A DNA stretch of 64,000 nucleotides, taken from contig NZ_JAGYJN010000007.1 in NCBI RefSeq assembly GCF_018402035.1, forward strand, positions 1-64,000, read 5' to 3'. The notes beneath the pieces were generated by a model. That model saw only the letters and a list, made by a program, of their open reading frames with translations. It was not told the origin of the DNA and did not search any database. The DNA comes from Roseicyclus sp. GTDB lineage: Bacteria; Pseudomonadota; Alphaproteobacteria; Rhodobacterales; Rhodobacteraceae. Positions 1 to 64,000 of this stretch are shown piece by piece. The stretch's first letter is position 1. Each line of letters starts with the position of its first letter. The translations under genes were made by a program, and so were the position numbers.

Positions 1-603
1 ATGGCGCCAGAGAATTTCCACCACTTTTGAGACACAACCATCGTTCGCTTCTAGAATACTCGTCACGAATTCGCGCGCTGCTGGTTTGAGGTTGGTCATG
101 CGATCAAGAAACATCATTGATCCAGAGATATCGAGAACGAGCGAGACCTCAACCTTTGGAATGCGCTCTTCAGCGGCACCGCTCGCAAAAGACGTCAACA
201 CCCTTTGGCCAAAAAGCTTCATGAAAAGCGTTTGAACATCGACCTCGGCCTCGACGGCGACGCGGCGGAAATTGATGTTGCGCTCGACATCAACACTCAA
301 GCGATAATTCTCAAAGCCCGCGGTTTCAAAGTAGTTGCGCACAACCCCTTCGGCATCGCGCTGCTGGTTGAGCGAGGCGGCCGCCAGAACCGCGCGATCC
401 AGTGTAGATTGCAGCTGCGACCGCTGCGCCTCGAAGCGCATCAAATCGACGGCAATACCGCCCACCCCGACCATCAAGACAAAAACCGCCATTGCGAACA
501 CGGTAATGGTGCCATCTTCGCGTCGCATGAACCGTTGGGCAATGCCATGCGTAGCCCTTAGGGCTGCTTTCGGGACGAGGCGTTCTGCTTCGCATGGGCG
601 CAA
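1..603 (-). CDS. TadG-like pilus assembly protein with von Willebrand A domain (3' end cut by window)
   Basis: Only the first 201 codons are inside the window. The start chosen is TTG at 603-601, with GAGAGGAG just upstream; the first in-frame ATG is 25 codons further in. Residues ~32-54 form one hydrophobic segment following an REDGTITVFAM motif, as in the N-terminal Tad domain that anchors TadE/TadG proteins in the inner membrane. Around residue 158 there is DISGSM, the metal-binding MIDAS motif of vWA domains. Known TadG proteins belong to the tight-adherence (Flp) pilus machine. The rest of the vWA domain lies outside the window, and no other tad gene is visible, so the assignment is to family only. 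Confidence 0.8.
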   Translation of the reverse strand, partial: MRPCEAERLVPKAALRATHGIAQRFMRREDGTITVFAMAVFVLMVGVGGIAVDLMRFEAQRSQLQSTLDRAVLAAASLNQQRDAEGVVRNYFETAGFENYRLSVDVERNINFRRVAVEAEVDVQTLFMKLFGQRVLTSFASGAAEERIPKVEVSLVLDISGSMMFLDRMTNLKPAAREFVTSILEANDGCVSKVVEILWRH

Positions 604-820
604 GGTCTTTCTCCTCTCAACGCTGGCCCCGGCAAGAGGTGAACGGGGCCATGCGCCTCGATGCCCGGCGAGCGGGGCAAAAATATGTCCCAATCGGGCC
701 ATTACATGACAATTTGACGACCCCCTCACTCAAGGGTTGAGTTGCAGGGCGGCCTATGGCTTGCTGGCCGCAGCGGTGCCGCACCCATGGGCCGGGTGCC
801 GCGTGCAGGGGGATTTTGTG

Positions 821-2254
821 ATGCAGACGCAAGCAGGCGAGCCGAGTTTTCGCCAATCGGTCGATTTGATGTTCAACCGCGCCGCCGCGCTGATGGATTT
901 GCCGCCGGGGCTGGCCGAAAAGATCCGGGTCTGCAACGCGACCTATATCGTGCGCTTCGGTGTGCGGCTTAGGGGCGAAATCCGCACCTTTACCGGCTAT
1001 CGCTCGGTCCATTCCGAACATATGGAACCCGTCAAGGGCGGCATCCGCTACGCGCTGGCCGTCAACCAAGACGAGGTGGAGGCGCTGGCCGCGCTGATGA
1101 CCTATAAATGCGCGCTGGTTGAGGCACCTTTTGGCGGCTCGAAGGGGGGGCTTTGCATCGATCCCCGCGAATACAGCGAAGAAGAACTGGAAAAGATCAC
1201 CCGCCGCTTTGCCTATGAGTTGATCAAGCGCGACCTGATCAACCCCGCCCAGAACGTGCCAGCCCCCGATATGGGCACCGGCCCGCGTGAAATGGCGATT
1301 ATCGCCGATCAATATGCGCGCATGCACACCACCGATATCAACGCGCGCGCCTGTGTCACCGGCAAACCCATTCACGCGGGCGGCATCCAAGGCCGGGTCG
1401 AGGCGACGGGGCGGGGCGTGCAATACGCGCTTCGCGAGTTCTTCCGCTATCCCGAGGATGCGGCCAAAGCGGGCCTTTCGGGCACGCTCGAGGGCAAGCG
1501 CGTGGTGGTGCAGGGCTTGGGCAATGTGGGCTATCACGCGGCCCTGTTTCTCAGCACCGAGGATGGCTGCAAGATCACCCATGTGATCGAACATGATGGC
1601 GCGGTGGTGAATGAGAACGGCCTTGATATCGCGGCGCTGCGCGACTGGATCGTGGCCCATGGCGGGGTCAAGGATTGCCCGCTAGGCACCTATCACGCCG
1701 AGGGCGCGCGCCTGCTCGAGGCGGAATGCGACATCCTCATCCCCGCCGCGATGGAGGGGGTGATCAACCTCCACAATGCCGCCGCGATCAAGGCGCCCCT
1801 GATCATCGAGGCGGCCAATGGCCCGGTGACCGCAGGCGCCGATGAGATCTTGCGCAATAAGGGCACGGTGATCATCCCCGACCTCTACGCCAATGCGGGC
1901 GGTGTCACGGTCAGCTATTTCGAATGGGTCAAGAACCTGTCCCATATCCGCTTTGGCCGGATGCAGCGCCGCCAAGAGGAATCGCGCCACCAGCTTTTGG
2001 TCGATGAGCTTGAGCGCATCAGCCGCGACAGCTCGATCAACTGGACACTTTCGCCGGGCTTCAAAGAGAAATACCTGCGCGGCGCGGGTGAGCTGGAACT
2101 GGTCCGCTCAGGGCTCGACGACACGATGCGCGCGGCCTACCAATCCATGCGGCAGGTCTGGTGGGAACGCGACGGTGTCCACGATCTGCGCACCGCGGGC
2201 TTCCTCGTCTCCATCGGCCGCGTGGCCAAGGCGTATCAGGCCAAGGGGATCTAG
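821..2254 (+). CDS. Glu/Leu/Phe/Val dehydrogenase, probably NAD(P)-glutamate dehydrogenase
   Basis: A 477-residue protein that by family interconverts glutamate and 2-oxoglutarate plus ammonia in the cytoplasm. Visible motifs are KGGIRYA and TYKCALVEAPFGGSKGG, which hold the catalytic lysines, then NVPAPDMGTG, and a Rossmann segment VVVQGLGNVG near residue 225. The NPAQNVPAPD stretch is typical of the class. The ATG at 821 is preceded by a GGGGG tract at suitable distance; an in-frame TTG at 737 would add 28 unlikely residues, so 821 is preferred. The gene stands alone between divergent and convergent neighbours. Glutamate is the most likely substrate, but the family also contains branched-chain amino acid dehydrogenases. 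Confidence 0.88.
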   Translation: MQTQAGEPSFRQSVDLMFNRAAALMDLPPGLAEKIRVCNATYIVRFGVRLRGEIRTFTGYRSVHSEHMEPVKGGIRYALAVNQDEVEALAALMTYKCALVEAPFGGSKGGLCIDPREYSEEELEKITRRFAYELIKRDLINPAQNVPAPDMGTGPREMAIIADQYARMHTTDINARACVTGKPIHAGGIQGRVEATGRGVQYALREFFRYPEDAAKAGLSGTLEGKRVVVQGLGNVGYHAALFLSTEDGCKITHVIEHDGAVVNENGLDIAALRDWIVAHGGVKDCPLGTYHAEGARLLEAECDILIPAAMEGVINLHNAAAIKAPLIIEAANGPVTAGADEILRNKGTVIIPDLYANAGGVTVSYFEWVKNLSHIRFGRMQRRQEESRHQLLVDELERISRDSSINWTLSPGFKEKYLRGAGELELVRSGLDDTMRAAYQSMRQVWWERDGVHDLRTAGFLVSIGRVAKAYQAKGI

Positions 2255-2257
2255 ACC

Positions 2258-2782
2258 TCAGCTTGGCCGCTTGGGCATCTCGCCGTTCATCTCGGCCACG
2301 ATGATCTTGATCAGGTCGGCCACAGGCTTGGCTTGGCTGGGGGCCGTGGCCCCACCGACCGCGACGCGCCGACCCGCCCGCCACCATAGCGCTGGCGCAT
2401 AGACGCGCCCGCGTGTGGTTGGGGCCTTGAGCCGCACCAAGAACCCGCCCGCTGGCTTGAACGCAAAGATTGAGCGGTCGACGCTCTCGACCTCGTCCAA
2501 GGCGAAAAGCACGCGCCCGCCCACTTCGCGCAGTTCGGTGCGCGTCAATTCCACCGCGACCGCCGTCGCCACCCAGACCCGCCACGATAGGTAAAGCGAC
2601 CCAAGCCCAAGGATCACCAGAAAGGCCAGCCAGCCGAAATCCGCAGGTGGCGTTGCGGCGGCAATATAGACCAGCATAAAGCCCAACATGCCCACCACGC
2701 CGGTCGTGAACACGCGGCGCACCGGATGCGGGTCGATGGTGGCCAGCACCTCGTTGGGGTCGGGGGTTTTGCGTTTGGGCAT
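2258..2782 (-). CDS. Conserved membrane protein of unknown function
   Basis: 174 residues, starting MPKRKTPDPNEVL at the ATG at 2782. Two hydrophobic segments (~residues 28-45 and 50-66) are followed by a soluble C-terminal half with a PH-like pattern (AVELTRTELREVGGRVLFALDEVESVDRS, given here only as the start of that half: ELTRTELREVGG). This resembles the bacterial proteins with two transmembrane helices and a photosynthetic-reaction-centre/PH-like domain, but I do not recognise the family with confidence. It is convergent with the glutamate dehydrogenase gene, 3 bases from its stop, and divergent from pirin. Confidence 0.7.
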   Translation of the reverse strand: MPKRKTPDPNEVLATIDPHPVRRVFTTGVVGMLGFMLVYIAAATPPADFGWLAFLVILGLGSLYLSWRVWVATAVAVELTRTELREVGGRVLFALDEVESVDRSIFAFKPAGGFLVRLKAPTTRGRVYAPALWWRAGRRVAVGGATAPSQAKPVADLIKIIVAEMNGEMPKRPS

Positions 2783-2937
2783 TGTGTCTCGCCTATTGCT
2801 TGCGCGCCCCATACCCCGTCGCGGATGATTTGGCGAGACTTGCGCATCATTGCACAGTCACAGTGTGCGCATCCCCCTTTGCCGCGTGGCCCGCGACCGC
2901 TACATCACAGGCCAAGACACAAAGGAGTGCTACGACC

Positions 2938-3849
2938 ATGTCGATCCGCCCCATTCTGGAAACCCGCCGCGCCAAACCCACGATGGAGGGGGCAGGCGTC
3001 CATCTGCACCGCGCCTTCGGGTTCCAAGACCCGACCGAGTTGGACCCGTTTTTGCTGTTCGACGATTTCCGCAATGATGACCCGATGTTTTATCGCGACG
3101 GCTTCCCCTGGCACCCACATCGCGGGATCGAGACGATCACCTATGTGCTGGCGGGCACGGTCGAGCATGCCGACAGCCTTGGCAATCGCGGCCGCCTTGG
3201 GCCGGGGTCGGTGCAATGGATGACCGCCGGATCGGGCATCTTGCATCAGGAAATGCCCTTGGGCAACGCGCGCGGCCAGATGCATGGCTTCCAGCTTTGG
3301 GGCAACCTGCCCGGTAGCCAGAAAATGACCGCGCCGCGCTACCAAGATATCCAAGGGGCCGAAATCCCCGAGCTGACCGATGATGACGGCACCCATGTGC
3401 GGGTCATTACAGGCGAATTCTGGGGCAAGCGCGGCCCGGTCGATGGCATTGCCGCCGATCCGCAATACCTCGATATCTCCATGCCTGCGGGGGTGAAGAA
3501 AACCTTTCGGATCGACACCTACCGCCGTGCCTTTGCTTATATCTTCGAGGGTCAGGCAGCCTTTGCCGATGCGTCACGGCCGCAAGGTGTGCTGCTCGAA
3601 AAAGAGGTGATGGGCCAAGAGCTGAATATCCGCGACATGTCGGGGGACCGCACCTTGGTGCGCTTTGGCACGGGCGACGAGGTGACGGTGCAAGCTGGCC
3701 CCAATGGCGTGCGCTTCCTGCTGATCTCGGGCGCCCCGATCGAGGAACCCGTCGCATGGCACGGCCCCATCGTGATGAACACCCAAGAAGAATTGCAGCA
3801 AGCCATGCGCGACCTGCGCAACGGCACCTTCATCAAGCCCGCGCATTGA
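2938..3849 (+). CDS. Pirin family protein
   Basis: 303-residue cupin-fold protein. The iron-binding pirin signature is present: WHPHRGIETITYVL near residue 59 supplies the two histidines, and GSGILHQEMP near residue 100 supplies the third histidine and the glutamate. Family members act as quercetinases or redox-sensing regulators; which applies here cannot be told from sequence. AAAGGAG lies 12 bases before the ATG at 2938. A strong hairpin with a T run follows the stop, so it is probably transcribed alone. Confidence 0.9.
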   Translation: MSIRPILETRRAKPTMEGAGVHLHRAFGFQDPTELDPFLLFDDFRNDDPMFYRDGFPWHPHRGIETITYVLAGTVEHADSLGNRGRLGPGSVQWMTAGSGILHQEMPLGNARGQMHGFQLWGNLPGSQKMTAPRYQDIQGAEIPELTDDDGTHVRVITGEFWGKRGPVDGIAADPQYLDISMPAGVKKTFRIDTYRRAFAYIFEGQAAFADASRPQGVLLEKEVMGQELNIRDMSGDRTLVRFGTGDEVTVQAGPNGVRFLLISGAPIEEPVAWHGPIVMNTQEELQQAMRDLRNGTFIKPAH

Positions 3850-3858
3850 GAACGGACC

Positions 3859-3888
3859 CGGCCCCGCCACGGCGGGGCTGGCTTTTGC
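3859..3888 (+). terminator. Intrinsic terminator after pirin gene
   Basis: GCCCCGCC at 3861-3868 pairs with GGCGGGGC at 3871-3878 around an AC turn, followed by TGGCTTTT. It lies 10 bases past the pirin stop. Confidence 0.7.
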
Positions 3889-3914
3889 CACGCGCTTTCG
3901 CCTAGTCTTGGTGC

Positions 3915-4673
3915 ATGCTCCAGACCGTGACCATGGGTGCCGATCACACCCGCCCGCCCATCTTGATCGCGCATGGCCTGTTCGGCTCGGCGCGCAACTG
4001 GGGCGTGATCGCGCGCCGCCTGTCCGAAGATCGCCGTGTTCTGACGGTCGATATGCGCAACCATGGCGACAGCCCTTGGGCCGACAGCCATACCTACCCC
4101 GATTTGGCAGAGGATCTGGCCGAGGTGATTGCCGCCCATGGTGGGCAGGCCGATGTGTTGGGCCATTCGATGGGCGGCAAGGCGGCAATGGCGCTCGCTT
4201 TAACGCACCCCACCCTTGTGCGACGTCTCATCGTGGCCGATATCGCGCCTGTCGCATATGGGCACACCCAAATGCATCTGATCGACGCGATGCGCGCGGT
4301 CGATTTATCGGTGATCGAGACACGCCGCGACGCCGATCTGCAACTTGCCCAATCGGTCTCAACCGATGGGGTGCGCGCCTTTTTGCTGCAATCGCTGGAT
4401 GTAAAGGGGCGGTGCTGGCGGTTGAACCTTGATGCCTTGGAACGCTTCATGCCCGCGATCTTGGGCTGGCCTAGGCTTGGCGACACATTTCCCGGCCCGA
4501 CCCTGTTCTTGTCTGGGGCGCTGTCCGATTATGTGCAGCCCGAACATCGCCCCACGATCAAATCGCTGTTTCCCAACGCGCGCTTTGCCAAGATCCCCGG
4601 CGCGGGACATTGGCTCCATGCCGACCGCCCGCGCGAATTCGAAGCGACAATCGCGGCCTATTTCAACGCTTAA
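3915..4673 (+). CDS. Alpha/beta-fold hydrolase (YbfF-like esterase)
   Basis: 252 residues with an intact alpha/beta hydrolase layout: HGLFGSARNW oxyanion region near residue 22, nucleophile elbow GHSMGG near residue 90, an acid in LFLSGALSDY, and the terminal histidine in GAGHWLHADRP near residue 235. The RNHGDSPW motif after the second strand is typical of YbfF-type esterases, which hydrolyse short acyl esters or acyl-CoA thioesters. The gene overlaps the stop of the convergent cytochrome b561 gene by 4 bases. Substrate unknown. Confidence 0.85.
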   Translation: MLQTVTMGADHTRPPILIAHGLFGSARNWGVIARRLSEDRRVLTVDMRNHGDSPWADSHTYPDLAEDLAEVIAAHGGQADVLGHSMGGKAAMALALTHPTLVRRLIVADIAPVAYGHTQMHLIDAMRAVDLSVIETRRDADLQLAQSVSTDGVRAFLLQSLDVKGRCWRLNLDALERFMPAILGWPRLGDTFPGPTLFLSGALSDYVQPEHRPTIKSLFPNARFAKIPGAGHWLHADRPREFEATIAAYFNA

Positions 4674-5167
4674 TCCTGCGCCCGCATCATTCGTTTGAGG
4701 ATACCCGTCTTCCAAACAAGTTGATGCAAGACGACCGCGCCGATATGGGCCAGCACAAGCAGCATCAGAAGCGTTTTCAGAACCTCATGCGCCTCACCTG
4801 CGGCCTCCATCTGGCCGCCCCATGCCAAGGCACCGGTCACGGGCAATGCGATGAGCAGCCCGTAAAGCGCCAGATGCGCGGCATGGCCTGCCTTGCGGAA
4901 CACTTCGGGCTCGCCCTCGGGTGCGGGCGGGGTGCCGCGATCATTGCGCAAGATCAGCCGCCAACAGGCCAAAAGCAAGATCAGCGCGCCGCCAATGATA
5001 TGGCCGATCACCGGGGCGGACATGGCATAGACGCCTGTGTCTTTTGCGACATCATAGGCATCCGCGATCCCCTCATGCAGCACGAATTGCAGCACGACCA
5101 AGAGCGCGACCACCCAATGCAAGATGATCTGTTGGCGGCTATATCCCTGCGGCTGTGGCTGTGGCAT
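4670..5167 (-). CDS. Cytochrome b561-type membrane protein
   Basis: 165 residues, four hydrophobic segments. It begins with YSRQQIILHWVVALLVVLQF, the classic first helix of cytochrome b561 with a haem-ligand histidine (LHW), and carries further helix histidines at GHIIGG, AGHAAHLALYGLL and LAHIGAVVLHQLVW. Members carry two b-type haems and pass electrons between quinol and a periplasmic partner or oxygen. The ATG at 5167 follows a long stretch with no clear gene. Confidence 0.88.
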   Translation of the reverse strand: MPQPQPQGYSRQQIILHWVVALLVVLQFVLHEGIADAYDVAKDTGVYAMSAPVIGHIIGGALILLLACWRLILRNDRGTPPAPEGEPEVFRKAGHAAHLALYGLLIALPVTGALAWGGQMEAAGEAHEVLKTLLMLLVLAHIGAVVLHQLVWKTGILKRMMRAQD

Positions 5168-6140
5168 GGCGATCTCGCTTTGATTGATACGCTTGCGAGC
5201 CTACCACGCCGGTGCGTCGGTTTCGAGATTAAAGGGCACATACCACATGTTGCGGCTTTGCAAGGATCCTGCCCCGATATGGCGCATAGGCCGAGATATG
5301 GTTGCGCAACGCAGGGTCGGCCCCTAAACGCAACATCACAGGTGCGTACGACGCGGTCGCATTGCAGGGGCGGGGTTGGCTTTGGGCCGGCTCCGCCTTT
5401 CATATTTCTGCGATGCAGCATGGTGCAATAGATGAAGACGTCAGGTGCTTAGACGCGGTCTTCGCATTGCCTGACGCCTTCTTTCGGACCAACACCCCGA
5501 GGGGTGTTTTGCCCTATGATAACCGACCGATCTTGCGACCAATCGATCCCGGTACCCGTGGTCGCAAGACCCCGTCTACCTTCCCGATCTAGCGGTCCAA
5601 GACCGCCCGACCGGGCCACCGTATTGCCCATCCCCAAAGGGCTGGCCAATCCAGCGCGCCACCTGTCCTTCCCGTCCGGTAGCAGACCCAAGTCCTTGAT
5701 CCAAAGATCATTTACCCCGATCTACCCCAGTCCGTCCGGCATTCCAGCATCGCCTGCAAAGCACGAGTCCTTGCTGCGTTTCGCCTTTGGCCTCCGGGCC
5801 TGTCGCGCCCCGCTTCGGTTGCCCTTGGCGGTGATCAAATGGTCTCAAACACCCCCTCATCGCGCAAGCATGAAGCAGTGCAGCATAAAAATTTCCTGTG
5901 GAGGGAATGGTGGAATTCCGGTGAGTGTAGGGCGATTTCGGGCCTTTGATCAGCGGTTTGCCGGGTGCTGCTTGATGTAACGATTTCATGACGTTTTTCT
6001 GCGTCTGCAAAGGGGTTTTTGCCGCGAAAATCCCCGGATGCCGCCCGCACTGACCGCGAATCCCCCCCTTTTGCGCCGCATCAACCCGTCCGCACCGCGC
6101 CCGTGCAAGGCTGGCGGACACGCAACCAAGGGGGGAGCAG
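5168..6140. other. Long stretch without a recognised gene
   Basis: Nearly 1 kb between cytochrome b561 and the next small gene. Several short frames exist on both strands but none shows a ribosome site plus a recognisable protein. On the minus strand, short neighbouring frames near 5225-5335 read like pieces of one small protein broken by frame changes (MLRLGADPALRNHISAY in one frame, MWYVPFNLETDAPAW in another). A perfect hairpin, AACACCCC/GGGGTGTT with TTTT on the plus strand, sits at 5491-5510. I see no signature of tmRNA, RNase P RNA, SRP RNA or a tRNA. Confidence 0.45.
5491..5512 (+). terminator. Short palindromic hairpin with T run
   Basis: AACACCCC followed directly by GAGGGGTGTTTT makes a seven to eight base-pair stem with a small loop and four T residues on the plus strand. 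No transcript that it would end is evident. Confidence 0.35.
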
Positions 6141-6422
6141 ATGATCTCGCTCGAGGATATGGAGGATATGTGCTGCCTGACGCGGGCCGAGATCGCGCAG
6201 GTGGCCGCCCATGAACACATCACCGAAGAAGCCGCCGTAGCCGAGATCGAGCGGCTGATGCACCAGCATGGTGGGCCGCAGGCACTCAACCAGATGCTAT
6301 GCGAAGATATCCGCGCGGCGCTGCATGCCGATGATGTGGCCGAGGCGCGACGGCTCTTCGCGCTCCTGCGCGGGTTTCTGGCGGAGCATCCCGAGGCTGT
6401 GCGGGGGGCGGGTGAGGGGTAG
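6141..6422 (+). CDS. Small conserved hypothetical protein
   Basis: 93 residues, acidic and helical (MISLEDMEDMCCLTRAEIAQ...), preceded by GGGGAGCAG at ribosome-site distance from the ATG at 6141. The composition (two adjacent cysteines near residue 11, repeated AEI/EIERL helices) suggests a small soluble helical protein. The codon pattern is like the host genes. No function can be assigned. A 20-bp dispersed repeat overlaps its stop codon. Confidence 0.65.
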   Translation: MISLEDMEDMCCLTRAEIAQVAAHEHITEEAAVAEIERLMHQHGGPQALNQMLCEDIRAALHADDVAEARRLFALLRGFLAEHPEAVRGAGEG

Positions 6423-6438
6423 GGTGGGTGAAACCCAC
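6419..6438 (+). repeat. Dispersed hairpin repeat, copy 1
   Basis: GTAGGGTGGGTGAAACCCAC. The inner GTGGGTGAAACCCAC can fold into a six-base-pair hairpin. An exact inverted copy lies at 7419-7438, and a diverged inverted copy at 7352-7372 (18 of 21 bases alike), so this is a dispersed element and not chance. Confidence 0.75.
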
Positions 6439-6593
6439 GCGCATGCGCGGGTCATGGGGGTGGTGTGGGGTGGAACCTCAATTTGCACCAGCTATTGTTC
6501 ACTAATGATTTACGTTGAGTGAGTATGCTGCCACCTTGTCAATCTTGTATGTCACCCTGATCTATGTAATTCTGATAGGCAATCTGGAGGCGC

Positions 6594-7257
6594 GTGAAAA
6601 GTTGGAGCTGGAAAAGAGGGCTTAGAACTGGGTTTGCGGATGGTTTCGCATCTCCATTCGTTTTGTTTTTGGGCCGGCGCCATCGTTATGCATATCGTCA
6701 CTACGATGGCTTAGCGATTGCTTGGCAAGAAGTTGGTAATGATCTTCATGCAGCCATGACGGCTGAGGGTGTACTAGTTGACGAAGCCAATAAGCGCCAA
6801 AAGTCAGATCAGTTACCCACTGAGCAAGGCCAAACTGACGATTTGGCGATCGAAATTGACCGCATGATTGGGAGTAACGTCCCGCAAAAGCAACGTGAGG
6901 TCATCGTAGAGCGGTTGACCCGTTTGATGATCAGCGAAAGTTTTCTGGCCCCTTGCCGCACCCACGGCACTTACGCGGCTATGAAGAGACCAGCCCAGGT
7001 GCCGCGGAACGCATCATTGCCATGGCAGAAAGTCGCCAAAAGCACCACGAAGATATGGATCGGCGGGTTTTGAATGCCGAAAAATCTGATCGGGATTTAG
7101 GCATGTGGCTAGGTGCCGGGGCCTTCACGTTACTTGTGGTTAGTGCGCTCATCAGCGCATTGATATTGGAAAGCGAAATAGTTCAGGGCTATTCCTGGGG
7201 GCTGCCGCTCTTGGTGCTGTTGGGTTGTTTGTGAAGGGCAGGACCAATGGAAATTGA
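6594..7257 (+). pseudogene. DUF2335 membrane protein gene broken by two one-base frameshifts
   Basis: Reading begins at GTG 6594 after GGAGGC and runs well to ISESF. The frame must then slip back one base at the TTTT run (6943-6946) to continue as SGPLPHPRHLRGYEETSPGAAERIIAMAE, of which SGPLPHP and PGAAERI are the DUF2335 signature. A second one-base loss at the GGGGG run near 7196-7200 is needed to keep the usual C-terminus (AALGAVGLFVKGRTNGN, stop at 7255). Between them is one transmembrane segment (LGAGAFTLLVVSALISALIL). DUF2335 proteins are phage-holin-like membrane proteins of unknown role. Either the gene is decaying or both runs carry sequencing errors. Confidence 0.75.
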
Positions 7258-7351
7258 AACGCGTCGAGAATTTATCGCCAACTCGTGAGGCATCCATATC
7301 GCTTGGGGTGGGGTTGCACTCCAAGCATTTGCGCCGTTGACCGCAGGGAAC

Positions 7352-7372
7352 GGTGTGTTTTACCCATCCTAC
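7352..7372 (-). repeat. Dispersed hairpin repeat, diverged copy
   Basis: Read on the minus strand this is GTAGGATGGGTAAAACACACC, matching the 6419 element at 18 of 21 positions. Confidence 0.6.
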
Positions 7373-7418
7373 GGGATGGGGGTGGGCTCGGTGCACCCTT
7401 TGATGGGGGTCAGGTTTG

Positions 7419-7438
7419 GTGGGTTTCACCCACCCTAC
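7419..7438 (-). repeat. Dispersed hairpin repeat, exact inverted copy
   Basis: Exact reverse complement of 6419-6438. It overlaps the stop end of lepA and, with the first copy, flanks the broken DUF2335 gene. Confidence 0.75.
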
Positions 7439-9234
7439 GAATCCATCTTCAACGCATTGATAAACGCCGACTGCGGGATTTCCACCTTCCCGAACTGGCG
7501 CATCTTCTTCTTTCCCGCTTTCTGCTTGTCCAAGAGCTTGCGCTTGCGGGTGGCATCCCCGCCGTAGCACTTGGCGGTCACATCCTTGCGCATGGCCGAC
7601 AGCGTTTCGCGCGCGATGACGCGGCCGCCGATGGCGGCTTGGATCGGGATCTTGAACATATGGCGCGGGATCAGCTCTTTGAGCTTTTCGACCAGCTGGC
7701 GGCCACGCCCCTCGGCCCGGTCGCGGTGCACCATCATGGAAAGCGCATCGACAGGCTCGTCATTCACAAGGATCGACATCTTGACCAGATAATCCTCGCG
7801 GTAGCCGATCATCTGGTAGTCGAAACTCGCATAGCCCTTGGTCACCGATTTCAGCCGGTCATAGAAATCGAACACCACCTCGTTCAGCGGCAAATCATAG
7901 ACCACCATCGCGCGGCTTCCGGCATAGGTTAGGTCAAGCTGTTCGCCGCGCCGATCTTGGCAAAGCTTCAGCACATCGCCCAGGTATTCGTCGGGCACCA
8001 AGATCGTGGCCTTGATGCGCGGCTCTTCGATATGATCGACAAAGGTCAGGTCGGGCATATCGGCGGGGTTGTGCAGCTCCACCATCGTGCCGTCGCGCAT
8101 ATGGACATGGTAGATCACGCTGGGTGCCGTAGTGATCAGGTCGATGTCATATTCGCGTTCCAGCCGGTCGCGGATCACCTCAAGATGCAACAGCCCCAAA
8201 AAGCCGCAGCGGAAACCAAAGCCAAGGGCGGCTGATGTCTCCATCTCCGAGGTGAAAGAGGCGTCGTTCAGCGCCAGCTTTTCGATCGCGTCGCGCAGAT
8301 CCTCGAACTCATTGGTATCGACAGGGAAGAGGCCGCAAAACACCACCGGCACCGAGGGTTTGAAGCCCGGAAGCGGTGTTTCGCATTGACGCTTTTCATG
8401 GGTGACGGTGTCGCCCACGCGGGTGTCGCGCACCAGCTTGATCTGGGCCGTCAGAAAGCCGATCTCGCCCGGCCCAAGCTCGGCGATATCTTGCATCGCG
8501 GGTTTGAAGACGCCGAGGCGGTCGATCTGATAGCTGCCGCCCGTGCGCATCATGCGGATGCGGTCGCCCTTTTTCACAATGCCGTCGATGACACGGATCA
8601 GCACGACCACGCCCAGATAGGGGTCATAGTAGCTATCGACCAGCATCGCCTTAAGGGGTGCGTCGCGATCACCCTTCGGCGCGGGAAGGCGGGTGACAAT
8701 CGCCTCCAGCACATCGGGGATGCCAAGGCCGGTCTTGGCCGATATTTCCACGGCGTTCGAGGCGTCGATGCCGATCACATCCTCGATCTGTTCCTTGACG
8801 CGGGCAGGCTCGGCCGCGGGCAGGTCGATCTTGTTGAGCACCGGCACGATCTCGTGATCGGCATCGATGGCCTGATAAACATTGGCCAGCGTTTGCGCCT
8901 CGACCCCTTGGGAGGCGTCGACCACCAAAAGTGAGCCTTCGACCGCCTGCATCGAGCGGCTGACCTCATAGGCGAAATCGACATGGCCGGGGGTGTCGAT
9001 CAGGTTCAAGATATAGGTATGCCCGTCGCGCGCGGGGTATTCGATGCGCACGGTATTGGCCTTGATGGTGATGCCGCGCTCGCGCTCGATATCCATACTG
9101 TCAAGGATTTGCGCCTGCATATCACGCTCGGCCACGGTGCCGGTCAGCTGGATCAGCCGATCGGCAAGCGTGGATTTGCCGTGGTCGATATGGGCGACGA
9201 TAGAGAAATTGCGGATGCGCGAAAGCTCGGTCAT
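7435..9234 (-). CDS. lepA: Elongation factor 4 (LepA), back-translocating GTPase
   Basis: 599 residues, the normal LepA length. The GTPase motifs are complete: G1 AHIDHGKST near residue 14, [10 protein letters not shown] (G2), DTPGHVDF (G3), NKIDLP (G4) and SAKTG (G5). The C-terminal LepA-specific part ([18 protein letters not shown], later [13 protein letters not shown]) is intact. It binds ribosomes and aids translation under ionic or cold stress. The start [17 protein letters not shown] at 9234 matches the family; a longer in-frame extension to 9393 does not. Confidence 0.97.
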
Positions 9235-9414
9235 GGACGGCCTGCAAGGGAACTGGTTGCAGGGGAGATAGCTTAACCCACGCGGTGGGGAAAGGGGCTG
9301 TGCGCGATTGGGAAATGCGCCGCAGCAGGCATGATCGCGCCCCGATCCTTGGCCATCACGGCCAAAGCCCCGCGACCCTTGCCCGACAGGCATGGATCGC
9401 GGGGAAATATAGGC

Positions 9415-9915
9415 TCAGCCGCCGTTTCCATGGCCGCTGTGATCCATCTGGCCATGCTGCATGCCGCCCGCGCTATGGCCGGGCATGCGTTCCAGATCGA
9501 CGGGCACCTCGATGGTGATCGGATCGGAGTTCTTGAACTCCAGCGTCAAGGTAAAGCTATCGCCATGTTCCAGCGTGCGGGTCAGCCCCAACAACATCAC
9601 ATGCAGCCCGCCGCGTTCCAGCATTACGGTCTCATCGGCGGCCATGGGAATGCCGCCCTCGACCTCGACCATGCGCATCACGCCCTCGGCGTTCATGATA
9701 TGGGTGTGCAACTCCACCCGCGCGGCAACATCGGAACTGGCGCCGGTCAGTACCTCGGGGAAATCATTGTGGTTATAGATGGTCATGAAGACCGCGCCGG
9801 ATTGGGCCATCGCGCTGGCGACGCGGGCATAGGCGTCTTCGATCACGACATGGGCGCTGGCAAAGCCGGGCAAAAGGGCCAAGAGCCCCGCGAAAAGGGT
9901 AGTTTTGGTGGACAT
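9415..9915 (-). CDS. Periplasmic copper chaperone PCu(A)C
   Basis: 166 residues with a signal peptide (TLFAGLLALLPGFASA). The copper site H-x10-M ... H-x-M is seen as HTHIMNAEGVMRM and later GGLHVMLLG, and a His/Met-rich tail (MQHGQMDHSGHG) follows. PCu(A)C proteins carry Cu(I) to the CuA or CuB site of cytochrome oxidase. Downstream on the same strand from a small cysteine-containing exported protein, with which it probably forms a copper-related pair. Confidence 0.92.
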   Translation of the reverse strand: MSTKTTLFAGLLALLPGFASAHVVIEDAYARVASAMAQSGAVFMTIYNHNDFPEVLTGASSDVAARVELHTHIMNAEGVMRMVEVEGGIPMAADETVMLERGGLHVMLLGLTRTLEHGDSFTLTLEFKNSDPITIEVPVDLERMPGHSAGGMQHGQMDHSGHGNGG

Positions 9916-9963
9916 GGGTGTGTCTCCGTCCGAAAGGGATTGGATCGTGTCAGGTTGGGGGGA

Positions 9964-10332
9964 TCAGCCCGCCAAGGGCGGTGCCCTTGCCTGACCACCG
10001 GGCGCGGCACGCGCGGGCGACCAATGGGTCGTGACGGAAAGATAGACCAAGCCTGACCACGCAAGCTTGCGCGCCGGCCCATGCAGCGCGGGTGGCAGAT
10101 CGCTCGCCACGCTCAGACAATCAAGGCACGCGCTCCAATCCAAGGTGACAGGCGCGCCTGCGGCATCAAACAGCGGCAGGCCGTCATGGGCAAAAACGAT
10201 GGGGGCGGGTGCGGTGATGGTGCAAAGCTGCCCATCGGCGGCCATCGCACCGCGCGCCATGCCCGCACCGATCCCGGTGGCGATCATCGCCAAGCCGACA
10301 AGCGAGAACAAAATGGCGCGAAGCTGCTGCAT
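9964..10332 (-). CDS. Small exported protein, DUF2946-like
   Basis: 122 residues, start ATG 10332 (MQQLRAILFSLVGLAM). The N-terminal hydrophobic segment reads as a signal or anchor, ending near MARGAMAADG. A mature part with LCTITAPAP and WSACLDCLS holds three cysteines. The cysteine pattern and position next to PCu(A)C resemble the DUF2946 group of small proteins found near copper genes. The protein ends in an Ala/Pro/Gly-rich tail. Function unproven. Confidence 0.6.
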   Translation of the reverse strand: MQQLRAILFSLVGLAMIATGIGAGMARGAMAADGQLCTITAPAPIVFAHDGLPLFDAAGAPVTLDWSACLDCLSVASDLPPALHGPARKLAWSGLVYLSVTTHWSPARAAPGGQARAPPLAG

Positions 10333-10382
10333 CAGCGTGATGTGGCCCGTCGCGCGCCCCGGGGGAACGCGACAAAATGTCA

Positions 10383-10412
10383 AACGCCCCGCAGGCCAAG
10401 CCGCGAGGCGTT
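10383..10412 (-). terminator. Hairpin downstream of rpmB
   Basis: AACGCC at 10383-10388 pairs with GGCGTT at 10407-10412, extended by CCGC/GCGA pairing with a mismatch. It lies between the rpmB stop and the next gene on the minus strand. The T run is weak. Confidence 0.5.
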
Positions 10413-10436
10413 CATCTCTCATCCGATCAAAAGCGT

Positions 10437-10727
10437 TCAGGCCTGTGCGGCCTTGGCTTTATCGATCTCTTTTTTGATCTTCAGCGCCTTGTCCGAAAGC
10501 TCCACATCCTTGGCCTTGGCCATGAATGCGTCCAGACCACCGCGGTGATCGACAGTGCGCAAAGCAGCGTTCGAGATGCGCAGCTTGAAGCTACGATCAA
10601 GAATCTCTGAGCCCAGCGTCACCTCGGAGAGGTTCGGCAAGAAACGGCGCCGGGTCTTGTTGTTGGCGTGGCTGACATTGTTGCCAACCATCGGGCCTTT
10701 GCCGGTCAGTTCGCAGACACGCGACAT
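10437..10727 (-). CDS. rpmB: 50S ribosomal protein L28
   Basis: 96 residues starting [21 protein letters not shown], the standard L28 N-terminus ([19 protein letters not shown]), with the longer C-terminal helix usual in alphaproteobacteria. Structural protein of the large ribosomal subunit. Single gene followed by a hairpin. Confidence 0.97.
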
Positions 10728-10890
10728 GGCATTATTCCTCGAATCTCGGATACGTCAAAGGGCGTAGGCCGTGGCCTCGCCCGGAAATCTTGCGGGGGGA
10801 TACGGGGCGTGCCCGGCGGTGTCAAGCCGGGAATCGGCCCCTTTGCTTGTTCCGCGCCGCCACAGCGGGCAAGATGGGCGCAAATCGCGC

Positions 10891-11559
10891 ATGAAACGGG
10901 CCATGATGCAAGAAACTGCGCTTTACCCACCGATCAAGGCCTATCTCGAAGCTGCAGGCTATACCGTTAAGGCCGAGATCGGGCCTGCCGATGTCATGGC
11001 GCTGCGCGGTGACGAGGCGCCGGTGCTGGTCGAGCTGAAAACCGGCTTTTCGCTGACCCTGTTTCATCAGGCCATCGCCCGCCAAGCGATCAGCGACATG
11101 GTCTATCTGGCCGTGCCGATGGGCCAAGGGCGGCGGTTCCAAAAAGCCTTGGCCGAAAATCTGGCGCTGGCCCGGCGTTTGGGGCTGGGGGTGATGACCG
11201 TGCGGCTCTCGACCGGGCTTGTCGTGGTGCATTGCGACCCCGGCCCTTACGCGCCGCGCAAATCGCCGCGCAAGCGCCAAGCCTTGATGTCAGAGTTTGC
11301 CCGGCGGCGGGGCGATCCGAACCTTGGCGGGATGCAAGGCGCGCGCATGACCGCCTATCGCCAAGATGCGCTGGCCTGCGCGCGGCATCTGGCCGTGGCG
11401 GGGGCCATGCGCGGTGCGGCGGTCAAGGCTGCAACCGGCGTTGAACAGGCCACCCGGATGATGCGCGATAATCATTACGGCTGGTTTCTCGCCCTTGGCG
11501 CGGGGGTCTATGATGTGACCGAAACGGGCCGTGCCGCCCTTGGCCCCACCCCTGAGTGA
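10891..11559 (+). CDS. DUF2161 family protein, putative PD-(D/E)XK-like phosphodiesterase
   Basis: 222 residues from ATG 10891 (ATG 10903 also possible). The N-terminal half has the pattern LYPPIKAYLEAAGYTVKAE ... DVMALRGD ... VLVELKTG, which fits the E, D, ExK core of restriction-like nucleases. The C-terminal half (YGWFLALGAGVYDVTETG) looks like a small winged-helix tail. The family is common as a single chromosomal gene in Rhodobacterales. Cellular role unknown; any nuclease activity is inference from the motif. Confidence 0.75.
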   Translation: MKRAMMQETALYPPIKAYLEAAGYTVKAEIGPADVMALRGDEAPVLVELKTGFSLTLFHQAIARQAISDMVYLAVPMGQGRRFQKALAENLALARRLGLGVMTVRLSTGLVVVHCDPGPYAPRKSPRKRQALMSEFARRRGDPNLGGMQGARMTAYRQDALACARHLAVAGAMRGAAVKAATGVEQATRMMRDNHYGWFLALGAGVYDVTETGRAALGPTPE

Positions 11560-11715
11560 GGCATCAAAGCCCCACATGCTGTGGTCGTGAAATGCCATCT
11601 ACCCAACCCCTGTAGGCTGGCCTATAGTGGCTGTGGATAACAGGGGCATCAGACCCCAAGGATGAGGCAGGGGCAGGCCGGTCGGGCCGCCCGAGGGATG
11701 AAAAGGGGGACGCCG

Positions 11716-12186
11716 ATGCGCTGCCCATTTTGCGGTAATGTCGATACCCAAGTGAAAGATTCGCGCCCCGCCGAGGATCATGTCGCGATCCGGCGGCGGC
11801 GGTTTTGCCCGGCCTGTGGTGGCCGTTTCACCACCTATGAGCGGGTGCAGTTGCGCGATCTGGTCGTGGTGAAATCCTCGGGCCGCCGCGAAGATTTCGA
11901 CCGCGACAAGCTGGAGCGCTCGGTCCGCATCTCGATGCAAAAACGCCCCATCGAGCCGGAGCGGATCGACCAGATGGTCTCGGGCATCGTGCGGCGTCTC
12001 GAAAGCTTGGGCGAGACTGATATCTCGTCGAAACAGATCGGCGAGATCGTGATGGAGCGTTTGGCCGCCATCGACACCGTCGCCTATGTGCGCTTTGCCA
12101 GCGTCTATAAAAATTTCCAGGCGACTGATGATTTCGAGGATTTCCTCGCGGAACTGGCCCCGCCAAGCCCCAAGACTGACGGCTAA
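11716..12186 (+). CDS. nrdR: Transcriptional repressor NrdR
   Basis: 156 residues beginning [18 protein letters not shown]. The zinc ribbon (CPFC near residue 3 and CPAC near residue 31) and the ATP-cone ([16 protein letters not shown]) are both intact. NrdR senses ATP/dATP and represses ribonucleotide reductase genes. It is 3 bases before ribD, the usual arrangement in this order. Confidence 0.97.
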
Positions 12187-12189
12187 GCG

Positions 12190-13290
12190 ATGAGCATGGG
12201 CGAAGACGACCGCTGGATGCGGTTGGCACTCGCCTTGGGCGCGCGGGGTCTGGGCCGGGTCTGGCCTAACCCTGCCGTCGGCTGTGTGATCGTCAAGGCG
12301 GGCCGCGTTTTGGGGCGCGGCTGGACCCAAGATGGCGGCCGCCCCCATGCGGAAACCATGGCCTTGGCCCAAGCGGGCGCGCAGGCGCGCGGGGCCACCG
12401 CCTATGTCAGCCTTGAACCCTGTTCCCACCACGGCAAAACCCCGCCTTGCGCCGATGCGCTGACCCGTGCCGGTGTGGCGCGCGTGGTGGTGGCTTTGGG
12501 CGATCCCGATCCGCGCGTCTCGGGGCGCGGTCTGGCGGCGCTCCGCGATGCTGGCATCCAAGTGACCGAAGGGGTCTGCACGCAAGAGGCGCAGCGCGCC
12601 CATCGCGGTTTTCTCACCCGTGTCGGCCAAGGTCGCCCGATGCTGACGCTGAAACTCGCCACCTCCGCCGATGGGCGGATCGCCACCGCCTCGGGCGAAA
12701 GCCAATGGATTACGGGGCCGCGCGCGCGCGCATGGGTGCATGGGATGCGCGCCTGCCATGACGCGGTGCTGGTGGGCGCGGGCACCGCGCGCGCCGATGA
12801 CCCCAGCCTGACGGTGCGCGGGCTTGGCATCACCCATCAACCCGTCCGCATCGTGCTGTCGCGCCGTCTTGATCTGCCATTGGACAGCGCCCTGATGCGC
12901 AGCGCGCGCGATATTCCGGTTTGGCTTTGCCACGGCCCCGATGCGCCCGCGGCGGCGAAAACGGCGTGGGAAGCGGCAGGCGCAAGGCTGATCGCGGTCA
13001 CAACGGGCCTTGGTGGCCAGCTTGATCTGGGCGCAGTGATGACCGCGCTTGGGGCGGCTGGGCTGACGCGCGTCTTTTGCGAGGGCGGCGGGATGCTGGC
13101 CGCCGGTCTTTTGGGCGCCGATCTGGTCGATGATCTGGCCCTGATCACGGCGGGCATGGTTTTGGGTGCCGAAGGCACGCCCGCCATCGGTGCCATGGGC
13201 ATCGCCGCACTGGCCGAGGCACCGCGCTTTGCCTTGACCGAGACCCGCGCGCTGGGCGGCGATGTCCTTAGCCTTTGGTCGCGCGGCTGA
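12190..13290 (+). CDS. ribD: Bifunctional riboflavin biosynthesis deaminase/reductase RibD
   Basis: 366 residues. The deaminase half carries HAETMAL and PCSHHGKTPPC (zinc and catalytic residues, ~56-85); the reductase half begins near LKLATSADGRIATASGESQWI and includes VGAGTARADDP and FCEGGG. Together they turn the GTP-derived pyrimidine into the ribityl intermediate used by RibH. Translationally close to nrdR. The other rib genes resume only 8 kb downstream. Confidence 0.96.
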   Translation: MSMGEDDRWMRLALALGARGLGRVWPNPAVGCVIVKAGRVLGRGWTQDGGRPHAETMALAQAGAQARGATAYVSLEPCSHHGKTPPCADALTRAGVARVVVALGDPDPRVSGRGLAALRDAGIQVTEGVCTQEAQRAHRGFLTRVGQGRPMLTLKLATSADGRIATASGESQWITGPRARAWVHGMRACHDAVLVGAGTARADDPSLTVRGLGITHQPVRIVLSRRLDLPLDSALMRSARDIPVWLCHGPDAPAAAKTAWEAAGARLIAVTTGLGGQLDLGAVMTALGAAGLTRVFCEGGGMLAAGLLGADLVDDLALITAGMVLGAEGTPAIGAMGIAALAEAPRFALTETRALGGDVLSLWSRG

Positions 13291-13355
13291 TCGGGCTTGC
13301 ACCCCGGCCCCTCACGCGACAAACAAGACGCCAACGGATTTTGGGGGGGCAGATC

Positions 13356-14114
13356 ATGCATTGGGCCAGAGGCATCACGCCAGCGGGTGAAACGATCACC
13401 GGCGTCATCATCAAGGACACGCTCGAGCCGCGCGCAGCACTCGGCGCGGACAAGGTCATCGGCGCGCCCATCCCGCTTGCCGATCTGACACGCTTGCCCC
13501 CCGTCGTGCCGGGCAAATTCATCGGGCTTTGGAACAATTTCAAAGCCGCCGCCGAGAAAAACGGGAATGAGCACCCCACCCATCCGCTCTACTTCCTCAA
13601 ACCCGATAGCGCGCTGTCGGGGCCGGGGGCCACGGTCACGATCCCGGCATCCGCTGGCCGCGTGGTGTTCGAGGGCGAATTGGGCATCGTCATCGGCAAG
13701 ACCTGCAAAGAGGTGACGCCCGAGGCCGCCCAAGACGCCATCTTGGGCTACACCTGCGTCAATGATTTCACTTCACTGGGCGTGCTTTTTGCCGACCCTT
13801 CCTTCCCGCAATGGACACGGTCCAAGGGCTTTGACGGCTTCGGCGTCATCGGCCCGGTGATCGCCACGGGGCTCGATTGGCGCGATCTGACCGTGCAGGT
13901 TTTGGTCAATGAGCGTGAGCGGCAATCCTACCCGGCCCATGACATGATCCTGTCGCCGCCCGAGATCGTGAGCTTGCTCTCCCACGACATGACCCTGAAC
14001 CCCGGCGACGTCATCGCCTGCGGCACCTCGCTGGGGGCCGCCCCTGTGAAGGCGGGGATGGAGGTGGTCGTGGTGATCGAGGGGATTGGCGAGTTGTCGG
14101 TGGTGATGGGGTAG
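13356..14114 (+). CDS. Fumarylacetoacetate hydrolase (FAH) family protein
   Basis: 252 residues starting MHWARGITPAGE. The metal-binding signature is seen in VVFEGELGIVIG and YTCVNDFTS, and the terminal strands VIACGTSLGAAPVKAG are FAH-typical. FAH-fold enzymes hydrolyse or decarboxylate 2-oxo acids from aromatic catabolism; this one could equally be a housekeeping acylpyruvase or oxaloacetate decarboxylase. The last ~280 bases are duplicated 1.8 kb downstream, on the far side of an inserted gene. Confidence 0.85.
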   Translation: MHWARGITPAGETITGVIIKDTLEPRAALGADKVIGAPIPLADLTRLPPVVPGKFIGLWNNFKAAAEKNGNEHPTHPLYFLKPDSALSGPGATVTIPASAGRVVFEGELGIVIGKTCKEVTPEAAQDAILGYTCVNDFTSLGVLFADPSFPQWTRSKGFDGFGVIGPVIATGLDWRDLTVQVLVNERERQSYPAHDMILSPPEIVSLLSHDMTLNPGDVIACGTSLGAAPVKAGMEVVVVIEGIGELSVVMG

Positions 14115-14119
14115 GGGGG
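13836..14119 (+). repeat. Direct repeat, left copy (3' end of the FAH gene)
   Basis: Aligns without gaps to 15618-15901 at an offset of 1782 bases, with roughly ten mismatches over 284 bases. It covers the last ~93 codons and stop of the FAH gene. The two copies bracket the gene at 14264-15325. Confidence 0.9.
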
Positions 14120-14263
14120 CGAGGTGCTTGGCGGGGGGGCGTTGTGAAGGGCGGAGAGCGGACGTTGGCTGCGTCCGCGACGAATGGCACAAATGGCAGC
14201 AAGTGGGCTTTGCAAGGTTGCGTCGAATAACTGCGTTCACGCTCGTTTGCTGAAAGATGACCG

Positions 14264-15325
14264 ATGCCAGAGTTTTGTAGCTTTCTTGTCTTTAGACCCG
14301 ACGAAATCGAGTTGATCCACTCGATTTGCGCTGCAGCGAACTGGTCAACCCGGGATATTCCTGACCCATCTATGCGATATACCTTTTTCGAAAGAGACAT
14401 GACAAAACTATCCCAATTCAGTACATTAAAGGATATTGGCATCCACCGCGAAGGGCAAGAAGGTGGAAGGTTGCTGCAGCTGGGTTCAAACAAAACTGAA
14501 GCTGACAACATTATTCAACTGGTCTGCGCGGCAAATGTCATTCTTGAAGGGTTCCCGTTTGTTGAGAACCCGCCCAGTTGCGGGTTCGAGCTTTCTGACG
14601 ATGAAGCAGATCGGCAGGTAACGTTTGAGAACGTTTTTCGAAGCGATGGGTTCTTTCAATGGTTTACCTATCGTCATACGCTACCAGTCGCCGTTGCCAT
14701 CGCCGCTGAAGCTTGGCGGGACAAGAAGCTAGTCTATGCCATTCACAAGTTGGCAACCAGCTACGAGACCGAGTGCGTAACGCCGTGGTCAATGCATCCT
14801 CGTTACGGGCAGGCGTTTGAAAAACACACCGACAGTTTTGCCTCGCACGTGGGAACGTCTGTAGCGATAAACCTTGCATATTCGGCCATCGAAGAACTTG
14901 ATCTCGGCGTGAAGGCGAGCGGTGAGATGCCGAGATCGATTGGAAAAGGAACCTTCGTCTGGAACCCGGACGTCTTGAACCCATTCAAGGCACGTTTGCG
15001 AAAGGCTGGGATTGATCCAGAAAGAACGATTGATTGGGTAACCCGTGGTGAAAAATCCGAAGTACCCGTATATGAAATGTTCAATCAGCTTTCGGAGTAT
15101 TCGAATGGGGTTGATGTTAGAGATCGTAAGGTTTCTTTGCCGGACGCGATCAATTTTAGTGAGTTCTTGCGTAGCAAAATGACAGCCCACGCATTTTCAT
15201 CAGAGACCAATCGTCTCGGACCTTACGAGGTCTACAATGTTCAGCAAGTCGCTAGATTCCTGATTTTGTCGAAATGTAACCTATGGAACACTTGGACCGA
15301 GGAACTGAGAACGCGATACCATTAG
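14264..15325 (+). CDS. HEPN-like protein of unknown function, inserted gene
   Basis: 353 residues, visibly AT-richer than its neighbours. The C-terminal half has features of HEPN-type helical proteins: a long helix INLAYSAIEELDLG near residue 205, a WNPDVLNPFKARLRKAGID segment, then AINFSEFLRSKMTAHAF, where R303 and H309 form an R-x5-H motif like the catalytic motif of HEPN ribonucleases, and finally a helix VYNVQQVARFLIL. The N-terminal half is not recognised. It lies between two copies of the end of a FAH gene and beside an MqsRA toxin-antitoxin pair, a setting typical of acquired accessory genes. Nuclease or defence function is inference only. Confidence 0.6.
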   Translation: MPEFCSFLVFRPDEIELIHSICAAANWSTRDIPDPSMRYTFFERDMTKLSQFSTLKDIGIHREGQEGGRLLQLGSNKTEADNIIQLVCAANVILEGFPFVENPPSCGFELSDDEADRQVTFENVFRSDGFFQWFTYRHTLPVAVAIAAEAWRDKKLVYAIHKLATSYETECVTPWSMHPRYGQAFEKHTDSFASHVGTSVAINLAYSAIEELDLGVKASGEMPRSIGKGTFVWNPDVLNPFKARLRKAGIDPERTIDWVTRGEKSEVPVYEMFNQLSEYSNGVDVRDRKVSLPDAINFSEFLRSKMTAHAFSSETNRLGPYEVYNVQQVARFLILSKCNLWNTWTEELRTRYH

Positions 15326-15494
15326 GATCTTTGGAAAAAGCTGAAAAGCCAGAATCTGTCAGACGCGACGATGGGGTGCCCGCAATGGGGGTGTAGACCG
15401 GTCATTCGCTTTGCATCAACAACGGCAGGGCAGGGCCGACATCTGCCGCTCGCACCACGCAGCTTGAATGCTGGGTTTGCCCTCCCACCCTTCC

Positions 15495-15901
15495 CTACCC
15501 CCCACTCAGCGGCATAATACGATCAGCCCGAAAGCCATCGGCCAACCGCGTCAACGTGATGGCGCGCACCACCCCGCCGGTGGCGAGGGGCTCGCCTTCG
15601 GCAAAGGCGCGGGCGGCGGCTTTGGCGTCATCGGCCCGGTGATCGCCACGGGGCTTGATTGGCGCGATCTGACCGTGCAGGTTTTGGTCAATGAGCGTGA
15701 GCGGCAATCCTACCCGGCCCATGACATGATCCTGTCGCCGCCCGAGATCGTGAGCTTGCTCTCCCACGACATGACACTGAACCCCGGCGACGTCATCGCC
15801 TGCGGCACCTCGCTGGGGGCCGCCCCCGTCAAACCGGGGATGGGGGTGGTCGTGGTGATCGAGGGGATTGGGGAATTGTCGGTGGTGATGGGGTAGGGGG
15901 G
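15495..15901 (+). pseudogene. Duplicated FAH gene 3' fragment joined to another gene remnant
   Basis: 15618-15896 repeats the last part of the FAH gene (from FGVIGPVIATGLDW to its stop) and cannot be expressed as a full enzyme. To its left, 15495-15617 reads on the minus strand as what looks like the C-terminal end of a different protein (TGGVVRAITLTRLADGFRAD, then stop). So two unrelated gene ends abut here. This is scar DNA from the insertion or excision that brought in the neighbouring gene. Confidence 0.75.
15618..15901 (+). repeat. Direct repeat, right copy
   Basis: Gapless copy of 13836-14119; see that entry. Differences are clustered near the 3' end (for example GTGAAGGCGGGG against GTCAAACCGGGG). 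Confidence 0.9.
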
Positions 15902-15904
15902 CAA

Positions 15905-16408
15905 TCACGCCGCAACGCCCCTTCGGCCCATGCGCTGCGCAGGTGCCTTGGGTCTTGCACGCTTGGGTAACATTTGGGCGTCGTGCGCCCATTCGTCAGT
16001 GTTCAGGGTGCCTTGGCTGCGCATGGTTTCGAGAATCCCGATCATGTCGGGTTGCTGGTTCAGGATTTCCAGCAGCCCCATCGCCGCATCACTGGGGAAG
16101 AGTGTTCCGGCCTCGTATTTCTGGAACGCGCGCTTGCCCCCACCGATCAGCAGGCCAGCCTTTTCTTGCGTCAGCCTCAGCTTCTTCCGGATCTGTTTGA
16201 CATGGTCGGGATAGGCCGCGCGCAACGCCTTGTAGGCCGCGTTCGCCTGCTTGAGGTCTGCGCCTGTGTGTAAGCTGTCGCTGTCGTCATCGGGATACCA
16301 GCCCTGCACTTCGACCTCGCGTTTCAGCGGCCCGAAAGACACGATCTCCTTACGCGTTTGGCGCGTGAGCTGTTTCCCGGTCTCGGGGTGAACGCGCGTC
16401 TGGGTCAT
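15905..16408 (-). CDS. mqsA: MqsA family antitoxin
   Basis: 167 residues. The C-terminal half is a helix-turn-helix: IRKKLRLTQEKAGLLIGGGKRAFQKYEAGTLFP matches the MqsA/Xre pattern (key stretch LTQEKAGLLIGGGKRAF). The N-terminal half lacks the cysteines that form the zinc site in E. coli MqsA and instead reads GWYPDDDSDSLHTGADL. It should neutralise MqsR and repress its own operon. It follows the toxin with an ATGA overlap. Confidence 0.85.
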   Translation of the reverse strand: MTQTRVHPETGKQLTRQTRKEIVSFGPLKREVEVQGWYPDDDSDSLHTGADLKQANAAYKALRAAYPDHVKQIRKKLRLTQEKAGLLIGGGKRAFQKYEAGTLFPSDAAMGLLEILNQQPDMIGILETMRSQGTLNTDEWAHDAQMLPKRARPKAPAQRMGRRGVAA

Positions 16409-16695
16409 CTGTCGCTCTCCTTGAAAGAGGTGAGGGCTATGTCAACGATTGTCGCGCCTGCGAACTTGATGAAGATGTTTCTCTTGTCCCAAGGCATGAC
16501 GTAGGTGTCGTGCCAGACCCCCTGCTGTGCCGGGGAATGGGCGGGTTTGGAGTGAACGAAGTCTTCGGGCATAAGATCTTGAACGGCTTCGACAACATCC
16601 TCCAACGCATAGCCCATTTTGAAAGCAGAGCGCTTGGCAGAGCCCGTTATCACAAGATTATCGGTCGTGTCGAAGGTCTCCTGTATCTTCTTCAA
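16405..16695 (-). CDS. mqsR: MqsR family toxin (start uncertain)
   Basis: As read from TTG 16695 the protein has 96 residues and the family core: a helix YALEDVVEAVQDLMPEDFV, then VWHDTYVMPW and IKFAGATIVDIALTSFKE, which match the MqsR mRNA interferase that cuts at GCU. In the upstream frame the codons read KKRPTHDL, the usual MqsR N-terminus, but no start codon precedes them because a run of seven A residues shifts the frame. With six A residues a GTG start near 16740 would give the full family length. So either TTG is used, or the A run is an indel. Confidence 0.75.
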   Translation of the reverse strand: MKKIQETFDTTDNLVITGSAKRSAFKMGYALEDVVEAVQDLMPEDFVHSKPAHSPAQQGVWHDTYVMPWDKRNIFIKFAGATIVDIALTSFKESDR

Positions 16696-16817
16696 GTCAT
16701 GGGTGGGGCGTTTTTTTGATTCTCAGGTCACGCACGAATATACACCATATTGGTCACTTTTCAACAAGGCCCGACGCAGAAGCTAGTTTGTGGCAAGGGC
16801 GTCTCGCACTCCCCCCC

Positions 16818-18863
16818 TCACCGCCAAACCCAAGCCCAGCCTGCGAACCACCCCTGCAGCTTGGCCAATGCGCGCAGCGTCGGGCGGCCGCGCAGCCCCG
16901 TGCCATCGGCCAGCCGGTCGAGTGCCACTTCGGGCGGGCAGGGCAGACCGGTCAGCGGGTCGTGGTAGCGCGGATAGGTGATCAGGGCTGCATGGGCCAG
17001 CGCGGCGAGGCTGGGCCGCGCGCGGCGATGGGCGGGCATCGGCCCCAGATCGCGGGTCAGCCCCCAGCCTGCGTAAAAGGGCGCACCAAGGCAAGTGACC
17101 GGCACGCCGCGCAAGAGCGCCTCGAACCCCAGCCCCGAGGTCATCGTGACCACCCCATCGACCTGTGCAAGCAGCATCGCGGGATCGCCCCCCGCCAGCA
17201 CGTGATCGGCGCTGGCCACCAGCACATCTTCTGCTACCGCGCCTTGGCGCAGCCCCGCCACCACATCGGGATGAGGTTTGTAAAGGATCACCGCCTCGGG
17301 GAACAGCGCGCGGGCGCGGGCCAATAGCCCCGCATTCGTGCGCACCTCGCCTGCGCCAAGGATGATCGAGGCGTCATCCTCCACCTGCCCTGGCACAAGG
17401 ATCAAGGGCCGCTCACCTGCCAGCGGCAGGTCGGGGGCGGCACCGCCGGGGTTGTATTTCGTCACCCCCAAGGCCACCAGCCGCGCGATCAGATCCTCGG
17501 CGCGCAGCAGGTGCTTCGGCTCCATCTTCGCGGCCTCTGCGATCAGGCGATCAAGACGGCTTTCGCGGCTGGGATCATAGTAAATCCCCAGATCATCGCG
17601 CACCAGCGAGAGCGGCGGCACGAGGTCCGCCCCCAACCCGCGTGAGCGCAAAAAGCCGTCCTCCACCCGGTGAAGCGGACGCTTCGCGACGTCGCAGGCC
17701 GCGCGCAGCGCGGGCGTTGCGCGGCTGGTCCAGACCATGACGGGCCGCCCATCCGCCGCCGCCTTGGCGGGATCATCAGTAAAGCGCATCGGCCCGAAGA
17801 ATTGCGTCAAATGGCGGCGCTTCCATGCGCGCATGCCGACCGCGACATGCCCCCCCCGATCCTCGCGCCATGCGCGGGCCTGCGCCTCGAGCGTGCCCAG
17901 AACATCCTCGATCCGGCCTAGACGGTCGCGGTAGGGGTCATACCATCTGGGGTAGAGGATCAGCGCGGCGGCGGCGAGTTGCGCGCGCGTCAGCCGGCGA
18001 TTTCGGCGCGCGGGCGTTGGGCGGCGATCATCACTCAGCCCCCATCCGGCATAGAAGGGCACACCGAACAGCACCGGGCGATGACCCGCCAAGATCGCCT
18101 CGAACCCCATAAGCGAGGTGACGCAATAGACCGCGCGCGCCCCTTCAAAAAGGCGTTGCGGCGAAATTGGCCGATCCTCAAGCGTCACACCGGGGGGCAG
18201 GTTGGCGGTATCGAAATGGCCCGCGCGGTGGCCCGCCCGCGTCTCGGGATGGGTCTTGATCACGATGGGCGCGCCGGGGTGATCCTCCTGCGCATGGGCA
18301 AGCATCTCGGCGAAACTATGCGTATTCGCGCCGCCCATCCGGATGGCGGCGTCGCCGCGCGTCTGGTCGATCAGCAGCACATAGCCCGGCGGGGGCGGCG
18401 CAAGATCGGGGTCGGTCGCGGCATATTTCGTCAGATGAGCGGCGGCGATCCGCGCCATTGCGCCGCGCGCCCGATCAAGAAGCACTGTGTCATCCAGCGG
18501 ATGGGTCGCCAAAAGCACCTCGAGATCCGAGGGGGCGCTTGCGTCGAAATAAATCCCGCGCCGGTCGATGATCAGCCCCAAGGGGGGATCACCCGCGCGC
18601 CCGGGGTGAAGCGAGCGTAAAAACGCATCCTCCACCCGGACCAGATGCGCGCCGCTGGCCCGCGCCACGCCCTCGCCGCGCCTTGCATAGGGCGAATGGC
18701 CCCAGACCAGCACATCATCATCCGGCCCCGGCTTGCCCAAGCGCAGATCATAGCCCGCAAGCTGCAAGATCCGGCGCAGCCGCGCCTGCCTTAGGAACCC
18801 CGCGTTAAAATAGAAACCCCGCCTGCGTGGCGCGCCGTTCGCGGTCTCGCCCGGCGCGCCCAT
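16818..18863 (-). CDS. kpsC: Capsule polysaccharide beta-Kdo transferase KpsC
   Basis: About 681 residues made of two related halves, as in KpsC/LipA. Each half carries a VEDxFLRS motif (near residues 77 and 408) and an FYAGWGL motif, with conserved KTHPE/KPHPD between them. KpsC adds Kdo residues to a phospholipid, building the linker for group 2-type capsules at the inner membrane. ATG 18863 lies just after the stop of the exporter gene; an in-frame GTG at 18905 would overlap it. Third gene of a minus-strand capsule operon. Confidence 0.92.
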   Translation of the reverse strand: MGAPGETANGAPRRRGFYFNAGFLRQARLRRILQLAGYDLRLGKPGPDDDVLVWGHSPYARRGEGVARASGAHLVRVEDAFLRSLHPGRAGDPPLGLIIDRRGIYFDASAPSDLEVLLATHPLDDTVLLDRARGAMARIAAAHLTKYAATDPDLAPPPPGYVLLIDQTRGDAAIRMGGANTHSFAEMLAHAQEDHPGAPIVIKTHPETRAGHRAGHFDTANLPPGVTLEDRPISPQRLFEGARAVYCVTSLMGFEAILAGHRPVLFGVPFYAGWGLSDDRRPTPARRNRRLTRAQLAAAALILYPRWYDPYRDRLGRIEDVLGTLEAQARAWREDRGGHVAVGMRAWKRRHLTQFFGPMRFTDDPAKAAADGRPVMVWTSRATPALRAACDVAKRPLHRVEDGFLRSRGLGADLVPPLSLVRDDLGIYYDPSRESRLDRLIAEAAKMEPKHLLRAEDLIARLVALGVTKYNPGGAAPDLPLAGERPLILVPGQVEDDASIILGAGEVRTNAGLLARARALFPEAVILYKPHPDVVAGLRQGAVAEDVLVASADHVLAGGDPAMLLAQVDGVVTMTSGLGFEALLRGVPVTCLGAPFYAGWGLTRDLGPMPAHRRARPSLAALAHAALITYPRYHDPLTGLPCPPEVALDRLADGTGLRGRPTLRALAKLQGWFAGWAWVWR

Positions 18864-18870
18864 ACCGGGC

Positions 18871-19995
18871 TTATGGAATCGCGTTGCCGACCGTTCCGGC
18901 AGCACCCAATGTGCCGGTCAGCGCGCTGATGGCGTTGTTCCACTGGGTGATCGGTGCGGCGGTGACATAGACCGTATCCTCGTCGCGGATCACGAAATCG
19001 CGCGCCTCGAACATGCCGGTGGGGGCGGTCAGATCCAGCACATAGATCATGCGCTGCGCCCCGATCAGATCGTCGCGGCCCAACACGGCGCGGGCAATCG
19101 GCTCGGCCTCGTTGCGCAAGACGAAAACACCTGTTGGGTCGGCCAGATTGGCGTTCAACCCGCCGACGGACGCAATCGCTTCAATGGCCGAGATGACTTG
19201 GCTCTCAAACGGCACGATGGTCTGGCTGCCGGTGGCCCCCAATGCGGTGAACGAGCGCCCATCCTCTTCGACCAAGATCCGGTCGCCACCGCGCAGCGCG
19301 ATATCAAGCGTGGGGTCGCGGAACAAATCTTGAAACCAGATCGTGCCGCGATGATTGCCACGCATCAGCGTGACTTGCGCGATCTCGGGGTCAACGGCGA
19401 TACCGCCCGCTGCCGCCAGCATGGCCGAAAGCGTGCGCGTCGGCCGCTCGATCGGATAGACGCCCTGACCACCCACGCTGCCCGTGACGGTCACGGTCGA
19501 CCCGTCGCCAGCGGTGCGGTTCACGATCACCTGCGGGTCGGGGGTTTGTTCATCAAGATTGCGGGTGATGATGCCGCGCAATGCCTCGGGCGTATTGCCA
19601 GCGGCACGGATGCGCCCGGCATAGGGGATAAAGATAAAGCCCGAACTATCCACCTGCACCTCGTTGATCGCGGCGGCGGCGGCCCCTTGGCCTGCCAAAA
19701 GCCCGTCGGTCACATTCTCATAGACGATCAGCTGGATTTGGTCGCCGGGGCGGATCACATCGGTATCAGACAGGGCCGCGTTCAGCATTTCGGGCGGAAA
19801 GCCCAAAGCAGGCACGACCGCCGTGGCGGTGGTGACGCGCTGGTTGACCTCGACCACGAAAGCATCGCCGTCGCGCTGGACCGATCCTGCGAAGATCTCG
19901 TTCTTCGTTGGGCCCGAACGGGGCAATAGACTACAGGCCGCGACCGCGCCCGAAATGACGCAAAGCGCGGCGATGCGCGCGATGCGGGATGCCAT
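18871..19995 (-). CDS. Polysaccharide export lipoprotein (Wza/KpsD-like, OMA family)
   Basis: 374 residues from ATG 19995. The signal peptide ends in a lipobox (GAVAAC), so the mature protein is a lipoprotein. VIRPGDQIQLIVYENV opens the polysaccharide export (poly_export) domain near residue 80, and two SLBB-like repeats follow (VTVTGSVGGQGVYPIE and FTALGATGSQTIVPFE). Such proteins form the outer-membrane channel for capsule or exopolysaccharide. Lies between kpsS and kpsC. Confidence 0.9.
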   Translation of the reverse strand: MASRIARIAALCVISGAVAACSLLPRSGPTKNEIFAGSVQRDGDAFVVEVNQRVTTATAVVPALGFPPEMLNAALSDTDVIRPGDQIQLIVYENVTDGLLAGQGAAAAAINEVQVDSSGFIFIPYAGRIRAAGNTPEALRGIITRNLDEQTPDPQVIVNRTAGDGSTVTVTGSVGGQGVYPIERPTRTLSAMLAAAGGIAVDPEIAQVTLMRGNHRGTIWFQDLFRDPTLDIALRGGDRILVEEDGRSFTALGATGSQTIVPFESQVISAIEAIASVGGLNANLADPTGVFVLRNEAEPIARAVLGRDDLIGAQRMIYVLDLTAPTGMFEARDFVIRDEDTVYVTAAPITQWNNAISALTGTLGAAGTVGNAIP

Positions 19996-20087
19996 CGATG
20001 TCACAGGGTGGCTCCTCTTGCCTGAACTGCCTCGGATTATCTTTTTTCCTGACATTAGCGATTTTGAGCCGATGGCGCTAGATATCT

Positions 20088-21377
20088 TTACGTCACCAGT
20101 CGCAAGTGTTGCCGTGGTGCCGGTCTGCCCGCGCGCAGGGCGGCATAGGGGTCGTCGGGCGAGAGCATCATATCAACCACTTGGCGCAAAAGTTGTCGCC
20201 GTCCGCGTGCGGAATAAAAGCTCCCGCTGATCTGCGAGGTCTCCAACAGGAAATGCCGGTAATCGCGGTAGGCGCGGCTGTCGGGGCGGGTGGGGTTTTG
20301 GAAAAACGCATCCAGCGGTTGGGTCGAGACAAACTCCGGCTTGAGATAGACCGCCTGTCCAAAGGCCTTGAGCGGCAGCCCGCGCCACAGCGCTTGTTGG
20401 GCCGCCGTAGAATTGACCGTCACCGCCGAGCGCGCGTCGTTCAAAAGCCGCGCCAGCTTGCCGCCGCGCACATAATGCACCCGCGCGCTCACACCATGCT
20501 CTGTGGCGATCTTTTGGATGATGCGCCTATGCGGGGTGCGCCCATCCTCGAGCGGATGGGCTTTGAGCACGAGATGATGATGCGCGGGCGCACCGGCGGC
20601 AAAGCCTTCGATCAGCAGCGCCAAGAAATCTTGCATTGCGCCAAAAGGGCCATGATCGCGAAAGCTCGCGTCATGTTCGAGTTGTAATAGCGCCAAATGA
20701 TAGGGAAAGCCGCCGGTCTTGATGCGCCATGTCGCTTGCACGCGGTCCAGCCAATGCACGGGCATCAGCGCCAAGCGGCGCAGGTAAAGCCGGAACTCCT
20801 GCGCCACGCCCAAGCTGCGATGGGGGCGGAAATGGGCATAGCTGCGGTTCCAGACCAGCACGAAAAAATGGTAAAGCGCGCCATAAAACACATGCTGGCG
20901 CATATCACCCCAGCGTGCGGGCGCATCGGGCAGCTCAAGATCGAGACCGGCCAGCGCTTGGCGCATCTCCTCCACGCTCAGCGACATGATCGGCGAATTG
21001 CCATTGGCCCCGCCGCGCTCATACGTCACCCAATAGGGGCGCAGATACCCCTCTTCGAAAACATGCACGGTGATGCCGCGCGCGCGCGCCGCCATGATTG
21101 CCGCAGCATGGATGGGCCGTGTATCGCCGTAAACCACCAGATCGGTGATCCCTTTCTCATCAAGCAGTTCCGCCGCGCGCGCGGGCCATTGATCGGCGGG
21201 GGCGCGAAAGGCGATGAAGCTTGCCGCATCAGGCCAGAACACCGCATCGCCCGTGTTGAACCCCACCCGCCAAATGCGCGCGCCCGCCGCATGCAGCATG
21301 CGCCCAAGCTGGCCGAAAAACGGGCCATGTGGACCTTGTAGGAATAAAAAGACACGATTGGCGTGGCTGGGGGCCAT
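20088..21377 (-). CDS. kpsS: Capsule polysaccharide export/Kdo transferase KpsS
   Basis: 429 residues. RVFLFLQGPHGPFFGQLG at the N-terminus and EEGYLRPYWVTYE near residue 108 are KpsS/LipB signatures, as are KAHPLEDGR and VNSTAAQQALWRGLP later on. KpsS adds the first Kdo to phosphatidylglycerol before KpsC extends it. First gene of the operon; the KpsE/M/T transporter genes are not in the window, so they must lie elsewhere or be replaced. Confidence 0.92.
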   Translation of the reverse strand: MAPSHANRVFLFLQGPHGPFFGQLGRMLHAAGARIWRVGFNTGDAVFWPDAASFIAFRAPADQWPARAAELLDEKGITDLVVYGDTRPIHAAAIMAARARGITVHVFEEGYLRPYWVTYERGGANGNSPIMSLSVEEMRQALAGLDLELPDAPARWGDMRQHVFYGALYHFFVLVWNRSYAHFRPHRSLGVAQEFRLYLRRLALMPVHWLDRVQATWRIKTGGFPYHLALLQLEHDASFRDHGPFGAMQDFLALLIEGFAAGAPAHHHLVLKAHPLEDGRTPHRRIIQKIATEHGVSARVHYVRGGKLARLLNDARSAVTVNSTAAQQALWRGLPLKAFGQAVYLKPEFVSTQPLDAFFQNPTRPDSRAYRDYRHFLLETSQISGSFYSARGRRQLLRQVVDMMLSPDDPYAALRAGRPAPRQHLRLVT

Positions 21378-21547
21378 AGGTCGTATTTCCGGTTATCGAA
21401 AGTGTGGATCTGCGATTTCGATTGTCAAAGCAACAGTTGTCGTCAGGCTTGCGGCAGAAATCAGCCTGAAATGTGGCGGTGCTGCCTCTTGATGCGGGGG
21501 GGCTTGCATGCTTTGTGGATGCGTGTCGCAACAGGAGGGCAGGGGCC

Positions 21548-22135
21548 ATGTTCACAGGGATCGTGACCGATCAAGGCGAGGTCAGGGCGATGCATATGGC
21601 GGGCGATCTGAAGGCGCGCATTGCCACGGGCTATGACACGGGCGGTATCGATATCGGTGCCTCGATTGCCTGCGACGGTGTTTGCCTGACGGTAACAGCC
21701 CTTGGCCCTGATTGGTTCGAGGTCGATATCTCGGGCGAGACCGTGTCCAAGACCGCGATCAGCGATTGGGTGCTGGGGCGCAAGCTGAACCTTGAACGCG
21801 CACTCAGGCTTGGCGATGAGTTGGGCGGCCATATCGTGTCGGGCCATGTCGATGGGGTGGCCGATGTGGTGGGGATGCATGATGAGGGTGCCTCGACCCG
21901 GATCACCTTTCGCGCGCCCGAAGCGCTGGCGCGATTCATCGCGCCCAAGGGCTCGGTCGCGCTCAACGGCACATCGCTGACGGTGAACGAAGTGAACGGG
22001 GTGGAATTCGGGGTGAATTTGATCCCCCATACCAAGGCTGTGACCAATTGGGGCACCACGGCTGTGGGCGACCGGATCAACCTCGAGATCGACACGCTGG
22101 CGCGCTACGTGGCGCGGTTGCAAGACTGGGCTTAA
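21548..22135 (+). CDS. ribE: Riboflavin synthase alpha chain
   Basis: 195 residues starting MFTGIVTDQGEV, the invariant RibE start. Two barrel repeats are visible, each with a lumazine-binding motif (ACDGVCLTV and ALNGTSLTVNEV) and a GGHIVSGHVDG segment between. It dismutates two 6,7-dimethyl-8-ribityllumazine molecules to riboflavin. GGAGGGCAGGGGCC precedes the ATG. First gene of the ribE-unknown-ribB-ribH-nusB run. Confidence 0.97.
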   Translation: MFTGIVTDQGEVRAMHMAGDLKARIATGYDTGGIDIGASIACDGVCLTVTALGPDWFEVDISGETVSKTAISDWVLGRKLNLERALRLGDELGGHIVSGHVDGVADVVGMHDEGASTRITFRAPEALARFIAPKGSVALNGTSLTVNEVNGVEFGVNLIPHTKAVTNWGTTAVGDRINLEIDTLARYVARLQDWA

Positions 22136-22179
22136 GCGCCTCCACGGGCCTTGCAGGCCCTTGTCGGCGCGCGGCTCTT

Positions 22180-22215
22180 GGCCTCCGGCGGGGATATTTT
22201 TGAAACGAAGAAGGG
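22180..22215 (+). repeat. Dispersed intergenic element with GATATTT core
   Basis: GCCTCCGGCGGGGATATTTT followed by GAAACGAAGAAGG. A similar element reads on the minus strand at about 58512-58545 (GCCTCCCCCCGGGATATTTA, then GAAACAGAGAAGG). I recall such GC-block plus ATATTT elements as common between genes of Rhodobacterales; their role is not known to me. Confidence 0.55.
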
Positions 22216-22224
22216 GCGGGCATC

Positions 22225-22821
22225 ATGGGTGAGCGGCCGGGAGCGGCGCAGATCGGTCATAATGGTGGCCCAACGCTGGAGGCGGGATTTGGGTTTCGCA
22301 AACTCGCTTGGACCAAGGCGCGCCGCGCTCTTTTGCCAAGCCTGCCCTTGGAGGTAGTGCGCCTGCGCGTGACGCGCGCCAAGCGTCTGGGCCTGCCCTA
22401 TCAGACCTATGCCACGATCCGCGCCACCTCGGGCCATGATATCGTGGCCTTTCTGTTCTCGGGCAATGCGCTTGATCTGCGACCAGGGCAGGCCGTGCTG
22501 GCGCCCGGCGTGGCGGCGCATCTGCATGCGCTAGACGGGCAGGCTGAGCGGATTGGCGCCATCTATGCGCCCACCGATCCCGCAATCCTTGATGCCGCCC
22601 ATCCGGGGCTGTTCGAGGCGACAGGCCGCGCGCCGGGTTTCACCGCCACATGGCGCGAAACGCGCGACGGGTTGCGCGCGCTTTTGGCCACGCGCGGGGT
22701 GCCGCGTGACGGGGTGGTGCTGGTGGCCGCCACCAGCATCGAGCGGGGCTGGACCTCTGCCGCAGGTCTTGCCGGAACCATCGACCGCGCGACATTCTTT
22801 GCCACACCGCCCGTGGCCTAG
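22225..22821 (+). CDS. Conserved hypothetical protein in the rib operon
   Basis: 198 residues beginning MGERPGAAQIGHNGGPTLE. No domain is recognised. GHNGGPxL is a short motif seen in many alphaproteobacterial proteins near their N-terminus. The gene lies between ribE and ribB on the same strand, with about 90 and 50 bases on either side, so it is probably cotranscribed. A role linked to flavin metabolism is possible from position only. Confidence 0.65.
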   Translation: MGERPGAAQIGHNGGPTLEAGFGFRKLAWTKARRALLPSLPLEVVRLRVTRAKRLGLPYQTYATIRATSGHDIVAFLFSGNALDLRPGQAVLAPGVAAHLHALDGQAERIGAIYAPTDPAILDAAHPGLFEATGRAPGFTATWRETRDGLRALLATRGVPRDGVVLVAATSIERGWTSAAGLAGTIDRATFFATPPVA

Positions 22822-22870
22822 TCATCGCCTGATGGATGGTCTATCTGGCGGCCAAGAGACCGGCGAGGGG

Positions 22871-24007
22871 ATGGCCATGACACAAGTTTTCGAACAACCG
22901 GGTCCGGTCGAGCGCGATTGGGCCGATGCAATCTCGCCCATCGAAGAGATCCTCGACGAGGCCCGCAATGGCCATATGTTCATCCTTGTCGATCACGAGG
23001 ATCGCGAGAACGAGGGCGATCTGGTGATCCCCGCGCAATGGGCCACGCCCGATGCGATCAATTTCATGGCGACCCATGGGCGCGGTCTGATCTGTTTGTC
23101 GATGACATCGGCGCGCATCGATCAGCTGGGCCTGCCCTTGATGTCGACCTATAATTCCTCGCGCCACGAGACGGCCTTTACGCTGTCGATCGAGGCGCGC
23201 GAGGGGGTGACGACGGGTATTTCGGCGGCTGACCGGGCGCGCACTGTCCAAGTGGCGATCGATGCGGGCAAGGGTGCGGCCGATATCGCCACACCGGGCC
23301 ATGTCTTTCCGCTACGCGCGCGCGATGGCGGGGTTCTGGTCCGCGCGGGCCATACGGAGGCGGCTGTCGATATCTCGCGCTTGGCGGGCCTCAACCCTTC
23401 GGGCGTGATCTGCGAGATCATGAACGAGGATGGCACCATGGCGCGCCTGCCCGATCTGGTGGCTTTCGCGCAGCGCCACAACCTCAAGATCGGCACGATC
23501 AGCGATCTGATCTCGTATCGCCGCCGCCACGACAATCTGGTCAAGCAGCGCGAAGAGCGTGTGATCACCAGCGAGTTCGGTGGCGACTGGACTATGCGCA
23601 TCTATACCGACGAGACCCAAGGCGCCGAGCATATCGTGCTGATCAAGGGCGATATTACTGGGCCTGATCCGGTTCTTGTGCGGATGCATGCGATGGACCC
23701 GCTTTTGGATGTGGTGGGCACTGGCCCCAAGGGCCGGGCGGGCGAGTTCGGCGATGCGATGCGCCTGATCGCCGAGGAAGGGCGCGGCGTTCTCGTCTTG
23801 CTGCGCGATCTGACCATGAAGCTGGTGGTGGAGGATGAAGTCAGCCCCCAGACGCTTCGCCAATATGGGCTTGGCGCACAAATCCTCTCGTCGTTGGGGA
23901 TCAGCGATATGATTTTGCTCACCAATTCCCCCAAACCCAAGGTGGTGGGGCTAGAGGCTTACGGGCTGACCATCACCGGCACGCGCAACATCTCGGAGCT
24001 TGGATAA
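22871..24007 (+). CDS. ribB: 3,4-dihydroxy-2-butanone-4-phosphate synthase with degenerate GTP cyclohydrolase II domain
   Basis: 378 residues. The N-terminal RibB domain is intact (ILVDHEDRENEGDLVIPAQ, THGRGLICLSM, TGISAADRA, GHVFPLRAR, RAGHTEAAVD). The C-terminal half has the GCHII fold but not its zinc cysteines: where active enzymes have HSECLTGD and RCDCG, this one reads HAMDPLLDVVGTGPKGRAGEF. So it likely makes only the four-carbon unit, with a separate RibA elsewhere. Such variants are known in Proteobacteria (RibBX type). Its stop overlaps the ribH start. Confidence 0.92.
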   Translation: MAMTQVFEQPGPVERDWADAISPIEEILDEARNGHMFILVDHEDRENEGDLVIPAQWATPDAINFMATHGRGLICLSMTSARIDQLGLPLMSTYNSSRHETAFTLSIEAREGVTTGISAADRARTVQVAIDAGKGAADIATPGHVFPLRARDGGVLVRAGHTEAAVDISRLAGLNPSGVICEIMNEDGTMARLPDLVAFAQRHNLKIGTISDLISYRRRHDNLVKQREERVITSEFGGDWTMRIYTDETQGAEHIVLIKGDITGPDPVLVRMHAMDPLLDVVGTGPKGRAGEFGDAMRLIAEEGRGVLVLLRDLTMKLVVEDEVSPQTLRQYGLGAQILSSLGISDMILLTNSPKPKVVGLEAYGLTITGTRNISELG

Positions 24008-24528
24008 TGGCCGGACATTCCGACAATGACATGGGCCTGCCCCAATTCGACAAGCCGGTGAAGATCGCCATCGTGATCGCGCCATATTACACCGCCATCG
24101 CCACAGCCCAGATCGCGGCGGCCAGCGCTGTGCTTGCGCGCGCGGGGGCCACCCATGAGGTGATCGAGGTGCCGGGCAGCCTTGAGATCGCGACCGCTAT
24201 CGGCATCGCGCATCGCTTGGGCGAGTTCGACGGCTATGTTGCGCTGGGCTGTGTGATCCGGGGGGCCACCAGCCATTACGATGTCGTGGTCAATGAAAGC
24301 AGCCGCGCGCTGACCATGCTGGGGTTGCAAGGTGTCTGCATCGGCAACGGCATCATCACGGTCGAAAACCGCGCACAGGCCGAGGAACGCGCCGATGCGG
24401 GCCGGCTCAACACGGCGGGGGGCGCGGCGCAAGCGGCCCTTCACCTGATCGCGTTGACGCGGCGGCTTGGGCGGCCTAAGGGCGGCATCGGCTTCATGCC
24501 CCGCTCTGAAAGCAACGCCACATCATGA
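24007..24528 (+). CDS. ribH: 6,7-dimethyl-8-ribityllumazine synthase
   Basis: 173 residues. VPGSLEIATAI and ALGCVIRGATSHYDVV are the substrate-binding motifs of lumazine synthase, with the catalytic histidine in the second; GNGIITVENRAQAEERAD follows. It condenses the RibD/RibB products. Overlaps ribB (TAATG) and nusB (ATGA), showing translational coupling across the operon. Confidence 0.97.
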   Translation: MAGHSDNDMGLPQFDKPVKIAIVIAPYYTAIATAQIAAASAVLARAGATHEVIEVPGSLEIATAIGIAHRLGEFDGYVALGCVIRGATSHYDVVVNESSRALTMLGLQGVCIGNGIITVENRAQAEERADAGRLNTAGGAAQAALHLIALTRRLGRPKGGIGFMPRSESNATS

Positions 24529-25025
24529 CCGACGACGAGATCCAAGCGCCGCAGCCCAAGACGATCAGCCGCGAGGACCGCCGCCAGATGCGCGCGGCCG
24601 CCCGGCTTTACGCGGTGCAAGCCTTGTTCCAGATGGAAGCATCGGGTCAAACCGTGCAAGCCGTCCGGCAGGAGTTCGAAACCCATCGCTTCGGTGCCAT
24701 CTATGATGGCGAGGAAATGGCCGAGGGCGACCCCGACCTGTTTCGCAAAACGCTTGAGGATGCGGTCAATTATCAAGCCAAGATCGACCAAATGACCGAC
24801 CGCGCGCTCGTGGCCAAATGGCCCATCGCGCGGATCGACCCGACTTTGCGCGCGCTCTTTCGTGCCGCAGGCGCGGAGCTGGTCGAGGGGTCAGCCCCAC
24901 CCAAGGTGGTGATCAGCGAATATGTCGATGTGGCGCACGCCTTTTTCCCCGATGGCAAAGAGCCGAAATTCGTCAATGCCGTGCTGGACTTTATGGCGCG
25001 CGAAGCGCGGCCAGATGCTTTTTGA
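24525..25025 (+). CDS. nusB: Transcription antitermination protein NusB
   Basis: 166 residues: RRQMRAAARLYAVQALFQME at the N-terminus, DPTLRALFRAAGAEL and VVISEYVDVAHAFFPDGKEPKFVNAVLD near the end are standard NusB segments. It binds boxA RNA with NusE and supports rRNA transcription. Last gene of the rib operon, an order seen widely in bacteria. Confidence 0.96.
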   Translation: MTDDEIQAPQPKTISREDRRQMRAAARLYAVQALFQMEASGQTVQAVRQEFETHRFGAIYDGEEMAEGDPDLFRKTLEDAVNYQAKIDQMTDRALVAKWPIARIDPTLRALFRAAGAELVEGSAPPKVVISEYVDVAHAFFPDGKEPKFVNAVLDFMAREARPDAF

Positions 25026-25138
25026 TGTGAATTCGCCGCGCTGCTGGTGCCGGACCCTTGCCGCATAGCGAAGCTTGACCCATCTGCTCACAAATGTGTG
25101 TGCCAAAGTTCGCGCGCGATCGAAGGGATCATTGATCG

Positions 25139-26059
25139 ATGAATGCCGTGATGATGGTGGCTGGGCTGGCGATGTTGCTGGTCGGCGGCGAGGGGTTAGT
25201 GCGCGGCGCGGTGGCCTTTGCCACGCGGATGCGCCTGCCCATGGCGGTTGTTGGCGCGGTGGTCTTGGGCTTTGGCACCTCCATGCCCGAGATGCTGACC
25301 TCGCTCTCGGCGGCATTGGCCGGTGCGCCGGGGATCGCCATCGGCAATGTGCTGGGCTCCAACATCGCCAATATCGCGCTGATCTTGGGGGTGGCCGCCA
25401 TGATCGCGGCGATCCCCGCCGACACGGCCGGGTTTGAAGATCGGCTTTGGCTGATCGTGGCGACCGTGATGGGCATCGCCGTAATCTTGATCGGGGCCAA
25501 TATTGGCCGGATCGAAGGGGCGATCTTGCTCGGCGCTCTGGCCATCTACCTGTGGCGCGCGCTCAGCCGCGACGCGGCCAACGAGCCGGTGCCAGAGATC
25601 CCCGATATGGGGCTGGGCGTGATGGCCGCCTATCTTTTGGCCGGGCTTGGCACGCTGATCGCGGGTGCGTGGTTGTTGGTCGCGGGGGCCACGGGCATCG
25701 CGCGCGGGCTTGGCGTCAGCGAAACCATGATCGGCCTGACCATCGTGGCCATCGGCACTTCGCTGCCTGAACTTGCCACCAGCGTGATCGCCGCACGGCG
25801 CGGCGAGGCGGGGCTGGCGCTGGGCAATATCCTTGGCTCGAACGTGTTCAACATCTTGGCGATCTTGGGCCTGACGGCGGTGATCGTGCCGATCCCGGTG
25901 CCAAGCGATCTGTCCTTGGTCGATCTGGCGCTGGTGGCTGGCACGGCGGCGCTTTTGCTGGTGGCGCTGGCCACGGGCCGGATCGGGCGCGGCATGGGGT
26001 TTTTGTTCTTGGCGGTTTATGCGGGCTATACCGGCTGGCTGGTGCTCAACGCTGCCTGA
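25139..26059 (+). CDS. Calcium/sodium antiporter (CaCA family, YrbG-like)
   Basis: 306 residues, about ten hydrophobic segments. The two alpha repeats are clear: FGTSMPEMLTSLSAAL ... GNVLGSNIANIALILG near residues 43-82, and IGTSLPELATSVIAARR ... GNILGSNVFNILAILG near residues 200-245. These inverted repeats form the ion-binding site of CaCA exchangers. The ATG at 25139 follows a 112-base gap after nusB. Confidence 0.93.
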   Translation: MNAVMMVAGLAMLLVGGEGLVRGAVAFATRMRLPMAVVGAVVLGFGTSMPEMLTSLSAALAGAPGIAIGNVLGSNIANIALILGVAAMIAAIPADTAGFEDRLWLIVATVMGIAVILIGANIGRIEGAILLGALAIYLWRALSRDAANEPVPEIPDMGLGVMAAYLLAGLGTLIAGAWLLVAGATGIARGLGVSETMIGLTIVAIGTSLPELATSVIAARRGEAGLALGNILGSNVFNILAILGLTAVIVPIPVPSDLSLVDLALVAGTAALLLVALATGRIGRGMGFLFLAVYAGYTGWLVLNAA

Positions 26060-26167
26060 ATTTTGGGCAATTGACCGCTGCCTGCGCGCCGCAATGCCGC
26101 GCCCCCTTGTGTCTGCAAAAGCCATAGCTACCTTTGAGCCAACAGATGCAACGCCGGGGGGTGCGCC

Positions 26168-26464
26168 GTGCCTGATCATATTGCCTTTATCTTGCGTCAC
26201 GGCCTGATCGGCTTTGCCTTGGCACTGATCTTTGTCGCGATGCTCTTGGCCTTTGATGTGGCGGGGCTTTGGCATCTTGTCACCCATACCGCCGATGGGC
26301 CGATTGCCGTGATCATGCTGGTGGTGTTTTTCACCATCACCTTTGGCGCGGTGCAGATCGGCTATCAGATCATGATGCTGGGCGAAGATGACGATGATGA
26401 TGATGACCAAGGCGGCCTGCGCCAGCCGATCCCGATCCGGCTCAGCGATACCGACCGCCGCTAG
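26168..26464 (+). CDS. Small membrane protein of unknown function
   Basis: 98 residues from GTG 26168. Two transmembrane helices (LIGFALALIFVAMLLAF and AVIMLVVFFTITFGAVQIG) are followed by a strongly acidic run (GEDDDDDDDQ) and a short basic-polar tail. No family recognised. A strong terminator follows 20 bases after the stop, so the antiporter and this gene may form one transcription unit. Confidence 0.65.
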   Translation: MPDHIAFILRHGLIGFALALIFVAMLLAFDVAGLWHLVTHTADGPIAVIMLVVFFTITFGAVQIGYQIMMLGEDDDDDDDQGGLRQPIPIRLSDTDRR

Positions 26465-26482
26465 GCATTGTCCCCAAAACAC

Positions 26483-26513
26483 AAACGCCGCCCCCAAGGG
26501 GGCGGCGTTTTGA
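26483..26513 (+). terminator. Strong intrinsic terminator
   Basis: AAACGCCGCCCCC and GGGGGCGGCGTTTT form a 12-base-pair stem with an AA turn and T run. It closes the unit ending with the small membrane protein gene. Confidence 0.85.
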
Positions 26514-26759
26514 TGTGGCGGGGACCGCAGCAACCGTGGAGGCGTGAATTCCCGAGGACCTGTATGTACAGGTGGGCGCCAGGTAACCGGACCAGGATCC
26601 AGACAGAGCCAGCCCCCTCGGAAATGCTTAAGGCCACCGGAATTTTGCCACAGGCACGTGAAGAGCAGACCCGCCACCCTTCACATAGGCGCGCGCGGAT
26701 GCGCTGGCAAGTGGCGCGCCGCCCTTGTCATTGTTCGCGCAATGTTCCAGCTTGCACCC

Positions 26760-27224
26760 ATGTCCGCCCCCGATCCCCATGCCGCACCCCTTGCCCCCGG
26801 CCAGCTCTTGGCGCGCGGTGTCTGTCGCCATCTGCGCGGCCATGACTTTGTCACGCTGGCAGAATTCACCCCCGAACGCGGTAAGCGGCTCGATGTCATG
26901 GCGCTTGGCCCCAAGGGAGAGCTTTGGGTGATCGAATGTAAATCAAGCCGCGCCGATTTCACCTCGGACAGCAAATGGGGCGGCTATCTGGAATGGGGGG
27001 ATCGCTATTTCTGGGCGGTGGATGCGGATTTCCCGACCGATCTTTTGCCCGAGGGCACGGGGCTGATCATCGCCGATGCCTATGATGCCGCGATCATCCG
27101 CATGGGGCCTGAGGTCAAACTTGCGTCGGCCCGGCGGCGCGCTGTGATCCATCGCTTTGCCCGCCACGCGGCCCTGCGCCTGCAGGGTTTGCGCGATCCG
27201 GGTGCAGGCTTCGACGCGTTTTAG
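26760..27224 (+). CDS. mmcB: MmcB family DNA repair protein
   Basis: 154 residues from ATG 26760 (ATG 26742 is also in frame). The core TPERGKRLDVMALGPKGELWVIECKSSRADF carries a PD-(D/E)XK-like D ... ExK set (key residues LDVMAL and IECKSS), then WGDRYFWAVDADFP. MmcB takes part in a mutagenesis-related mismatch/damage response in Caulobacter. Its stop overlaps the convergent small gene by 4 bases. Confidence 0.85.
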   Translation: MSAPDPHAAPLAPGQLLARGVCRHLRGHDFVTLAEFTPERGKRLDVMALGPKGELWVIECKSSRADFTSDSKWGGYLEWGDRYFWAVDADFPTDLLPEGTGLIIADAYDAAIIRMGPEVKLASARRRAVIHRFARHAALRLQGLRDPGAGFDAF

Positions 27225-27418
27225 CGCTTTTGCTTGGCCATATTGCGCGCAAGCGCTGCGGCGGCGCGCAGCTCCTCGGCGATTTCTTCGGCCTCTTCGG
27301 GTTCGAAATCCAACGGCAGGTCAACACCCTCACCCTCGACATAGATGCGCACCATGCCAAGCGTCGTTGGCCCGATCTGCAAATTCGCCGCGATCTCGCT
27401 TTCCTTGTTGATGCCCAT
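27221..27418 (-). CDS. Small DUF6324-like protein
   Basis: 65 residues (MGINKESEIAANLQIG...), with a pattern LGMVRIYVEGEGVDLPLDF followed by an acidic then Ala-rich helix (EPEEAEEIAEELRAAAALA). The size and sequence fit a small Rhodobacterales-specific family whose role is unknown. The ATG at 27418 has GGAGGG upstream on the minus strand. Confidence 0.65.
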   Translation of the reverse strand: MGINKESEIAANLQIGPTTLGMVRIYVEGEGVDLPLDFEPEEAEEIAEELRAAAALARNMAKQKR

Positions 27419-27532
27419 CGCCGTTCCCTCCAAGCTTGACGCCGGGGTAGCGACAGACAGCGGCCAGTGCAAGCGATCAGCAGGCCAAGACCCCTTGCAA
27501 TCGCGCCGACCCTTGGCTATCCCACCCCTCGT

Positions 27533-27609
27533 GCCGGCGTAGCTCAGTTGGTTAGAGCGCCTGATTGTGGATCAGGAGGTCCCCCGTTCAAGCCGGGGCG
27601 CTGGTACCA
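27533..27609 (+). tRNA. tRNA-His (anticodon GTG)
   Basis: A 77-base cloverleaf including encoded CCA. Anticodon stem CCTGA/TCAGG surrounds TTGTGGA; T stem is CCCCG/CGGGG. The acceptor GCCGGCG pairs with CGCTGGT (two G-U pairs), giving discriminator A73. No G-1 needs to be encoded, matching the known alphaproteobacterial tRNA-His type. Its 3' half is the left attachment site of a large integrative element. Confidence 0.95.
27564..27609 (+). other. attL core (46 bp, 3' half of tRNA-His)
   Basis: From ATTGTGG in the anticodon loop to the terminal CCA. Identical to 52424-52469. Confidence 0.9.
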
Positions 27610-27929
27610 ATACTTTCAATAACATACAAGAATTTGGTCGGCTGGGCACTTGCTGCTGGGTTCCAAGTGGGTTCCAAAAACCGTCGGCTAAGGTTTGCCT
27701 TGCAGGGCTCGTTCAATCGACTCTTCTCTCAGTAGGGCACTACTATTGGAATCAGCCATGTCCAGAGGGGTTACTTGCCCCTCTCGTTATCCAAGTCAGA
27801 TCGTTCACGCAGGGGGCACCCCCCTAATTTAGCCCCCCTGCGCGTCAGAAACGCCCTTGTTTGATAGGTCCGCAAAAAATTCGTTGGGTAATTTCGTTTG
27901 TCAGCTGCGGCAGAGATCAAAGTTTTGGG
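27610..27929. other. Left end of the element, no gene seen
   Basis: Holds a candidate integrase arm site (27658-27679) and two hairpins: AGAGGGG/CCCCTCT at 27763-27783 and GCAGGGGG/CCCCCTGC at 27808-27840. No open frame here looks coding. Confidence 0.5.
27658..27679 (+). repeat. Candidate integrase arm-type site, left
   Basis: GGGTTCCAAGTGGGTTCCAA followed by AA, itself two GGGTTCCA units. It matches 52286-52307 at 19 of 22 positions, in the same orientation. In the circular form the two would lie on either side of the 46-bp core. Confidence 0.5.
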
Positions 27930-28085
27930 CACCAAGCGCCTTGCCCAGTGACCACGACGCGGCGCAACCAGATCGAGATCATGGCGGGTCGGTTGAAGAA
28001 CCGGCGGCGCATTGCCACCCGCTATGACAGAAACCCAAATATTTTCCTGTCCGATACAGCCCCCGCAGCGGTCAGTGTGCTCTAG
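27930..28085 (+). pseudogene. IS5-family transposase C-terminal remnant
   Basis: The frame reads NQIEIMAGRLKNRRRIATRYDRNPNIFL, which is the end of IS5-type DDE transposases (normally EIMFGRLKDWRRIATRYDR). The key part is GRLKNRRRIATRYDR. The tail after it is scrambled and nothing of the N-terminal part remains. Confidence 0.75.
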
Positions 28086-28260
28086 TTTTAAGGATCAATC
28101 CCCTCCAAGCCGCGACTAAGGGAACTCTCAGAGATCGCCCCATTTGCCTAAAAAGTCGCGCGGAGCGGAAAGAAGTGATGGTTTCGTGCCGCGACAGTGC
28201 GGTTCCCAGATTGGAGAGGTGAAAAACGGGCGGCACCATTGTGACGCCTGCTTGCGATGC

Positions 28261-28953
28261 TCACAGAACCTTTACCGTCAGATTGCCCACACCTGCGACA
28301 TGGCCTTCCATCATATCTCCGCGCACGATGGGTCCTACACCTGCAGGCGTGCCCGTCATGATCGCATCGCCTTCGACCAGTTCAAAGTAGCGCGACAGGA
28401 TCGAGATCATTTCCGGCACCTTCCAGAGCATCTGGTTCAGATCGCCCTCCTGCCGGATCTCGCCATTCACCTTGAGCCAGATCGCGCCCTGATCGGGGTG
28501 GCCGATCTTGGATGCGGGCACAAGCGGCGTGCAAGGGGCGGATTGGTCGAAGGATTTGCCGACTTCCCAGGGGCGGCCGAGCTTCTTGGCCTCGCCCTGC
28601 AGATCGCGCCGCGTCATGTCGAGGCCGACGCCATAGCCATAGACATGCTCGAGCGCCTTTTCGACGAGGATGTTCCGCCCGCCCTTGTGGAGCGCCACGA
28701 CCAGTTCGATCTCGTGATGCACATCGCTGGTTTCGGTCGGGTAGGGGAAATCGCCAAAGACGATGTTGTCGGGGCTTTTCTTGAAGAAAAACGGCGGTTC
28801 CTTGTCCGGGTCGTGGCCCATCTCGACGGCATGGGCGGCGTAGTTGCGGCCGATGCAATAGACGCGGCGCACGGGAAAGGTGTTGTCCGAGCCTTCGATC
28901 GAAAAACGCGTGACCGCGGCGGGGGCGAAAAGGTCTTTGGGGGTCGTTGTCAT
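28261..28953 (-). CDS. FAH family hydrolase, fumarylpyruvate hydrolase-like
   Basis: 230 residues: RVYCIGRNYAAHAVEMGHDP near residue 30, HHEIELVVAL (metal-binding glutamates) near residue 80, GYGVGLDMTRRDLQ (aspartate ligand), and TGTPAGVGPI near the end. This set is typical of fumarylpyruvate/acylpyruvate hydrolases of the gentisate and related pathways. AAGGAAG lies 7 bases before the ATG. Upstream on the same strand is the FAH/permease chimera, so a once larger catabolic operon is likely. Confidence 0.88.
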   Translation of the reverse strand: MTTTPKDLFAPAAVTRFSIEGSDNTFPVRRVYCIGRNYAAHAVEMGHDPDKEPPFFFKKSPDNIVFGDFPYPTETSDVHHEIELVVALHKGGRNILVEKALEHVYGYGVGLDMTRRDLQGEAKKLGRPWEVGKSFDQSAPCTPLVPASKIGHPDQGAIWLKVNGEIRQEGDLNQMLWKVPEMISILSRYFELVEGDAIMTGTPAGVGPIVRGDMMEGHVAGVGNLTVKVL

Positions 28954-29023
28954 TCCACTCTTCCTTGGAGTTTTGGTCGTTTGGAGGCCTGATGCCCTGC
29001 CTTTGCAGACAGGGCAACAGCCT

Positions 29024-29527
29024 TCAGCTGTCGGTCAAGGTGCTGGATTTGTGCCAGAACACGAAACGGCGCTGGGTCCAGACCACGGCCATGAAGATCA
29101 CGAGCCCGATGATGCTGAGATAGATGATCAGCGCAAACACCCGCGCGGTATCGAGATTGGAGGCGGGCGCATCGGGCAGAACCATGGTGTCGCCCTGTCC
29201 GATCACGGCGTTCGAGACCTTGTGAAAGGCGTTGATCGGCGGCGGTTCGGGCAGGGTGCCGTCTTCCATGTAGTTGGTTGCCATGCACACGATGTTGCGC
29301 GGACGCGGTAGCGGCGCGCGGATGCGGATTGAGGTCAGCGGCACGCCAGCGGCGGTTTTCACATGCGCCTCAATCCGGGCGCGGTAGCTGTCGAACTGCG
29401 CGATCAGCGCTGCCATCAGATCTTCGCGCATTAGATGCGGTAGGTCGGTCAGCAGGGCCGTCACATTGACGCCCTCATCGCCCCGCAGCACGAAAACTTC
29501 GTGGTCATTGCCGTAAAACAGCCGCAT
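29024..29527 (-). pseudogene. Chimera: FAH N-terminal part fused to ABC permease C-terminus
   Basis: 168 codons from ATG 29527, open throughout. Residues 1-~123 are the start of an FAH-family enzyme (MRLFYGNDHEVFVLRG ... IVCMATNYMEDGTLPEPPP ... DTMVLPDAPAS). From NLDTARVFALIIYLSIIG the sequence becomes the last transmembrane helix and tail of a TauC/SsuC-type ABC permease (QRRFVFWHKS). The junction lies near 29157. A deletion joining two same-strand genes explains it. The product lacks the FAH active site and most of the permease, so it is probably non-functional though uninterrupted. Confidence 0.8.
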
Positions 29528-29582
29528 GCATTTCCCCCCCTTGCCGACCGAAGCCATGATTCTATCTTGCTTTTTTCATAGA

Positions 29583-29598
29583 ATTGTCGATTATTTTG
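29583..29598. promoter_or_regulatory. Candidate GntR operator in divergent region
   Basis: ATTGTCGATTATTTTG; its reverse complement CAAAATAATCGACAAT closely matches the site upstream of the FAH gene at 39953. It contains the TNRTCGAYNA pattern, a compact form of the FadR-type TNGT..ACNA operator. It lies between the chimera gene and a GntR gene that diverge. Confidence 0.45.
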
Positions 29599-29633
29599 TA
29601 AACGGCAAACTATTTTCGAAAAATTTGCTGTGA

Positions 29634-29654
29634 GCCTCGACTTGTCGAGGCTTT
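29634..29654 (+). promoter_or_regulatory. Perfect hairpin in divergent region
   Basis: GCCTCGAC, TT, GTCGAGGC, then TTT. It could be a terminator or a dyad operator; its centre also contains TCGACTTGTCGA. Confidence 0.45.
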
Positions 29655-29804
29655 GCCTCCGAAACCGCCGCTTGGCGAGCTAAGGAAACGTGTAGGAATA
29701 AGGGGCTTTTCCGCTGTATTCATGCGGACTTGCCTGATCGGGGCGGATGGCTTAGGTGCGAGCCGTTCTGCCGATTAGGGCATGGCGGTCATCGGGATCA
29801 GGAT

Positions 29805-30485
29805 ATGTCTGACAAGGCACAATCGCTTGGAATTTCGGTCTTTCACGAGATCAAGCGCGATATCTTGATGGCCATTCTGCCGCCTTGCCAGAAGCTCGGG
29901 CTGAAGATGCTATCGGATCGTTATAACTGCGGCAACTCGCCGATCCGTGAAGCGCTCAATCAATTAACGGTCGAAGGCTGGGTACAGCGTATTGATAAGC
30001 GAGGTTTTTTTGTAGCCGATGCCTCGGCAGCCGATTTTGACGACATCTTGCGAAACCGCTGTCTGCTCGAAGGTGAGGCACTGCGCCGATCAATTGAACT
30101 TGGTGATCAGCAGTGGGAAGAACAAGTTCTCGTGGCTCATTTTCGTATGAACGCTTTGGACCGCGACGCCGATGATCAGCCCGGCAGCGCCGTCTCGGCC
30201 TGGGAAGTGGCCCATCGCAATTTTCATCAGGCGTTAATCTCGGCTTGCGGGTCGCGTATCCTGCTCGAAAACTGTGCTCGGCTCTATGAATTGAACATCC
30301 GTTACCGCGTCTTGGCGCGGCGTAGGTCACGTATCGTGCGTAACGTCGTTAATGAGCATGACGCTATAAAAGATCTCGCGCTCATGCGGGATTCAGCTGG
30401 TGCAGTCGATATGCTAGTAAAACACTACGTCGCGACCGGTGAGTTCCTATTTCCTACCGCCCCCCCCTCCGATAAGGCAGGTTAA
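29805..30485 (+). CDS. GntR family regulator, FCD type
   Basis: 226 residues from ATG 29805. The winged-helix domain reads LSDRYNCGNSPIREALNQL then VEGWVQRIDKRGFFVA (residues ~38-75), and the FCD effector domain follows with histidines in AHRNFHQALISACG and the basic-rich end. It is closely similar to the GntR gene at 33981-34721, so the two are probably paralogues. It likely controls the divergent FAH genes in response to a carboxylate. Confidence 0.88.
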   Translation: MSDKAQSLGISVFHEIKRDILMAILPPCQKLGLKMLSDRYNCGNSPIREALNQLTVEGWVQRIDKRGFFVADASAADFDDILRNRCLLEGEALRRSIELGDQQWEEQVLVAHFRMNALDRDADDQPGSAVSAWEVAHRNFHQALISACGSRILLENCARLYELNIRYRVLARRRSRIVRNVVNEHDAIKDLALMRDSAGAVDMLVKHYVATGEFLFPTAPPSDKAG

Positions 30486-30654
30486 CGGTAGTGATAAGGC
30501 ATCCATAGGTTTGTCGCCTGGCATAGGAACATTCATTCCATTCGATCGTGACACGGTCTTTAGATGCGCAGCGCCGCTATTTGCCTTTACCTTGACCACG
30601 CCGACTGAGACGCGCCTATTGTTCTAGACGCTTGCTTTGTTCAGTTTTTGCTGT

Positions 30655-30880
30655 CTGAATTCGAAGTCAAAAGGCGCTGGATCGACAACACCTTCATCGA
30701 CCGCTTTTGCGGGCTCTGGCGTAAGAGTGCGCCTACCTGCACGCTTGGGAGACCCAACCGCAGGCAAAGGTAGATGTCGGCCGCTGGATCGCTTTTACAC
30801 TCATCAGCGGCATCAAACCGCCCATGTCGGACAGCCGCCTGCATTGGTCCAGTTGGGTGCATTCGAAACCGACCAGGTGA
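30655..30880 (+). pseudogene. IS3-family transposase OrfB C-terminal remnant
   Basis: Across two frameshifts the sequence reads RRWIDNTFIDRF, then YLHAWETQPQAKVDVGRWIAF, then FYTHQRHQTAHVGQPPALV up to a stop at 30878. These are the last third of an IS3-type integrase core. At 31016-31066 the sequence resembles an IS3 terminus (AAGCTTAAATCAATTAGAAA). The stretch 30486-30654 before it shows no gene. Confidence 0.75.
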
Positions 30881-31071
30881 AGGCATTATCAGAAGATGAT
30901 CACACTCCTGAACGGGCCAGAACGGCCCAACATAATTCGATCCAGCCCCGGCTGAGCCTGCATAGTTGTCCTGCCGGACAGCAGCTCTCGTATCCCGCGA
31001 AAGCCAAGGTTCATTCTAAGAGAAGCTTAAATCAATTAGAAAGCTGTCCGACAGTTGGGGAGCGGCTCAAC

Positions 31072-31998
31072 CTATTTGTAAACAGCCGCCGGCGTTTCGA
31101 AGAAAGATTGCAAGATGTGATACACCGTCATGTAGTTCTTTTGCTGGATCGAGGCGTGTGAAATCCCCTGCATCACCGAAAACTGCTTGTCAGGGTGGGG
31201 CAACGCCTTGAAGAAGGCCAACAGATCATCGATCCCCGCGATGCCGTCATATTCCCCGCGCATTACCAGCGTAGGCATGGTCAGGCGGCTGGGGTCGGTC
31301 ACTGGAAGATTGGCGCACATATCTAGGTAAGTGCCGGTCGGAACGCTGTCATCCAGCGCCACAATGGCCTCGGCAAAGGCTTCAATCACCTTGTCCTCAG
31401 CGCAGCCGGGATGGTCGCGATTGAAAATCGACCAGACGAAATCGCGGTCGATAGGGCGGCGTTCGCCTGTTTGCCAGCGCGCAAGGTTTTGGGCGCGCTG
31501 TGCCAATGTCGGGCTTCCCTCGCCTGTCCAAACCATCGCATCAAGAGCCAACCGCGCCACCCGCTCGGGCTTGCGCTCGGCGAAATTCGCGGCCCTGAGC
31601 GCGCCTGAAGAAATCCCGTAAACCAGGAAGGCGCTCACGCCTGTTTCCGCCATGATGTAATCGGTGGCAGCAATCAGGTCATCGCCGCCGGCCGCGATAT
31701 TGGCGGTCACGGAGGGGTCTTTGTCAGAGCGGCCATACCCCTCCATGTCGACACACCAAGTGTCGTAGCCTTGGGAAACGAACCAATCCATCGCCGAGGA
31801 ATAGGGCCGCCCCGGCACCTGAAGATCAAAGGTTGGCGTCGAAGCCATGGATGATCCATGCACGAACAGCACCGTTCCCTTGGGCGTCCCCACTGGCACC
31901 TTTTTCTGCCACAGGAACAGGGTGACATCGCCCTTTTTTGTCCAGTGCTCGGTTCCGGAATAGCTCTTTTCGGGCATAACGGGGGTAACCATGGTCAT
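31072..31998 (-). CDS. Alpha/beta hydrolase
   Basis: 308 residues. FVHGSSMAS near residue 48 gives the oxyanion region, VYGISSGALRAA near residue 125 the nucleophile elbow, MRGEYDGIAGIDDL the acid, and GISHASIQQ near residue 290 the histidine. No signal peptide. It sits between an IS3 remnant and two aldo/keto reductase genes on the same strand. A carboxyl-ester or carbon-carbon bond hydrolase of the catabolic block is likely; substrate unknown. Confidence 0.82.
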   Translation of the reverse strand: MTMVTPVMPEKSYSGTEHWTKKGDVTLFLWQKKVPVGTPKGTVLFVHGSSMASTPTFDLQVPGRPYSSAMDWFVSQGYDTWCVDMEGYGRSDKDPSVTANIAAGGDDLIAATDYIMAETGVSAFLVYGISSGALRAANFAERKPERVARLALDAMVWTGEGSPTLAQRAQNLARWQTGERRPIDRDFVWSIFNRDHPGCAEDKVIEAFAEAIVALDDSVPTGTYLDMCANLPVTDPSRLTMPTLVMRGEYDGIAGIDDLLAFFKALPHPDKQFSVMQGISHASIQQKNYMTVYHILQSFFETPAAVYK

Positions 31999-32018
31999 CC
32001 TTTCGTATGGGCGGGCCG

Positions 32019-33020
32019 TTACAGGCCCATTTTTGCAAGTTGGAATTCGGGGTAACGCAGGCCCGCCGCCACTCCGGGGGAAAAGGCGGCGGACAGGCGG
32101 GCGATATCGGACGCGGTCAGATACACAGCGCGCGCTGCAAGGTTTTCTTCAAGCCAACGGCGGCGTTTCGTGCCGGGGATCGGTACAAGCCCATCCCATT
32201 GCGCCAAAAGCCATGCCAGCGCCACCTGCCCATTGCTGACGCCATGGGCCGCTGCGATTTCGGCAAGCGGTTCCAACAGCGCCAGATTCTGTTCGAAATT
32301 CCCTGCTTGAAAGCGCGGATGGGCGTGGCGGCGGTCGGTCGGGATCAGATCGTCGCGGCTCGCGAAGGCGCCGGTCAGAAACCCGCGCCCCAAGGGGCTA
32401 TAAGGCACCAGCCCAACCCCCAACTCCCTGAGAAGCGGCAAGATCGCCGCCTCAGCATCACGGGTCCAGAGCGAATATTCCATCTGCACTGCAGACAGCG
32501 GGTGGGTATCATGGGCACGCCGGATGGTGTCCGGCCCCGCTTCGCACAGGCCGATGAAACGGATCTTACCTGCCTCGACCAGCCGCGCCATGGCGCCGAC
32601 CGTATCTTCGATCGCCACATCAGGGTCGATCCGGTGGACATAGTAAAGATCGATCACATCAACGCCCAAGCGCCTGAGACTGGCCTCACAGGCTTGCGGT
32701 ATGTAATCGGGATGACCGTTGGTGCCGCCGCGTTCGCCGTTCGGGCCGCGGATGTTGCCGAATTTGGATGCGATCACCAGACCATCGCGCATGCCCAGGA
32801 TTGCACCTGCGATCAGCTCTTCGTTGCGGCCCGCGCCATAGGCGTCGGACGTGTCAAAAAGCGTCACGCCCATCTCGATGGCACGCTGGATAGTGGCCAC
32901 CGATTCCACATCATCGGGCAGGCCATAATCCGACGTCATGCCCGAGCAGCCCAGCCCAAGCGTCGAAACCTGCAAGCCCTGCGACCCCAGCGCGCGATAG
33001 TCCATCGCCGCCACTGTCAC
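32019..33020 (-). CDS. Aldo/keto reductase (first of a tandem pair)
   Basis: 333 residues with the full AKR set: [25 protein letters not shown] (catalytic D and Y), VIASKFGN (catalytic K), YYVHRIDP (catalytic H), VQMEYSLW and [14 protein letters not shown] (NADP site). The pattern is that of the AKR13-type (yeast YakC-like) reductases. Overlaps its upstream paralogue by 4 bases (33017-33020), so the two are translationally coupled. Confidence 0.92.
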
Positions 33021-33994
33021 AAGTTCACGCGCTTCATCTGGCCCGCCGGATAGCGGGTGCCCGCCCCAGCCCCTTCGCGGAAAATCCGATCCAGCGTGGC
33101 AAGTGTAGAAACCGAGGGAATGATGTCGAGCGCGGCGGTGTTTTCCTCCAGCCAGCGACGGCGTCGGGTGCCGGGGATGGGCAGGATGTCATCGCCTTGG
33201 GCCAAAAGCCACGCCAGCGCCAGTTGGGCCGGGGTGCATCCTTCGTGATGGGCGAGTGCTCTGAGTTCTTCCACCAGCGCTACATTGTGCGCAAGGTTTT
33301 CCGGCTCAAAGCGGGGATGGTCGCGGCGGCGGTCATCCTCGGCCATGTCCGCAAGCGTGCCGATGGTGCCAGTCAATAGACCACGCCCCAGCGGCGCATA
33401 GGCAACAAAACCGATCCCAAGCGCGCGGCAAGTGGGCAGGTGTTCGGCCTCAACCCCACGATACCAAAGCGAGTATTCGGTCTGAAGCGCGGTGATCGGA
33501 TGGGTCGCATGGGCGCGTCGCAACGTCTGGGCCGATGCCTCCGACAGCCCCAGATGCAAGATTTTGCCCTCAGCCTTGAGGTCGGCCATAGCACCGATCG
33601 TGTCTTCGATGGGCACCGTTGGGTCGATACGATGAATGTAATACAAATCGATCCGGTCCGTACCGAAGCGCTTGAGACTGGCTTCGCAGGCTTCGCGCAC
33701 ATATTCGGGCCGCCCGTTCACATCGCGGCGACCATCGGGATAGCGAATGTTGCCGAATTTTGTAGCCAGAACAGCCCCATCGCGCCGCCCGGCAAGCGCC
33801 CGGCCCACCAGCATCTCGTTCTTGCCGTCGTTATAGGCATCGGCGGTGTCGATCATTGTAACACCCAGATCAAGGGCGCGGTGGATCGTTGCCACAGCCT
33901 CATCGGGATCGGGTGCGCCATAGATCGGGGTCATGCTCATGCAACCCAAGCCGACCGCAGACACCTCGAGAGAACCAATTTTACGCAATTTCAT
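33017..33994 (-). CDS. Aldo/keto reductase (second of a tandem pair)
   Basis: 325 residues from ATG 33994. Same motifs as its neighbour: [58 protein letters not shown]. The two proteins are recognisably paralogous over their full length, but differ enough to suggest an old duplication or separate recruitment. Its start overlaps the end of a GntR gene by 14 bases, so regulator and reductases form one unit. Confidence 0.92.
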
Positions 33995-34721
33995 GGGACA
34001 TACCTTTGGTGTTCTGAAAAATATGGGACATATCAAGACCTAGACCGGCCGGCACAATCGTAGCCGCCAGCACAGCGTCGCCTGTTTGTCGGTAATGATC
34101 GATCAGCGCTTGCGCCGCGCCTTGGGGGGATCGCTCCAATGCCAGATCGCACAGCTTTTTATGCTCGGCCTCGACCGACCGGGCCGAGCCCTGAACCGTA
34201 CGGGCGAAAAAGCGATAGCGGTTGTTCAAGTCGTGCAATCTTTCGCAGGTTTCCAGCAATATCCGCGAAGGGCAGGCCGACAAAAGCGCCATATGAAAGC
34301 GTTTATGCGCTGCTTCCCAATCGGGATTAGGCTGCCGCAATCCATCTTTGCCCTGTGTGTCGCGCTTAAGGTTGCTGAGCCGAAAATGTGCGATCAGCAC
34401 GCGCTCTTCCCATTCGGCATCACCCAAGGCGATGGATTGCCTCAGCGCCTCGCTTTCCATGAAGCCACGGTTGAACAAGATATCTGCGAAATCATGCGCT
34501 GAGATTCCCGCTACGAAAAATCCGCGCCGATCGATACGCTCGACCAGCCCTTCCGAGGCCAGCCGCGTCAGCGCCTCGCGCACAGGAGAGGCGCCACAGG
34601 CGTATAGTCCGCTCAACAGTTTGAGCGAGAGCTTTTCACCGGGTTTTAGCCGCGCGGTCAGAATGTCGCTACGAATGGTTTCCACGAGGGAAATACCAAT
34701 AGATTGCGTTGCGCTGGCCAT
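33981..34721 (-). CDS. GntR family regulator, FCD type
   Basis: 246 residues from ATG 34721; an upstream in-frame extension is antisense to the next gene and is rejected. The winged helix ([23 protein letters not shown], key stretch [11 protein letters not shown]) and FCD domain ([20 protein letters not shown]) are intact. Strong resemblance to the regulator at 29805. The tail ENDS in an unusual stretch ([13 protein letters not shown]). It heads the aldo/keto reductase unit and lies after the terminator of the transporter operon. Confidence 0.88.
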
Positions 34722-34740
34722 GAGGCTCCTTTGATTAGGG

Positions 34741-34767
34741 AAACCGGCGACACAGGGTCGCCGGTTT
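34741..34767 (-). terminator. Terminator at the end of the transporter operon
   Basis: AAACCGGCGAC pairs with GTCGCCGGTTT around a five-base loop, an 11-base-pair perfect stem. It lies between the binding-protein gene and the GntR gene on the minus strand. Confidence 0.7.
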
Positions 34768-34782
34768 GCTGTTATGCCTATG

Positions 34783-35796
34783 TCAGCTGGCGCGTAGGCG
34801 ATCCGCATAGCGGCGCGCCAGTTCGATCGTATCCGCGACGATCTTCTGGCAGACCACCTCGTCGCCGTATTCCACCCCTTCGAATGGATAATTCGCGGCT
34901 GCGAAATTGGCACGCAACTCGGTGTTGTCAAAGCTCGCCCGGATCGAATTGACCAAACGTTCCCGCACTTCGGGCATGGTTTCCCAAACCTCTGTGTGCA
35001 TGGCGAAACCATTGGCCAGTTCCAGCTCGGGAATGGTTGTGCCGAACACATCGTTGATCAGCGGCGCATTCCCCATTTGGGCGTTGAACGCCTCGACCGA
35101 GCGGAATGTTCCCAATACGCGCACCTGATCGCCGAGGCTGATGGCAACACCGGCCGTCAATACCGCCGCATCGGTTTCACCGGTGATAACCGCCATGGAA
35201 GTTGGATTGCCACCGCCATAGGGGATCATATTGAAATCAGCGCCCATGGCATCGGCCAACGACAGCATCCCGATGGTACCTGGATGCGGCAGGCGGCTGG
35301 TGGCGATGTTCACTGTGCGCTTTTTGCCTTCATCGACGAGTTGCTCGATCGACTGGATCGGGCTGTTGGCCCCGACGTAACATACGATGGGCGTGCCGCC
35401 GGTCTTGGCAAAGTGGATGATATCACCGGGCAGATCATAATTGGTGTTTTGCGTCGCAAAGGTGATGATCTCGGGGTGCATGTTGGAATAGAGCAGGTTG
35501 TAGCCGTCCTTATCGCGGCGCTGGGCATAGAGCTCGTATCCCACCTGACCACCAGCGCCGGGATGGAATTCATATTCGAACTCCACGCCCAGATCGGTGC
35601 GCATCACATTGGTAAAAGCGCGCGCCGTGGTTTCCGCGCCGCCACCTTGACCCGTGGCGATCACGATATTGATGTTTCGTGTCGGATAGGCTCCCTGCGC
35701 CCGCAGGATCGCAGGGGCAAACAAGCTGGCTGCCCCAATCGTCGCCCCGGTTCCCAGAATACTACGCCTGCTGAATGTCTTGAGTGTCTTGGCCAT
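34783..35796 (-). CDS. Tripartite tricarboxylate transporter substrate-binding protein (Bug/TctC)
   Basis: 337 residues. The N-terminus FSRRSILGTGATIGAASLF is a twin-arginine signal, and the mature protein begins near QGAYPTRNINIVIATG, as in Bug proteins. HPGAGGQVGYELYAQRRDKDGYNLL is the ligand-loop region (key stretch PGAGGQVGY). It delivers a carboxylate to TctAB. It is separated from tctA by the LVIVD gene, an uncommon order. Confidence 0.9.
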   Translation of the reverse strand: MAKTLKTFSRRSILGTGATIGAASLFAPAILRAQGAYPTRNINIVIATGQGGGAETTARAFTNVMRTDLGVEFEYEFHPGAGGQVGYELYAQRRDKDGYNLLYSNMHPEIITFATQNTNYDLPGDIIHFAKTGGTPIVCYVGANSPIQSIEQLVDEGKKRTVNIATSRLPHPGTIGMLSLADAMGADFNMIPYGGGNPTSMAVITGETDAAVLTAGVAISLGDQVRVLGTFRSVEAFNAQMGNAPLINDVFGTTIPELELANGFAMHTEVWETMPEVRERLVNSIRASFDNTELRANFAAANYPFEGVEYGDEVVCQKIVADTIELARRYADRLRAS

Positions 35797-35846
35797 GATG
35801 TCCTCCCTAATTGGATTTGGCCTTGCGCCATTCCGTCCGAAGCTGA

Positions 35847-37118
35847 TCAGCCCGGCCGGAATTCCAGAATGTCGAGCCCTTCCAGCCGGTCGATCAGATA
35901 GACCAGCCCCCGGTCATCGACGTAAACGTCATTGCTTTGTGGGGTCGCGTGCCCGCTTGTGGGTGTGGGGATGAAGTGACCCACCTCGGTCGGGTCTTTG
36001 GGATTTGACAGGTCGACCGCCCGCAGCCCCCCAGCAAACCACGCGCAAAACAGCGTGTTGTCGTAAAAGGTCTCGGCGTATTGATGCAGCCCGAACCGCC
36101 CCCCTGCCGCGGCAAAGGGGGTATCCAACTCGCCCACATGAAAGGTCGCGGCATAGCGGATGTCGGAAAGATCGGTGACATCAAACACCCATAGATGGGC
36201 CGGAAGCTGACCTTGTTTATGGGCGTGTTCTTCATCGGCGGCCACAGCGTAGCGGCGCCCGCCTATCGGGGACAGCAGCGGCTTGATCGTGTGGGTCGGA
36301 TGCTTGCTCGGCGGGTGGTAGTCAAAGGATGCGATCGTTTTCATCGCTGTGATGTCGGTGGCATCCACCACACGAAACCCCGCATGCCAGCACGAGGCCC
36401 ACAGCTCATTGCCGACGCGTTGGGTGTGGTGCAGCCGCTGTTGATAGCCTTTCCAGGTAGGGCGAGCGCCGTCGAAATTCTCTTGCTCGGGCATCCACCA
36501 GCGTCCTACCTCGACCGGCTTGGTTGGATCGGCGTAATCATAGACGACAAGAATATTGCCGACAAACCCGGGCATCTCGGTCGACATATAAAGATAGCGT
36601 TCATCAATATCGAAGCGGTGAACGCCGAAGCCATGGGTCTTTTGATGGCACAGCAAGCGCGGATTGGTGCGATCCTTGATGTCGTAGATGCGAAACCCGC
36701 CATCATGATAGCCGCGTTTGGCGCTTTCGCGCAGCGTCGGAATATCGGCCAAGGTCACACCCAGAAATGCCGCCAATTCGGCATCGCTGGGATCGCGCCC
36801 CTCGCGGGCTTGCATATGGGCCGTATGTTCAAGCAGCCCTTCACCTTTGCGGTGGAAGTGGCGCTTATTTTGTTCATGGTTGACGATCATTAGATCGCCG
36901 CAAACCCGCACCTTGTGGCTGTGGGACCAAGGATCATCCATCGCCACATGGGCCACGACCTTGGGCATACGCGGATCCCTGATGTCGATGATGCTGGTGC
37001 CGTTGGGGGCATCCATGTGGCCGACGTAAGCATAGCCGCCCTCGACCCGCACCTGACCGCCGCCAGGAATGTTGAGCCGGGCAAGGCTTGTAAAATTCTT
37101 CGCCAAAGTCGCGCCCAT
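35847..37118 (-). CDS. LVIVD-repeat (beta-propeller) protein
   Basis: 423 residues with recurrent blades of the form xVxVxDxxDPxxP: GTSIIDIRDPRMPKVV, GFRIYDIKDRTNPRLL, ILVVYDYADPTKPVEV, GFRVVDATDI, LWVFDVTDLSDI, GLRAVDLSNPKDPTEV and GLDILEF. Seven such repeats fit a beta-propeller. No signal peptide is seen at the chosen ATG, although related proteins are often exported. It may bind a ligand or protein partner of the transporter operon in which it sits. Function unknown. Confidence 0.85.
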   Translation of the reverse strand: MGATLAKNFTSLARLNIPGGGQVRVEGGYAYVGHMDAPNGTSIIDIRDPRMPKVVAHVAMDDPWSHSHKVRVCGDLMIVNHEQNKRHFHRKGEGLLEHTAHMQAREGRDPSDAELAAFLGVTLADIPTLRESAKRGYHDGGFRIYDIKDRTNPRLLCHQKTHGFGVHRFDIDERYLYMSTEMPGFVGNILVVYDYADPTKPVEVGRWWMPEQENFDGARPTWKGYQQRLHHTQRVGNELWASCWHAGFRVVDATDITAMKTIASFDYHPPSKHPTHTIKPLLSPIGGRRYAVAADEEHAHKQGQLPAHLWVFDVTDLSDIRYAATFHVGELDTPFAAAGGRFGLHQYAETFYDNTLFCAWFAGGLRAVDLSNPKDPTEVGHFIPTPTSGHATPQSNDVYVDDRGLVYLIDRLEGLDILEFRPG

Positions 37119-37119
37119 A

Positions 37120-38631
37120 TCAGACCGCCTCCTTTTGTTTCTTTCTTGCCTGCCAGCTTTTGTAGACCGGCAAGAGAAGCGTGATGATGAGGAACAGCCA
37201 CAGGATGTTGCCTAGGTTCGAACTGAACAAAATGCCCACATCCCCGCGCGAAATGCGCAACGCGCGCATCAGATATTGCTCCATCAGCGGCCCAAGGATG
37301 ATGCCGATCAAGATCGCGGTAACGTGGTAGCCGGTCTTGCGCGCCAAATAGCCCAAAAGACCAAAGGCAACCGCCAGCCCCATGTCGAACATATAGGCGC
37401 GCGGCACAAAGGCTCCCAAAAGCGTGAAGGCCAAGATCATTGGCACAAGGAAGAAAGCCGGAACAGTCGTGACCCGCGACATGTATTGCGCCATTGGAAA
37501 CATCAACGGGATCATCAAGAGGTAGGTGATGAAGGCCGCGGTGAAAATGCCATAGGCCAATTCGGGACTGTCGATAAACAGCCGCGGGCCCAGCGTGACG
37601 CCATGGTACTGCAACACGACCATCATGATTGCCGCGGTTGATCCGCCAGGCACACCGATCGCCATCAGCGGAACGAGCGTGCCCGAAGTCACACCATTAT
37701 TGGCAGCTTCGGGGGCCGCGACCCCCTCGGGGACACCCGTGCCGAACAACTCGGGCGTTTTTGAGAATGTGCGCGCTTGCTGATACGCGACGAAAGCTGC
37801 GATCGAGGCTCCGGCACCCGGAATGATTCCGATAATCACCCCAATAAGCGCAGTCCATGTCATCAAGAACCAGCTTCGCAACGCCTCTTTCACTAGCACC
37901 CAGACGTCATAAAGTTTCGAGCTGACGACGACATCCATGTATTCGTCCTTCAGCACTCGCCCGCGCTCGATCAGAACGAAAACTTCCGAAATTGCAAAAA
38001 GCCCGATCAGCGCGGGCACGAGCGGCACGCCGCTATACAGCTCCAACATGCCAAAGGTTGCGCGCGGCTCTGAATAAATGAAGTCGGTTCCTATGGCACC
38101 GATCAACAGCCCAAGCATACCCGCCAAAAGACCCTTGATCATGTCTGCAGCAGCGATCACCGCGATCAGCGTCAGTCCAAAGAGGATGATCACCACCATC
38201 TCGACCGAGTGCAGGTAATTTCCGACCTGCGAGAGCACCGGCAACAGCGCCAACACGAACATGGTACCGATCAGCCCGCCAAAGATCGAGGCCACGAAAC
38301 AATAGACCAGCGCGCGCTGTGCCTGACCCTTTTGCGCCATCGGATAACCGTCGAGCGTGGTGGCCGCCGCCCCGCCCGTTCCGGGGATATTGACCAAGAT
38401 AGCGGGAATGCCATTGCCAAGCTGCGAGGCCGAATACAGCGCCATCATGAAGATCAGCGCCACCTCGACATCCACCGACAAGGTCAGCGGCAGCAAGATG
38501 ATGATGGTGTTGGCCGCGCTGAAACCAGGGATCGCGCCGACCAGATTGCCCAGCAAAATGGCCGGGATCATCACCCACCAATATGTCAGCGAGTAGGAGA
38601 AAAGACCCAGGATTGTGGAAAATTGTTCCAT
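37120..38631 (-). CDS. Tripartite tricarboxylate transporter permease, large subunit (TctA)
   Basis: 503 residues with 11-12 hydrophobic segments. The family signatures NLVGAIPGFSAANTIIILLP near residue 27 and ILVNIPGTGGAAATTLDGYP near residue 77 are present. The C-terminus ends in a basic lysine-rich tail. It moves the substrate with sodium or protons. One base separates it from the LVIVD gene and one from tctB, so the set is one transcript. Confidence 0.94.
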   Translation of the reverse strand: MEQFSTILGLFSYSLTYWWVMIPAILLGNLVGAIPGFSAANTIIILLPLTLSVDVEVALIFMMALYSASQLGNGIPAILVNIPGTGGAAATTLDGYPMAQKGQAQRALVYCFVASIFGGLIGTMFVLALLPVLSQVGNYLHSVEMVVIILFGLTLIAVIAAADMIKGLLAGMLGLLIGAIGTDFIYSEPRATFGMLELYSGVPLVPALIGLFAISEVFVLIERGRVLKDEYMDVVVSSKLYDVWVLVKEALRSWFLMTWTALIGVIIGIIPGAGASIAAFVAYQQARTFSKTPELFGTGVPEGVAAPEAANNGVTSGTLVPLMAIGVPGGSTAAIMMVVLQYHGVTLGPRLFIDSPELAYGIFTAAFITYLLMIPLMFPMAQYMSRVTTVPAFFLVPMILAFTLLGAFVPRAYMFDMGLAVAFGLLGYLARKTGYHVTAILIGIILGPLMEQYLMRALRISRGDVGILFSSNLGNILWLFLIITLLLPVYKSWQARKKQKEAV

Positions 38632-38632
38632 G

Positions 38633-39124
38633 TCAGAGGAAAAAGCCCTTGAGGGTCTGGTCGATGATGTTCGTCGGGAAACGAACCTTCACCAGAACGA
38701 TGAAGACAAGAAAGGCGACGATGGTCATGCCAAGAGCGGTAAAAGCGGCAGCCTTGATCCGCTCTACTCCGCCGATGACGATCACGGCAGAAAACACAAA
38801 GGCGAAAATCGTGACGACAAAGCCCAAGACCGGCATCAACACGATAAAACCAACGGTGAGTGCCAGCACGCTCCAACGGCGTGCCTCCGACACCGGGTCG
38901 CTGAAAAACCCCTCGATCCCCCAGGATTTCTGACCCGACCAGATTTCCCGACCGAACCGGATGAACAGAATGAAGCTTAGGATCGCAATCGCGGCAGCGA
39001 CGTAGATGCCGACGACCTTGGCCTGAAACGGCAATTCCCACACCGTCGACAGATAATAGATGCCGAATGCGATCGACCCGACCGGGATGATCAACTCTGG
39101 CAAGAGACCCGGACGCTTTTCCAT
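38633..39124 (-). CDS. Tripartite tricarboxylate transporter small permease subunit (TctB)
   Basis: 163 residues, four hydrophobic segments. LIIPVGSIAFGIYYL near the start, the central VLALTVGFIVLMPVLGFVVT and the last helix TALGMTIVAFLVFIVLVKV follow the TctB plan. Immediately upstream of tctA on the same strand. Confidence 0.88.
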   Translation of the reverse strand: MEKRPGLLPELIIPVGSIAFGIYYLSTVWELPFQAKVVGIYVAAAIAILSFILFIRFGREIWSGQKSWGIEGFFSDPVSEARRWSVLALTVGFIVLMPVLGFVVTIFAFVFSAVIVIGGVERIKAAAFTALGMTIVAFLVFIVLVKVRFPTNIIDQTLKGFFL

Positions 39125-39128
39125 CTGT

Positions 39129-39953
39129 TTACCTTATCCTTGCTACTGCGCGGCCGACCCGTTCGACCTCGACCACGATCTCGTCGCCCGGCTTCATCCA
39201 GACCGGCGGCGTGCGGGCATAGCCCACCCCCGAGGGTGTGCCTGTTGCAATTACATCGCCTGCGCGCAGCGTCATGAATTCGCTGATCAACGCGATCGCT
39301 CTAGCGACGGGGAAAATCATGATGTCGGTATTTGCATCCTGCATCACTTCACCATTCAGGATCGCGCGCACGCCAAGTCCGGTCGCACCGGGCGCAAGCT
39401 CATCGGCAGTCACAATCTGTTCTCCGAAGATTCCGGTGCCGTCAAAATTCTTGCCCGGCGTCCACTGACCGCCCTTTTGCTGAAAATCACGGACAGAAAT
39501 GTCATTGAAAACGCCATAACCAAACACGTGATCCAAAGCGTCGGCCTCGGCGATCTTTCGGCCGCCCCGGCCGATCACCACCAAAAGCTCGGCCTCATAA
39601 TCCAGCTTGTCGCTGATCCCCAACGTGTCGACTTCAGAGCCGCTCGGCGCCAGCGAGGTGTCGATGCGAAAGAAAAACGCAGGATAGCTCGGCGGCTCCC
39701 GCCCACCCTCGCGGGCATGTTCGGCATAGTTCAAGCCGATACATATGACGCGGGCATCAGCCACGATTGGAAGCGCGGGCTCAATCGCTCCCGCGACAAT
39801 GGCACCGCCAGTGATCCGGCCAGTAGCCACATCTTCGGCAAACTGTGCAAAATCGCTGCTATTTGCTGGAAACGGCCCGACATCGCGCACCCCATCCTGA
39901 TCGCGCAGCGCCAGGCGGGTGCCATTATTCTGTCGATACGCAACCAGTCTCAT
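39129..39953 (-). CDS. FAH family hydrolase
   Basis: 274 residues from ATG 39953, which has GGGGAA at good distance and leaves the operator-like site upstream; an in-frame ATG at 39986 is less likely. Motifs: VICIGLNYAEHAREGG, LDYEAELLVVIG, GYGVFNDISVRDFQ, TGTPSGVGYAR. These are FAH-fold features including all metal ligands. First gene of the tctB-tctA-LVIVD-tctC run, so it may act on the imported compound or its ring-cleavage product. Confidence 0.9.
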   Translation of the reverse strand: MRLVAYRQNNGTRLALRDQDGVRDVGPFPANSSDFAQFAEDVATGRITGGAIVAGAIEPALPIVADARVICIGLNYAEHAREGGREPPSYPAFFFRIDTSLAPSGSEVDTLGISDKLDYEAELLVVIGRGGRKIAEADALDHVFGYGVFNDISVRDFQQKGGQWTPGKNFDGTGIFGEQIVTADELAPGATGLGVRAILNGEVMQDANTDIMIFPVARAIALISEFMTLRAGDVIATGTPSGVGYARTPPVWMKPGDEIVVEVERVGRAVARIR

Positions 39954-39982
39954 TATTTTCCCCGATAATTTTGATTCTAAGG

Positions 39983-40001
39983 TCAAATAGTCGACAAAAA
40001 T
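39983..40001. promoter_or_regulatory. Candidate GntR operator upstream of the transporter operon
   Basis: TCAAATAGTCGACAAAAAT, with core TAGTCGACAA fitting the TNGT..ACNA FadR-type pattern. It lies 30 bases before the first ATG of the operon. A weaker half site TTTCGATAAA lies at 40017-40026. Confidence 0.5.
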
Positions 40002-40140
40002 ACGAAATGGTCAAATTATTTCGATAAATTGAGTGATTTTATTTATTTATCGTCATGTTCTGGATGCGCAAAGAAGCAGGCCCCACGCGACGCAGTGCCT
40101 GATTCAATCTCATTACCGGAGCGCGGCTGCGCCCGAGCGC

Positions 40141-41010
40141 TTAGCCGATCGTGTTTTCCAACACCCCCAGCCCAGTGATTCTGACACGCATCTGATCGCC
40201 CTTCTCAAGATAGCGCGGCGGCTTGAAGCCAATACCAACCCCAACAGGCGTGCCCGTCGCAATGATATCACCGGGTAACAGCGTCATGGTGCGTGACATG
40301 GTTTCGATCAGCGTGGGTATATCAAAGATCAGATCCGACAGGCGTGCGCGTTGGCGTTCTTCGCCGTTTATCTCGGTCACCAACTCAAGCGCAGTGACAT
40401 CAGAGACCTCATCAGCGGTCAGGATCCACGGGCCCATCGGGCAAAAGCTGTCGATCCCTTTACCTATGACCCATTGGTTATGCTGTTTTTGCAGCTCACG
40501 CGACGTCACATCATTGATGATCACATAGCCAAAGACGTGGTCCATCGCATCGGCTTTGCTGACGCCGAAACAGCGGGTGCCGATGATCACACCCAGTTCA
40601 CCCTCATAATCGACCGATGCGGTGGGATCGAGAGAGCCACGCACCACATCTCCCGGCCCGCAAACGCTGGTCGTGGCCTTGGTGAAGACAACTGGATGCG
40701 ACGGCACCTCTTCTTTGGCCGAAGAATCGAAGCCGCTGGAATAAAACTCAGCGGCATGGGCGTAGTAATTCTTGCCAATACAGAACACATCTCTCCGCGG
40801 TTCGGGGATCGGTGCCAACAAGCGCACATCCGCCAACGGCAGGCGACGACCGCCCTTGGAAACCCAGTCCGCGCGCGCATCCGCGCCGCCCTCGATCAAC
40901 CCCAGAACGGCACCAAGCGCGCCCGCCCCTTCGGCGCAGATCACTGCCTCTTGCCCATCAATGAACCCTGCGGCGGGGCCCGTGGCAGTTTCAAAGCTGA
41001 TGATTCTCAT
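40141..41010 (-). CDS. FAH family hydrolase
   Basis: 289 residues from ATG 41010, chosen because AAGGA lies ten bases upstream; ATG 41019 is too close to it. Motifs: VFCIGKNYYAHAAEF, VDYEGELGVIIG, GYVIINDVTSRELQ, TGTPVGVGIGF. All FAH metal ligands are present. Divergent from a GntR gene, with an 18-bp palindrome between them. It could be a 2-hydroxyhepta-2,4-diene-1,7-dioate isomerase or acylpyruvase type enzyme. Confidence 0.9.
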   Translation of the reverse strand: MRIISFETATGPAAGFIDGQEAVICAEGAGALGAVLGLIEGGADARADWVSKGGRRLPLADVRLLAPIPEPRRDVFCIGKNYYAHAAEFYSSGFDSSAKEEVPSHPVVFTKATTSVCGPGDVVRGSLDPTASVDYEGELGVIIGTRCFGVSKADAMDHVFGYVIINDVTSRELQKQHNQWVIGKGIDSFCPMGPWILTADEVSDVTALELVTEINGEERQRARLSDLIFDIPTLIETMSRTMTLLPGDIIATGTPVGVGIGFKPPRYLEKGDQMRVRITGLGVLENTIG

Positions 41011-41024
41011 AATCGACATTTCCT

Positions 41025-41042
41025 TACTTTATCGATAAAGTA
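41025..41042. promoter_or_regulatory. Perfect 18-bp palindrome, candidate GntR operator
   Basis: TACTTTATCGATAAAGTA is a perfect dyad. It lies 15 bases before the FAH start and 63 before the GntR start, where a repressor of both would bind. Its TTATCGATAA centre fits the same TNRTCGAYNA pattern as the sites near 29590 and 39990. Confidence 0.65.
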
Positions 41043-41104
41043 GAAAAACAAATAAATAATGGACTGTCAAACCCGAACCAGAGACCGGCCAAGAGGAGAG
41101 CAAG

Positions 41105-41851
41105 GTGATCAAGGCCCAGTTTGACCCCATCACTGCCGAGACCTTGGCGCAAACCGCCTATCTCCGGCTCCGGCGCGATATCATCACCGGCGCACGCCCA
41201 CCGGGTGAACGTTTGCGGATTGCCAAGCTCAAGACGATCTATGCCATCGGTCCCACCCCCTTACGCGAAGCGTTACAAAAGCTGGCGCAAGACGGGCTGG
41301 TGGTGGCCCATGACAATCGCGGCTTCGCGGTGGCCGATCTGGACCCGGTGGAGTTTGCCGATCTCAACACTGCGCGAACGGCAATTGAAACCGAAGCGAT
41401 CCGCCTTTCGCTGGCCTACGGCGATGATGGCTGGGAGGCGCGCGTGGTCGCGGCCAGCTATATCATGCAAAAAGAGGACGCTGTCTTGGCGCGCGCGGCG
41501 GGAACGGTTGCCGACACATGGGAAAGGGCGAACGCCGATTTCCATACCGCAATCGTGTCGGCTTGCGGCTCCACATGGATGTTACGGCTCCGGGCGCAGT
41601 TGCATGATCTGTGCGAACGCTATCGCCGCGCCTCGGTCTATCAAGGGTTAGGCAGTCGCGATCTGGGTGCCGAGCACGCCGCCATCGCGGCGGCAGCACT
41701 GGCCCGCGACACAGAACAGGCCACGGCCTTGACCGTACAGCATTTCGCTCGGACCGAAACCGCGCTGGCTGCGCGGGGCCACCAAATCCCTCAATCCGCC
41801 GAACAGGACAAACAAGATGCCCAAGATCACTCTCGCCACCTGGGATCATGA
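41105..41851 (+). CDS. GntR family regulator, FCD type
   Basis: 248 residues from GTG 41105, after AGAGGAGAGCAAG. Winged helix: AKLKTIYAIGPTPLREALQKL (key stretch IGPTPLREAL), DGLVVAHDNRGFAVADL. FCD domain: ANADFHTAIVSACGSTWMLR. It is a different branch from the other two regulators here. Its last 35 bases overlap the start of the decarboxylase-like gene, so the two are coupled. Confidence 0.88.
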   Translation: MIKAQFDPITAETLAQTAYLRLRRDIITGARPPGERLRIAKLKTIYAIGPTPLREALQKLAQDGLVVAHDNRGFAVADLDPVEFADLNTARTAIETEAIRLSLAYGDDGWEARVVAASYIMQKEDAVLARAAGTVADTWERANADFHTAIVSACGSTWMLRLRAQLHDLCERYRRASVYQGLGSRDLGAEHAAIAAAALARDTEQATALTVQHFARTETALAARGHQIPQSAEQDKQDAQDHSRHLGS

Positions 41852-42803
41852 CCGCGTCATGCCGATCCATGACGGGACGCTGCGTTTGCCGGGCTATGAA
41901 ATCGACCCGGTGATCCTACCCACCACCAAGCTATTTCCTATCGCCGCCCAAGAAGCGCGGTTCGACGTGACCGAGATGTCGCTGTCGACCTATATCCTAC
42001 AGCTGTCCCAGGGAACCACGCCCTATACCGCTCTGCCCGTCTTTCTATCGCGCGCATTTCGGCATAACGGATTTTTCGCGCGCAGCGGATCCGGTATTCA
42101 CAGCCCTGCGGATCTGAATGGCCGCGTGGTCGGCGTGCCGGAATACCAGATGACCGCGGGACTTTGGATGCGGGGCATCTTGCAAGATGAATACGGTGTC
42201 GATCTGGCCAGCATCCGGTGGCGGACCGGCGCTCTAGACGAAGGGGTGCGCCACGAGCGGCTGGCGCTTTCCCTGCCTGAAGGAATGGAAGTGCTCCCCA
42301 TCGCCGAGGGGGAAACCTTGCAGGATTTGCTGCTCGATGGGCGGATCGACGCGGTTCTGGCCCCCAAGCCGCCCATGGCCTTTCTGAAGGGCGATCCCCG
42401 CATCCGGCGTCTGATACCCGACCCCGAAACGGCCGAGGCTGATTATTTCCGCCGCACTGGATTTTTCCCAATCATGCATATTGTGGCAGTGCGCGCGAGC
42501 CTATTGAAAGACGACCCTGGGCTGGCGATGTCACTGTTTGAAATATTCTGCGAAGCCAAACGCATTGCCATGGAGCGGCTAGAAAATATCTGGCTTGGGT
42601 CGGCCAACCGGCTGACTTTGCCGTGGCTTGGCGCCGGGCTCGAGCGCACTCGGCTTGTGATGGGTGCCGATTACTGGCGCTACGGCTATCAAACTAACCA
42701 CAACGAGCTAGAAACCATCTGCCGCTACTCCACCGAGCAACATCTTGCTGCGCGTCCTGTCTGCGCGCAGGAATTGTTTCACCCCACGGTGCTGTGGACC
42801 TGA
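41817..42803 (+). CDS. 4,5-dihydroxyphthalate decarboxylase-like protein
   Basis: 328 residues. The whole-length pattern matches the 4,5-dihydroxyphthalate decarboxylase group, which has a periplasmic-binding-protein fold: TLATWDHDRVMPIHDGTLRL at the start, FDVTEMSLSTYILQL near residue 50, FARSGSGIHSPADLNGRVVGVPEYQMTAG (key stretch GIHSPADLNGRVVGVPEY), RIDAVLAPKPP, and a C-terminal YGYQTNHNELE. Phthalate catabolism uses this enzyme to form protocatechuate, but relatives with other substrates are common. No phthalate dioxygenase is present. Confidence 0.8.
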   Translation: MPKITLATWDHDRVMPIHDGTLRLPGYEIDPVILPTTKLFPIAAQEARFDVTEMSLSTYILQLSQGTTPYTALPVFLSRAFRHNGFFARSGSGIHSPADLNGRVVGVPEYQMTAGLWMRGILQDEYGVDLASIRWRTGALDEGVRHERLALSLPEGMEVLPIAEGETLQDLLLDGRIDAVLAPKPPMAFLKGDPRIRRLIPDPETAEADYFRRTGFFPIMHIVAVRASLLKDDPGLAMSLFEIFCEAKRIAMERLENIWLGSANRLTLPWLGAGLERTRLVMGADYWRYGYQTNHNELETICRYSTEQHLAARPVCAQELFHPTVLWT

Positions 42804-42934
42804 CAGGATCATACCTTTCAGCCTGTCCGCCGTCGGCCAATTTGGCACGAGCGACGTGATCTTGGCGTAGGGGGCGTTTGCTCGTTTAGCGCGTGTTGCG
42901 TTTGATCAGTTAGCTATATTGCGTGCAACAGGTG

Positions 42935-43320
42935 AGGCATCCATGTTGGTGTATCGGGAACGGCAATCCCTAAGCCCGTCGTGAGCCGTGGCGGCAGTGA
43001 AAAAACGACACCTGCTGCCCGCATTTCGAAGGTGTTACAGACGAGCGTCACGCCTGAGGTGTCCTCGCTTACCCTGCGCACTGGGTGATCTAAGTGCAGA
43101 CTATCTCCCAACATTTCGGCTCAAGCATAGGTCACGCGCGCCATCCCACCTTTGATGCGCAACGCACCTCCCATGGTGGCAAAGTCGAGGTCACGACGAA
43201 CTGTGCCATCTGTATCTACGAAGACAAGACGCCCAGACGCGTATTGCGGAATGCTGCGCAGACCGAGATGCTTAGCAAGTGCCAGCATGCGGTGGTTGTG
43301 CGGCCATATTGGCTTGCGCG
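42935..43320 (-). pseudogene. Flavin amine oxidase remnant with internal stop
   Basis: Minus-strand reading gives NHRMLALAKHLGLRS, IPQYASGRLVFVDTDGTVRR, GGALRIKGGMARVTYA, a TGA stop, then AEMLGDSLHLDHPVRRVS and VVFSLPPRLTTGLGI. This is the middle of a flavin monoamine oxidase; the TGA replaces what is probably a leucine codon. Both ends are missing. The rest of 42804-43578 shows no gene. Confidence 0.7.
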
Positions 43321-43578
43321 CGCTGTGTCGTACTTTGCCCCAAGCGATGTCTTTCTGATCATCGCCGTTTTTTGAGGCTTGGTTGGTTGGTTTGCGATTG
43401 GACGTTTCCTTGAGCCTCCTTGCACCGCGAAAACTGCGGCGAGAGCAACTCAGACCGAAGTCGAAGGCGTTCGAACTGCACCCGCCGCTTGACGCGCATG
43501 TCTCGCTGGCCGCGACGACACCTTAGGCGTGTAATGACCCAGTGAAAATCTGCTCATGCTATAGAGAGGAAAATAGCG

Positions 43579-43899
43579 ATGAGTATGACGATGGACGACA
43601 GCATCAAGCGGTGGACAGCGAAGCGGAAGACGGCGCTGGTCATCGAGATCATCCAAGGCAAGACGACGGTGGCGGAAGCCAGTCGTTCCTTCGATCTGTC
43701 ACCCTCTGAGATTGAGGGCTGGATCGAGGATGCCAAGCGCGGGATGGAGAACTCCTTGCGCGCCAACCCGCTCGATATCCGGGAACAGTACGAGAAGCAG
43801 CTCAAGGATCTGCAAGAGGCCTATGGCGAGGCGATGCTGGAGCTTCGTGCGCGAAAAAATGTATGGTCCGCCCCGCTATTGCAAGGTTTTCGTGGGTGA
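43579..43899 (+). pseudogene. IS3-type element OrfA, 3' end replaced by inserted IS
   Basis: The frame starts with a helix-turn-helix OrfA: RWTAKRKTALVIEIIQGKTT, VAEASRSFDLSPSEIEGWIE, then EQYEKQLKDLQEAYGEAMLELRARK. After about base 43860 the sequence changes to that of another IS, so the last ~12 residues (VWSAPLLQGFRG) are foreign. The partner OrfB resumes at 45287. Confidence 0.85.
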
Positions 43900-44098
43900 C
43901 GCACCGGCTTGCGTAAATGTATCCGGCCTCTGATCAGTCAGCCGCTTTTGGCGACAAGGCCTTGATGAGATCCGCCCCTCGGGTTCCAGATTAGTGGAAC
44001 GGGATCATGTCCCGCTTTTTTGCGCGTGGCTTACCCGTGGTCGATCAACCGTTTGGTCATCACGTCCCCTGCAATGGGTTTTGCGGTGAAGGTTCAGC
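43877..44098 (-). ncRNA. Candidate guide (bridge/seek) RNA region of the IS1111-type element
   Basis: 222 non-coding bases downstream of the transposase, where IS1111-group elements encode the RNA that pairs with donor and target DNA. It includes a hairpin CGGGA/TCCCG followed by CTTTTTT at about 44001-44021 when read on the plus strand. The RNA ends and loops cannot be defined by eye. Confidence 0.35.
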
Positions 44099-45148
44099 TC
44101 ACACAGCTGCCCCTTTTGACCGCAGATAGACGGTGCCGGGTTGTGTGAGGATTGCCCAAACAATCCTCGTCAGTTTGTTGGCCAAAGCAACAACGGCTTT
44201 GTTGCGGTGTGTTCGGGCTTCCAAAGCATTTAACCAGCGCCCCAAGGCATGGCTTTCCCGGTTTAGATGCAAAAAACAGGATCGCGCCCCGTGGATGATC
44301 AGACGGCGCACGTATCCATTTCCGCGTTTACTGATCCCAAGAAGGATTTGCTTTCCCCCGGTCGAATGTTCTGCTGGCACCAGCCCTAGCCATGCCGCCA
44401 TGTCTCTGGCTTTGCGGAATTGCTTCCCGTCACCAGCCGCCGCCACAAGTGCTGTTGCGCCCAAGGGGCCAATGCCCGGTACAGTCAACAACCTGCAGAT
44501 CGTCTCATCCTCTTTGGCTATTGCCTCGATCTTTGTACTCAAGGCTTTAACCCTCTTCTCGATGTAGGTGAGGTCGTCTAACAGATCGCTCAGCAGCCCC
44601 CGCATATTTTGGGTCAGATCGTTTTCCTGATTGTCGAGATGCCGCCGAATGTCGGCATGAAAGCCACCGGCTCCTATCCGCATTGCCAGCCCGTATTCGA
44701 TGCAAAAGGCCCGCGCCTGATTCATCAATCCGGTTCGCTGTCCGACAAGCCGGTCTCGGATCCGGTGAAGCGCTTGCAGATCAACCTGCTCTGGCGTGCG
44801 TACTTCGACAAACCTCATAGTCGGCCTGGTGACGGCTTCAGCAATGGCCGCCGCATCAACCGTGTCGGTCTTGTTTGACTTGACATAAGGCTTGACAAAT
44901 CTTGCCGGGATGATCCGGGCATCATGCCCCATATCAATCAGCCTTCGTGCCAACCATTGTGAACCCGGACAGGCTTCCATGCCAATCAAGGTTCTAGGCG
45001 CCAAGTCGAAGAACGATTGGAGCGTCTCACGCGCGAACTTTGTACGCTGGATGACTGCGCCCTCGCGATCGACGGCGACAACGTGAAACACCTTTTTGCC
45101 GATGTCGATACCATAGGCAAAGGTTTCTGGTAGGGGTTTGGTTCGCAT
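44099..45148 (-). CDS. IS110-family transposase
   Basis: 349 residues, intact. The N-terminal RuvC-like DEDD domain opens with YGIDIGKKVFHVVAVD, followed by IGMEACPGSQWLARRL and KSNKTDTVDAAAIAEAV. The C-terminal Tnp20 domain carries TVPGIGPLGATALVAAAGDG and RDMAAWLGLVPAEHSTGGK, with the conserved serine expected further along. GGAGACAAAGG precedes the ATG. These recombinases work without cutting and joining TIRs and use a guide RNA. Confidence 0.95.
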   Translation of the reverse strand: MRTKPLPETFAYGIDIGKKVFHVVAVDREGAVIQRTKFARETLQSFFDLAPRTLIGMEACPGSQWLARRLIDMGHDARIIPARFVKPYVKSNKTDTVDAAAIAEAVTRPTMRFVEVRTPEQVDLQALHRIRDRLVGQRTGLMNQARAFCIEYGLAMRIGAGGFHADIRRHLDNQENDLTQNMRGLLSDLLDDLTYIEKRVKALSTKIEAIAKEDETICRLLTVPGIGPLGATALVAAAGDGKQFRKARDMAAWLGLVPAEHSTGGKQILLGISKRGNGYVRRLIIHGARSCFLHLNRESHALGRWLNALEARTHRNKAVVALANKLTRIVWAILTQPGTVYLRSKGAAV

Positions 45149-45286
45149 CCTTTGTCTCCTTTTGTTTGGCGATGCAGCAAGAGCATACGTTAGGGTGCGG
45201 GGCGGACCATCCCATTAGTTTCAGGCCCTCATGGTGAGGCCATGAGCCGCCACCGGTCCGAGGCCATGGCCGAACGGAGGACGGGA

Positions 45287-46094
45287 ATTGATCCGGACGC
45301 TTCATGAGGGCCTGCTGGCGGAGGGGGGATCTCAGTGCCGCTGGCCGCTGTGCGCTTGTCTGCGTGCCGCGGCGGACGATTTACTACATAAGCCAACGAA
45401 GGTCGCGCCGAAGGTCGATCCCTGGCTTTGCCGACCCGACTGCCGATGATCGAGGCAGAGCCGTCCTTTGGGTATAGGACGGTGGCGTGGCTCGGCCTAA
45501 TAAAAACACGGTTCAGAGGATCTTCCATCAAGGGCTGGCAGGTTCGCAAACGACCTATCGGTATGCGTCCTCGGATCGAGGCGCTGCCTTCCGTCGCCAC
45601 GACCCCGGAACGAGCGCTGGTCGACTGATCTGTGCCGCGTTTTGCAGGGCGAGATGGCTTGACAACGCTTGCACTGGTGATCAACTGCCATACCCGCGAG
45701 CTTCTGGGCTGGCACTCCTCCTCCCGATCTGGAAAATACGACAGTGCCGCCGGCACCTTTTGGAGCACGCCTGATTGCCCGATTTGGCACGCTCGGCAGG
45801 GTCCCGCAGGAGTTCCTTCTGAGGTCTGACAACGGCCTGGTCTTCACGAGTAGAAAATACACGGCCTTGGTGAAAAGCTACGGTCTGAGGCAAGAGTTCA
45901 TCACGCCCCACTGCCCGCAGCAAAACGGCATGGTCGAGTGTGTGATCCGACCCCGAAAGAATGCGTCCATCGCCAGCGCTTCGACAGCATCCAGCACGCC
46001 AGACGTGCCATCGGTGACTGGATCAGTTTCTACAACCACAAACGCCCTCACTATGCGATTGCCACGAAAATACCCGCTCAGGCATATGCATTAG
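45287..46094 (+). pseudogene. IS3-family transposase OrfB, degraded by frameshifts
   Basis: The OrfB of the element whose OrfA is at 43579. Pieces in several frames read IRTLHEGLLAEG, CVPRRTIYY, PKVDP, MIEAEPSFGYRTVAW, KGWQVRKRPIGMRPRIEALP, then LTTLALVINCHTRELLGWH, LLRSDNGLVFTSRKYTALVK and LRQEFITPHCPQQNGMVE, the D-D-E integrase core, ending FYNHKRPH. At least five frame changes are needed, so it is inactive. Confidence 0.9.
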
Positions 46095-46178
46095 CGTCCT
46101 GAAATGCGCAGATTCCGCTGAGCCATTACACCGCCGCCAGCCCTCAGCCGTTCGCCTGATCAAGTTCCAAGGACCAAG

Positions 46179-46255
46179 GACCTCGGACCACGGTCCTCGA
46201 ACCTTGGCCCTGAGGCCATCGGATTATGGACCGAGGATCTTGCGCCTTGGGGCCC
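46179..46255 (+). repeat. Two tandem ~36-bp repeats left of the unknown cassette
   Basis: Copies at 46179-46214 and 46218-46255 share the skeleton GGA...CGGACC.CGGT.CT.G. A third copy lies at 47926-47962; the second and third agree at 25 of the first 33 positions. Together they bracket the two-gene cassette 46374-47740. The rest of 46095-46373 holds no gene. Confidence 0.55.
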
Positions 46256-46373
46256 AATCTGTCAAATTTGCGCCCCGCCCATTTGAGCGTTCAGGGAAGA
46301 GCATGTGGCGAACTACTATATGCAAGATGTATGCAGTTCTGGAATGATACGTTAGATCTACAATAAGCTTAAA

Positions 46374-46883
46374 CTAACGAATTTTCATTGATTGAACTGC
46401 GCCAGAAAAACGATCCTTGTAAATAAAAAATAGATCATTGCCGGCTTCCTGTACGGCATAATCACTGTAACCATATGAGATGTCTATTCTTGATTTTTCA
46501 CCATCGCTCATTACTACAATGATCCCAAATGGCTTTACTGATGTTGGTGAGCTTATTACAATAAATACGATGGTTCCGTGGTTATTTGTCTCAAGAATAG
46601 CAGAGTAAAAATCTGCGGAATAATCAATGCTGGGGGATTTTCCATAATTATAAGGCCCGTGCGACTCGGTAAGGTAAAAAATAAAGTCCTCTACTACTAG
46701 GTTTGCAACAGACTGTAGTGTTTCTTGATAGTATTCTTCGGGTAGGCCGCGTTCAAAGTTTATTGATGTGCAACGTTGTGCTCCCTCAGAAGCAGAGCAA
46801 AGTTCGTTTGTTACATCTGCTTGAGCGGTGTGGGTAATGGCTAACCAGAAAAGCAGGATCCACCAAAACTTTGAGAGCTTCAT
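46374..46883 (-). CDS. Exported protein of unknown function (cassette gene 2)
   Basis: 169 residues from ATG 46883. A signal peptide is clear: a basic start (MKLSKFWW), a hydrophobic core (ILLFWLAITHT) and cleavage after AQA. The mature part (DVTNELCSASEGAQRCTSINF ...) has two cysteines that could bond, and beta-rich stretches such as TIVFIVISSPTSVKPFGIIVVM. No family is recognised. Clearly AT-richer than the element around it. Its start overlaps the stop of the upstream gene by ATGA, so the two act together. Confidence 0.6.
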   Translation of the reverse strand: MKLSKFWWILLFWLAITHTAQADVTNELCSASEGAQRCTSINFERGLPEEYYQETLQSVANLVVEDFIFYLTESHGPYNYGKSPSIDYSADFYSAILETNNHGTIVFIVISSPTSVKPFGIIVVMSDGEKSRIDISYGYSDYAVQEAGNDLFFIYKDRFSGAVQSMKIR

Positions 46884-47740
46884 TGGCAATAAATTTCTAA
46901 ATTTGCGAGACTTGGAGGCAGGTGGCTCCAACGTGGTAGCGTTGTGCACCGCGTTGGTACGTTCGGTTGCATCGGTGCGATGGGTTGAAAAACTGGCGGT
47001 GGCCGCGCGCAACGTTCCCCAGTCAACATATAGAGTTGTTGATCAGCCATTCTTTCACCAACAGATCCTTGGGGTGAAATACTGCAAGCCGCTCGCAGTT
47101 GAATGACGCGGTTCTGTAAATCTTGTTGAGCGTTGGTTGTGCTGCTACTTGGGGTAGACGGCCTACTGACTTGTCTAACTGCAGGTGTCTCTCGAAAAGC
47201 AGTCAAAAATAAGCGATCGATATCTCGGTGTGTGCTGCTAGCCCTTAAAAAACTTGACTCTGTGCGCTGCCCCCATAGCCCATCGATCGCACCATTATAT
47301 TGATAATTGTTTGCGAGCCATTTTTGGATGCGTTCTCTGTCTGATGCTGACAGCTGAAAAAAAGTACTTTTTGCTTCATTTATCCACTCAGCTTGGCTCG
47401 TGCGATTTGCTTGCGGGGTATTGATGGCAAGTGCCTCTCCACTAGGCCTACCAAAAGCGGTCTGAGCGTCGTTCTTAAGCGATGTAAATGTGGTAGTGGT
47501 TTCCGTCATTATATTTTGTGCCCATGCCAAGATGGGCTCATGAAGAGATGGTTTTTGATATATGAGAAAACCTACAACAGCAAAAGAAACGATGAATGCA
47601 ATTGTTTTGGGGGATCGGAACGCGTTTCGGTTTTGGCGTGCAGAGGGTGTAGCAGGAGCTTCTTGATACAACTGCCGCGCTGGTTGAGAAGGGTGTTCGC
47701 TTTTGGGTGATCGCAAAGGAGGTTCAATCCTCTGGGCCAT
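46880..47740 (-). CDS. Membrane-anchored protein with peptidoglycan-binding-like segment (cassette gene 1)
   Basis: 286 residues. A ~45-residue polar N-terminus is followed by one transmembrane helix (TIAFIVSFAVVGFLIYQ, ~46-62), a Ser/Thr-rich linker, and near residue 145 the motif NNYQYNGAIDGLWGQRTESSF, which resembles peptidoglycan-binding domain 1 (core YNGAIDGLWG). A Ser/Pro/Gln linker and a C-terminal cysteine-containing part follow (AACSISPQGSV, ERCARPPP, RCTTLP, IYCQ). So it is probably anchored in the inner membrane with a periplasmic domain touching the wall. Role unknown. Confidence 0.6.
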   Translation of the reverse strand: MAQRIEPPLRSPKSEHPSQPARQLYQEAPATPSARQNRNAFRSPKTIAFIVSFAVVGFLIYQKPSLHEPILAWAQNIMTETTTTFTSLKNDAQTAFGRPSGEALAINTPQANRTSQAEWINEAKSTFFQLSASDRERIQKWLANNYQYNGAIDGLWGQRTESSFLRASSTHRDIDRLFLTAFRETPAVRQVSRPSTPSSSTTNAQQDLQNRVIQLRAACSISPQGSVGERMADQQLYMLTGERCARPPPVFQPIAPMQPNVPTRCTTLPRWSHLPPSLANLEIYCQ

Positions 47741-47925
47741 CTCGCACCTGCCTTCTGTTTCGCAGCAAACGACCGCACCATGCTAGGTGGCCACACCGTT
47801 GCCCATATTTTCTCAACTTCCAACTTAGTCGTAAGTTCTCTTGGTGTAGCCGACGGGTCAAGTGTTTGTGCTTGAGATGATGCTTTCTACGATCCTTGAC
47901 CCTCTGTGCTGATGAGGCCCCTGGT

Positions 47926-47962
47926 ATTGGATTGCGGACCGCGGTTCTTGCAACTCGGCCCT
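47926..47962 (+). repeat. Third copy of the ~36-bp repeat, right of the unknown cassette
   Basis: ATTGGATTGCGGACCGCGGT followed by TCTTGCAACTCGG. Same orientation as the left copies. The surrounding 47741-48013 shows no gene. Confidence 0.5.
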
Positions 47963-48013
47963 CGACTGTCACCGCAAATGACGTTATATTATAACAGTCA
48001 TATTGGGGCAGAC

Positions 48014-48370
48014 ATGCGGTTCACAAAAGGCAACGAAATCGGCGCTGCAACTCGCTTCGGTCCGGATTGGTCGGGCCAACGCTGTGGCGCGAGGACCAAG
48101 GCTGGGGTGCCTTGCCAGCGTCCTGCTGTGAAGCGGACGGGGCGCTGCACGCGGCATGGAGGCAAGTCGACCGGAGCTCGGACCGAGGCGGGACTTGCGC
48201 GGATCGCGGCGGCGCAGCTCAAGCACGGGCGGTTGACGCGTGCGGCTAGGGAAGCTGCTAAACGCCGTGCTCAGATTGGGCGTGCGATCAGGAAGGAGCT
48301 GCGGAGCATTGAGCAGGCTCTAATTGCTGAAGGGTTGTTGCCCAAAGCGTGGCGCGATCAGTTCGATTAG
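48014..48370 (+). CDS. HGGxSTGP-type small protein
   Basis: 118 residues. RCGARTKAGVPCQRPAVKRTGRCTRHGG (key stretch CTRHGGKSTGARTEAG) is the signature of the HGGxSTGP family, with cysteines and histidine that may bind zinc, followed by a basic helical tail (AAREAAKRRAQIGRAIRKEL). Such proteins are frequent in prophages and integrative elements; their role is unknown. Convergent with the primase-helicase gene and separated from it by a hairpin. Confidence 0.8.
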   Translation: MRFTKGNEIGAATRFGPDWSGQRCGARTKAGVPCQRPAVKRTGRCTRHGGKSTGARTEAGLARIAAAQLKHGRLTRAAREAAKRRAQIGRAIRKELRSIEQALIAEGLLPKAWRDQFD

Positions 48371-48411
48371 CGCGTAAGAAGTGACGAAAGTGACGAAAAA
48401 AGTTAACAAAT

Positions 48412-48442
48412 TGGAGGGGGGAGACGATGACCCCCCCCTCCA
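48412..48442. terminator. Bidirectional terminator between convergent genes
   Basis: TGGAGGGGGG and CCCCCCTCCA form a 10-base-pair stem between the HGGxSTGP and primase-helicase genes. Confidence 0.7.
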
Positions 48443-48445
48443 GTA

Positions 48446-50740
48446 TCAAACTTTGGCCGGAAAATTCATCACTTTGGTCAGCAGGTTCCTCTGAAACACC
48501 ATTTCGCCCTTGCTGCGGCGGACGATGTCCCAGCTGTGATCGCTCACAACGCGCTCCCGCAGGCGTTGCGTAAACCGGCTCTGCCCCGGGATGTGCTGGA
48601 TGCCGAGGTTGCCCATATCCTCGCGGAAACGTACGTACAAATCGCGGACAAGGACGCCCGCCGTGTGGACGTGCCGCTCTAGCCCCCCATCCTCGAACCA
48701 TTCTGCTACTGGATCAACATCCTTGAACCACTGCACGGTAGCGGCTTCGCATTTTGATGGGATGGTGAAGCCCCCCCGCGCGACCACATCGGCAGCCGCT
48801 TGAAGAGCCAGCGATACGAGCACATCCCCCTCTTGCTCGACGATTTTGGCGGCTAAATCGGGGATCCGCTCAGCTTCTGGGATCGACCGATTAAACGGAA
48901 CGACGACGATCCGCCTGACAATGCCGTTGTCCACGCCGCCTGAGAAGCTGGGCAAATGGTTGGCCGAGAAAACGTGCAGCGCCCTCGGCGTGAAAGTAAA
49001 CGGCACTTTGTAGATCGCCTTCGCCTGTACCGGATCGCCGGTCACCGTCGCCTTGAAGCGGTCGGTTGCGATCGCCTTCGCACTCGATATTTCGTCGCTG
49101 AGGTTGACTTGGCAGCCCGCGAGCGTCGCCAAAAACTGCGGCTCCCCCAGATCGGCCGGCGCGATGCAAGCGACTACGTTTCTTGGAAGAAGTTGGCGCA
49201 TCGTAGCTTGAATAGTCGATTTTCCGTTTGCGGCGCTCGGTCCGTGAAAAACAAACGCCTTGGGGTTGGAGAGGCCGGTATTTATCCCAGAAATCGCGGC
49301 TCCCATTATCTCCAAAATGAGCCGGTGACTTTCGACGTCGTCCTTGCCGAAACTGCCGAATAACAGTGTCTGCAGGAGGCCGTCTGGCACTTCGCAGACG
49401 TCGGGGAGCCATTCTTGCGCGATCAAAAACCGCTGCCGATGCTCAGCAGAATGAGGCTCGAGGCCGATCTTGCCGCACGCGGAGATTTTGACGAAGCCAT
49501 TGCGCAGATTGACACCCCGTTCACTGGCTTCGAAGAAGTTGGGACTGTCTGCCATGGCGGCCATCTCCCGAATTACCCCGTCTATGAAGCTTCTCGAAAT
49601 CCGCAAGATGCTGTTTTTTCCGTAGTGCGTCCCGTCAAGTTTGTGGGCCCTCTTACGAAGCGCGCTCTCCGGGATTTCTTCCCAGTGTGTCGAGCTGTAG
49701 CCCCAAAACGTTCCCTCGCTGTGGACAAGAGGGGCTGAGGTTTCCGCGCCGATTTCGTTGCACAAGAGGGTGGCGATCTCAATTTGTGTCCCCAGCCGTA
49801 GGCCGTTGTTGCGCCGTGTCGGGACGTACCCATTGGCCTTGGCCATGGCGAATATAGCCCCAATCCCGATGCGGTTCGGGGCAAAGCTGTTCCAAGCTGC
49901 GATCACGTCGGCGTCATCGATGTAGTTGTGGGGTTTGCGGCCGGTCAGGTCACCTCTCGAAAATTCGAGGTATAGCGCGAGCAGGTTGGGGTCAGTGCTT
50001 TTCATTGCATGGCCGATTTTGATCCAATTTTCTCTAGGTTCGGGGTCGATATGCGCCAGAGCTTCCCGTAGCGCCTCAAGGTCAGCCTTGCCGTCAGTGT
50101 CAAAATCGCTGTCTGTTTGCTCGACAGCAGGTTTTTCGGTTGTCGGAAATGCTTCCTGAAGCTCGGCATATGTGTACGAAAGGTCGTCATGCGCGCTCTC
50201 GATCTGGGTCATGAAGGGCTCGCTTCGGAGGCCTCTTTGCACTTTCTGGTGAAAGAATCCGGGCAAGCGCATAACGCGTGGAAGGTCGCAACATGCGTGA
50301 TCGCCATCGAACGCATCGGCGATCGCATGTTGCGTTGGCGTGAACGCTTCAAGGGGCATATCCGAGCAGAGAAAATAAACGTGCCACCGCCCCTTTGAGC
50401 TTTCGACAACTATGGTCGGCTCGAGTTGGTGATTGAGCACGGGTTCCAATGGTGCGCCGTCTAGATCAACAAAACAGGCCCGCACTTTCAGAACGTTGCT
50501 GGCCTTGCGTCCTTTGAAATCGGTTTGATTGATGACAACGAATATCCCCGCCCCTTGTTCGTTGTAATGAACCAGAGTGTCGAAGTGTGTATCCAAGGCC
50601 CCATGGATAAACTTTGATAAGTGCCCGCGTTTGCGGTCCTTATCGTCGTCTATGATTTGGAAAACGAACATCCCTCCGGGATCGAGCATATCAAGAAAGC
50701 GTTGTGCTTCGGCTTTCGACGGTTTCAGCGGCATGCTCAT
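48446..50740 (-). CDS. P4-type primase-helicase (phage/plasmid primase with SF3 helicase)
   Basis: 764 residues from ATG 50740. Residues ~1-200 are a RepB-like primase region (CFVDLDGAPL, then RWHVYF and DLPRVMRLPGFFHQK). Near residue 240, ENWIKIGHAMKSTDPNLLALYLEFSRG is a PriCT-2 segment. The SF3 helicase follows, with Walker A GPSAANGKST near residue 500 and VNLSDEI as Walker B. It would start replication of the excised element, as alpha protein does in P4. Coupled to the AlpA-like gene by an ATGA overlap. Confidence 0.9.
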   Translation of the reverse strand: MSMPLKPSKAEAQRFLDMLDPGGMFVFQIIDDDKDRKRGHLSKFIHGALDTHFDTLVHYNEQGAGIFVVINQTDFKGRKASNVLKVRACFVDLDGAPLEPVLNHQLEPTIVVESSKGRWHVYFLCSDMPLEAFTPTQHAIADAFDGDHACCDLPRVMRLPGFFHQKVQRGLRSEPFMTQIESAHDDLSYTYAELQEAFPTTEKPAVEQTDSDFDTDGKADLEALREALAHIDPEPRENWIKIGHAMKSTDPNLLALYLEFSRGDLTGRKPHNYIDDADVIAAWNSFAPNRIGIGAIFAMAKANGYVPTRRNNGLRLGTQIEIATLLCNEIGAETSAPLVHSEGTFWGYSSTHWEEIPESALRKRAHKLDGTHYGKNSILRISRSFIDGVIREMAAMADSPNFFEASERGVNLRNGFVKISACGKIGLEPHSAEHRQRFLIAQEWLPDVCEVPDGLLQTLLFGSFGKDDVESHRLILEIMGAAISGINTGLSNPKAFVFHGPSAANGKSTIQATMRQLLPRNVVACIAPADLGEPQFLATLAGCQVNLSDEISSAKAIATDRFKATVTGDPVQAKAIYKVPFTFTPRALHVFSANHLPSFSGGVDNGIVRRIVVVPFNRSIPEAERIPDLAAKIVEQEGDVLVSLALQAAADVVARGGFTIPSKCEAATVQWFKDVDPVAEWFEDGGLERHVHTAGVLVRDLYVRFREDMGNLGIQHIPGQSRFTQRLRERVVSDHSWDIVRRSKGEMVFQRNLLTKVMNFPAKV

Positions 50741-50934
50741 GGCTGCCCCTCCGCGATGCGTTCGCCACGGAGCCATCTATCGATATCGCCCCGATCGTAA
50801 ATTGGCACTTGCCCTGAATTGGGCAGCGGTTCGGGAAAGCCGCGCTCTGCGGTCCAGCGCAAAATTGTAGTTTTCGAAATTCCAAGCTCGCGCAGCAGCT
50901 CGCGCCGCCCGACGAAACGGGTGATGGTCGACAT
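50737..50934 (-). CDS. AlpA-like excision/transcription regulator
   Basis: 65 residues: FVGRRELLRELGISKTTILRW followed by GFPEPLPNSGQVPIYDRGDIDRWL (key stretch LGISKTTILRW), the helix-turn-helix plan of AlpA/excisionase proteins. In P4 and related satellites AlpA switches on the integrase for excision. Directly upstream of the primase-helicase on the same strand and next to the integrase. Confidence 0.85.
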   Translation of the reverse strand: MSTITRFVGRRELLRELGISKTTILRWTAERGFPEPLPNSGQVPIYDRGDIDRWLRGERIAEGQP

Positions 50935-51060
50935 GCGTCGGCCTCCTTTTTTAAAGTTAAAGGGGGGGCCGCTTTTGCGAGGGTAGGGCGGCTGACCATC
51001 TGCATGCAGTTATGGGCGCATGTCCCCCGGGCGCAGCACACCTCGCGTGCCGCTATTTCA

Positions 51061-51086
51061 GCATAGTGCAAAATAGTGCGCTATGC
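51061..51086. promoter_or_regulatory. Inverted repeat upstream of alpA, candidate operator
   Basis: GCATAGTGC and GCGCTATGC lie eight bases apart and are imperfectly complementary. They are in the 186-base gap between the integrase stop and the AlpA-like gene, where a regulator of the replication unit could bind. Confidence 0.45.
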
Positions 51087-51120
51087 AATCTAGAGTATAA
51101 ATTAAGTACGTGATTGTATG

Positions 51121-52281
51121 CTACTTATTGGAATTCACCAAGTCCTCAACAAATTGCCCCCAAGCCGTCAGCGCGGCTTCTCGATCCGCCAAATGCTCGC
51201 CCCTTTGGTAAATCGCGGCTACGCCACGCACTGTGCCTGAGACGTGGTTCAAGATGCGATCAACTACGACCGGAGTAATCCTCATGTCGTCCGCCATAAA
51301 CGTTGCTGCCGTCCGCCTTAGGTCATGGAGGCGCCAATCAGAGACATGGCTGCGGGCGTCGAGAGCAACCTTGGCCTTTGAAAAGCCGCTTACGGCTGAC
51401 CGCCCGGTTGTGGTGAACACGAGATCAACGCCGTCCCGCCTAGGGATTTTGGAAAGCAGGGCGCAGGCCTGCGGGCTTAGGTGTACGATATGTGCTTTCG
51501 AGTTTTTTGCTCGTTCTTTGCCAATTATCCACCGTGCGCGGTCGAGGTCGAGCTCAGACCATTTCATGCCCGCAACCTCGTCGCGCCTCTGGGCGGTCAG
51601 AATAAGCAGCTGCACAATGCCGCCGAACGGAAAGCCCATTTGTTCAGCTGCCTGCCATACGGCAAGCAGCTCGTCCCTCGATAGAACACGATCCCTCGAC
51701 ACCTCCACGGTTGGTCGTGGTAGAGTGGCTGCTGGTGACACTGTGAGGAGATCGCGTTCGGTGGCAAAGTTGAAAAATCGGACGACGAACGCCCGGACCC
51801 TATTTGCTTGGGTAAGCTTTCCTTGATCCGCCACTCGGTCAATCACGCGCATGAGATCTGCCTTTGTGATCTGATCGAGTTGGTGCCGCCCTAGGAAAGG
51901 CAGGACGTGAAGTCGTATAGCTTGTTCGACCTGCCAAAAGCTTTTTCTGGCCCGCTGCTCGCGTGCGTACCACTCCACTAACGCAGCCTCAAAGGTCATC
52001 GATGCCTTCTTGCGGTCAAAAGTACCCTCATGGATTTCGGATAGCGCAACCCGAGCCGCCTCGCGCGCTTTGCTCAAACCCATGGCAGGATATCCGCCGA
52101 GCGTGACCCGCTTTCGTCTGCCGCCCTCACGGGTGAGCAACACCCACGACAAAGCGCCGCTCGTCGCTACGCGTACACCAAATCCGGGCTGGGAGGCGTC
52201 ATAGACATCGTATCGCTTATCTTTCGGCTTGAGCGAACGGATGAGCGCGTCAGTTAGCCGGACCGTTGACAGCTTAGGCAT
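51121..52281 (-). CDS. int: Tyrosine integrase of the element
   Basis: 386 residues from ATG 52281. The N-terminal DUF4102 arm-binding domain is visible (LTDALIRSLKPKDKRYDVYD, then GFGVRVATSGALSW). Catalytic motifs of P4-type integrases are all present: TAQRRDEVAGMKW (Arg I), HIVHLS (Lys region), RLHDLRRTAATFM (His-x-x-Arg), LNHVSG (His) and the tyrosine in AIYQRGEH. It starts 143 bases from attR and reads inward, as expected for integration in a tRNA gene. Confidence 0.95.
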   Translation of the reverse strand: MPKLSTVRLTDALIRSLKPKDKRYDVYDASQPGFGVRVATSGALSWVLLTREGGRRKRVTLGGYPAMGLSKAREAARVALSEIHEGTFDRKKASMTFEAALVEWYAREQRARKSFWQVEQAIRLHVLPFLGRHQLDQITKADLMRVIDRVADQGKLTQANRVRAFVVRFFNFATERDLLTVSPAATLPRPTVEVSRDRVLSRDELLAVWQAAEQMGFPFGGIVQLLILTAQRRDEVAGMKWSELDLDRARWIIGKERAKNSKAHIVHLSPQACALLSKIPRRDGVDLVFTTTGRSAVSGFSKAKVALDARSHVSDWRLHDLRRTAATFMADDMRITPVVVDRILNHVSGTVRGVAAIYQRGEHLADREAALTAWGQFVEDLVNSNK

Positions 52282-52285
52282 TTTT

Positions 52286-52307
52286 GGGTTCCATATGGGT
52301 GCCAAAA
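52286..52307 (+). repeat. Candidate integrase arm-type site, right
   Basis: GGGTTCCATATGGGTGCCAA followed by AA, 19 of 22 positions as in 27658-27679. It lies just upstream of the integrase start, so a bound integrase could also repress its own gene. Confidence 0.5.
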
Positions 52308-52317
52308 TTGATGCGCT

Positions 52318-52346
52318 GGTACGCAATGGCATGGTACGCAATGGCA
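52318..52346 (+). repeat. Tandem 14-bp repeat upstream of the integrase
   Basis: GGTACGCAATGGCA occurs at 52318-52331 and again at 52333-52346. It may be another protein-binding site of the attachment region. Confidence 0.55.
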
Positions 52347-52423
52347 CGGAATATTCAATATAATATGATATATATAAGGAAAAATGCAGCACTATGGTTC
52401 AGCGCGAAACTATCTAGCAGATA

Positions 52424-52469
52424 ATTGTGGATCAGGAGGTCCCCCGTTCAAGCCGGGGCGCTGGTACCA
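52424..52469 (+). other. attR core (46 bp)
   Basis: Exact copy of 27564-27609. The bases to its left (AGATA) do not continue the tRNA, so only the tRNA 3' half is repeated. Confidence 0.9.
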
Positions 52470-52473
52470 CCCC

Positions 52474-52791
52474 TCACTCCCCGATGCGGAATTCCTGCAC
52501 CAAGGTGCGGGTTTCGCTGTCATAAACGCGGATCACCCCATCATCGCCGACGATCACGCTTTGCCCGTCGATCACGCTGATGCCCACCGCCCCGACCCCT
52601 GCGGGCAGGGTGAAATCGCCCGGTGCCACCAACACAGGCACAGAAGTTGCGTTCAGCCGGATGACAAGCAGCGCCACGATGGTTAAGACGCCGATGATCA
52701 TCACCGCGGTCAGCACCGTCACCAACCCCTTCAACCACCGAAGGGAGGCGGGCAAAGCATCGGGCAATTCCGCGTCAGGGGGCGTTTTCAT
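52474..52791 (-). CDS. Small membrane protein, DUF6476-like
   Basis: 105 residues from ATG 52791: a short acidic-proline start, ASLRWLKGLVTVLTAVMIIG with one transmembrane helix, then a soluble part with LPAGVGAVGISVIDGQSVIV and VYDSETRTLVQEF, which reads as a small beta structure. The family is found beside RluA-type genes in Rhodobacterales. Its ATG shares a CATG with the ATG of the divergent gene. Role unknown. Confidence 0.7.
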   Translation of the reverse strand: MKTPPDAELPDALPASLRWLKGLVTVLTAVMIIGVLTIVALLVIRLNATSVPVLVAPGDFTLPAGVGAVGISVIDGQSVIVGDDGVIRVYDSETRTLVQEFRIGE

Positions 52792-53821
52792 GGGCAGGGC
52801 CACTCGCATCGTTACGGTCCTGATCGGCCCGGACCCGGCCGGCCGCCTTGATAAGGCACTGGGCGACGCCGTGCCAGAGCACGAGGCGCTGAGCCGTTCG
52901 CGGTTGGCCCGCTTGATCGCTGATGGGGCCGTGGCGGTCAATGGCGCCTGCGTCACCGATCTGCGCGCCAAGCTGGCCGAGGGGGACCGCGTCGACATCA
53001 CGATCGACGAGGCCACCGAAGTCGCCACCGCGCCCGAGGCCATTGCGCTCAGCGTCGTTTATGAAGACGATGACCTGATCGTGATCGATAAACCCGCGGG
53101 CATGGTCGTGCATCCCGCACCCGGCACACCCGATGGCACCTTGGTCAATGCGCTGTTGCATCACTTCGGCGGCAATCTCTCGGGGATTGGCGGCGAAAAA
53201 CGCCCCGGCATCGTGCATCGCATCGACAAGGATACGTCGGGCCTTTTGGTCGTCGCCAAATCCGACCGCGCCCATCATGGGCTGGCCGCGCAATTTGCCG
53301 ATCATTCCATCGAACGCGAATATATCGCGCTTTGCCATGGCGCACCCGATCCGGGCGATCCGCGCTTGAACGGGGTGCGCGGCGTGAATTTCGAGCTGGG
53401 CGGTATCCTCAAGATCACCACCCAATTGGCCCGCCACAAAACCGACCGCCAGCGTCAGGCGGTGTTGTTCCAAGGTGGCCGCCATGCCGTCACCCGCGTC
53501 AAGCTCGAGGAAAACTTTGGCCCCGTTGCGCGCGTCACCTGCCGGTTAGAGACAGGGCGCACCCATCAAATTCGTGTGCATATGACCCATGTGGGCCACG
53601 CGCTGATTGGCGATCCGGTCTATGGCGGGCGTAGGCGCGTATCGGAAAAACTGTTCGGCGCAGCTCTGGCCGAACGCATCAACGCCTTTCCGCGCCAAGC
53701 GCTGCATGCCGCAAAGCTTGGCTTTCGCCACCCGGTCAGTGATGACGATCTGCTGTTTTCCGCCGATCTGCCCGAAGATATGGCCGCGTTAGTGGATGAC
53801 TTGCGCGCGGTCACAGCCTGA
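52790..53821 (+). CDS. RluA-family 23S rRNA pseudouridine synthase (RluD-like)
   Basis: 343 residues. An S4-like start (RLDKALGDAVPEHEALSRSRLARLIADGAVAVNG; key stretch LSRSRLARLI), then the catalytic motif GIVHRIDKDTSGLLVVAKSD with the active aspartate near residue 142, and GRTHQIRVHMTHVGHALIGDPVYG near residue 250. RluD modifies helix 69 of 23S rRNA. The start is not certain because the upstream gene on the other strand begins in the same CATG. Confidence 0.93.
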   Translation: MGRATRIVTVLIGPDPAGRLDKALGDAVPEHEALSRSRLARLIADGAVAVNGACVTDLRAKLAEGDRVDITIDEATEVATAPEAIALSVVYEDDDLIVIDKPAGMVVHPAPGTPDGTLVNALLHHFGGNLSGIGGEKRPGIVHRIDKDTSGLLVVAKSDRAHHGLAAQFADHSIEREYIALCHGAPDPGDPRLNGVRGVNFELGGILKITTQLARHKTDRQRQAVLFQGGRHAVTRVKLEENFGPVARVTCRLETGRTHQIRVHMTHVGHALIGDPVYGGRRRVSEKLFGAALAERINAFPRQALHAAKLGFRHPVSDDDLLFSADLPEDMAALVDDLRAVTA

Positions 53822-53916
53822 TCTGTGCAAATGTGCAATGATTTATCACGACATTGCGACTTGCTGTTCATCTACGTGAAGGTCATGATCTGAACGCTTC
53901 GGTTCACTTCCACCTC

Positions 53917-53946
53917 TTGACAGAAAGTTAACCGATTTTACTTAAT
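53917..53946 (+). promoter_or_regulatory. Candidate promoter of rpoH
   Basis: TTGACA at 53917-53922, then 16 bases and TACTTA (or 18 bases and CTTAAT), 33 bases before the rpoH ATG. The -35 box is perfect; the -10 is weak. Confidence 0.5.
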
Positions 53947-53978
53947 CCCCGGTGCAACCTGATAGGGGGGCTTGATCG

Positions 53979-54875
53979 ATGACCAGTTACACCAATTTGC
54001 CGGCACCTTCGCCGGAACAGGGTCTCAACCGCTATCTTCAAGAAATCCGGCGTTTCCCGATGCTGGAACCCGAAGAGGAATATATGCTGGCCAAGCGCTG
54101 GGTCGAAGATCAAGACCGCGCTGCCGCCCATAAGCTTGTCACCTCGCATCTGCGCTTGGCCGCGAAAATCGCCATGGGCTATCGCGGCTACGGCCTGCCG
54201 CAGGCCGAAGTCATCTCCGAGGCGAATGTCGGCCTGATGCAGGCGGTCAAGAAATTCGACCCCGAAAAGGGCTTTCGCCTTGCCACCTACGCGATGTGGT
54301 GGATTCGCGCCGCGATCCAAGAATACGTCCTGCGCTCTTGGTCGATGGTCAAACTCGGCACCACCAGCGCGCAGAAAAAGCTGTTTTTCAACCTGCGCAA
54401 GGCCAAGGCCCGCATCGGCGCGTTGGAAGAGGGTGATCTGCGCCCTGAAAACGTCGCCCGCATCGCCCATGATCTCGGCGTGACCGAGACTGAGGTGATC
54501 TCGATGAACCGGCGTCTGTCGGGGGGCGATGCCTCGCTCAACGCGACCATCGGCTCCGAGGATGATGGCGCGACGCAATGGCAAGATTGGCTCGAAGATA
54601 CCGATGCCGATCAAGCGGGCGATTACGCCGAGCGTGAGGAATACGAAAGCCGCATGGCGCTGATGACGCAGGCGATGGGCGTGCTCAACGAGCGCGAGCG
54701 CGAGATTTTGACCCAACGCCGCCTGCGCGACGACCCCGTCACGCTCGAGGATCTCTCCGCTGTCTATAGCGTCAGCCGCGAGCGTATTCGCCAGATCGAA
54801 GTGCGCGCTTTCGAAAAGCTGCAAACCCGCATGCGCGAACTGGCCCGCGAGCAAGGCATGCTGGCCACCGCCTGA
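53979..54875 (+). CDS. rpoH: RNA polymerase sigma factor RpoH (sigma-32)
   Basis: 298 residues. SHLRLAAKIAMGYRGYGLP and ISEANVGLMQAVKKFDPEKGFRLATYAMWWIRAAIQEY are sigma-70 region 2 (key stretch FRLATYAMWWIRAAI). AQKKLFFNLRKAKARIG holds the RpoH box. LEDLSAVYSVSRERIRQIEVRAF is region 4.2. It directs heat-shock transcription. Of the two RpoH types common in this order this one looks like the classical RpoHI (LNRYLQEIRRFPMLEPEEEY). Confidence 0.96.
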   Translation: MTSYTNLPAPSPEQGLNRYLQEIRRFPMLEPEEEYMLAKRWVEDQDRAAAHKLVTSHLRLAAKIAMGYRGYGLPQAEVISEANVGLMQAVKKFDPEKGFRLATYAMWWIRAAIQEYVLRSWSMVKLGTTSAQKKLFFNLRKAKARIGALEEGDLRPENVARIAHDLGVTETEVISMNRRLSGGDASLNATIGSEDDGATQWQDWLEDTDADQAGDYAEREEYESRMALMTQAMGVLNEREREILTQRRLRDDPVTLEDLSAVYSVSRERIRQIEVRAFEKLQTRMRELAREQGMLATA

Positions 54876-54994
54876 AGAAGCCAAGCAAGACCGCGCGGCG
54901 CGGGGGCAAACCCTCGCGCCGCTATGCATTCGCGCCTTGCACCGCGCCCCTGATGGCCGCTACCAAAAGCCAAAGATGCAGGGGGAAAGCGCGC

Positions 54995-55987
54995 ATGACC
55001 GATCACATTCGTTGGGGCATTTTGGGCGCTGCGGGCTTTGCGCGCAAGACCATGGCCCCCGCCATCAACGCGGCGCAAAGATCGCGCCTTGTGGCACTCG
55101 CCACCCGCGACCCGGCCCGTGCCGCCCCCTTTGCCGCCATCGCGCCGGGTCTGCGCGTGCATGACAGCTATGACGCGCTTTTGGCCGATCCGGGGATCGA
55201 CGCGGTCTATATCCCGCTGCCCAATGCGCTGCATGTCGATTGGTCGATCCGCGCGGCCCATGCGGGCAAGGCGGTCTTGTGCGAAAAACCCATCGCCCTG
55301 CATGCGGATGATTTCGACCGCCTGATCGCCGCGCGCGAGGCCACCGGCCACCTGATCGCGGAAGGATGGATGCCCGCCCATCACCCGCAATGGCAAACCG
55401 TGCGTGACCTGATCGCCCAAGGCGCGCTTGGCCAGCTTCACAGCGTCACCGGCGCCTTTACCTATGGGCTTGCCGATCCCGGCAATATCCGGCTTTCCGC
55501 CGATCTGGCCGGCGGCGCGTTGCGCGATGTGGGCGTCTATCCCATCGGGGCCTTCCGCTTTGCCACCGGGCGAGAGCCCCAGATCCTCTGGGCCGATGCG
55601 ATCCGCGAGAACGGCGTCGATACCTCCGCTTGGGTGCAGGCGCGCGCGGGCGATATCCGCTTCTCCTTCCATGTCTCGATGCGCACCACCCGCTATCAAT
55701 CCATGGTCTTCGAAGGCAGCCATGGGCGGCTGAGCGTCATGGCCCCCTTCAACCCCGGCCAATACGGCCAAGCCGACCTTCACCTCGCCATCGAGGGCGC
55801 GCCGCTGCGCATCATCTCCTTCCCCGATGCGCGACAATACGCTCTACAGGTCGAAGCGGTCGCCGCGACCCTTCTCGACGGGGCCGCTTTCCCCTATCCT
55901 CTCGAAGTCGCGCGCGGCACACAGGCCGCAATCGACGCCGTATTTGCAAAGTTGGATGAGAAAGGTGTCGCGTATGGACCGCAATGA
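54995..55987 (+). CDS. Gfo/Idh/MocA family oxidoreductase
   Basis: 330 residues. The Rossmann start is RWGILGAAGFARKTMAPAI, the hallmark EKP occurs in VLCEKPIALHADDF near residue 97, and the C-terminal domain carries GGALRDVGVYPIGAFRFATG. These enzymes oxidise or reduce sugars, inositols or trans-dihydrodiols with NAD(P). Substrate not evident. Its end overlaps the next gene by 14 bases. Confidence 0.9.
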   Translation: MTDHIRWGILGAAGFARKTMAPAINAAQRSRLVALATRDPARAAPFAAIAPGLRVHDSYDALLADPGIDAVYIPLPNALHVDWSIRAAHAGKAVLCEKPIALHADDFDRLIAAREATGHLIAEGWMPAHHPQWQTVRDLIAQGALGQLHSVTGAFTYGLADPGNIRLSADLAGGALRDVGVYPIGAFRFATGREPQILWADAIRENGVDTSAWVQARAGDIRFSFHVSMRTTRYQSMVFEGSHGRLSVMAPFNPGQYGQADLHLAIEGAPLRIISFPDARQYALQVEAVAATLLDGAAFPYPLEVARGTQAAIDAVFAKLDEKGVAYGPQ

Positions 55988-56279
55988 CGACGACAAGATC
56001 GAGGGCCGCCTGAACGGCGAACAGCCCGATGCCCCCAAGGACGGGATGGGCCTGCGCCTGCTGTATCTGGTGCTGATCTGGATCATGCTCAGCCTCAGCC
56101 AAACGGTGCTGGCGCTGATCACCGTGGTGCAATTCATCATCATGCTGGTCAACACCGGCGAGCGGAACAAGCGCCTTGCCGATTTCGGCACCGATCTGGG
56201 CATCTGGATGGCCAAGGCCGCGCGCTACCAATCCGCGGCCTCCGAGGTCAAGCCCTGGCCCTGGACCGATCTGGATTGA
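55974..56279 (+). CDS. DUF4389-like small membrane protein
   Basis: 101 residues. One or two hydrophobic helices (LRLLYLVLIWIMLSLSQTVLALITVVQFI; key stretch LVLIWIMLSLSQTVLAL), followed by GERNKRLADFGTDLGIWMAKAARYQSA, which matches the DUF4389 C-terminal pattern. Function unknown. Translationally overlaps the oxidoreductase gene. Confidence 0.78.
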   Translation: MDRNDDDKIEGRLNGEQPDAPKDGMGLRLLYLVLIWIMLSLSQTVLALITVVQFIIMLVNTGERNKRLADFGTDLGIWMAKAARYQSAASEVKPWPWTDLD

Positions 56280-56339
56280 CGCGCGCATATCGCGGCCCAT
56301 CTCAAGGCGTCACCACATCGCGCCACAGGAGCAAGCCAG

Positions 56340-56585
56340 ATGTCCGACGATACCCCGATCATCGCCCAGAAATCCCCCTTTCCGGTCGAGGTCACCGCCG
56401 GAAAGACCTATTTCTGGTGCAGCTGTGGCCGGTCGCAAAATCAGCCCTTCTGCGATGGCTCGCACAAAGGCACCCCGTTCCAGCCGCAAAAATGGACCGC
56501 CGAGAAAGATGGCCGCGCGTTTTTCTGCGGCTGCAAGGCCAGCGCGAACAAGCCGCTCTGCGACGGCGCGCACACCAAGCTCTAG
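56340..56585 (+). CDS. CDGSH iron-sulfur domain protein (two motifs)
   Basis: 81 residues with two copies of the C-x-C ... CDGxH cluster motif: CSCGRSQNQPFCDGSH near residue 27 and CGCKASANKPLCDGAH near residue 63. Each binds a redox-active [2Fe-2S] cluster through three cysteines and one histidine. Small bacterial tandem CDGSH proteins are thought to act in iron or redox balance. Good ribosome site (CAGGAG) before the ATG. Confidence 0.93.
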   Translation: MSDDTPIIAQKSPFPVEVTAGKTYFWCSCGRSQNQPFCDGSHKGTPFQPQKWTAEKDGRAFFCGCKASANKPLCDGAHTKL

Positions 56586-56604
56586 GGTGGCGCGATGGGG
56601 GGCT

Positions 56605-58434
56605 TCAGCCCTCCATCGCCTCCAACTCGTCGATGAAGCCCTCGATCATCGACAGCCCTTTGTCCCAGAACGCCGGGTCTGAGGCATCGAGGCCAAAGGG
56701 TGCCAGCAATTCCTTGTGGTGCTTCGATCCGCCCGCCTTGAGCATCTCGAAATACTTCTCCTCGAACCCCGGCGCGCCCTCGGCATAGACGGCGTAAAGC
56801 GCATTCACCAAGCCGTCGCCAAAGGCATAGGCATAGACGTAAAAGGGCGAATGCACGAAATGCGGGATATAGGCCCAGAAGCGGTCATAGCCTTCCATGA
56901 AGTCGAACACCGGCCCTAGGCTTTCGGCCTGCACGCTCATCCACAGCGCGCCGATGTCGTCGGGCGTCAACTCGCCTTCACCCCGCGCGGCATGAAGCTT
57001 GCACTCGAAATCGTAAAACGCGATCTGGCGCACCACCGTGTTGATCATATCCTCGACCTTACCGGCGAGTAGCACCTTGCGCGTGGCCTGATCTGATGCC
57101 TCGGCCAACATGGTGCGGAAGGTCAGCATCTCGCCAAACACACTCGCCGTCTCGGCCAAGGTGAGCGGCGTGGCCGAGAGCAACTCACCTTGCTCGGCGG
57201 CCAGCCGCTGATGCACACCGTGACCCAACTCATGGGCCAAGGTCATCACATCGCGCGGTTTGCCAAGATAGTTCAGCATCACGTAAGGATGCACATCGCT
57301 GACGGTGGGATGGGCAAAGGCACCGGGCGCCTTGCCCTCCTTCACACCCGCATCAATCCAGCCTTGGGTGAAGAACGGCTCGGCCAGCCGGGCCAGATCG
57401 GGGTGGAACCCCGCATAGGCGCGGCTCACCAGATCGCGCGCCTCTTCCCAGCCGAAAATGCGGTTCTCCTGCATCGGCAGCGGCGCGTTGCGATCCCAGA
57501 CCTGCAACCGCTCTAACCCCAGCCACCGCGCTTTGAGCGCGTAATAGCGGTGCGACAGCCTTGGGTATGCCGCCACCACCGCATTGCGCAGCGCCTCGAC
57601 CACCTCGGGCTCGACATGGTTCGACAAATGCCGCCCCATCTGCGGGGAGGGCAGCTTGCGCCAGCGATCGGAAATCTCTTTCTCCTTGGCCAGCGTATTG
57701 TGCACCCGCGCAAACAGCGGGAGTTTCTCACCAAACCCCTCGGCCAGCGCACGCGCGCCCGCCTCGCGCCGCGCGCGGTCGGGATCGGTCATCAGGTTCA
57801 GCGTCGCCTCGATGCCCAGCTGCTCGCCTGCAACATCGAAATGCATCCCCGCGATGGTCTCATCAAAAAGCTTGTTCCACGCACTCGCCCCCACGACCGA
57901 TTGATCATGCAGAAAGGTCTCCAACTCGTCGGATAGCTGGTAGGGGGCCATCGCGCGCATCCGGTCAAACACGGGGCGGTAACGCGCCAAATCCGCATCA
58001 GCGCCAAAAACCGCAGCATAGCGCGCCTCGGGGATGCGGTTGAACTCAAGGCTGAAAAACACCAGCGCCGTCGTGCAAGCGGTGATCTCGTCTTGCATAT
58101 CCGACATGAACTTGGCCCGCACTGGGTCGGTGGTGTGCTGGTAATAGCGCAACCCCGCATAGGACATGATCCGCCCCGCCACCCGGTCGATCGCCTCGTA
58201 GCGGCGCACACAGGCCAGCATCGCCGCCGCGTCGAGCGCCGCCAACTGCCCCGCATAGGCAGCGGCGAAATCGGCACATTCCGCCGCGAGCCAAGCCAGA
58301 TCGCGGGTCAACTCGGGTGCATCAGGCGCGGTATAAAGATCGGAAAGATCCCATTCAGGCAGTCGCCCAAGCGGCACGCCGCCTGCATCGGTGGCGGCAT
58401 CGCGGGCAATTGGGGCGGCAAAGGACAGGGCCAT
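56605..58434 (-). CDS. pepF: M3 family oligoendopeptidase (PepF-like)
   Basis: 609 residues from ATG 58434, chosen because GAGG lies six bases upstream (ATG 58446 is also in frame). The zinc motif HELGHGVH (HExxH) is near residue 400, preceded by the family context MLNYLGKPRDVMTLAHELGH (key stretch DVMTLAHELGHGVH), with the distal glutamate in TPLTLAETASVFGE. It cleaves short peptides in the cytoplasm. Followed at the other end by a convergent CDGSH gene. Confidence 0.93.
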   Translation of the reverse strand: MALSFAAPIARDAATDAGGVPLGRLPEWDLSDLYTAPDAPELTRDLAWLAAECADFAAAYAGQLAALDAAAMLACVRRYEAIDRVAGRIMSYAGLRYYQHTTDPVRAKFMSDMQDEITACTTALVFFSLEFNRIPEARYAAVFGADADLARYRPVFDRMRAMAPYQLSDELETFLHDQSVVGASAWNKLFDETIAGMHFDVAGEQLGIEATLNLMTDPDRARREAGARALAEGFGEKLPLFARVHNTLAKEKEISDRWRKLPSPQMGRHLSNHVEPEVVEALRNAVVAAYPRLSHRYYALKARWLGLERLQVWDRNAPLPMQENRIFGWEEARDLVSRAYAGFHPDLARLAEPFFTQGWIDAGVKEGKAPGAFAHPTVSDVHPYVMLNYLGKPRDVMTLAHELGHGVHQRLAAEQGELLSATPLTLAETASVFGEMLTFRTMLAEASDQATRKVLLAGKVEDMINTVVRQIAFYDFECKLHAARGEGELTPDDIGALWMSVQAESLGPVFDFMEGYDRFWAYIPHFVHSPFYVYAYAFGDGLVNALYAVYAEGAPGFEEKYFEMLKAGGSKHHKELLAPFGLDASDPAFWDKGLSMIEGFIDELEAMEG

Positions 58435-58511
58435 ATCAAACCTCATGAAATCCATCTTTCCCCTGATATGCCCTTGCGCGCCCAAGGTCTCAACCCACAG
58501 CGGGTCCAATC

Positions 58512-58545
58512 CTTCTCTGTTTCATAAATATCCCGGGGGGAGGCG
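58512..58545 (-). repeat. Dispersed intergenic element with GATATTT core, second copy
   Basis: Minus-strand GCCTCCCCCCGGGATATTTA then TGAAACAGAGAAGG, similar to 22180-22215. Confidence 0.5.
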
Positions 58546-58565
58546 GCCCAAAGGGACGCCGTCGG

Positions 58566-58621
58566 GGGGCAGCGCCCCCCGCCAGAAAGCGCAAGGGGCA
58601 GCGCCCCCCGCCAGAAAGCGC
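58566..58621 (+). repeat. Tandem GC-rich repeat, two units of 29 bp
   Basis: GGGGCAGCGCCCCCCGCCAG then AAAGCGC occurs at 58566-58592 and at 58595-58621 exactly. Each unit contains a GGGGC/GCCCC hairpin. It lies between pepF and djlA and may affect transcription ending. Confidence 0.8.
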
Positions 58622-58630
58622 GCCATCGGC

Positions 58631-59317
58631 TCAGGTAGGGCGGCCTGCGATCTCTTCCCATGCGCGGTTGATCGCGATCAGCCGCCGCTCGGCCAGCCGC
58701 ATCGCTTCTTCCGGCACGCCGCGTGCCATCATCCGGTCGGGATGGGCCGCGCGCACGGCCGCACGCCATGCCGCGCGGATCTGATCAAGGCCCATCTCGG
58801 GGCTTACCCCCAAGACCGTATAGGGGTCGGGTGCCGCATCAGCGACATAGGCCGCGCGGATGCGGCGAAACACAGGCTCAGACAGCCCGAAAATCTCGGC
58901 CACCCGCGCCAAGAACGCATCCTCGGCCGGGTGATAGCTGCCATCCGCAGTGGCGATATGAAACAACCCGCCCATCAGATCGCTCAAGACCCCCTCGCGC
59001 GCGCGCCCGGCAAACATCCGCGCGATGCGCCCGGCATATTCCTCGAACCCCGCCACATCCTCGCGCGCAAGGTTAAAGACCCTTGCCGCCGCGCGCTCCT
59101 CGGTGGGGGGAATGTGAAACACCTGACGAAAGGCCGCCACCTCGTCGCGGGTGACCCGGCCATCGGCCTTGGCCATCTTGGCCGACAGCGCGATCACCGC
59201 GATGGTAAAGGCGACCGAGCGCTCGGGCGGGGTGCGCAGCCGGTCGAACACAACCGAGAGCCCCTCACCTTTGGCAAGGGCCGAGAGCGCGTCTTGAATG
59301 CGAGACCATAGCGACAT
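58631..59317 (-). CDS. djlA: DjlA-type co-chaperone (TerB-like plus J domain)
   Basis: 228 residues. Residues ~30-150 form a TerB-like helical domain (AFTIAVIALSAKMAKADGRVT, later LFHIATADGSYHPAEDAFL, both with the acidic ADG motif). The C-terminal J domain reads PYTVLGVSPEMGLDQIRAAWR then RAAHPDRMM with the essential HPD. It would stimulate DnaK. Unlike E. coli DjlA it shows no N-terminal membrane helix. Confidence 0.9.
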   Translation of the reverse strand: MSLWSRIQDALSALAKGEGLSVVFDRLRTPPERSVAFTIAVIALSAKMAKADGRVTRDEVAAFRQVFHIPPTEERAAARVFNLAREDVAGFEEYAGRIARMFAGRAREGVLSDLMGGLFHIATADGSYHPAEDAFLARVAEIFGLSEPVFRRIRAAYVADAAPDPYTVLGVSPEMGLDQIRAAWRAAVRAAHPDRMMARGVPEEAMRLAERRLIAINRAWEEIAGRPT

Positions 59318-59370
59318 GGCGACCGTCTTAGCCCAAAACACGCGCCCCTGTCAGCGCAAAGCGCAACCGC

Positions 59371-59841
59371 TCACAGCATTTTCTGCATCAAGACCAGATC
59401 GTGCCAGCGCCCGAATTTCCATCCCACCTCCGGCAGGCGCGCAATCTCGCGGTAGCCCAAGGCGGCGTGGAACGCCGCCCCGCCCGCATTCTCGCCTGCC
59501 ACCCCTGCGATGATCGAATGGATCGCTGCTGCGCGCGCATGGGCCTCGGCCGCCGCCATCAAGGCGCGGCCCAGCCCCGCCCCGCGCGCGCCTTGGGCCA
59601 CATGGATCGAATGCTCGACCGTATGGGCATAGCCCGGCCCTGACCGGAACTGGCCATAGATCACGAACCCCACGACCACCCCCGCCGCCTCAGCCACGAA
59701 ACAGGGTTGCGCGATAATCTGCTCCGCCAACGCGCGCGGGTCTTTTTCGGCGGTGGTAAAGGTTTGCGTCGTCTCGCGGATCACATGGTTCCAGATCGCG
59801 GCGATCCCGCCTGCATCCTCACGCCGGGCGGGTCGGATCAC
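59371..59841 (-). CDS. GNAT N-acetyltransferase (phosphinothricin-acetyltransferase-like)
   Basis: 156 residues from GTG 59841, coupled to the upstream VOC gene by GTGA. RPARREDAGGIAAIWNHVIR at the start and VAQGARGAGLGRALMAAAEAHA (acetyl-CoA loop, key stretch GARGAGLGRALM) near residue 85 are typical; NAGGAAFHAALGYREIARLPEVGWKFGRW is the usual end (key stretch FHAALGYREI). The subfamily acetylates amino-acid analogues; substrate unknown. Confidence 0.88.
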   Translation of the reverse strand: MIRPARREDAGGIAAIWNHVIRETTQTFTTAEKDPRALAEQIIAQPCFVAEAAGVVVGFVIYGQFRSGPGYAHTVEHSIHVAQGARGAGLGRALMAAAEAHARAAAIHSIIAGVAGENAGGAAFHAALGYREIARLPEVGWKFGRWHDLVLMQKML

Positions 59842-60449
59842 AAAACCACCTCGCCATTGGGCGTGGCGATGCGCGCCTCCATCCTCGGGGTAGGGGCCTC
59901 ATGCACCGTGATCCGGGCATCCGCGACAAGCGGCGCCAGCGCCGCGCGGAGCGCGCTCGCCTGCGGCGAATAAAGCGTCAACCCCACCAACCGCGCGCCC
60001 AGATCGGTCAGGCGGGGTGCCGGGTGCGCCGTGCCTTGCCACTGGATCAACGCGGGAAACAGCCCGTCAAAGGGCAAGATCCCATCCTCGGGCACGCCCA
60101 TGCGCCAGCGCAGATCGGCGCGCGCTAAATCCCAAGGCCGCCCCGTGCCGCGCGGTGCTTGCGCCAAAGCCGCCTCCAGATCATCGCAGCGGCAGATCCA
60201 AGTGGTCGCGCGCGGCGCGCCGGTGAAACGGTCCAGATCGAACCAGCGCGGCTGCGCCGGGGCCGCGCCCTCGGGGTCAATCGCGATGACTTCAAGGTAA
60301 TCCGGGCCCAGCGACATCAGCCGGTTATGCGTGCCCATATGCGGATGCTGCCCACCGGGCTGGAGGGGCAAGCCCAGCTTTGCCTCCACCGCCTGTGCGC
60401 CCGCCGCCAGATCGGTTGCCGCCACCGCGATATGATCAAGAACCAGCAT
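59838..60449 (-). CDS. VOC-superfamily (glyoxalase-like) protein
   Basis: 203 residues starting LVLDHIAVAATDLAAGAQAV, the first VOC beta-alpha unit with its metal histidine, then HPHMGTHNRLMSLGPDYLEVIAIDP with a second histidine and glutamate. The second half (VGLTLYSPQASALRAAL) repeats the fold weakly. It resembles the glyoxalase-like domain proteins of unknown substrate. First gene of a two-gene unit with the acetyltransferase. Confidence 0.82.
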   Translation of the reverse strand: MLVLDHIAVAATDLAAGAQAVEAKLGLPLQPGGQHPHMGTHNRLMSLGPDYLEVIAIDPEGAAPAQPRWFDLDRFTGAPRATTWICRCDDLEAALAQAPRGTGRPWDLARADLRWRMGVPEDGILPFDGLFPALIQWQGTAHPAPRLTDLGARLVGLTLYSPQASALRAALAPLVADARITVHEAPTPRMEARIATPNGEVVL

Positions 60450-60523
60450 CCCCGTCGCCTCTTGCCTGCATTGCGTCGCCCAGCGCCTTGCGCCTTTGTG
60501 CAAAACCCTTTCTTGTCGCGCCC

Positions 60524-61090
60524 ATGTCCGAGGTCAAGACCGCGCTGCGCCAAACCGCCTATACCGCCCGCAAGCGGGCCTTTGATCTGCGCGCAGAAAC
60601 AGGCGCGGTTGCGGCGGCCACCGCCCATCTTCTGGCCGAGATCGGCCCGGCCCAAGGCCGCGTGATCGCGGGCTACCTGCCCATCAGGACCGAAATTGAT
60701 CCGCGCCCCGCCATGGCCGCCCTCCATCAGGCGGGCGCGCAGATCGGCGTGCCGGTGATCGCGGGGCCGGGCTTGCCGCTCGATTTCCGCCTCTGGACAC
60801 CAGACGCCGCCCTGATCCCCGGCCCCTTCGGCGCGATGATCCCGCAAAGCGGCGACTGGGTCATCCCCGACACGCTGATCGTGCCCTTGGTGGGGTTCGA
60901 TGCCGCCTGCAACCGTTTGGGCTATGGCGGCGGGTTTTATGACCGCACGCTGGCGCGCCTTGCCGCCGCAAACCCCGTGCGCGCCTTGGGCTTTGCCTTC
61001 GCAGCACAAGAACTGCCGCCGCTACCACTCGAGCCCACCGATATCCCCCTTGATGCCATCGTGACCGAGGCAGGCGTGATCCGCCGCTAG
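60524..61090 (+). CDS. 5-formyltetrahydrofolate cyclo-ligase
   Basis: 188 residues. VIAGYLPIRTEIDPRPAM near residue 50 and LIVPLVGFDAACNRLGYGGGFYDRTL near residue 125 (key stretch GFDAACNRLGYGGGFYDR) are the ATP and substrate motifs of the MTHFS family. It converts 5-formyl-THF to methenyl-THF. In many Proteobacteria the 6S RNA gene precedes it, but only 74 bases are free here, too few for 6S RNA. Confidence 0.94.
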   Translation: MSEVKTALRQTAYTARKRAFDLRAETGAVAAATAHLLAEIGPAQGRVIAGYLPIRTEIDPRPAMAALHQAGAQIGVPVIAGPGLPLDFRLWTPDAALIPGPFGAMIPQSGDWVIPDTLIVPLVGFDAACNRLGYGGGFYDRTLARLAAANPVRALGFAFAAQELPPLPLEPTDIPLDAIVTEAGVIRR

Positions 61091-61141
61091 AACCTGTTTT
61101 CCCGCTTGCCCCGCAGCGCGCCCGCGCCTAAGCCATCGCAC

Positions 61142-61966
61142 ATGCGTATCCTCTTTCTTGGCGATGTGATGGGGCGGGCCGGGCGCGCCGCGATCACCGA
61201 ACGCCTGCCCAAACTTCGCACGGACTGGCGCCTCGATTTCGTCGTGGTCAATGGCGAGAATGCGACCGCTGGCGCGGGGCTTTCAGCGGGTCATGCCAAG
61301 GAATTGCTCGATGCCGGTGCCGATTGCCTGACCTTGGGCGATCACGCCTTCGATCAGCGCGACATGCTGCAATTCATCACGCAAGAGCCGCGCATCTTAC
61401 GCCCGCTCAATTTCGCCAAGGATGCGCCGGGTGCGGGTGCGCGCGTCTTTCAGGCGCGTGGCGGTAAACAGGTCTTGGTGGCCCAAGCCTTGGGTCAGGT
61501 TTTCATGAAGCGCCCCTTCGATGATCCCTTCTCGGCGCTCGATGCGGTGCTGAAGAAATTCCCGCGTGGCGGCAATGTGCAGGCCGCGCTGATCGACATC
61601 CATGCCGAGGCGACATCCGAGAAAATGGCCATCGGTCATTTCTGCGACGGGCGCGCCAGCATGGTCGTGGGCACCCATACCCATGTGCCGACGGGTGACG
61701 CGATGATCCTGCCCGGCGGCACCGCCTATCAATCCGATGCGGGCATGTGCGGCGACTACAATTCCGTGATCGGCATGGACAAGGCCGAACCGATGCGCCG
61801 CTTCATCACCGGTATGTCGCGCGAACGCTTCACCCCCGCATCGGGCGAGGCGACGCTGTCTGGGCTGATGATCGAAACCGATGACCGCAGCGGCGTGGCC
61901 ACCGCCCTGCACCCCATCAGGCTGGGTGGCCGACTGTTGCACGCAGGCCCGCCCGATGCGCCGTGA
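61142..61966 (+). CDS. YmdB-type (TIGR00282) metallophosphoesterase
   Basis: 274 residues starting MRILFLGDVMGRAGRAAI, with the metal-binding aspartate in GDVMG, NGENATAG near residue 38, TLGDHAFDQRD near residue 66, ALIDIHAEATSEK, GTHTHVPTGD and ILPGGTAYQSDAGMCGDYNSVIG. The family hydrolyses 2',3'-cyclic nucleotides. It overlaps the start of the next gene by 11 bases. Confidence 0.93.
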   Translation: MRILFLGDVMGRAGRAAITERLPKLRTDWRLDFVVVNGENATAGAGLSAGHAKELLDAGADCLTLGDHAFDQRDMLQFITQEPRILRPLNFAKDAPGAGARVFQARGGKQVLVAQALGQVFMKRPFDDPFSALDAVLKKFPRGGNVQAALIDIHAEATSEKMAIGHFCDGRASMVVGTHTHVPTGDAMILPGGTAYQSDAGMCGDYNSVIGMDKAEPMRRFITGMSRERFTPASGEATLSGLMIETDDRSGVATALHPIRLGGRLLHAGPPDAP

Positions 61967-62861
61967 TTGGCTTTTATACATCGCGATCTTGATCTTTTGC
62001 GGCGCGGCTTGGGGCATCACCCAACCCTTGGCCAAGATCGCCGTGACCGCAGGTTATCGCCATTTCGGCATCATCTTTTGGCAATTCGCCATCGGCGCGG
62101 CGCTTTTGGGTGCGCTCAATGCCGCGCGTGGCGGCACCTTGCCGCGCCGCCCGGCGCAATGGGTGTTTTGCACGATCATCGCGCTGATCGGCACGCTTTT
62201 GCCCAATGCGGCAAGCTATACGGCGGCCTTTCACCTGCCCTCGGGGATCATGTCGATTGTCTTGTCGCTAATCCCGATGCTGGCCTTTCCCGTAGCGCTG
62301 GCCTTGGGGCTTGATCGCTTTTCGGCGCTGCGTTTCGTGGGCTTGGGTCTGGGGCTTGCCGCGATCATCTTGATCGCCGCACCGCAGGGGGGGCTGCCTG
62401 ATCGCGCCATGGTTTGGTGGCTGCCCTTGGCGCTGGTGGCACCCCTGTTTTACGCGGTCGAGGGGAATTTCGTCGCCCGCTACGGCACCGAGGGGCTAGA
62501 TGCGGTGCAGGTCTTGCTTGGTGCCTCGCTGGTGGGAATGGTCTTGGCCGCGCCGCTTGCGATGATGACGGGCCAGTTCATCATCCCCACAGCACCGCTT
62601 GGCTTGCCCGAATTTGCGATCATCGGCTCATCGCTGGCCCATGCCATTTCCTATACGCTTTATGTCTGGCTCGTCACCCGCGCCGGATCGGTCTTTGCGG
62701 CGCAAGTCTCTTATCTCGTGACGGGTTTTGGCATTTTCTGGGCCAAGCTGATCTTGGCCGAGACCTATTCCCCTTGGGTCTGGGCTGCCGTTGTCTTGAT
62801 GCTGGCCGGGCTTGCGCTGGTGCAGCCGCGCAAACCGCCCGAGGTGGTCGCCTTGCCATAA
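61956..62861 (+). CDS. EamA/DMT family transporter
   Basis: 301 residues, ten predicted transmembrane helices in two EamA halves. The first begins LYIAILIFCGAAWGITQPLAKIAV and the second near WWLPLALVAPLFYAVEGNFVARY (key stretches GAAWGITQP and PLFYAVEGNFV). Likely a metabolite exporter; substrate not evident. Translationally coupled to the phosphodiesterase gene. Confidence 0.88.
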   Translation: MRRDWLLYIAILIFCGAAWGITQPLAKIAVTAGYRHFGIIFWQFAIGAALLGALNAARGGTLPRRPAQWVFCTIIALIGTLLPNAASYTAAFHLPSGIMSIVLSLIPMLAFPVALALGLDRFSALRFVGLGLGLAAIILIAAPQGGLPDRAMVWWLPLALVAPLFYAVEGNFVARYGTEGLDAVQVLLGASLVGMVLAAPLAMMTGQFIIPTAPLGLPEFAIIGSSLAHAISYTLYVWLVTRAGSVFAAQVSYLVTGFGIFWAKLILAETYSPWVWAAVVLMLAGLALVQPRKPPEVVALP

Positions 62862-62939
62862 GATGCATCGCGCGCCCGCTTGTGCTGCGCTGCCGCATCG
62901 CTAGAGTTGGTCGCGTAGGCGTTGCGCAAAGGGACCAGT

Positions 62940-64000
62940 ATGATCGACCTCTCCCTCTCCGAGACCGGCCAAGGCTTGGCGGCCATCGCGATCATGCTGA
63001 CCATGTTCGCGCTGTTCTTGCGCGAACGCTGGCCGACCGAGGTGGTGGCCATCGGCGGTGTCGCGGCGTTGTTGATCTTTGGCCTTTTGCCCTTTGATCG
63101 CGCGACCGCTGTCTTGTCGAACCCTGCGCCATGGACAATCGCCGCCATGTTCATCGTCATGGGCGCGCTGGTGCGCACAGGCTCGCTTGACCGGCTGACC
63201 AAATTCGCCGAGGCCAAGGCCGTCTCTCACCCGGCGGTGGCGGTGGCCACGCTCTTGGCTTTCGTGGCGCTGGCCTCGGCCTTCATGAACAACACACCCA
63301 TCGTGGTGATCATGCTGCCCATCTTCGTGCAGATCTCCCGCATCCTTGGCACCGCCCCCTCCAAGCTGTTGATCCCGCTGAGTTACGCCGCGATCATGGG
63401 CGGCACGCTGACCCTGATCGGCACCTCCACCAACCTGCTGGTCGACGGCGTGGCGCGCGCCGAGGGGTTGGCCCCCTTCACCATTTTCGAGATCACCCCC
63501 ATCGGCCTTGTCGTCGTGGCATGGGGGCTCATCTACCTGCTGGTCTTTGGCCGCCACCTCCTGCCCGAGCGCAGTTCGATGGCCGCCCTTTTGGGTGGCC
63601 CACGGGCCAAGCCCAAATTCTTCACCGAAGTGGCCGTGCCCGAAGGCTCGGCACTCATTGGCCAGAATGTGAACGAAGTCGATCTTTTCGCCCGTGACGG
63701 TGTGCGGCTTGTCGATGTGCTGCGCGGCGATGCCTCGCTCAGGCGCGATATGTCGGGGGTCGTGCTGCAGCCCGGTGACCGGATCGTTCTGCGCACCGAC
63801 ATGGCCGAGGTTTTGGGGCTGCAAGCTTCCAAGGAACTGCGCACCGTCGACAAGCTCAGCTCCGTCTCCACTACCACGGTCGAGGTGCTGATCACGCCCG
63901 GCGCGCGCATGGTGGGCCGCAGCTTGGGCAGCCTGCGCCTGCGCCGCCGCTACGGCGTCTATCCTTTGGCCGTGCATCGCCGAAACCAAAATATCGGCAT
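62940..64000 (+). CDS. SLC13-type permease with TrkA-C domain (3' end cut by window)
   Basis: 353 codons are inside the window from ATG 62940. Hydrophobic helices fill residues ~10-205, with SAFMNNTPIVVIMLPIF near residue 115 and GGTLTLIGTSTNLLVDGVA near residue 155, the two conserved SLC13/ArsB loops that bind sodium and anion. A TrkA-C-like domain follows (EVAVPEGSALIGQNVNEVDL ... LQPGDRIVLRTDMAEV), and a second appears to start at the edge. Likely substrates are sulfate or dicarboxylates. Confidence 0.9.
   Translation, partial: MIDLSLSETGQGLAAIAIMLTMFALFLRERWPTEVVAIGGVAALLIFGLLPFDRATAVLSNPAPWTIAAMFIVMGALVRTGSLDRLTKFAEAKAVSHPAVAVATLLAFVALASAFMNNTPIVVIMLPIFVQISRILGTAPSKLLIPLSYAAIMGGTLTLIGTSTNLLVDGVARAEGLAPFTIFEITPIGLVVVAWGLIYLLVFGRHLLPERSSMAALLGGPRAKPKFFTEVAVPEGSALIGQNVNEVDLFARDGVRLVDVLRGDASLRRDMSGVVLQPGDRIVLRTDMAEVLGLQASKELRTVDKLSSVSTTTVEVLITPGARMVGRSLGSLRLRRRYGVYPLAVHRRNQNIG

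Follow-up and report, generated by a model that had tools for sequence, protein, structure and literature searches.

A probable satellite-type integrative island with catabolic cargo in the tRNA-His gene of Roseicyclus sp.

A 64-kb window from Roseicyclus sp. (64,000 nucleotides of contig NZ_JAGYJN010000007.1, the whole stretch of DNA analyzed here) contains a tRNA-His gene whose 3' part is repeated at the far end of a 24.9-kb block. This raises the question of whether the enclosed genes form one mobile element, and of what kind. The two copies of the repeat are 46 bp long with zero mismatches, and identity stops exactly at both edges without a base of extension on either side, in agreement with the initial annotation (Table 1). 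The repeat begins at base 32 of tRNA-His, three bases ahead of the anticodon, and the encoded CCA lies within it; the insertion leaves the tRNA gene whole. Chance origin was ruled out, with ~4e-19 such exact repeats expected in 64 kb of random sequence. We found no further exact partial copies of the core (at least 14 bp) on either strand of the 64-kb window, as had been claimed, and the closest look-alike within the element was 16 bp with an 87.5% match. The absence of a third core copy also ruled out tandem islands sharing an internal att site. The tRNA-His gene was the only RNA feature detected in 27000-53000 (Rfam, gathering score). Beside the right repeat lies a tyrosine integrase gene reading inward. 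It had been described as complete and starting 143 bases inside the repeat; the expected domains were found, but the gap between the likely start at 52278 and the repeat is 145 bases. The ORF could also start upstream at 52392.

We searched 12 other genomes of the same genus with the predicted empty site (attB), consisting of 27501-27609 joined to 52470-52600. The site aligned in one uninterrupted piece in 9 of the 12. In the other three, the alignment was split by ~1.1 kb (G012) or ~13.2 kb (G001), or matched only the right side of an occupied site (G007). Both ends of the element are correct, because the joined outer flanks align continuously in the nine relatives. This comparison with genomes lacking the insert, which the initial annotation had proposed, found exactly the whole block missing and bears out both the claimed ends and the separation of acquired genes (27.6-52.4 kb) from host genes in the window. 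The block has the features of a tRNA-targeted integrative island: repeats of the tRNA 3' end beside an intact tRNA, its own integrase, and an empty site in relatives.

The core genes occupy the right end of the block (48.4-52.4 kb). The integrase, AlpA-like, and primase ORFs are all open, and the likely start of the primase (50740) overlaps the stop of the AlpA-like gene as ATGA. The AlpA assignment rests on PHROGs, the Pfam score being below the cut-off. The HGGxSTG gene is convergent with the primase gene, and its product may be terminase-like, based on a single weak PHROG match (29 residues) to a small terminase. The neighboring pair of overlapping ORFs has a relative at 76% DNA identity in the genome's own contig C2. 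No PADLOC match to defence functions was found among six proteins scanned. Neither capsid, portal, or large-terminase families nor relaxase or conjugation families were found in 24 larger window ORFs searched with Pfam and 8 with PHROGs. Without such genes of its own, the block would depend on a helper for transfer.

Table 1 Features of the block and its target gene, with coordinates in the window.
Feature	Coordinates	Strand	Evidence
tRNA-His(gtg), target gene	27533..27609	+	ARAGORN; Rfam RF00005 64.1 bits, Rfam span 27533-27606
attL core, 46 bp	27564..27609	+	exact repeat
FAA hydrolase family protein	28261..28953	-	PF01557 169.6 bits
Fused ORF	29024..29557	-	no Pfam family
GntR/FCD regulator	29805..30485	+	PF00392, PF07729
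Alpha/beta hydrolase	31072..31998	-	PF12146, PF00561
Aldo/keto reductase	32019..33020	-	PF00248 237.5 bits
Aldo/keto reductase	33017..34000	-	PF00248 262.4 bits
GntR/FCD regulator	33981..35051	-	PF00392, PF07729
TctC-type solute-binding protein	34783..35796	-	PF03401 42.2 bits
LVIVD-repeat protein	35847..37118	-	PF08309
TctA transporter subunit	37120..38631	-	PF01970 408.5 bits
TctB transporter subunit	38633..39124	-	PF07331
FAA hydrolase family protein	39129..39986	-	PF01557 211.4 bits
FAA hydrolase family protein	40141..41019	-	PF01557 239.2 bits
GntR/FCD regulator	41105..41851	+	PF07729, PF00392
Cargo-cluster protein without family	41817..42803	+	no Pfam or NCBIfam match
Insertion sequence, presumably IS3-like	43579..46138	+	HTH_Tnp_1 43579-43899; weak rve 45744-46094
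IS110-family transposase	44099..45148	-	PF01548, PF02371; element left end ~43853-43856
Two overlapping ORFs (46374-47012 and 46880-47740), no family	46374..47740	-	no Pfam, PHROG or PADLOC match
HGGxSTG domain protein	47906..48370	+	NF041373 50.8 bits, cut-off 29
Primase/helicase (RepB_primase, PriCT_2, DUF5906)	48446..50740	-	PF19263 49.1 bits; DNA primase PHROGs
AlpA/excisionase-like protein, 65 aa	50737..50934	-	phrog_66 excisionase 1.6e-7; PF12728 22.9 bits, under cut-off 27
Tyrosine integrase, 385 aa	51121..52278	-	PF13356 (Arm-DNA-bind_3), PF22022 (central), PF00589 (Phage_integrase)
attR core, 46 bp	52424..52469	+	exact repeat; same core in G007

The block belongs to an already known kind of element. 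PICMI are phage satellites of Vibrionaceae that cluster an integrase gene with those for AlpA and a DUF5906- or DUF3987-type primase, insert beside fis, and average 6.7 kb (PMC10803314). The block carries genes of all three kinds (integrase, AlpA-like, DUF5906 primase), matching in part the very Pfam models on which the PICMI search is built. It also shares their layout: the target gene marks one end, the repeat with the adjoining integrase marks the other, and accessory genes lie between primase and target (PMC10803314). In contrast, the block lies in tRNA-His, is far larger than the PICMI average, carries catabolic cargo, and comes from another bacterial family. Excision of PICMI115 needs a gene that overlaps the integrase 3' end toward alpA, whereas our ORF list holds no such ORF; three PICMI subfamilies are described in the same text without a gene between int and alpA (PMC10803314). 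Tycheposons resemble the block in bordering on a tRNA, in having a tyrosine recombinase, and in carrying metabolic cargo (PMC10872708, PMC11389934). The Pseudomonas tmRNA islands I23, I44, and I55 have a tyrosine integrase, AlpA, direct repeats, and variable cargo without autonomous-transfer genes, and a jumbo phage serves as the carrier of I55; unlike the block, these islands have a tmRNA target, a 14-bp repeat, phage-defence cargo, and other core genes (PMC12595487). The block differs from capsid-forming PICI in that its own capsid and packaging genes were not found in the 24 and 8 ORFs searched, apart from the one weak small-terminase match. Our literature search found no paper joining a Rhodobacteraceae genomic island, tRNA, integrase, and tripartite tricarboxylate, and none with HGGxSTG; we do not claim that such islands are unreported.

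The block is quite probably a satellite-type, helper-dependent integrative island with catabolic cargo, inserted in tRNA-His. The integrase, aided by the AlpA-like protein, would recombine attL with attR to form a circle, which the primase/helicase would replicate. A helper, most likely a phage, would transport the circle, which would then insert again into a tRNA-His gene, where its own copy would replace the 3' end and keep the tRNA whole. The catabolic cargo would ride between the primase and the tRNA.

Two comparable elements were found in other genomes. G006, a one-contig genome of the same genus, carries a 13.7-kb element in tRNA-Arg with a 57-bp repeat, at the far end an integrase of 50% identity, AlpA (PF05930), and a DUF5906 primase, followed by cargo with FAA hydrolases; its primase was matched to ours only through common Pfam domains. 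L201 (JALQUU010000011.1), a Rhodobacteraceae MAG, carries a 10.9-kb element in tRNA-Met with a 75-bp repeat, a primase whose best protein segment reaches 84% identity, and the HGGxSTG motif, followed by cargo; its integrase differs and no AlpA gene was identified. The L201 primase frame stops at 11980 while the likeness continues to 12292, so that this copy looks broken. Both elements have both ends present and the common layout att-integrase-primase-cargo-tRNA, with other cargo. With 53 different tRNAs as queries, no tRNA fragments were found beside the L203 and L205 integrases. The block had been thought to move as a whole. Its status as a present unit is supported, because in the G006 and L201 elements, too, the cargo lies inside the att repeats and the integrase is located at the opposite end. 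Its movement as one unit is what we infer: two exact junction patterns for the excised form gave 0 matches in viral_contigs, and the block is a mosaic. Neither the primase alignment nor the integrase had a relative in viral_contigs.

The left 15 kb of the block is cargo, including a TctABC-type transporter, FAA hydrolases, aldo/keto reductases, and GntR regulators, which look suited to the uptake and breakdown of a nutrient. We name no substrate, because all NCBIfam matches of the scanned cargo enzymes fell under the cut-offs. The real start of the regulator at 33981..35051 is probably internal, as its domain begins at ORF residue 123. Between cargo and core, the presumed IS3-like element is interrupted at about 43856 by an IS110 element. 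The left end of the IS3-like element is provisional, its right end was set where the matches to G008 and G009 stop (46138 and 46131), and no pair of inverted ends with at least 13 matching bases was found. In the fused ORF, residues 8-145 and 120-177 match two sites ~3.2 kb apart in L117. The N-terminal part resembles a protein adjoining a GntR gene in G001 and G005, and the C-terminal part resembles the end of an ABC permease (named by eye) and also matches a G006 permease. We interpret this ORF as a deletion scar, with ~3.2 kb of neighboring genes gone, and the insertion-sequence pair and the scar as signs of decay. These features, together with the lack of a gene seen overlapping the integrase end toward the AlpA-like gene, make it possible, though less likely than not, that the island came as a unit and can no longer leave. 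Against this, the three core ORFs are open, the att cores are still identical, and G007 retains an almost identical attR arm.

It is also conceivable, but unlikely, that only the right core (~46.1-52.4 kb, its left end since lost) was mobile and that the catabolic genes came later through insertion sequences or recombination and never moved along. Consistent with this, the insertion sequence cuts a helix-turn-helix gene (named by eye) beside the core at 46131, and the other part of this gene is unmatched beyond the insertion sequence. The cargo cluster was found at other loci in G005 and G008 at 65-78% DNA identity, and the stretch 41817..42803 recurs in G008 at 73%. G007 shares the attR core and has an identical integrase start (51 of 51 residues), yet a search with the cargo, scoring 23 candidates per genome, returned a single FAA-hydrolase match (81%) besides short pieces; at 78% completeness of this genome, the absence carries little weight. 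However, the att repeats span the whole block with no third copy, exactly the whole block is absent from the nine relatives, and G006 and L201 also carry cargo between primase and tRNA. Finally, although an integrase and a replication gene in a tRNA are also common among conjugative and mobilisable elements, movement as an ICE or IME is highly improbable with no relaxase or conjugation family in the 24 ORFs (Pfam) or 8 ORFs (PHROGs).

The block is a mosaic: the nearest relatives of the primase, the integrase end, and the cargo lie at separate locations. The closest relative of the primase (95% DNA identity) belongs to another species, where it follows a different integrase. The cargo cluster at other loci in two relatives and the gene cut by an insertion sequence beside the core are further signs of this. 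Separate histories are predicted for the int-alpA cassette, the primase-HGGxSTG module, and two or more cargo clusters, and the pieces were perhaps joined partly through insertion sequences. We tentatively propose, with more doubt than confidence, that helper-dependent elements of Rhodobacteraceae and relatives form a lineage carrying whole catabolic clusters (transporter, FCD regulator, enzymes) where PICMI carry accessory genes. The tRNA target would change when the int-alpA cassette is exchanged at the ATGA overlap with the primase gene, and the primase-HGGxSTG module would be kept.

The exact ends, the empty site, and the two comparable elements describe islands that could move catabolic clusters among Rhodobacteraceae without conjugation genes. 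Their common core lets such islands be searched for and helpers be sought. In plasmids and phages, 301 and 813 records matched the primase, but every match was below 60% identity and spanned less than 80% of the query. Among the cargo genes, the LVIVD-repeat protein was present in 21 of 393 other genomes of the family (E<=1e-60).

The 24.9-kb block in tRNA-His had been annotated initially as an integrative element with exact 46-bp attachment repeats and no other copy of the core inside. Both points held: the two repeats are identical, no further base matches on either side, and the 64-kb window contains no further exact copy of at least 14 bp. The left copy coincides with the 3' portion of tRNA-His, from base 32 through the encoded CCA, and the chance expectation for such repeats is ~4e-19. 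Measured in 2-kb windows, the G+C content of the element was 0.475-0.62, with its minimum at 46-48 kb. The left flank (up to 27 kb) had 0.56-0.68, which overlaps the range inside, and the right flank (from 54 kb) had 0.63-0.68.

The comparison with relatives lacking the insert, proposed in the initial annotation, supported these ends. For each of 12 same-genus genomes (G001-G012) and two genomes of other genera (G023 and G036), we compared a single region containing tRNA-His or its 3' part. The predicted empty site, attB (27501-27609 joined to 52470-52600), formed a single continuous alignment in 9 of the 12 same-genus genomes (G002, G003, G004, G005, G006, G008, G009, G010, and G011). The two halves of attB were ~1.1 kb apart in G012 and ~13.2 kb apart in G001, and G007 had the right half only, adjoining an attR. 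In G023 and G036 the left half alone aligned; the right flank was located ~270 bp further on in G023 and was not found within the stretch examined in G036. The ~1.1 kb of extra DNA in G012 (L057 3172-4262) immediately follows tRNA-His and is perhaps a remnant of another insertion. In G001, tRNA-His is separated from this right flank by another 13.2-kb gene block (L053 518-13742). It carries other genes (by eye, ABC transporter, amidase, and others), and a second 46-bp att copy was not matched in it.

Features of the tRNA-His element and its insertion site.
Feature	Position	Remarks
tRNA-His	27533-27609	
attL	27564-27609	left 46-bp repeat
TctA, TctB, TctC-type transporter genes	within 27.6-43 kb	
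Three FAA hydrolase proteins	within 27.6-43 kb	
Two aldo/keto reductases	within 27.6-43 kb	
Alpha/beta hydrolase	within 27.6-43 kb	
LVIVD protein	within 27.6-43 kb	
Three GntR/FCD regulators	within 27.6-43 kb	
Fused ORF	29024-29557	
IS3-like element	~43.5-46.13 kb	presumed type
Helix-turn-helix gene, truncated	recurring stretch 46131-46246	by eye
HGGxSTG protein	47906-48370	strand opposite to integrase, AlpA-like, and primase genes
Primase	likely start 50740	RepB_primase, PriCT_2, DUF5906 domains
AlpA/excisionase-like protein, 65 aa	next to integrase	PHROG match; Pfam match below cut-off
Integrase	51121-52278	domains found
attR	52424-52469	right 46-bp repeat

The core genes lie at the right end of the element, where the likely primase start overlaps the stop of the AlpA-like gene as ATGA. 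At E<=0.001 (own genome included), the primase was matched in 46 of 295 family genomes and the integrase in 300 of 394, the majority of these matches being distant. A primase-alignment scan of genome contigs gave 50 loci, all of which were examined. Seven of them (L200-L206) match over most of the primase query. An integrase match lies at most ~1.2 kb upstream of the primase in six of the seven, the exception, L202, having only 0.8 kb of upstream DNA. Downstream of the primase, five of the seven have an HGGxSTG motif in convergent orientation, the two not counted, L200 and L202, having no or 0.4 kb of DNA on that side. Across all 50 loci, an integrase match was found on the primase's upstream side in 37 (one on the other strand) and the HGGxSTG motif in nine. 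The four motif loci outside L200-L206 have HGGxSTG on the primase's own strand, so the convergent pair was seen only in closer relatives.

The element's parts fit a satellite-type cycle, in which the integrase and AlpA-like protein would excise the element, the primase would then replicate it, and a helper would transfer it. PICMI115, one of the PICMI phage satellites of Vibrionaceae, requires int, alpA, and an overlapping gene to excise and prim to replicate (PMC10803314). The element has the three-gene core of a PICMI (integrase, AlpA, primase) but lacks the fis site and the small size, and is therefore not classed as one. Its layout is like that of tycheposons (PMC10872708, PMC11389934) and Pseudomonas tmRNA islands (PMC12595487). 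We file the element as an added member of the tRNA-targeted islands without their own transfer genes.

The G007 primase has 95% DNA identity to the window over 48635-50740. This likeness ends at the primase start, beyond which G007 has a different AlpA-like gene (by eye) and a different integrase (28% identical). The cluster adjoins a tRNA-Arg-like fragment, and G007 also carries the window's attR core with the first 51 integrase residues unchanged. L201 (JALQUU010000011.1, a MAG titled Rhodobacteraceae) has 82% DNA identity across 48109-50755, again with a different integrase. The primase-HGGxSTG module and the int-alpA cassette have thus swapped partners. Contig C34 of the window's own genome has a second integrase and primase-type cluster (L065 ~9036-15330) adjoining tRNA-Ser(gga), with an HGGxSTG region in common with the element (88.5% DNA identity). 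Whole or partial copies of the helix-turn-helix gene (by eye) and the HGGxSTG gene, matching window positions 46131-46246 and 47934-48532, are spread over several contigs in both this genome and G007 (L065, L115, L111, L113).

Comparable elements occupy other tRNA genes. G006, whose genome is a single contig, has a ~13.7-kb element in tRNA-Arg with a 57-bp repeat, in the order integrase (50% identical), ORF overlapping the integrase end, AlpA, DUF5906 primase, cargo, and tRNA; its cargo includes two FAA hydrolase matches and, named by eye, ABC-transporter and dehydrogenase genes. In L201, a 75-bp tRNA-Met repeat encloses 10.9 kb holding the primase, the HGGxSTG motif, and, as cargo identified by eye, a GntR-type regulator and an oxidoreductase pair. 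Its primase frame stops early at 11980, the likeness continuing as far as 12292; an AlpA gene was not identified in this element. Among 23 sequences with integrases 35-100% identical to that of the element (window included), 10 have an att repeat and a full tRNA, the targets being Gly, Phe (three), Asn (two), Trp, Arg, Thr, and His; the remaining 13 showed none within examined stretches of 2.9-20 kb. The ORFs of 8 of these 10 elements, viewed by eye, include capsid, portal, and terminase genes in some and defence-like genes in others. Elements of this integrase family therefore do not generally carry catabolic cargo. The elements of L196 (tRNA-Asn) and L198 (tRNA-Trp), with ORFs that by eye resemble capsid, portal, and terminase genes, would be capsid-forming satellites or small prophages.

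The predicted role of the cargo is likely organic-acid uptake and breakdown; NCBIfam matches of the enzymes were below cut-off, hence no substrate is named. The 31.1-42.8 kb region is largely syntenic with loci in G005 and G008 (65-78% DNA identity), where inspection by eye of the ORFs of 120 aa or longer showed no integrase; the region compared in G008 runs to the end of its contig. The LVIVD protein was matched in 21 of 393 other family genomes (E<=1e-60). The leftmost cargo (28.3-30.5 kb) resembles a cluster of G001 and G005, ~3.2 kb of which, ABC-transporter genes included, is missing from the window. Judged against G001 contig C4, the fused ORF is the product of a ~3.2-kb deletion. Another contig of the window's genome, C24 (L081; 5,489 bp), duplicates 38371-43859 with 45 differences, every one in 38371-38667, and is identical over 38668-43859; it is either a second copy or a strain variant.

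Between cargo and core lies an element that we take to be an IS3-like insertion sequence, itself interrupted by an IS110 element. Its right end truncates the helix-turn-helix gene (by eye), a longer version of which is present in C34. The remainder of this gene had no match on the far side of the IS, so that a plain insertion of the IS into an uninterrupted ancestral sequence looks unlikely. The IS may have contributed to the joining of cargo and core.
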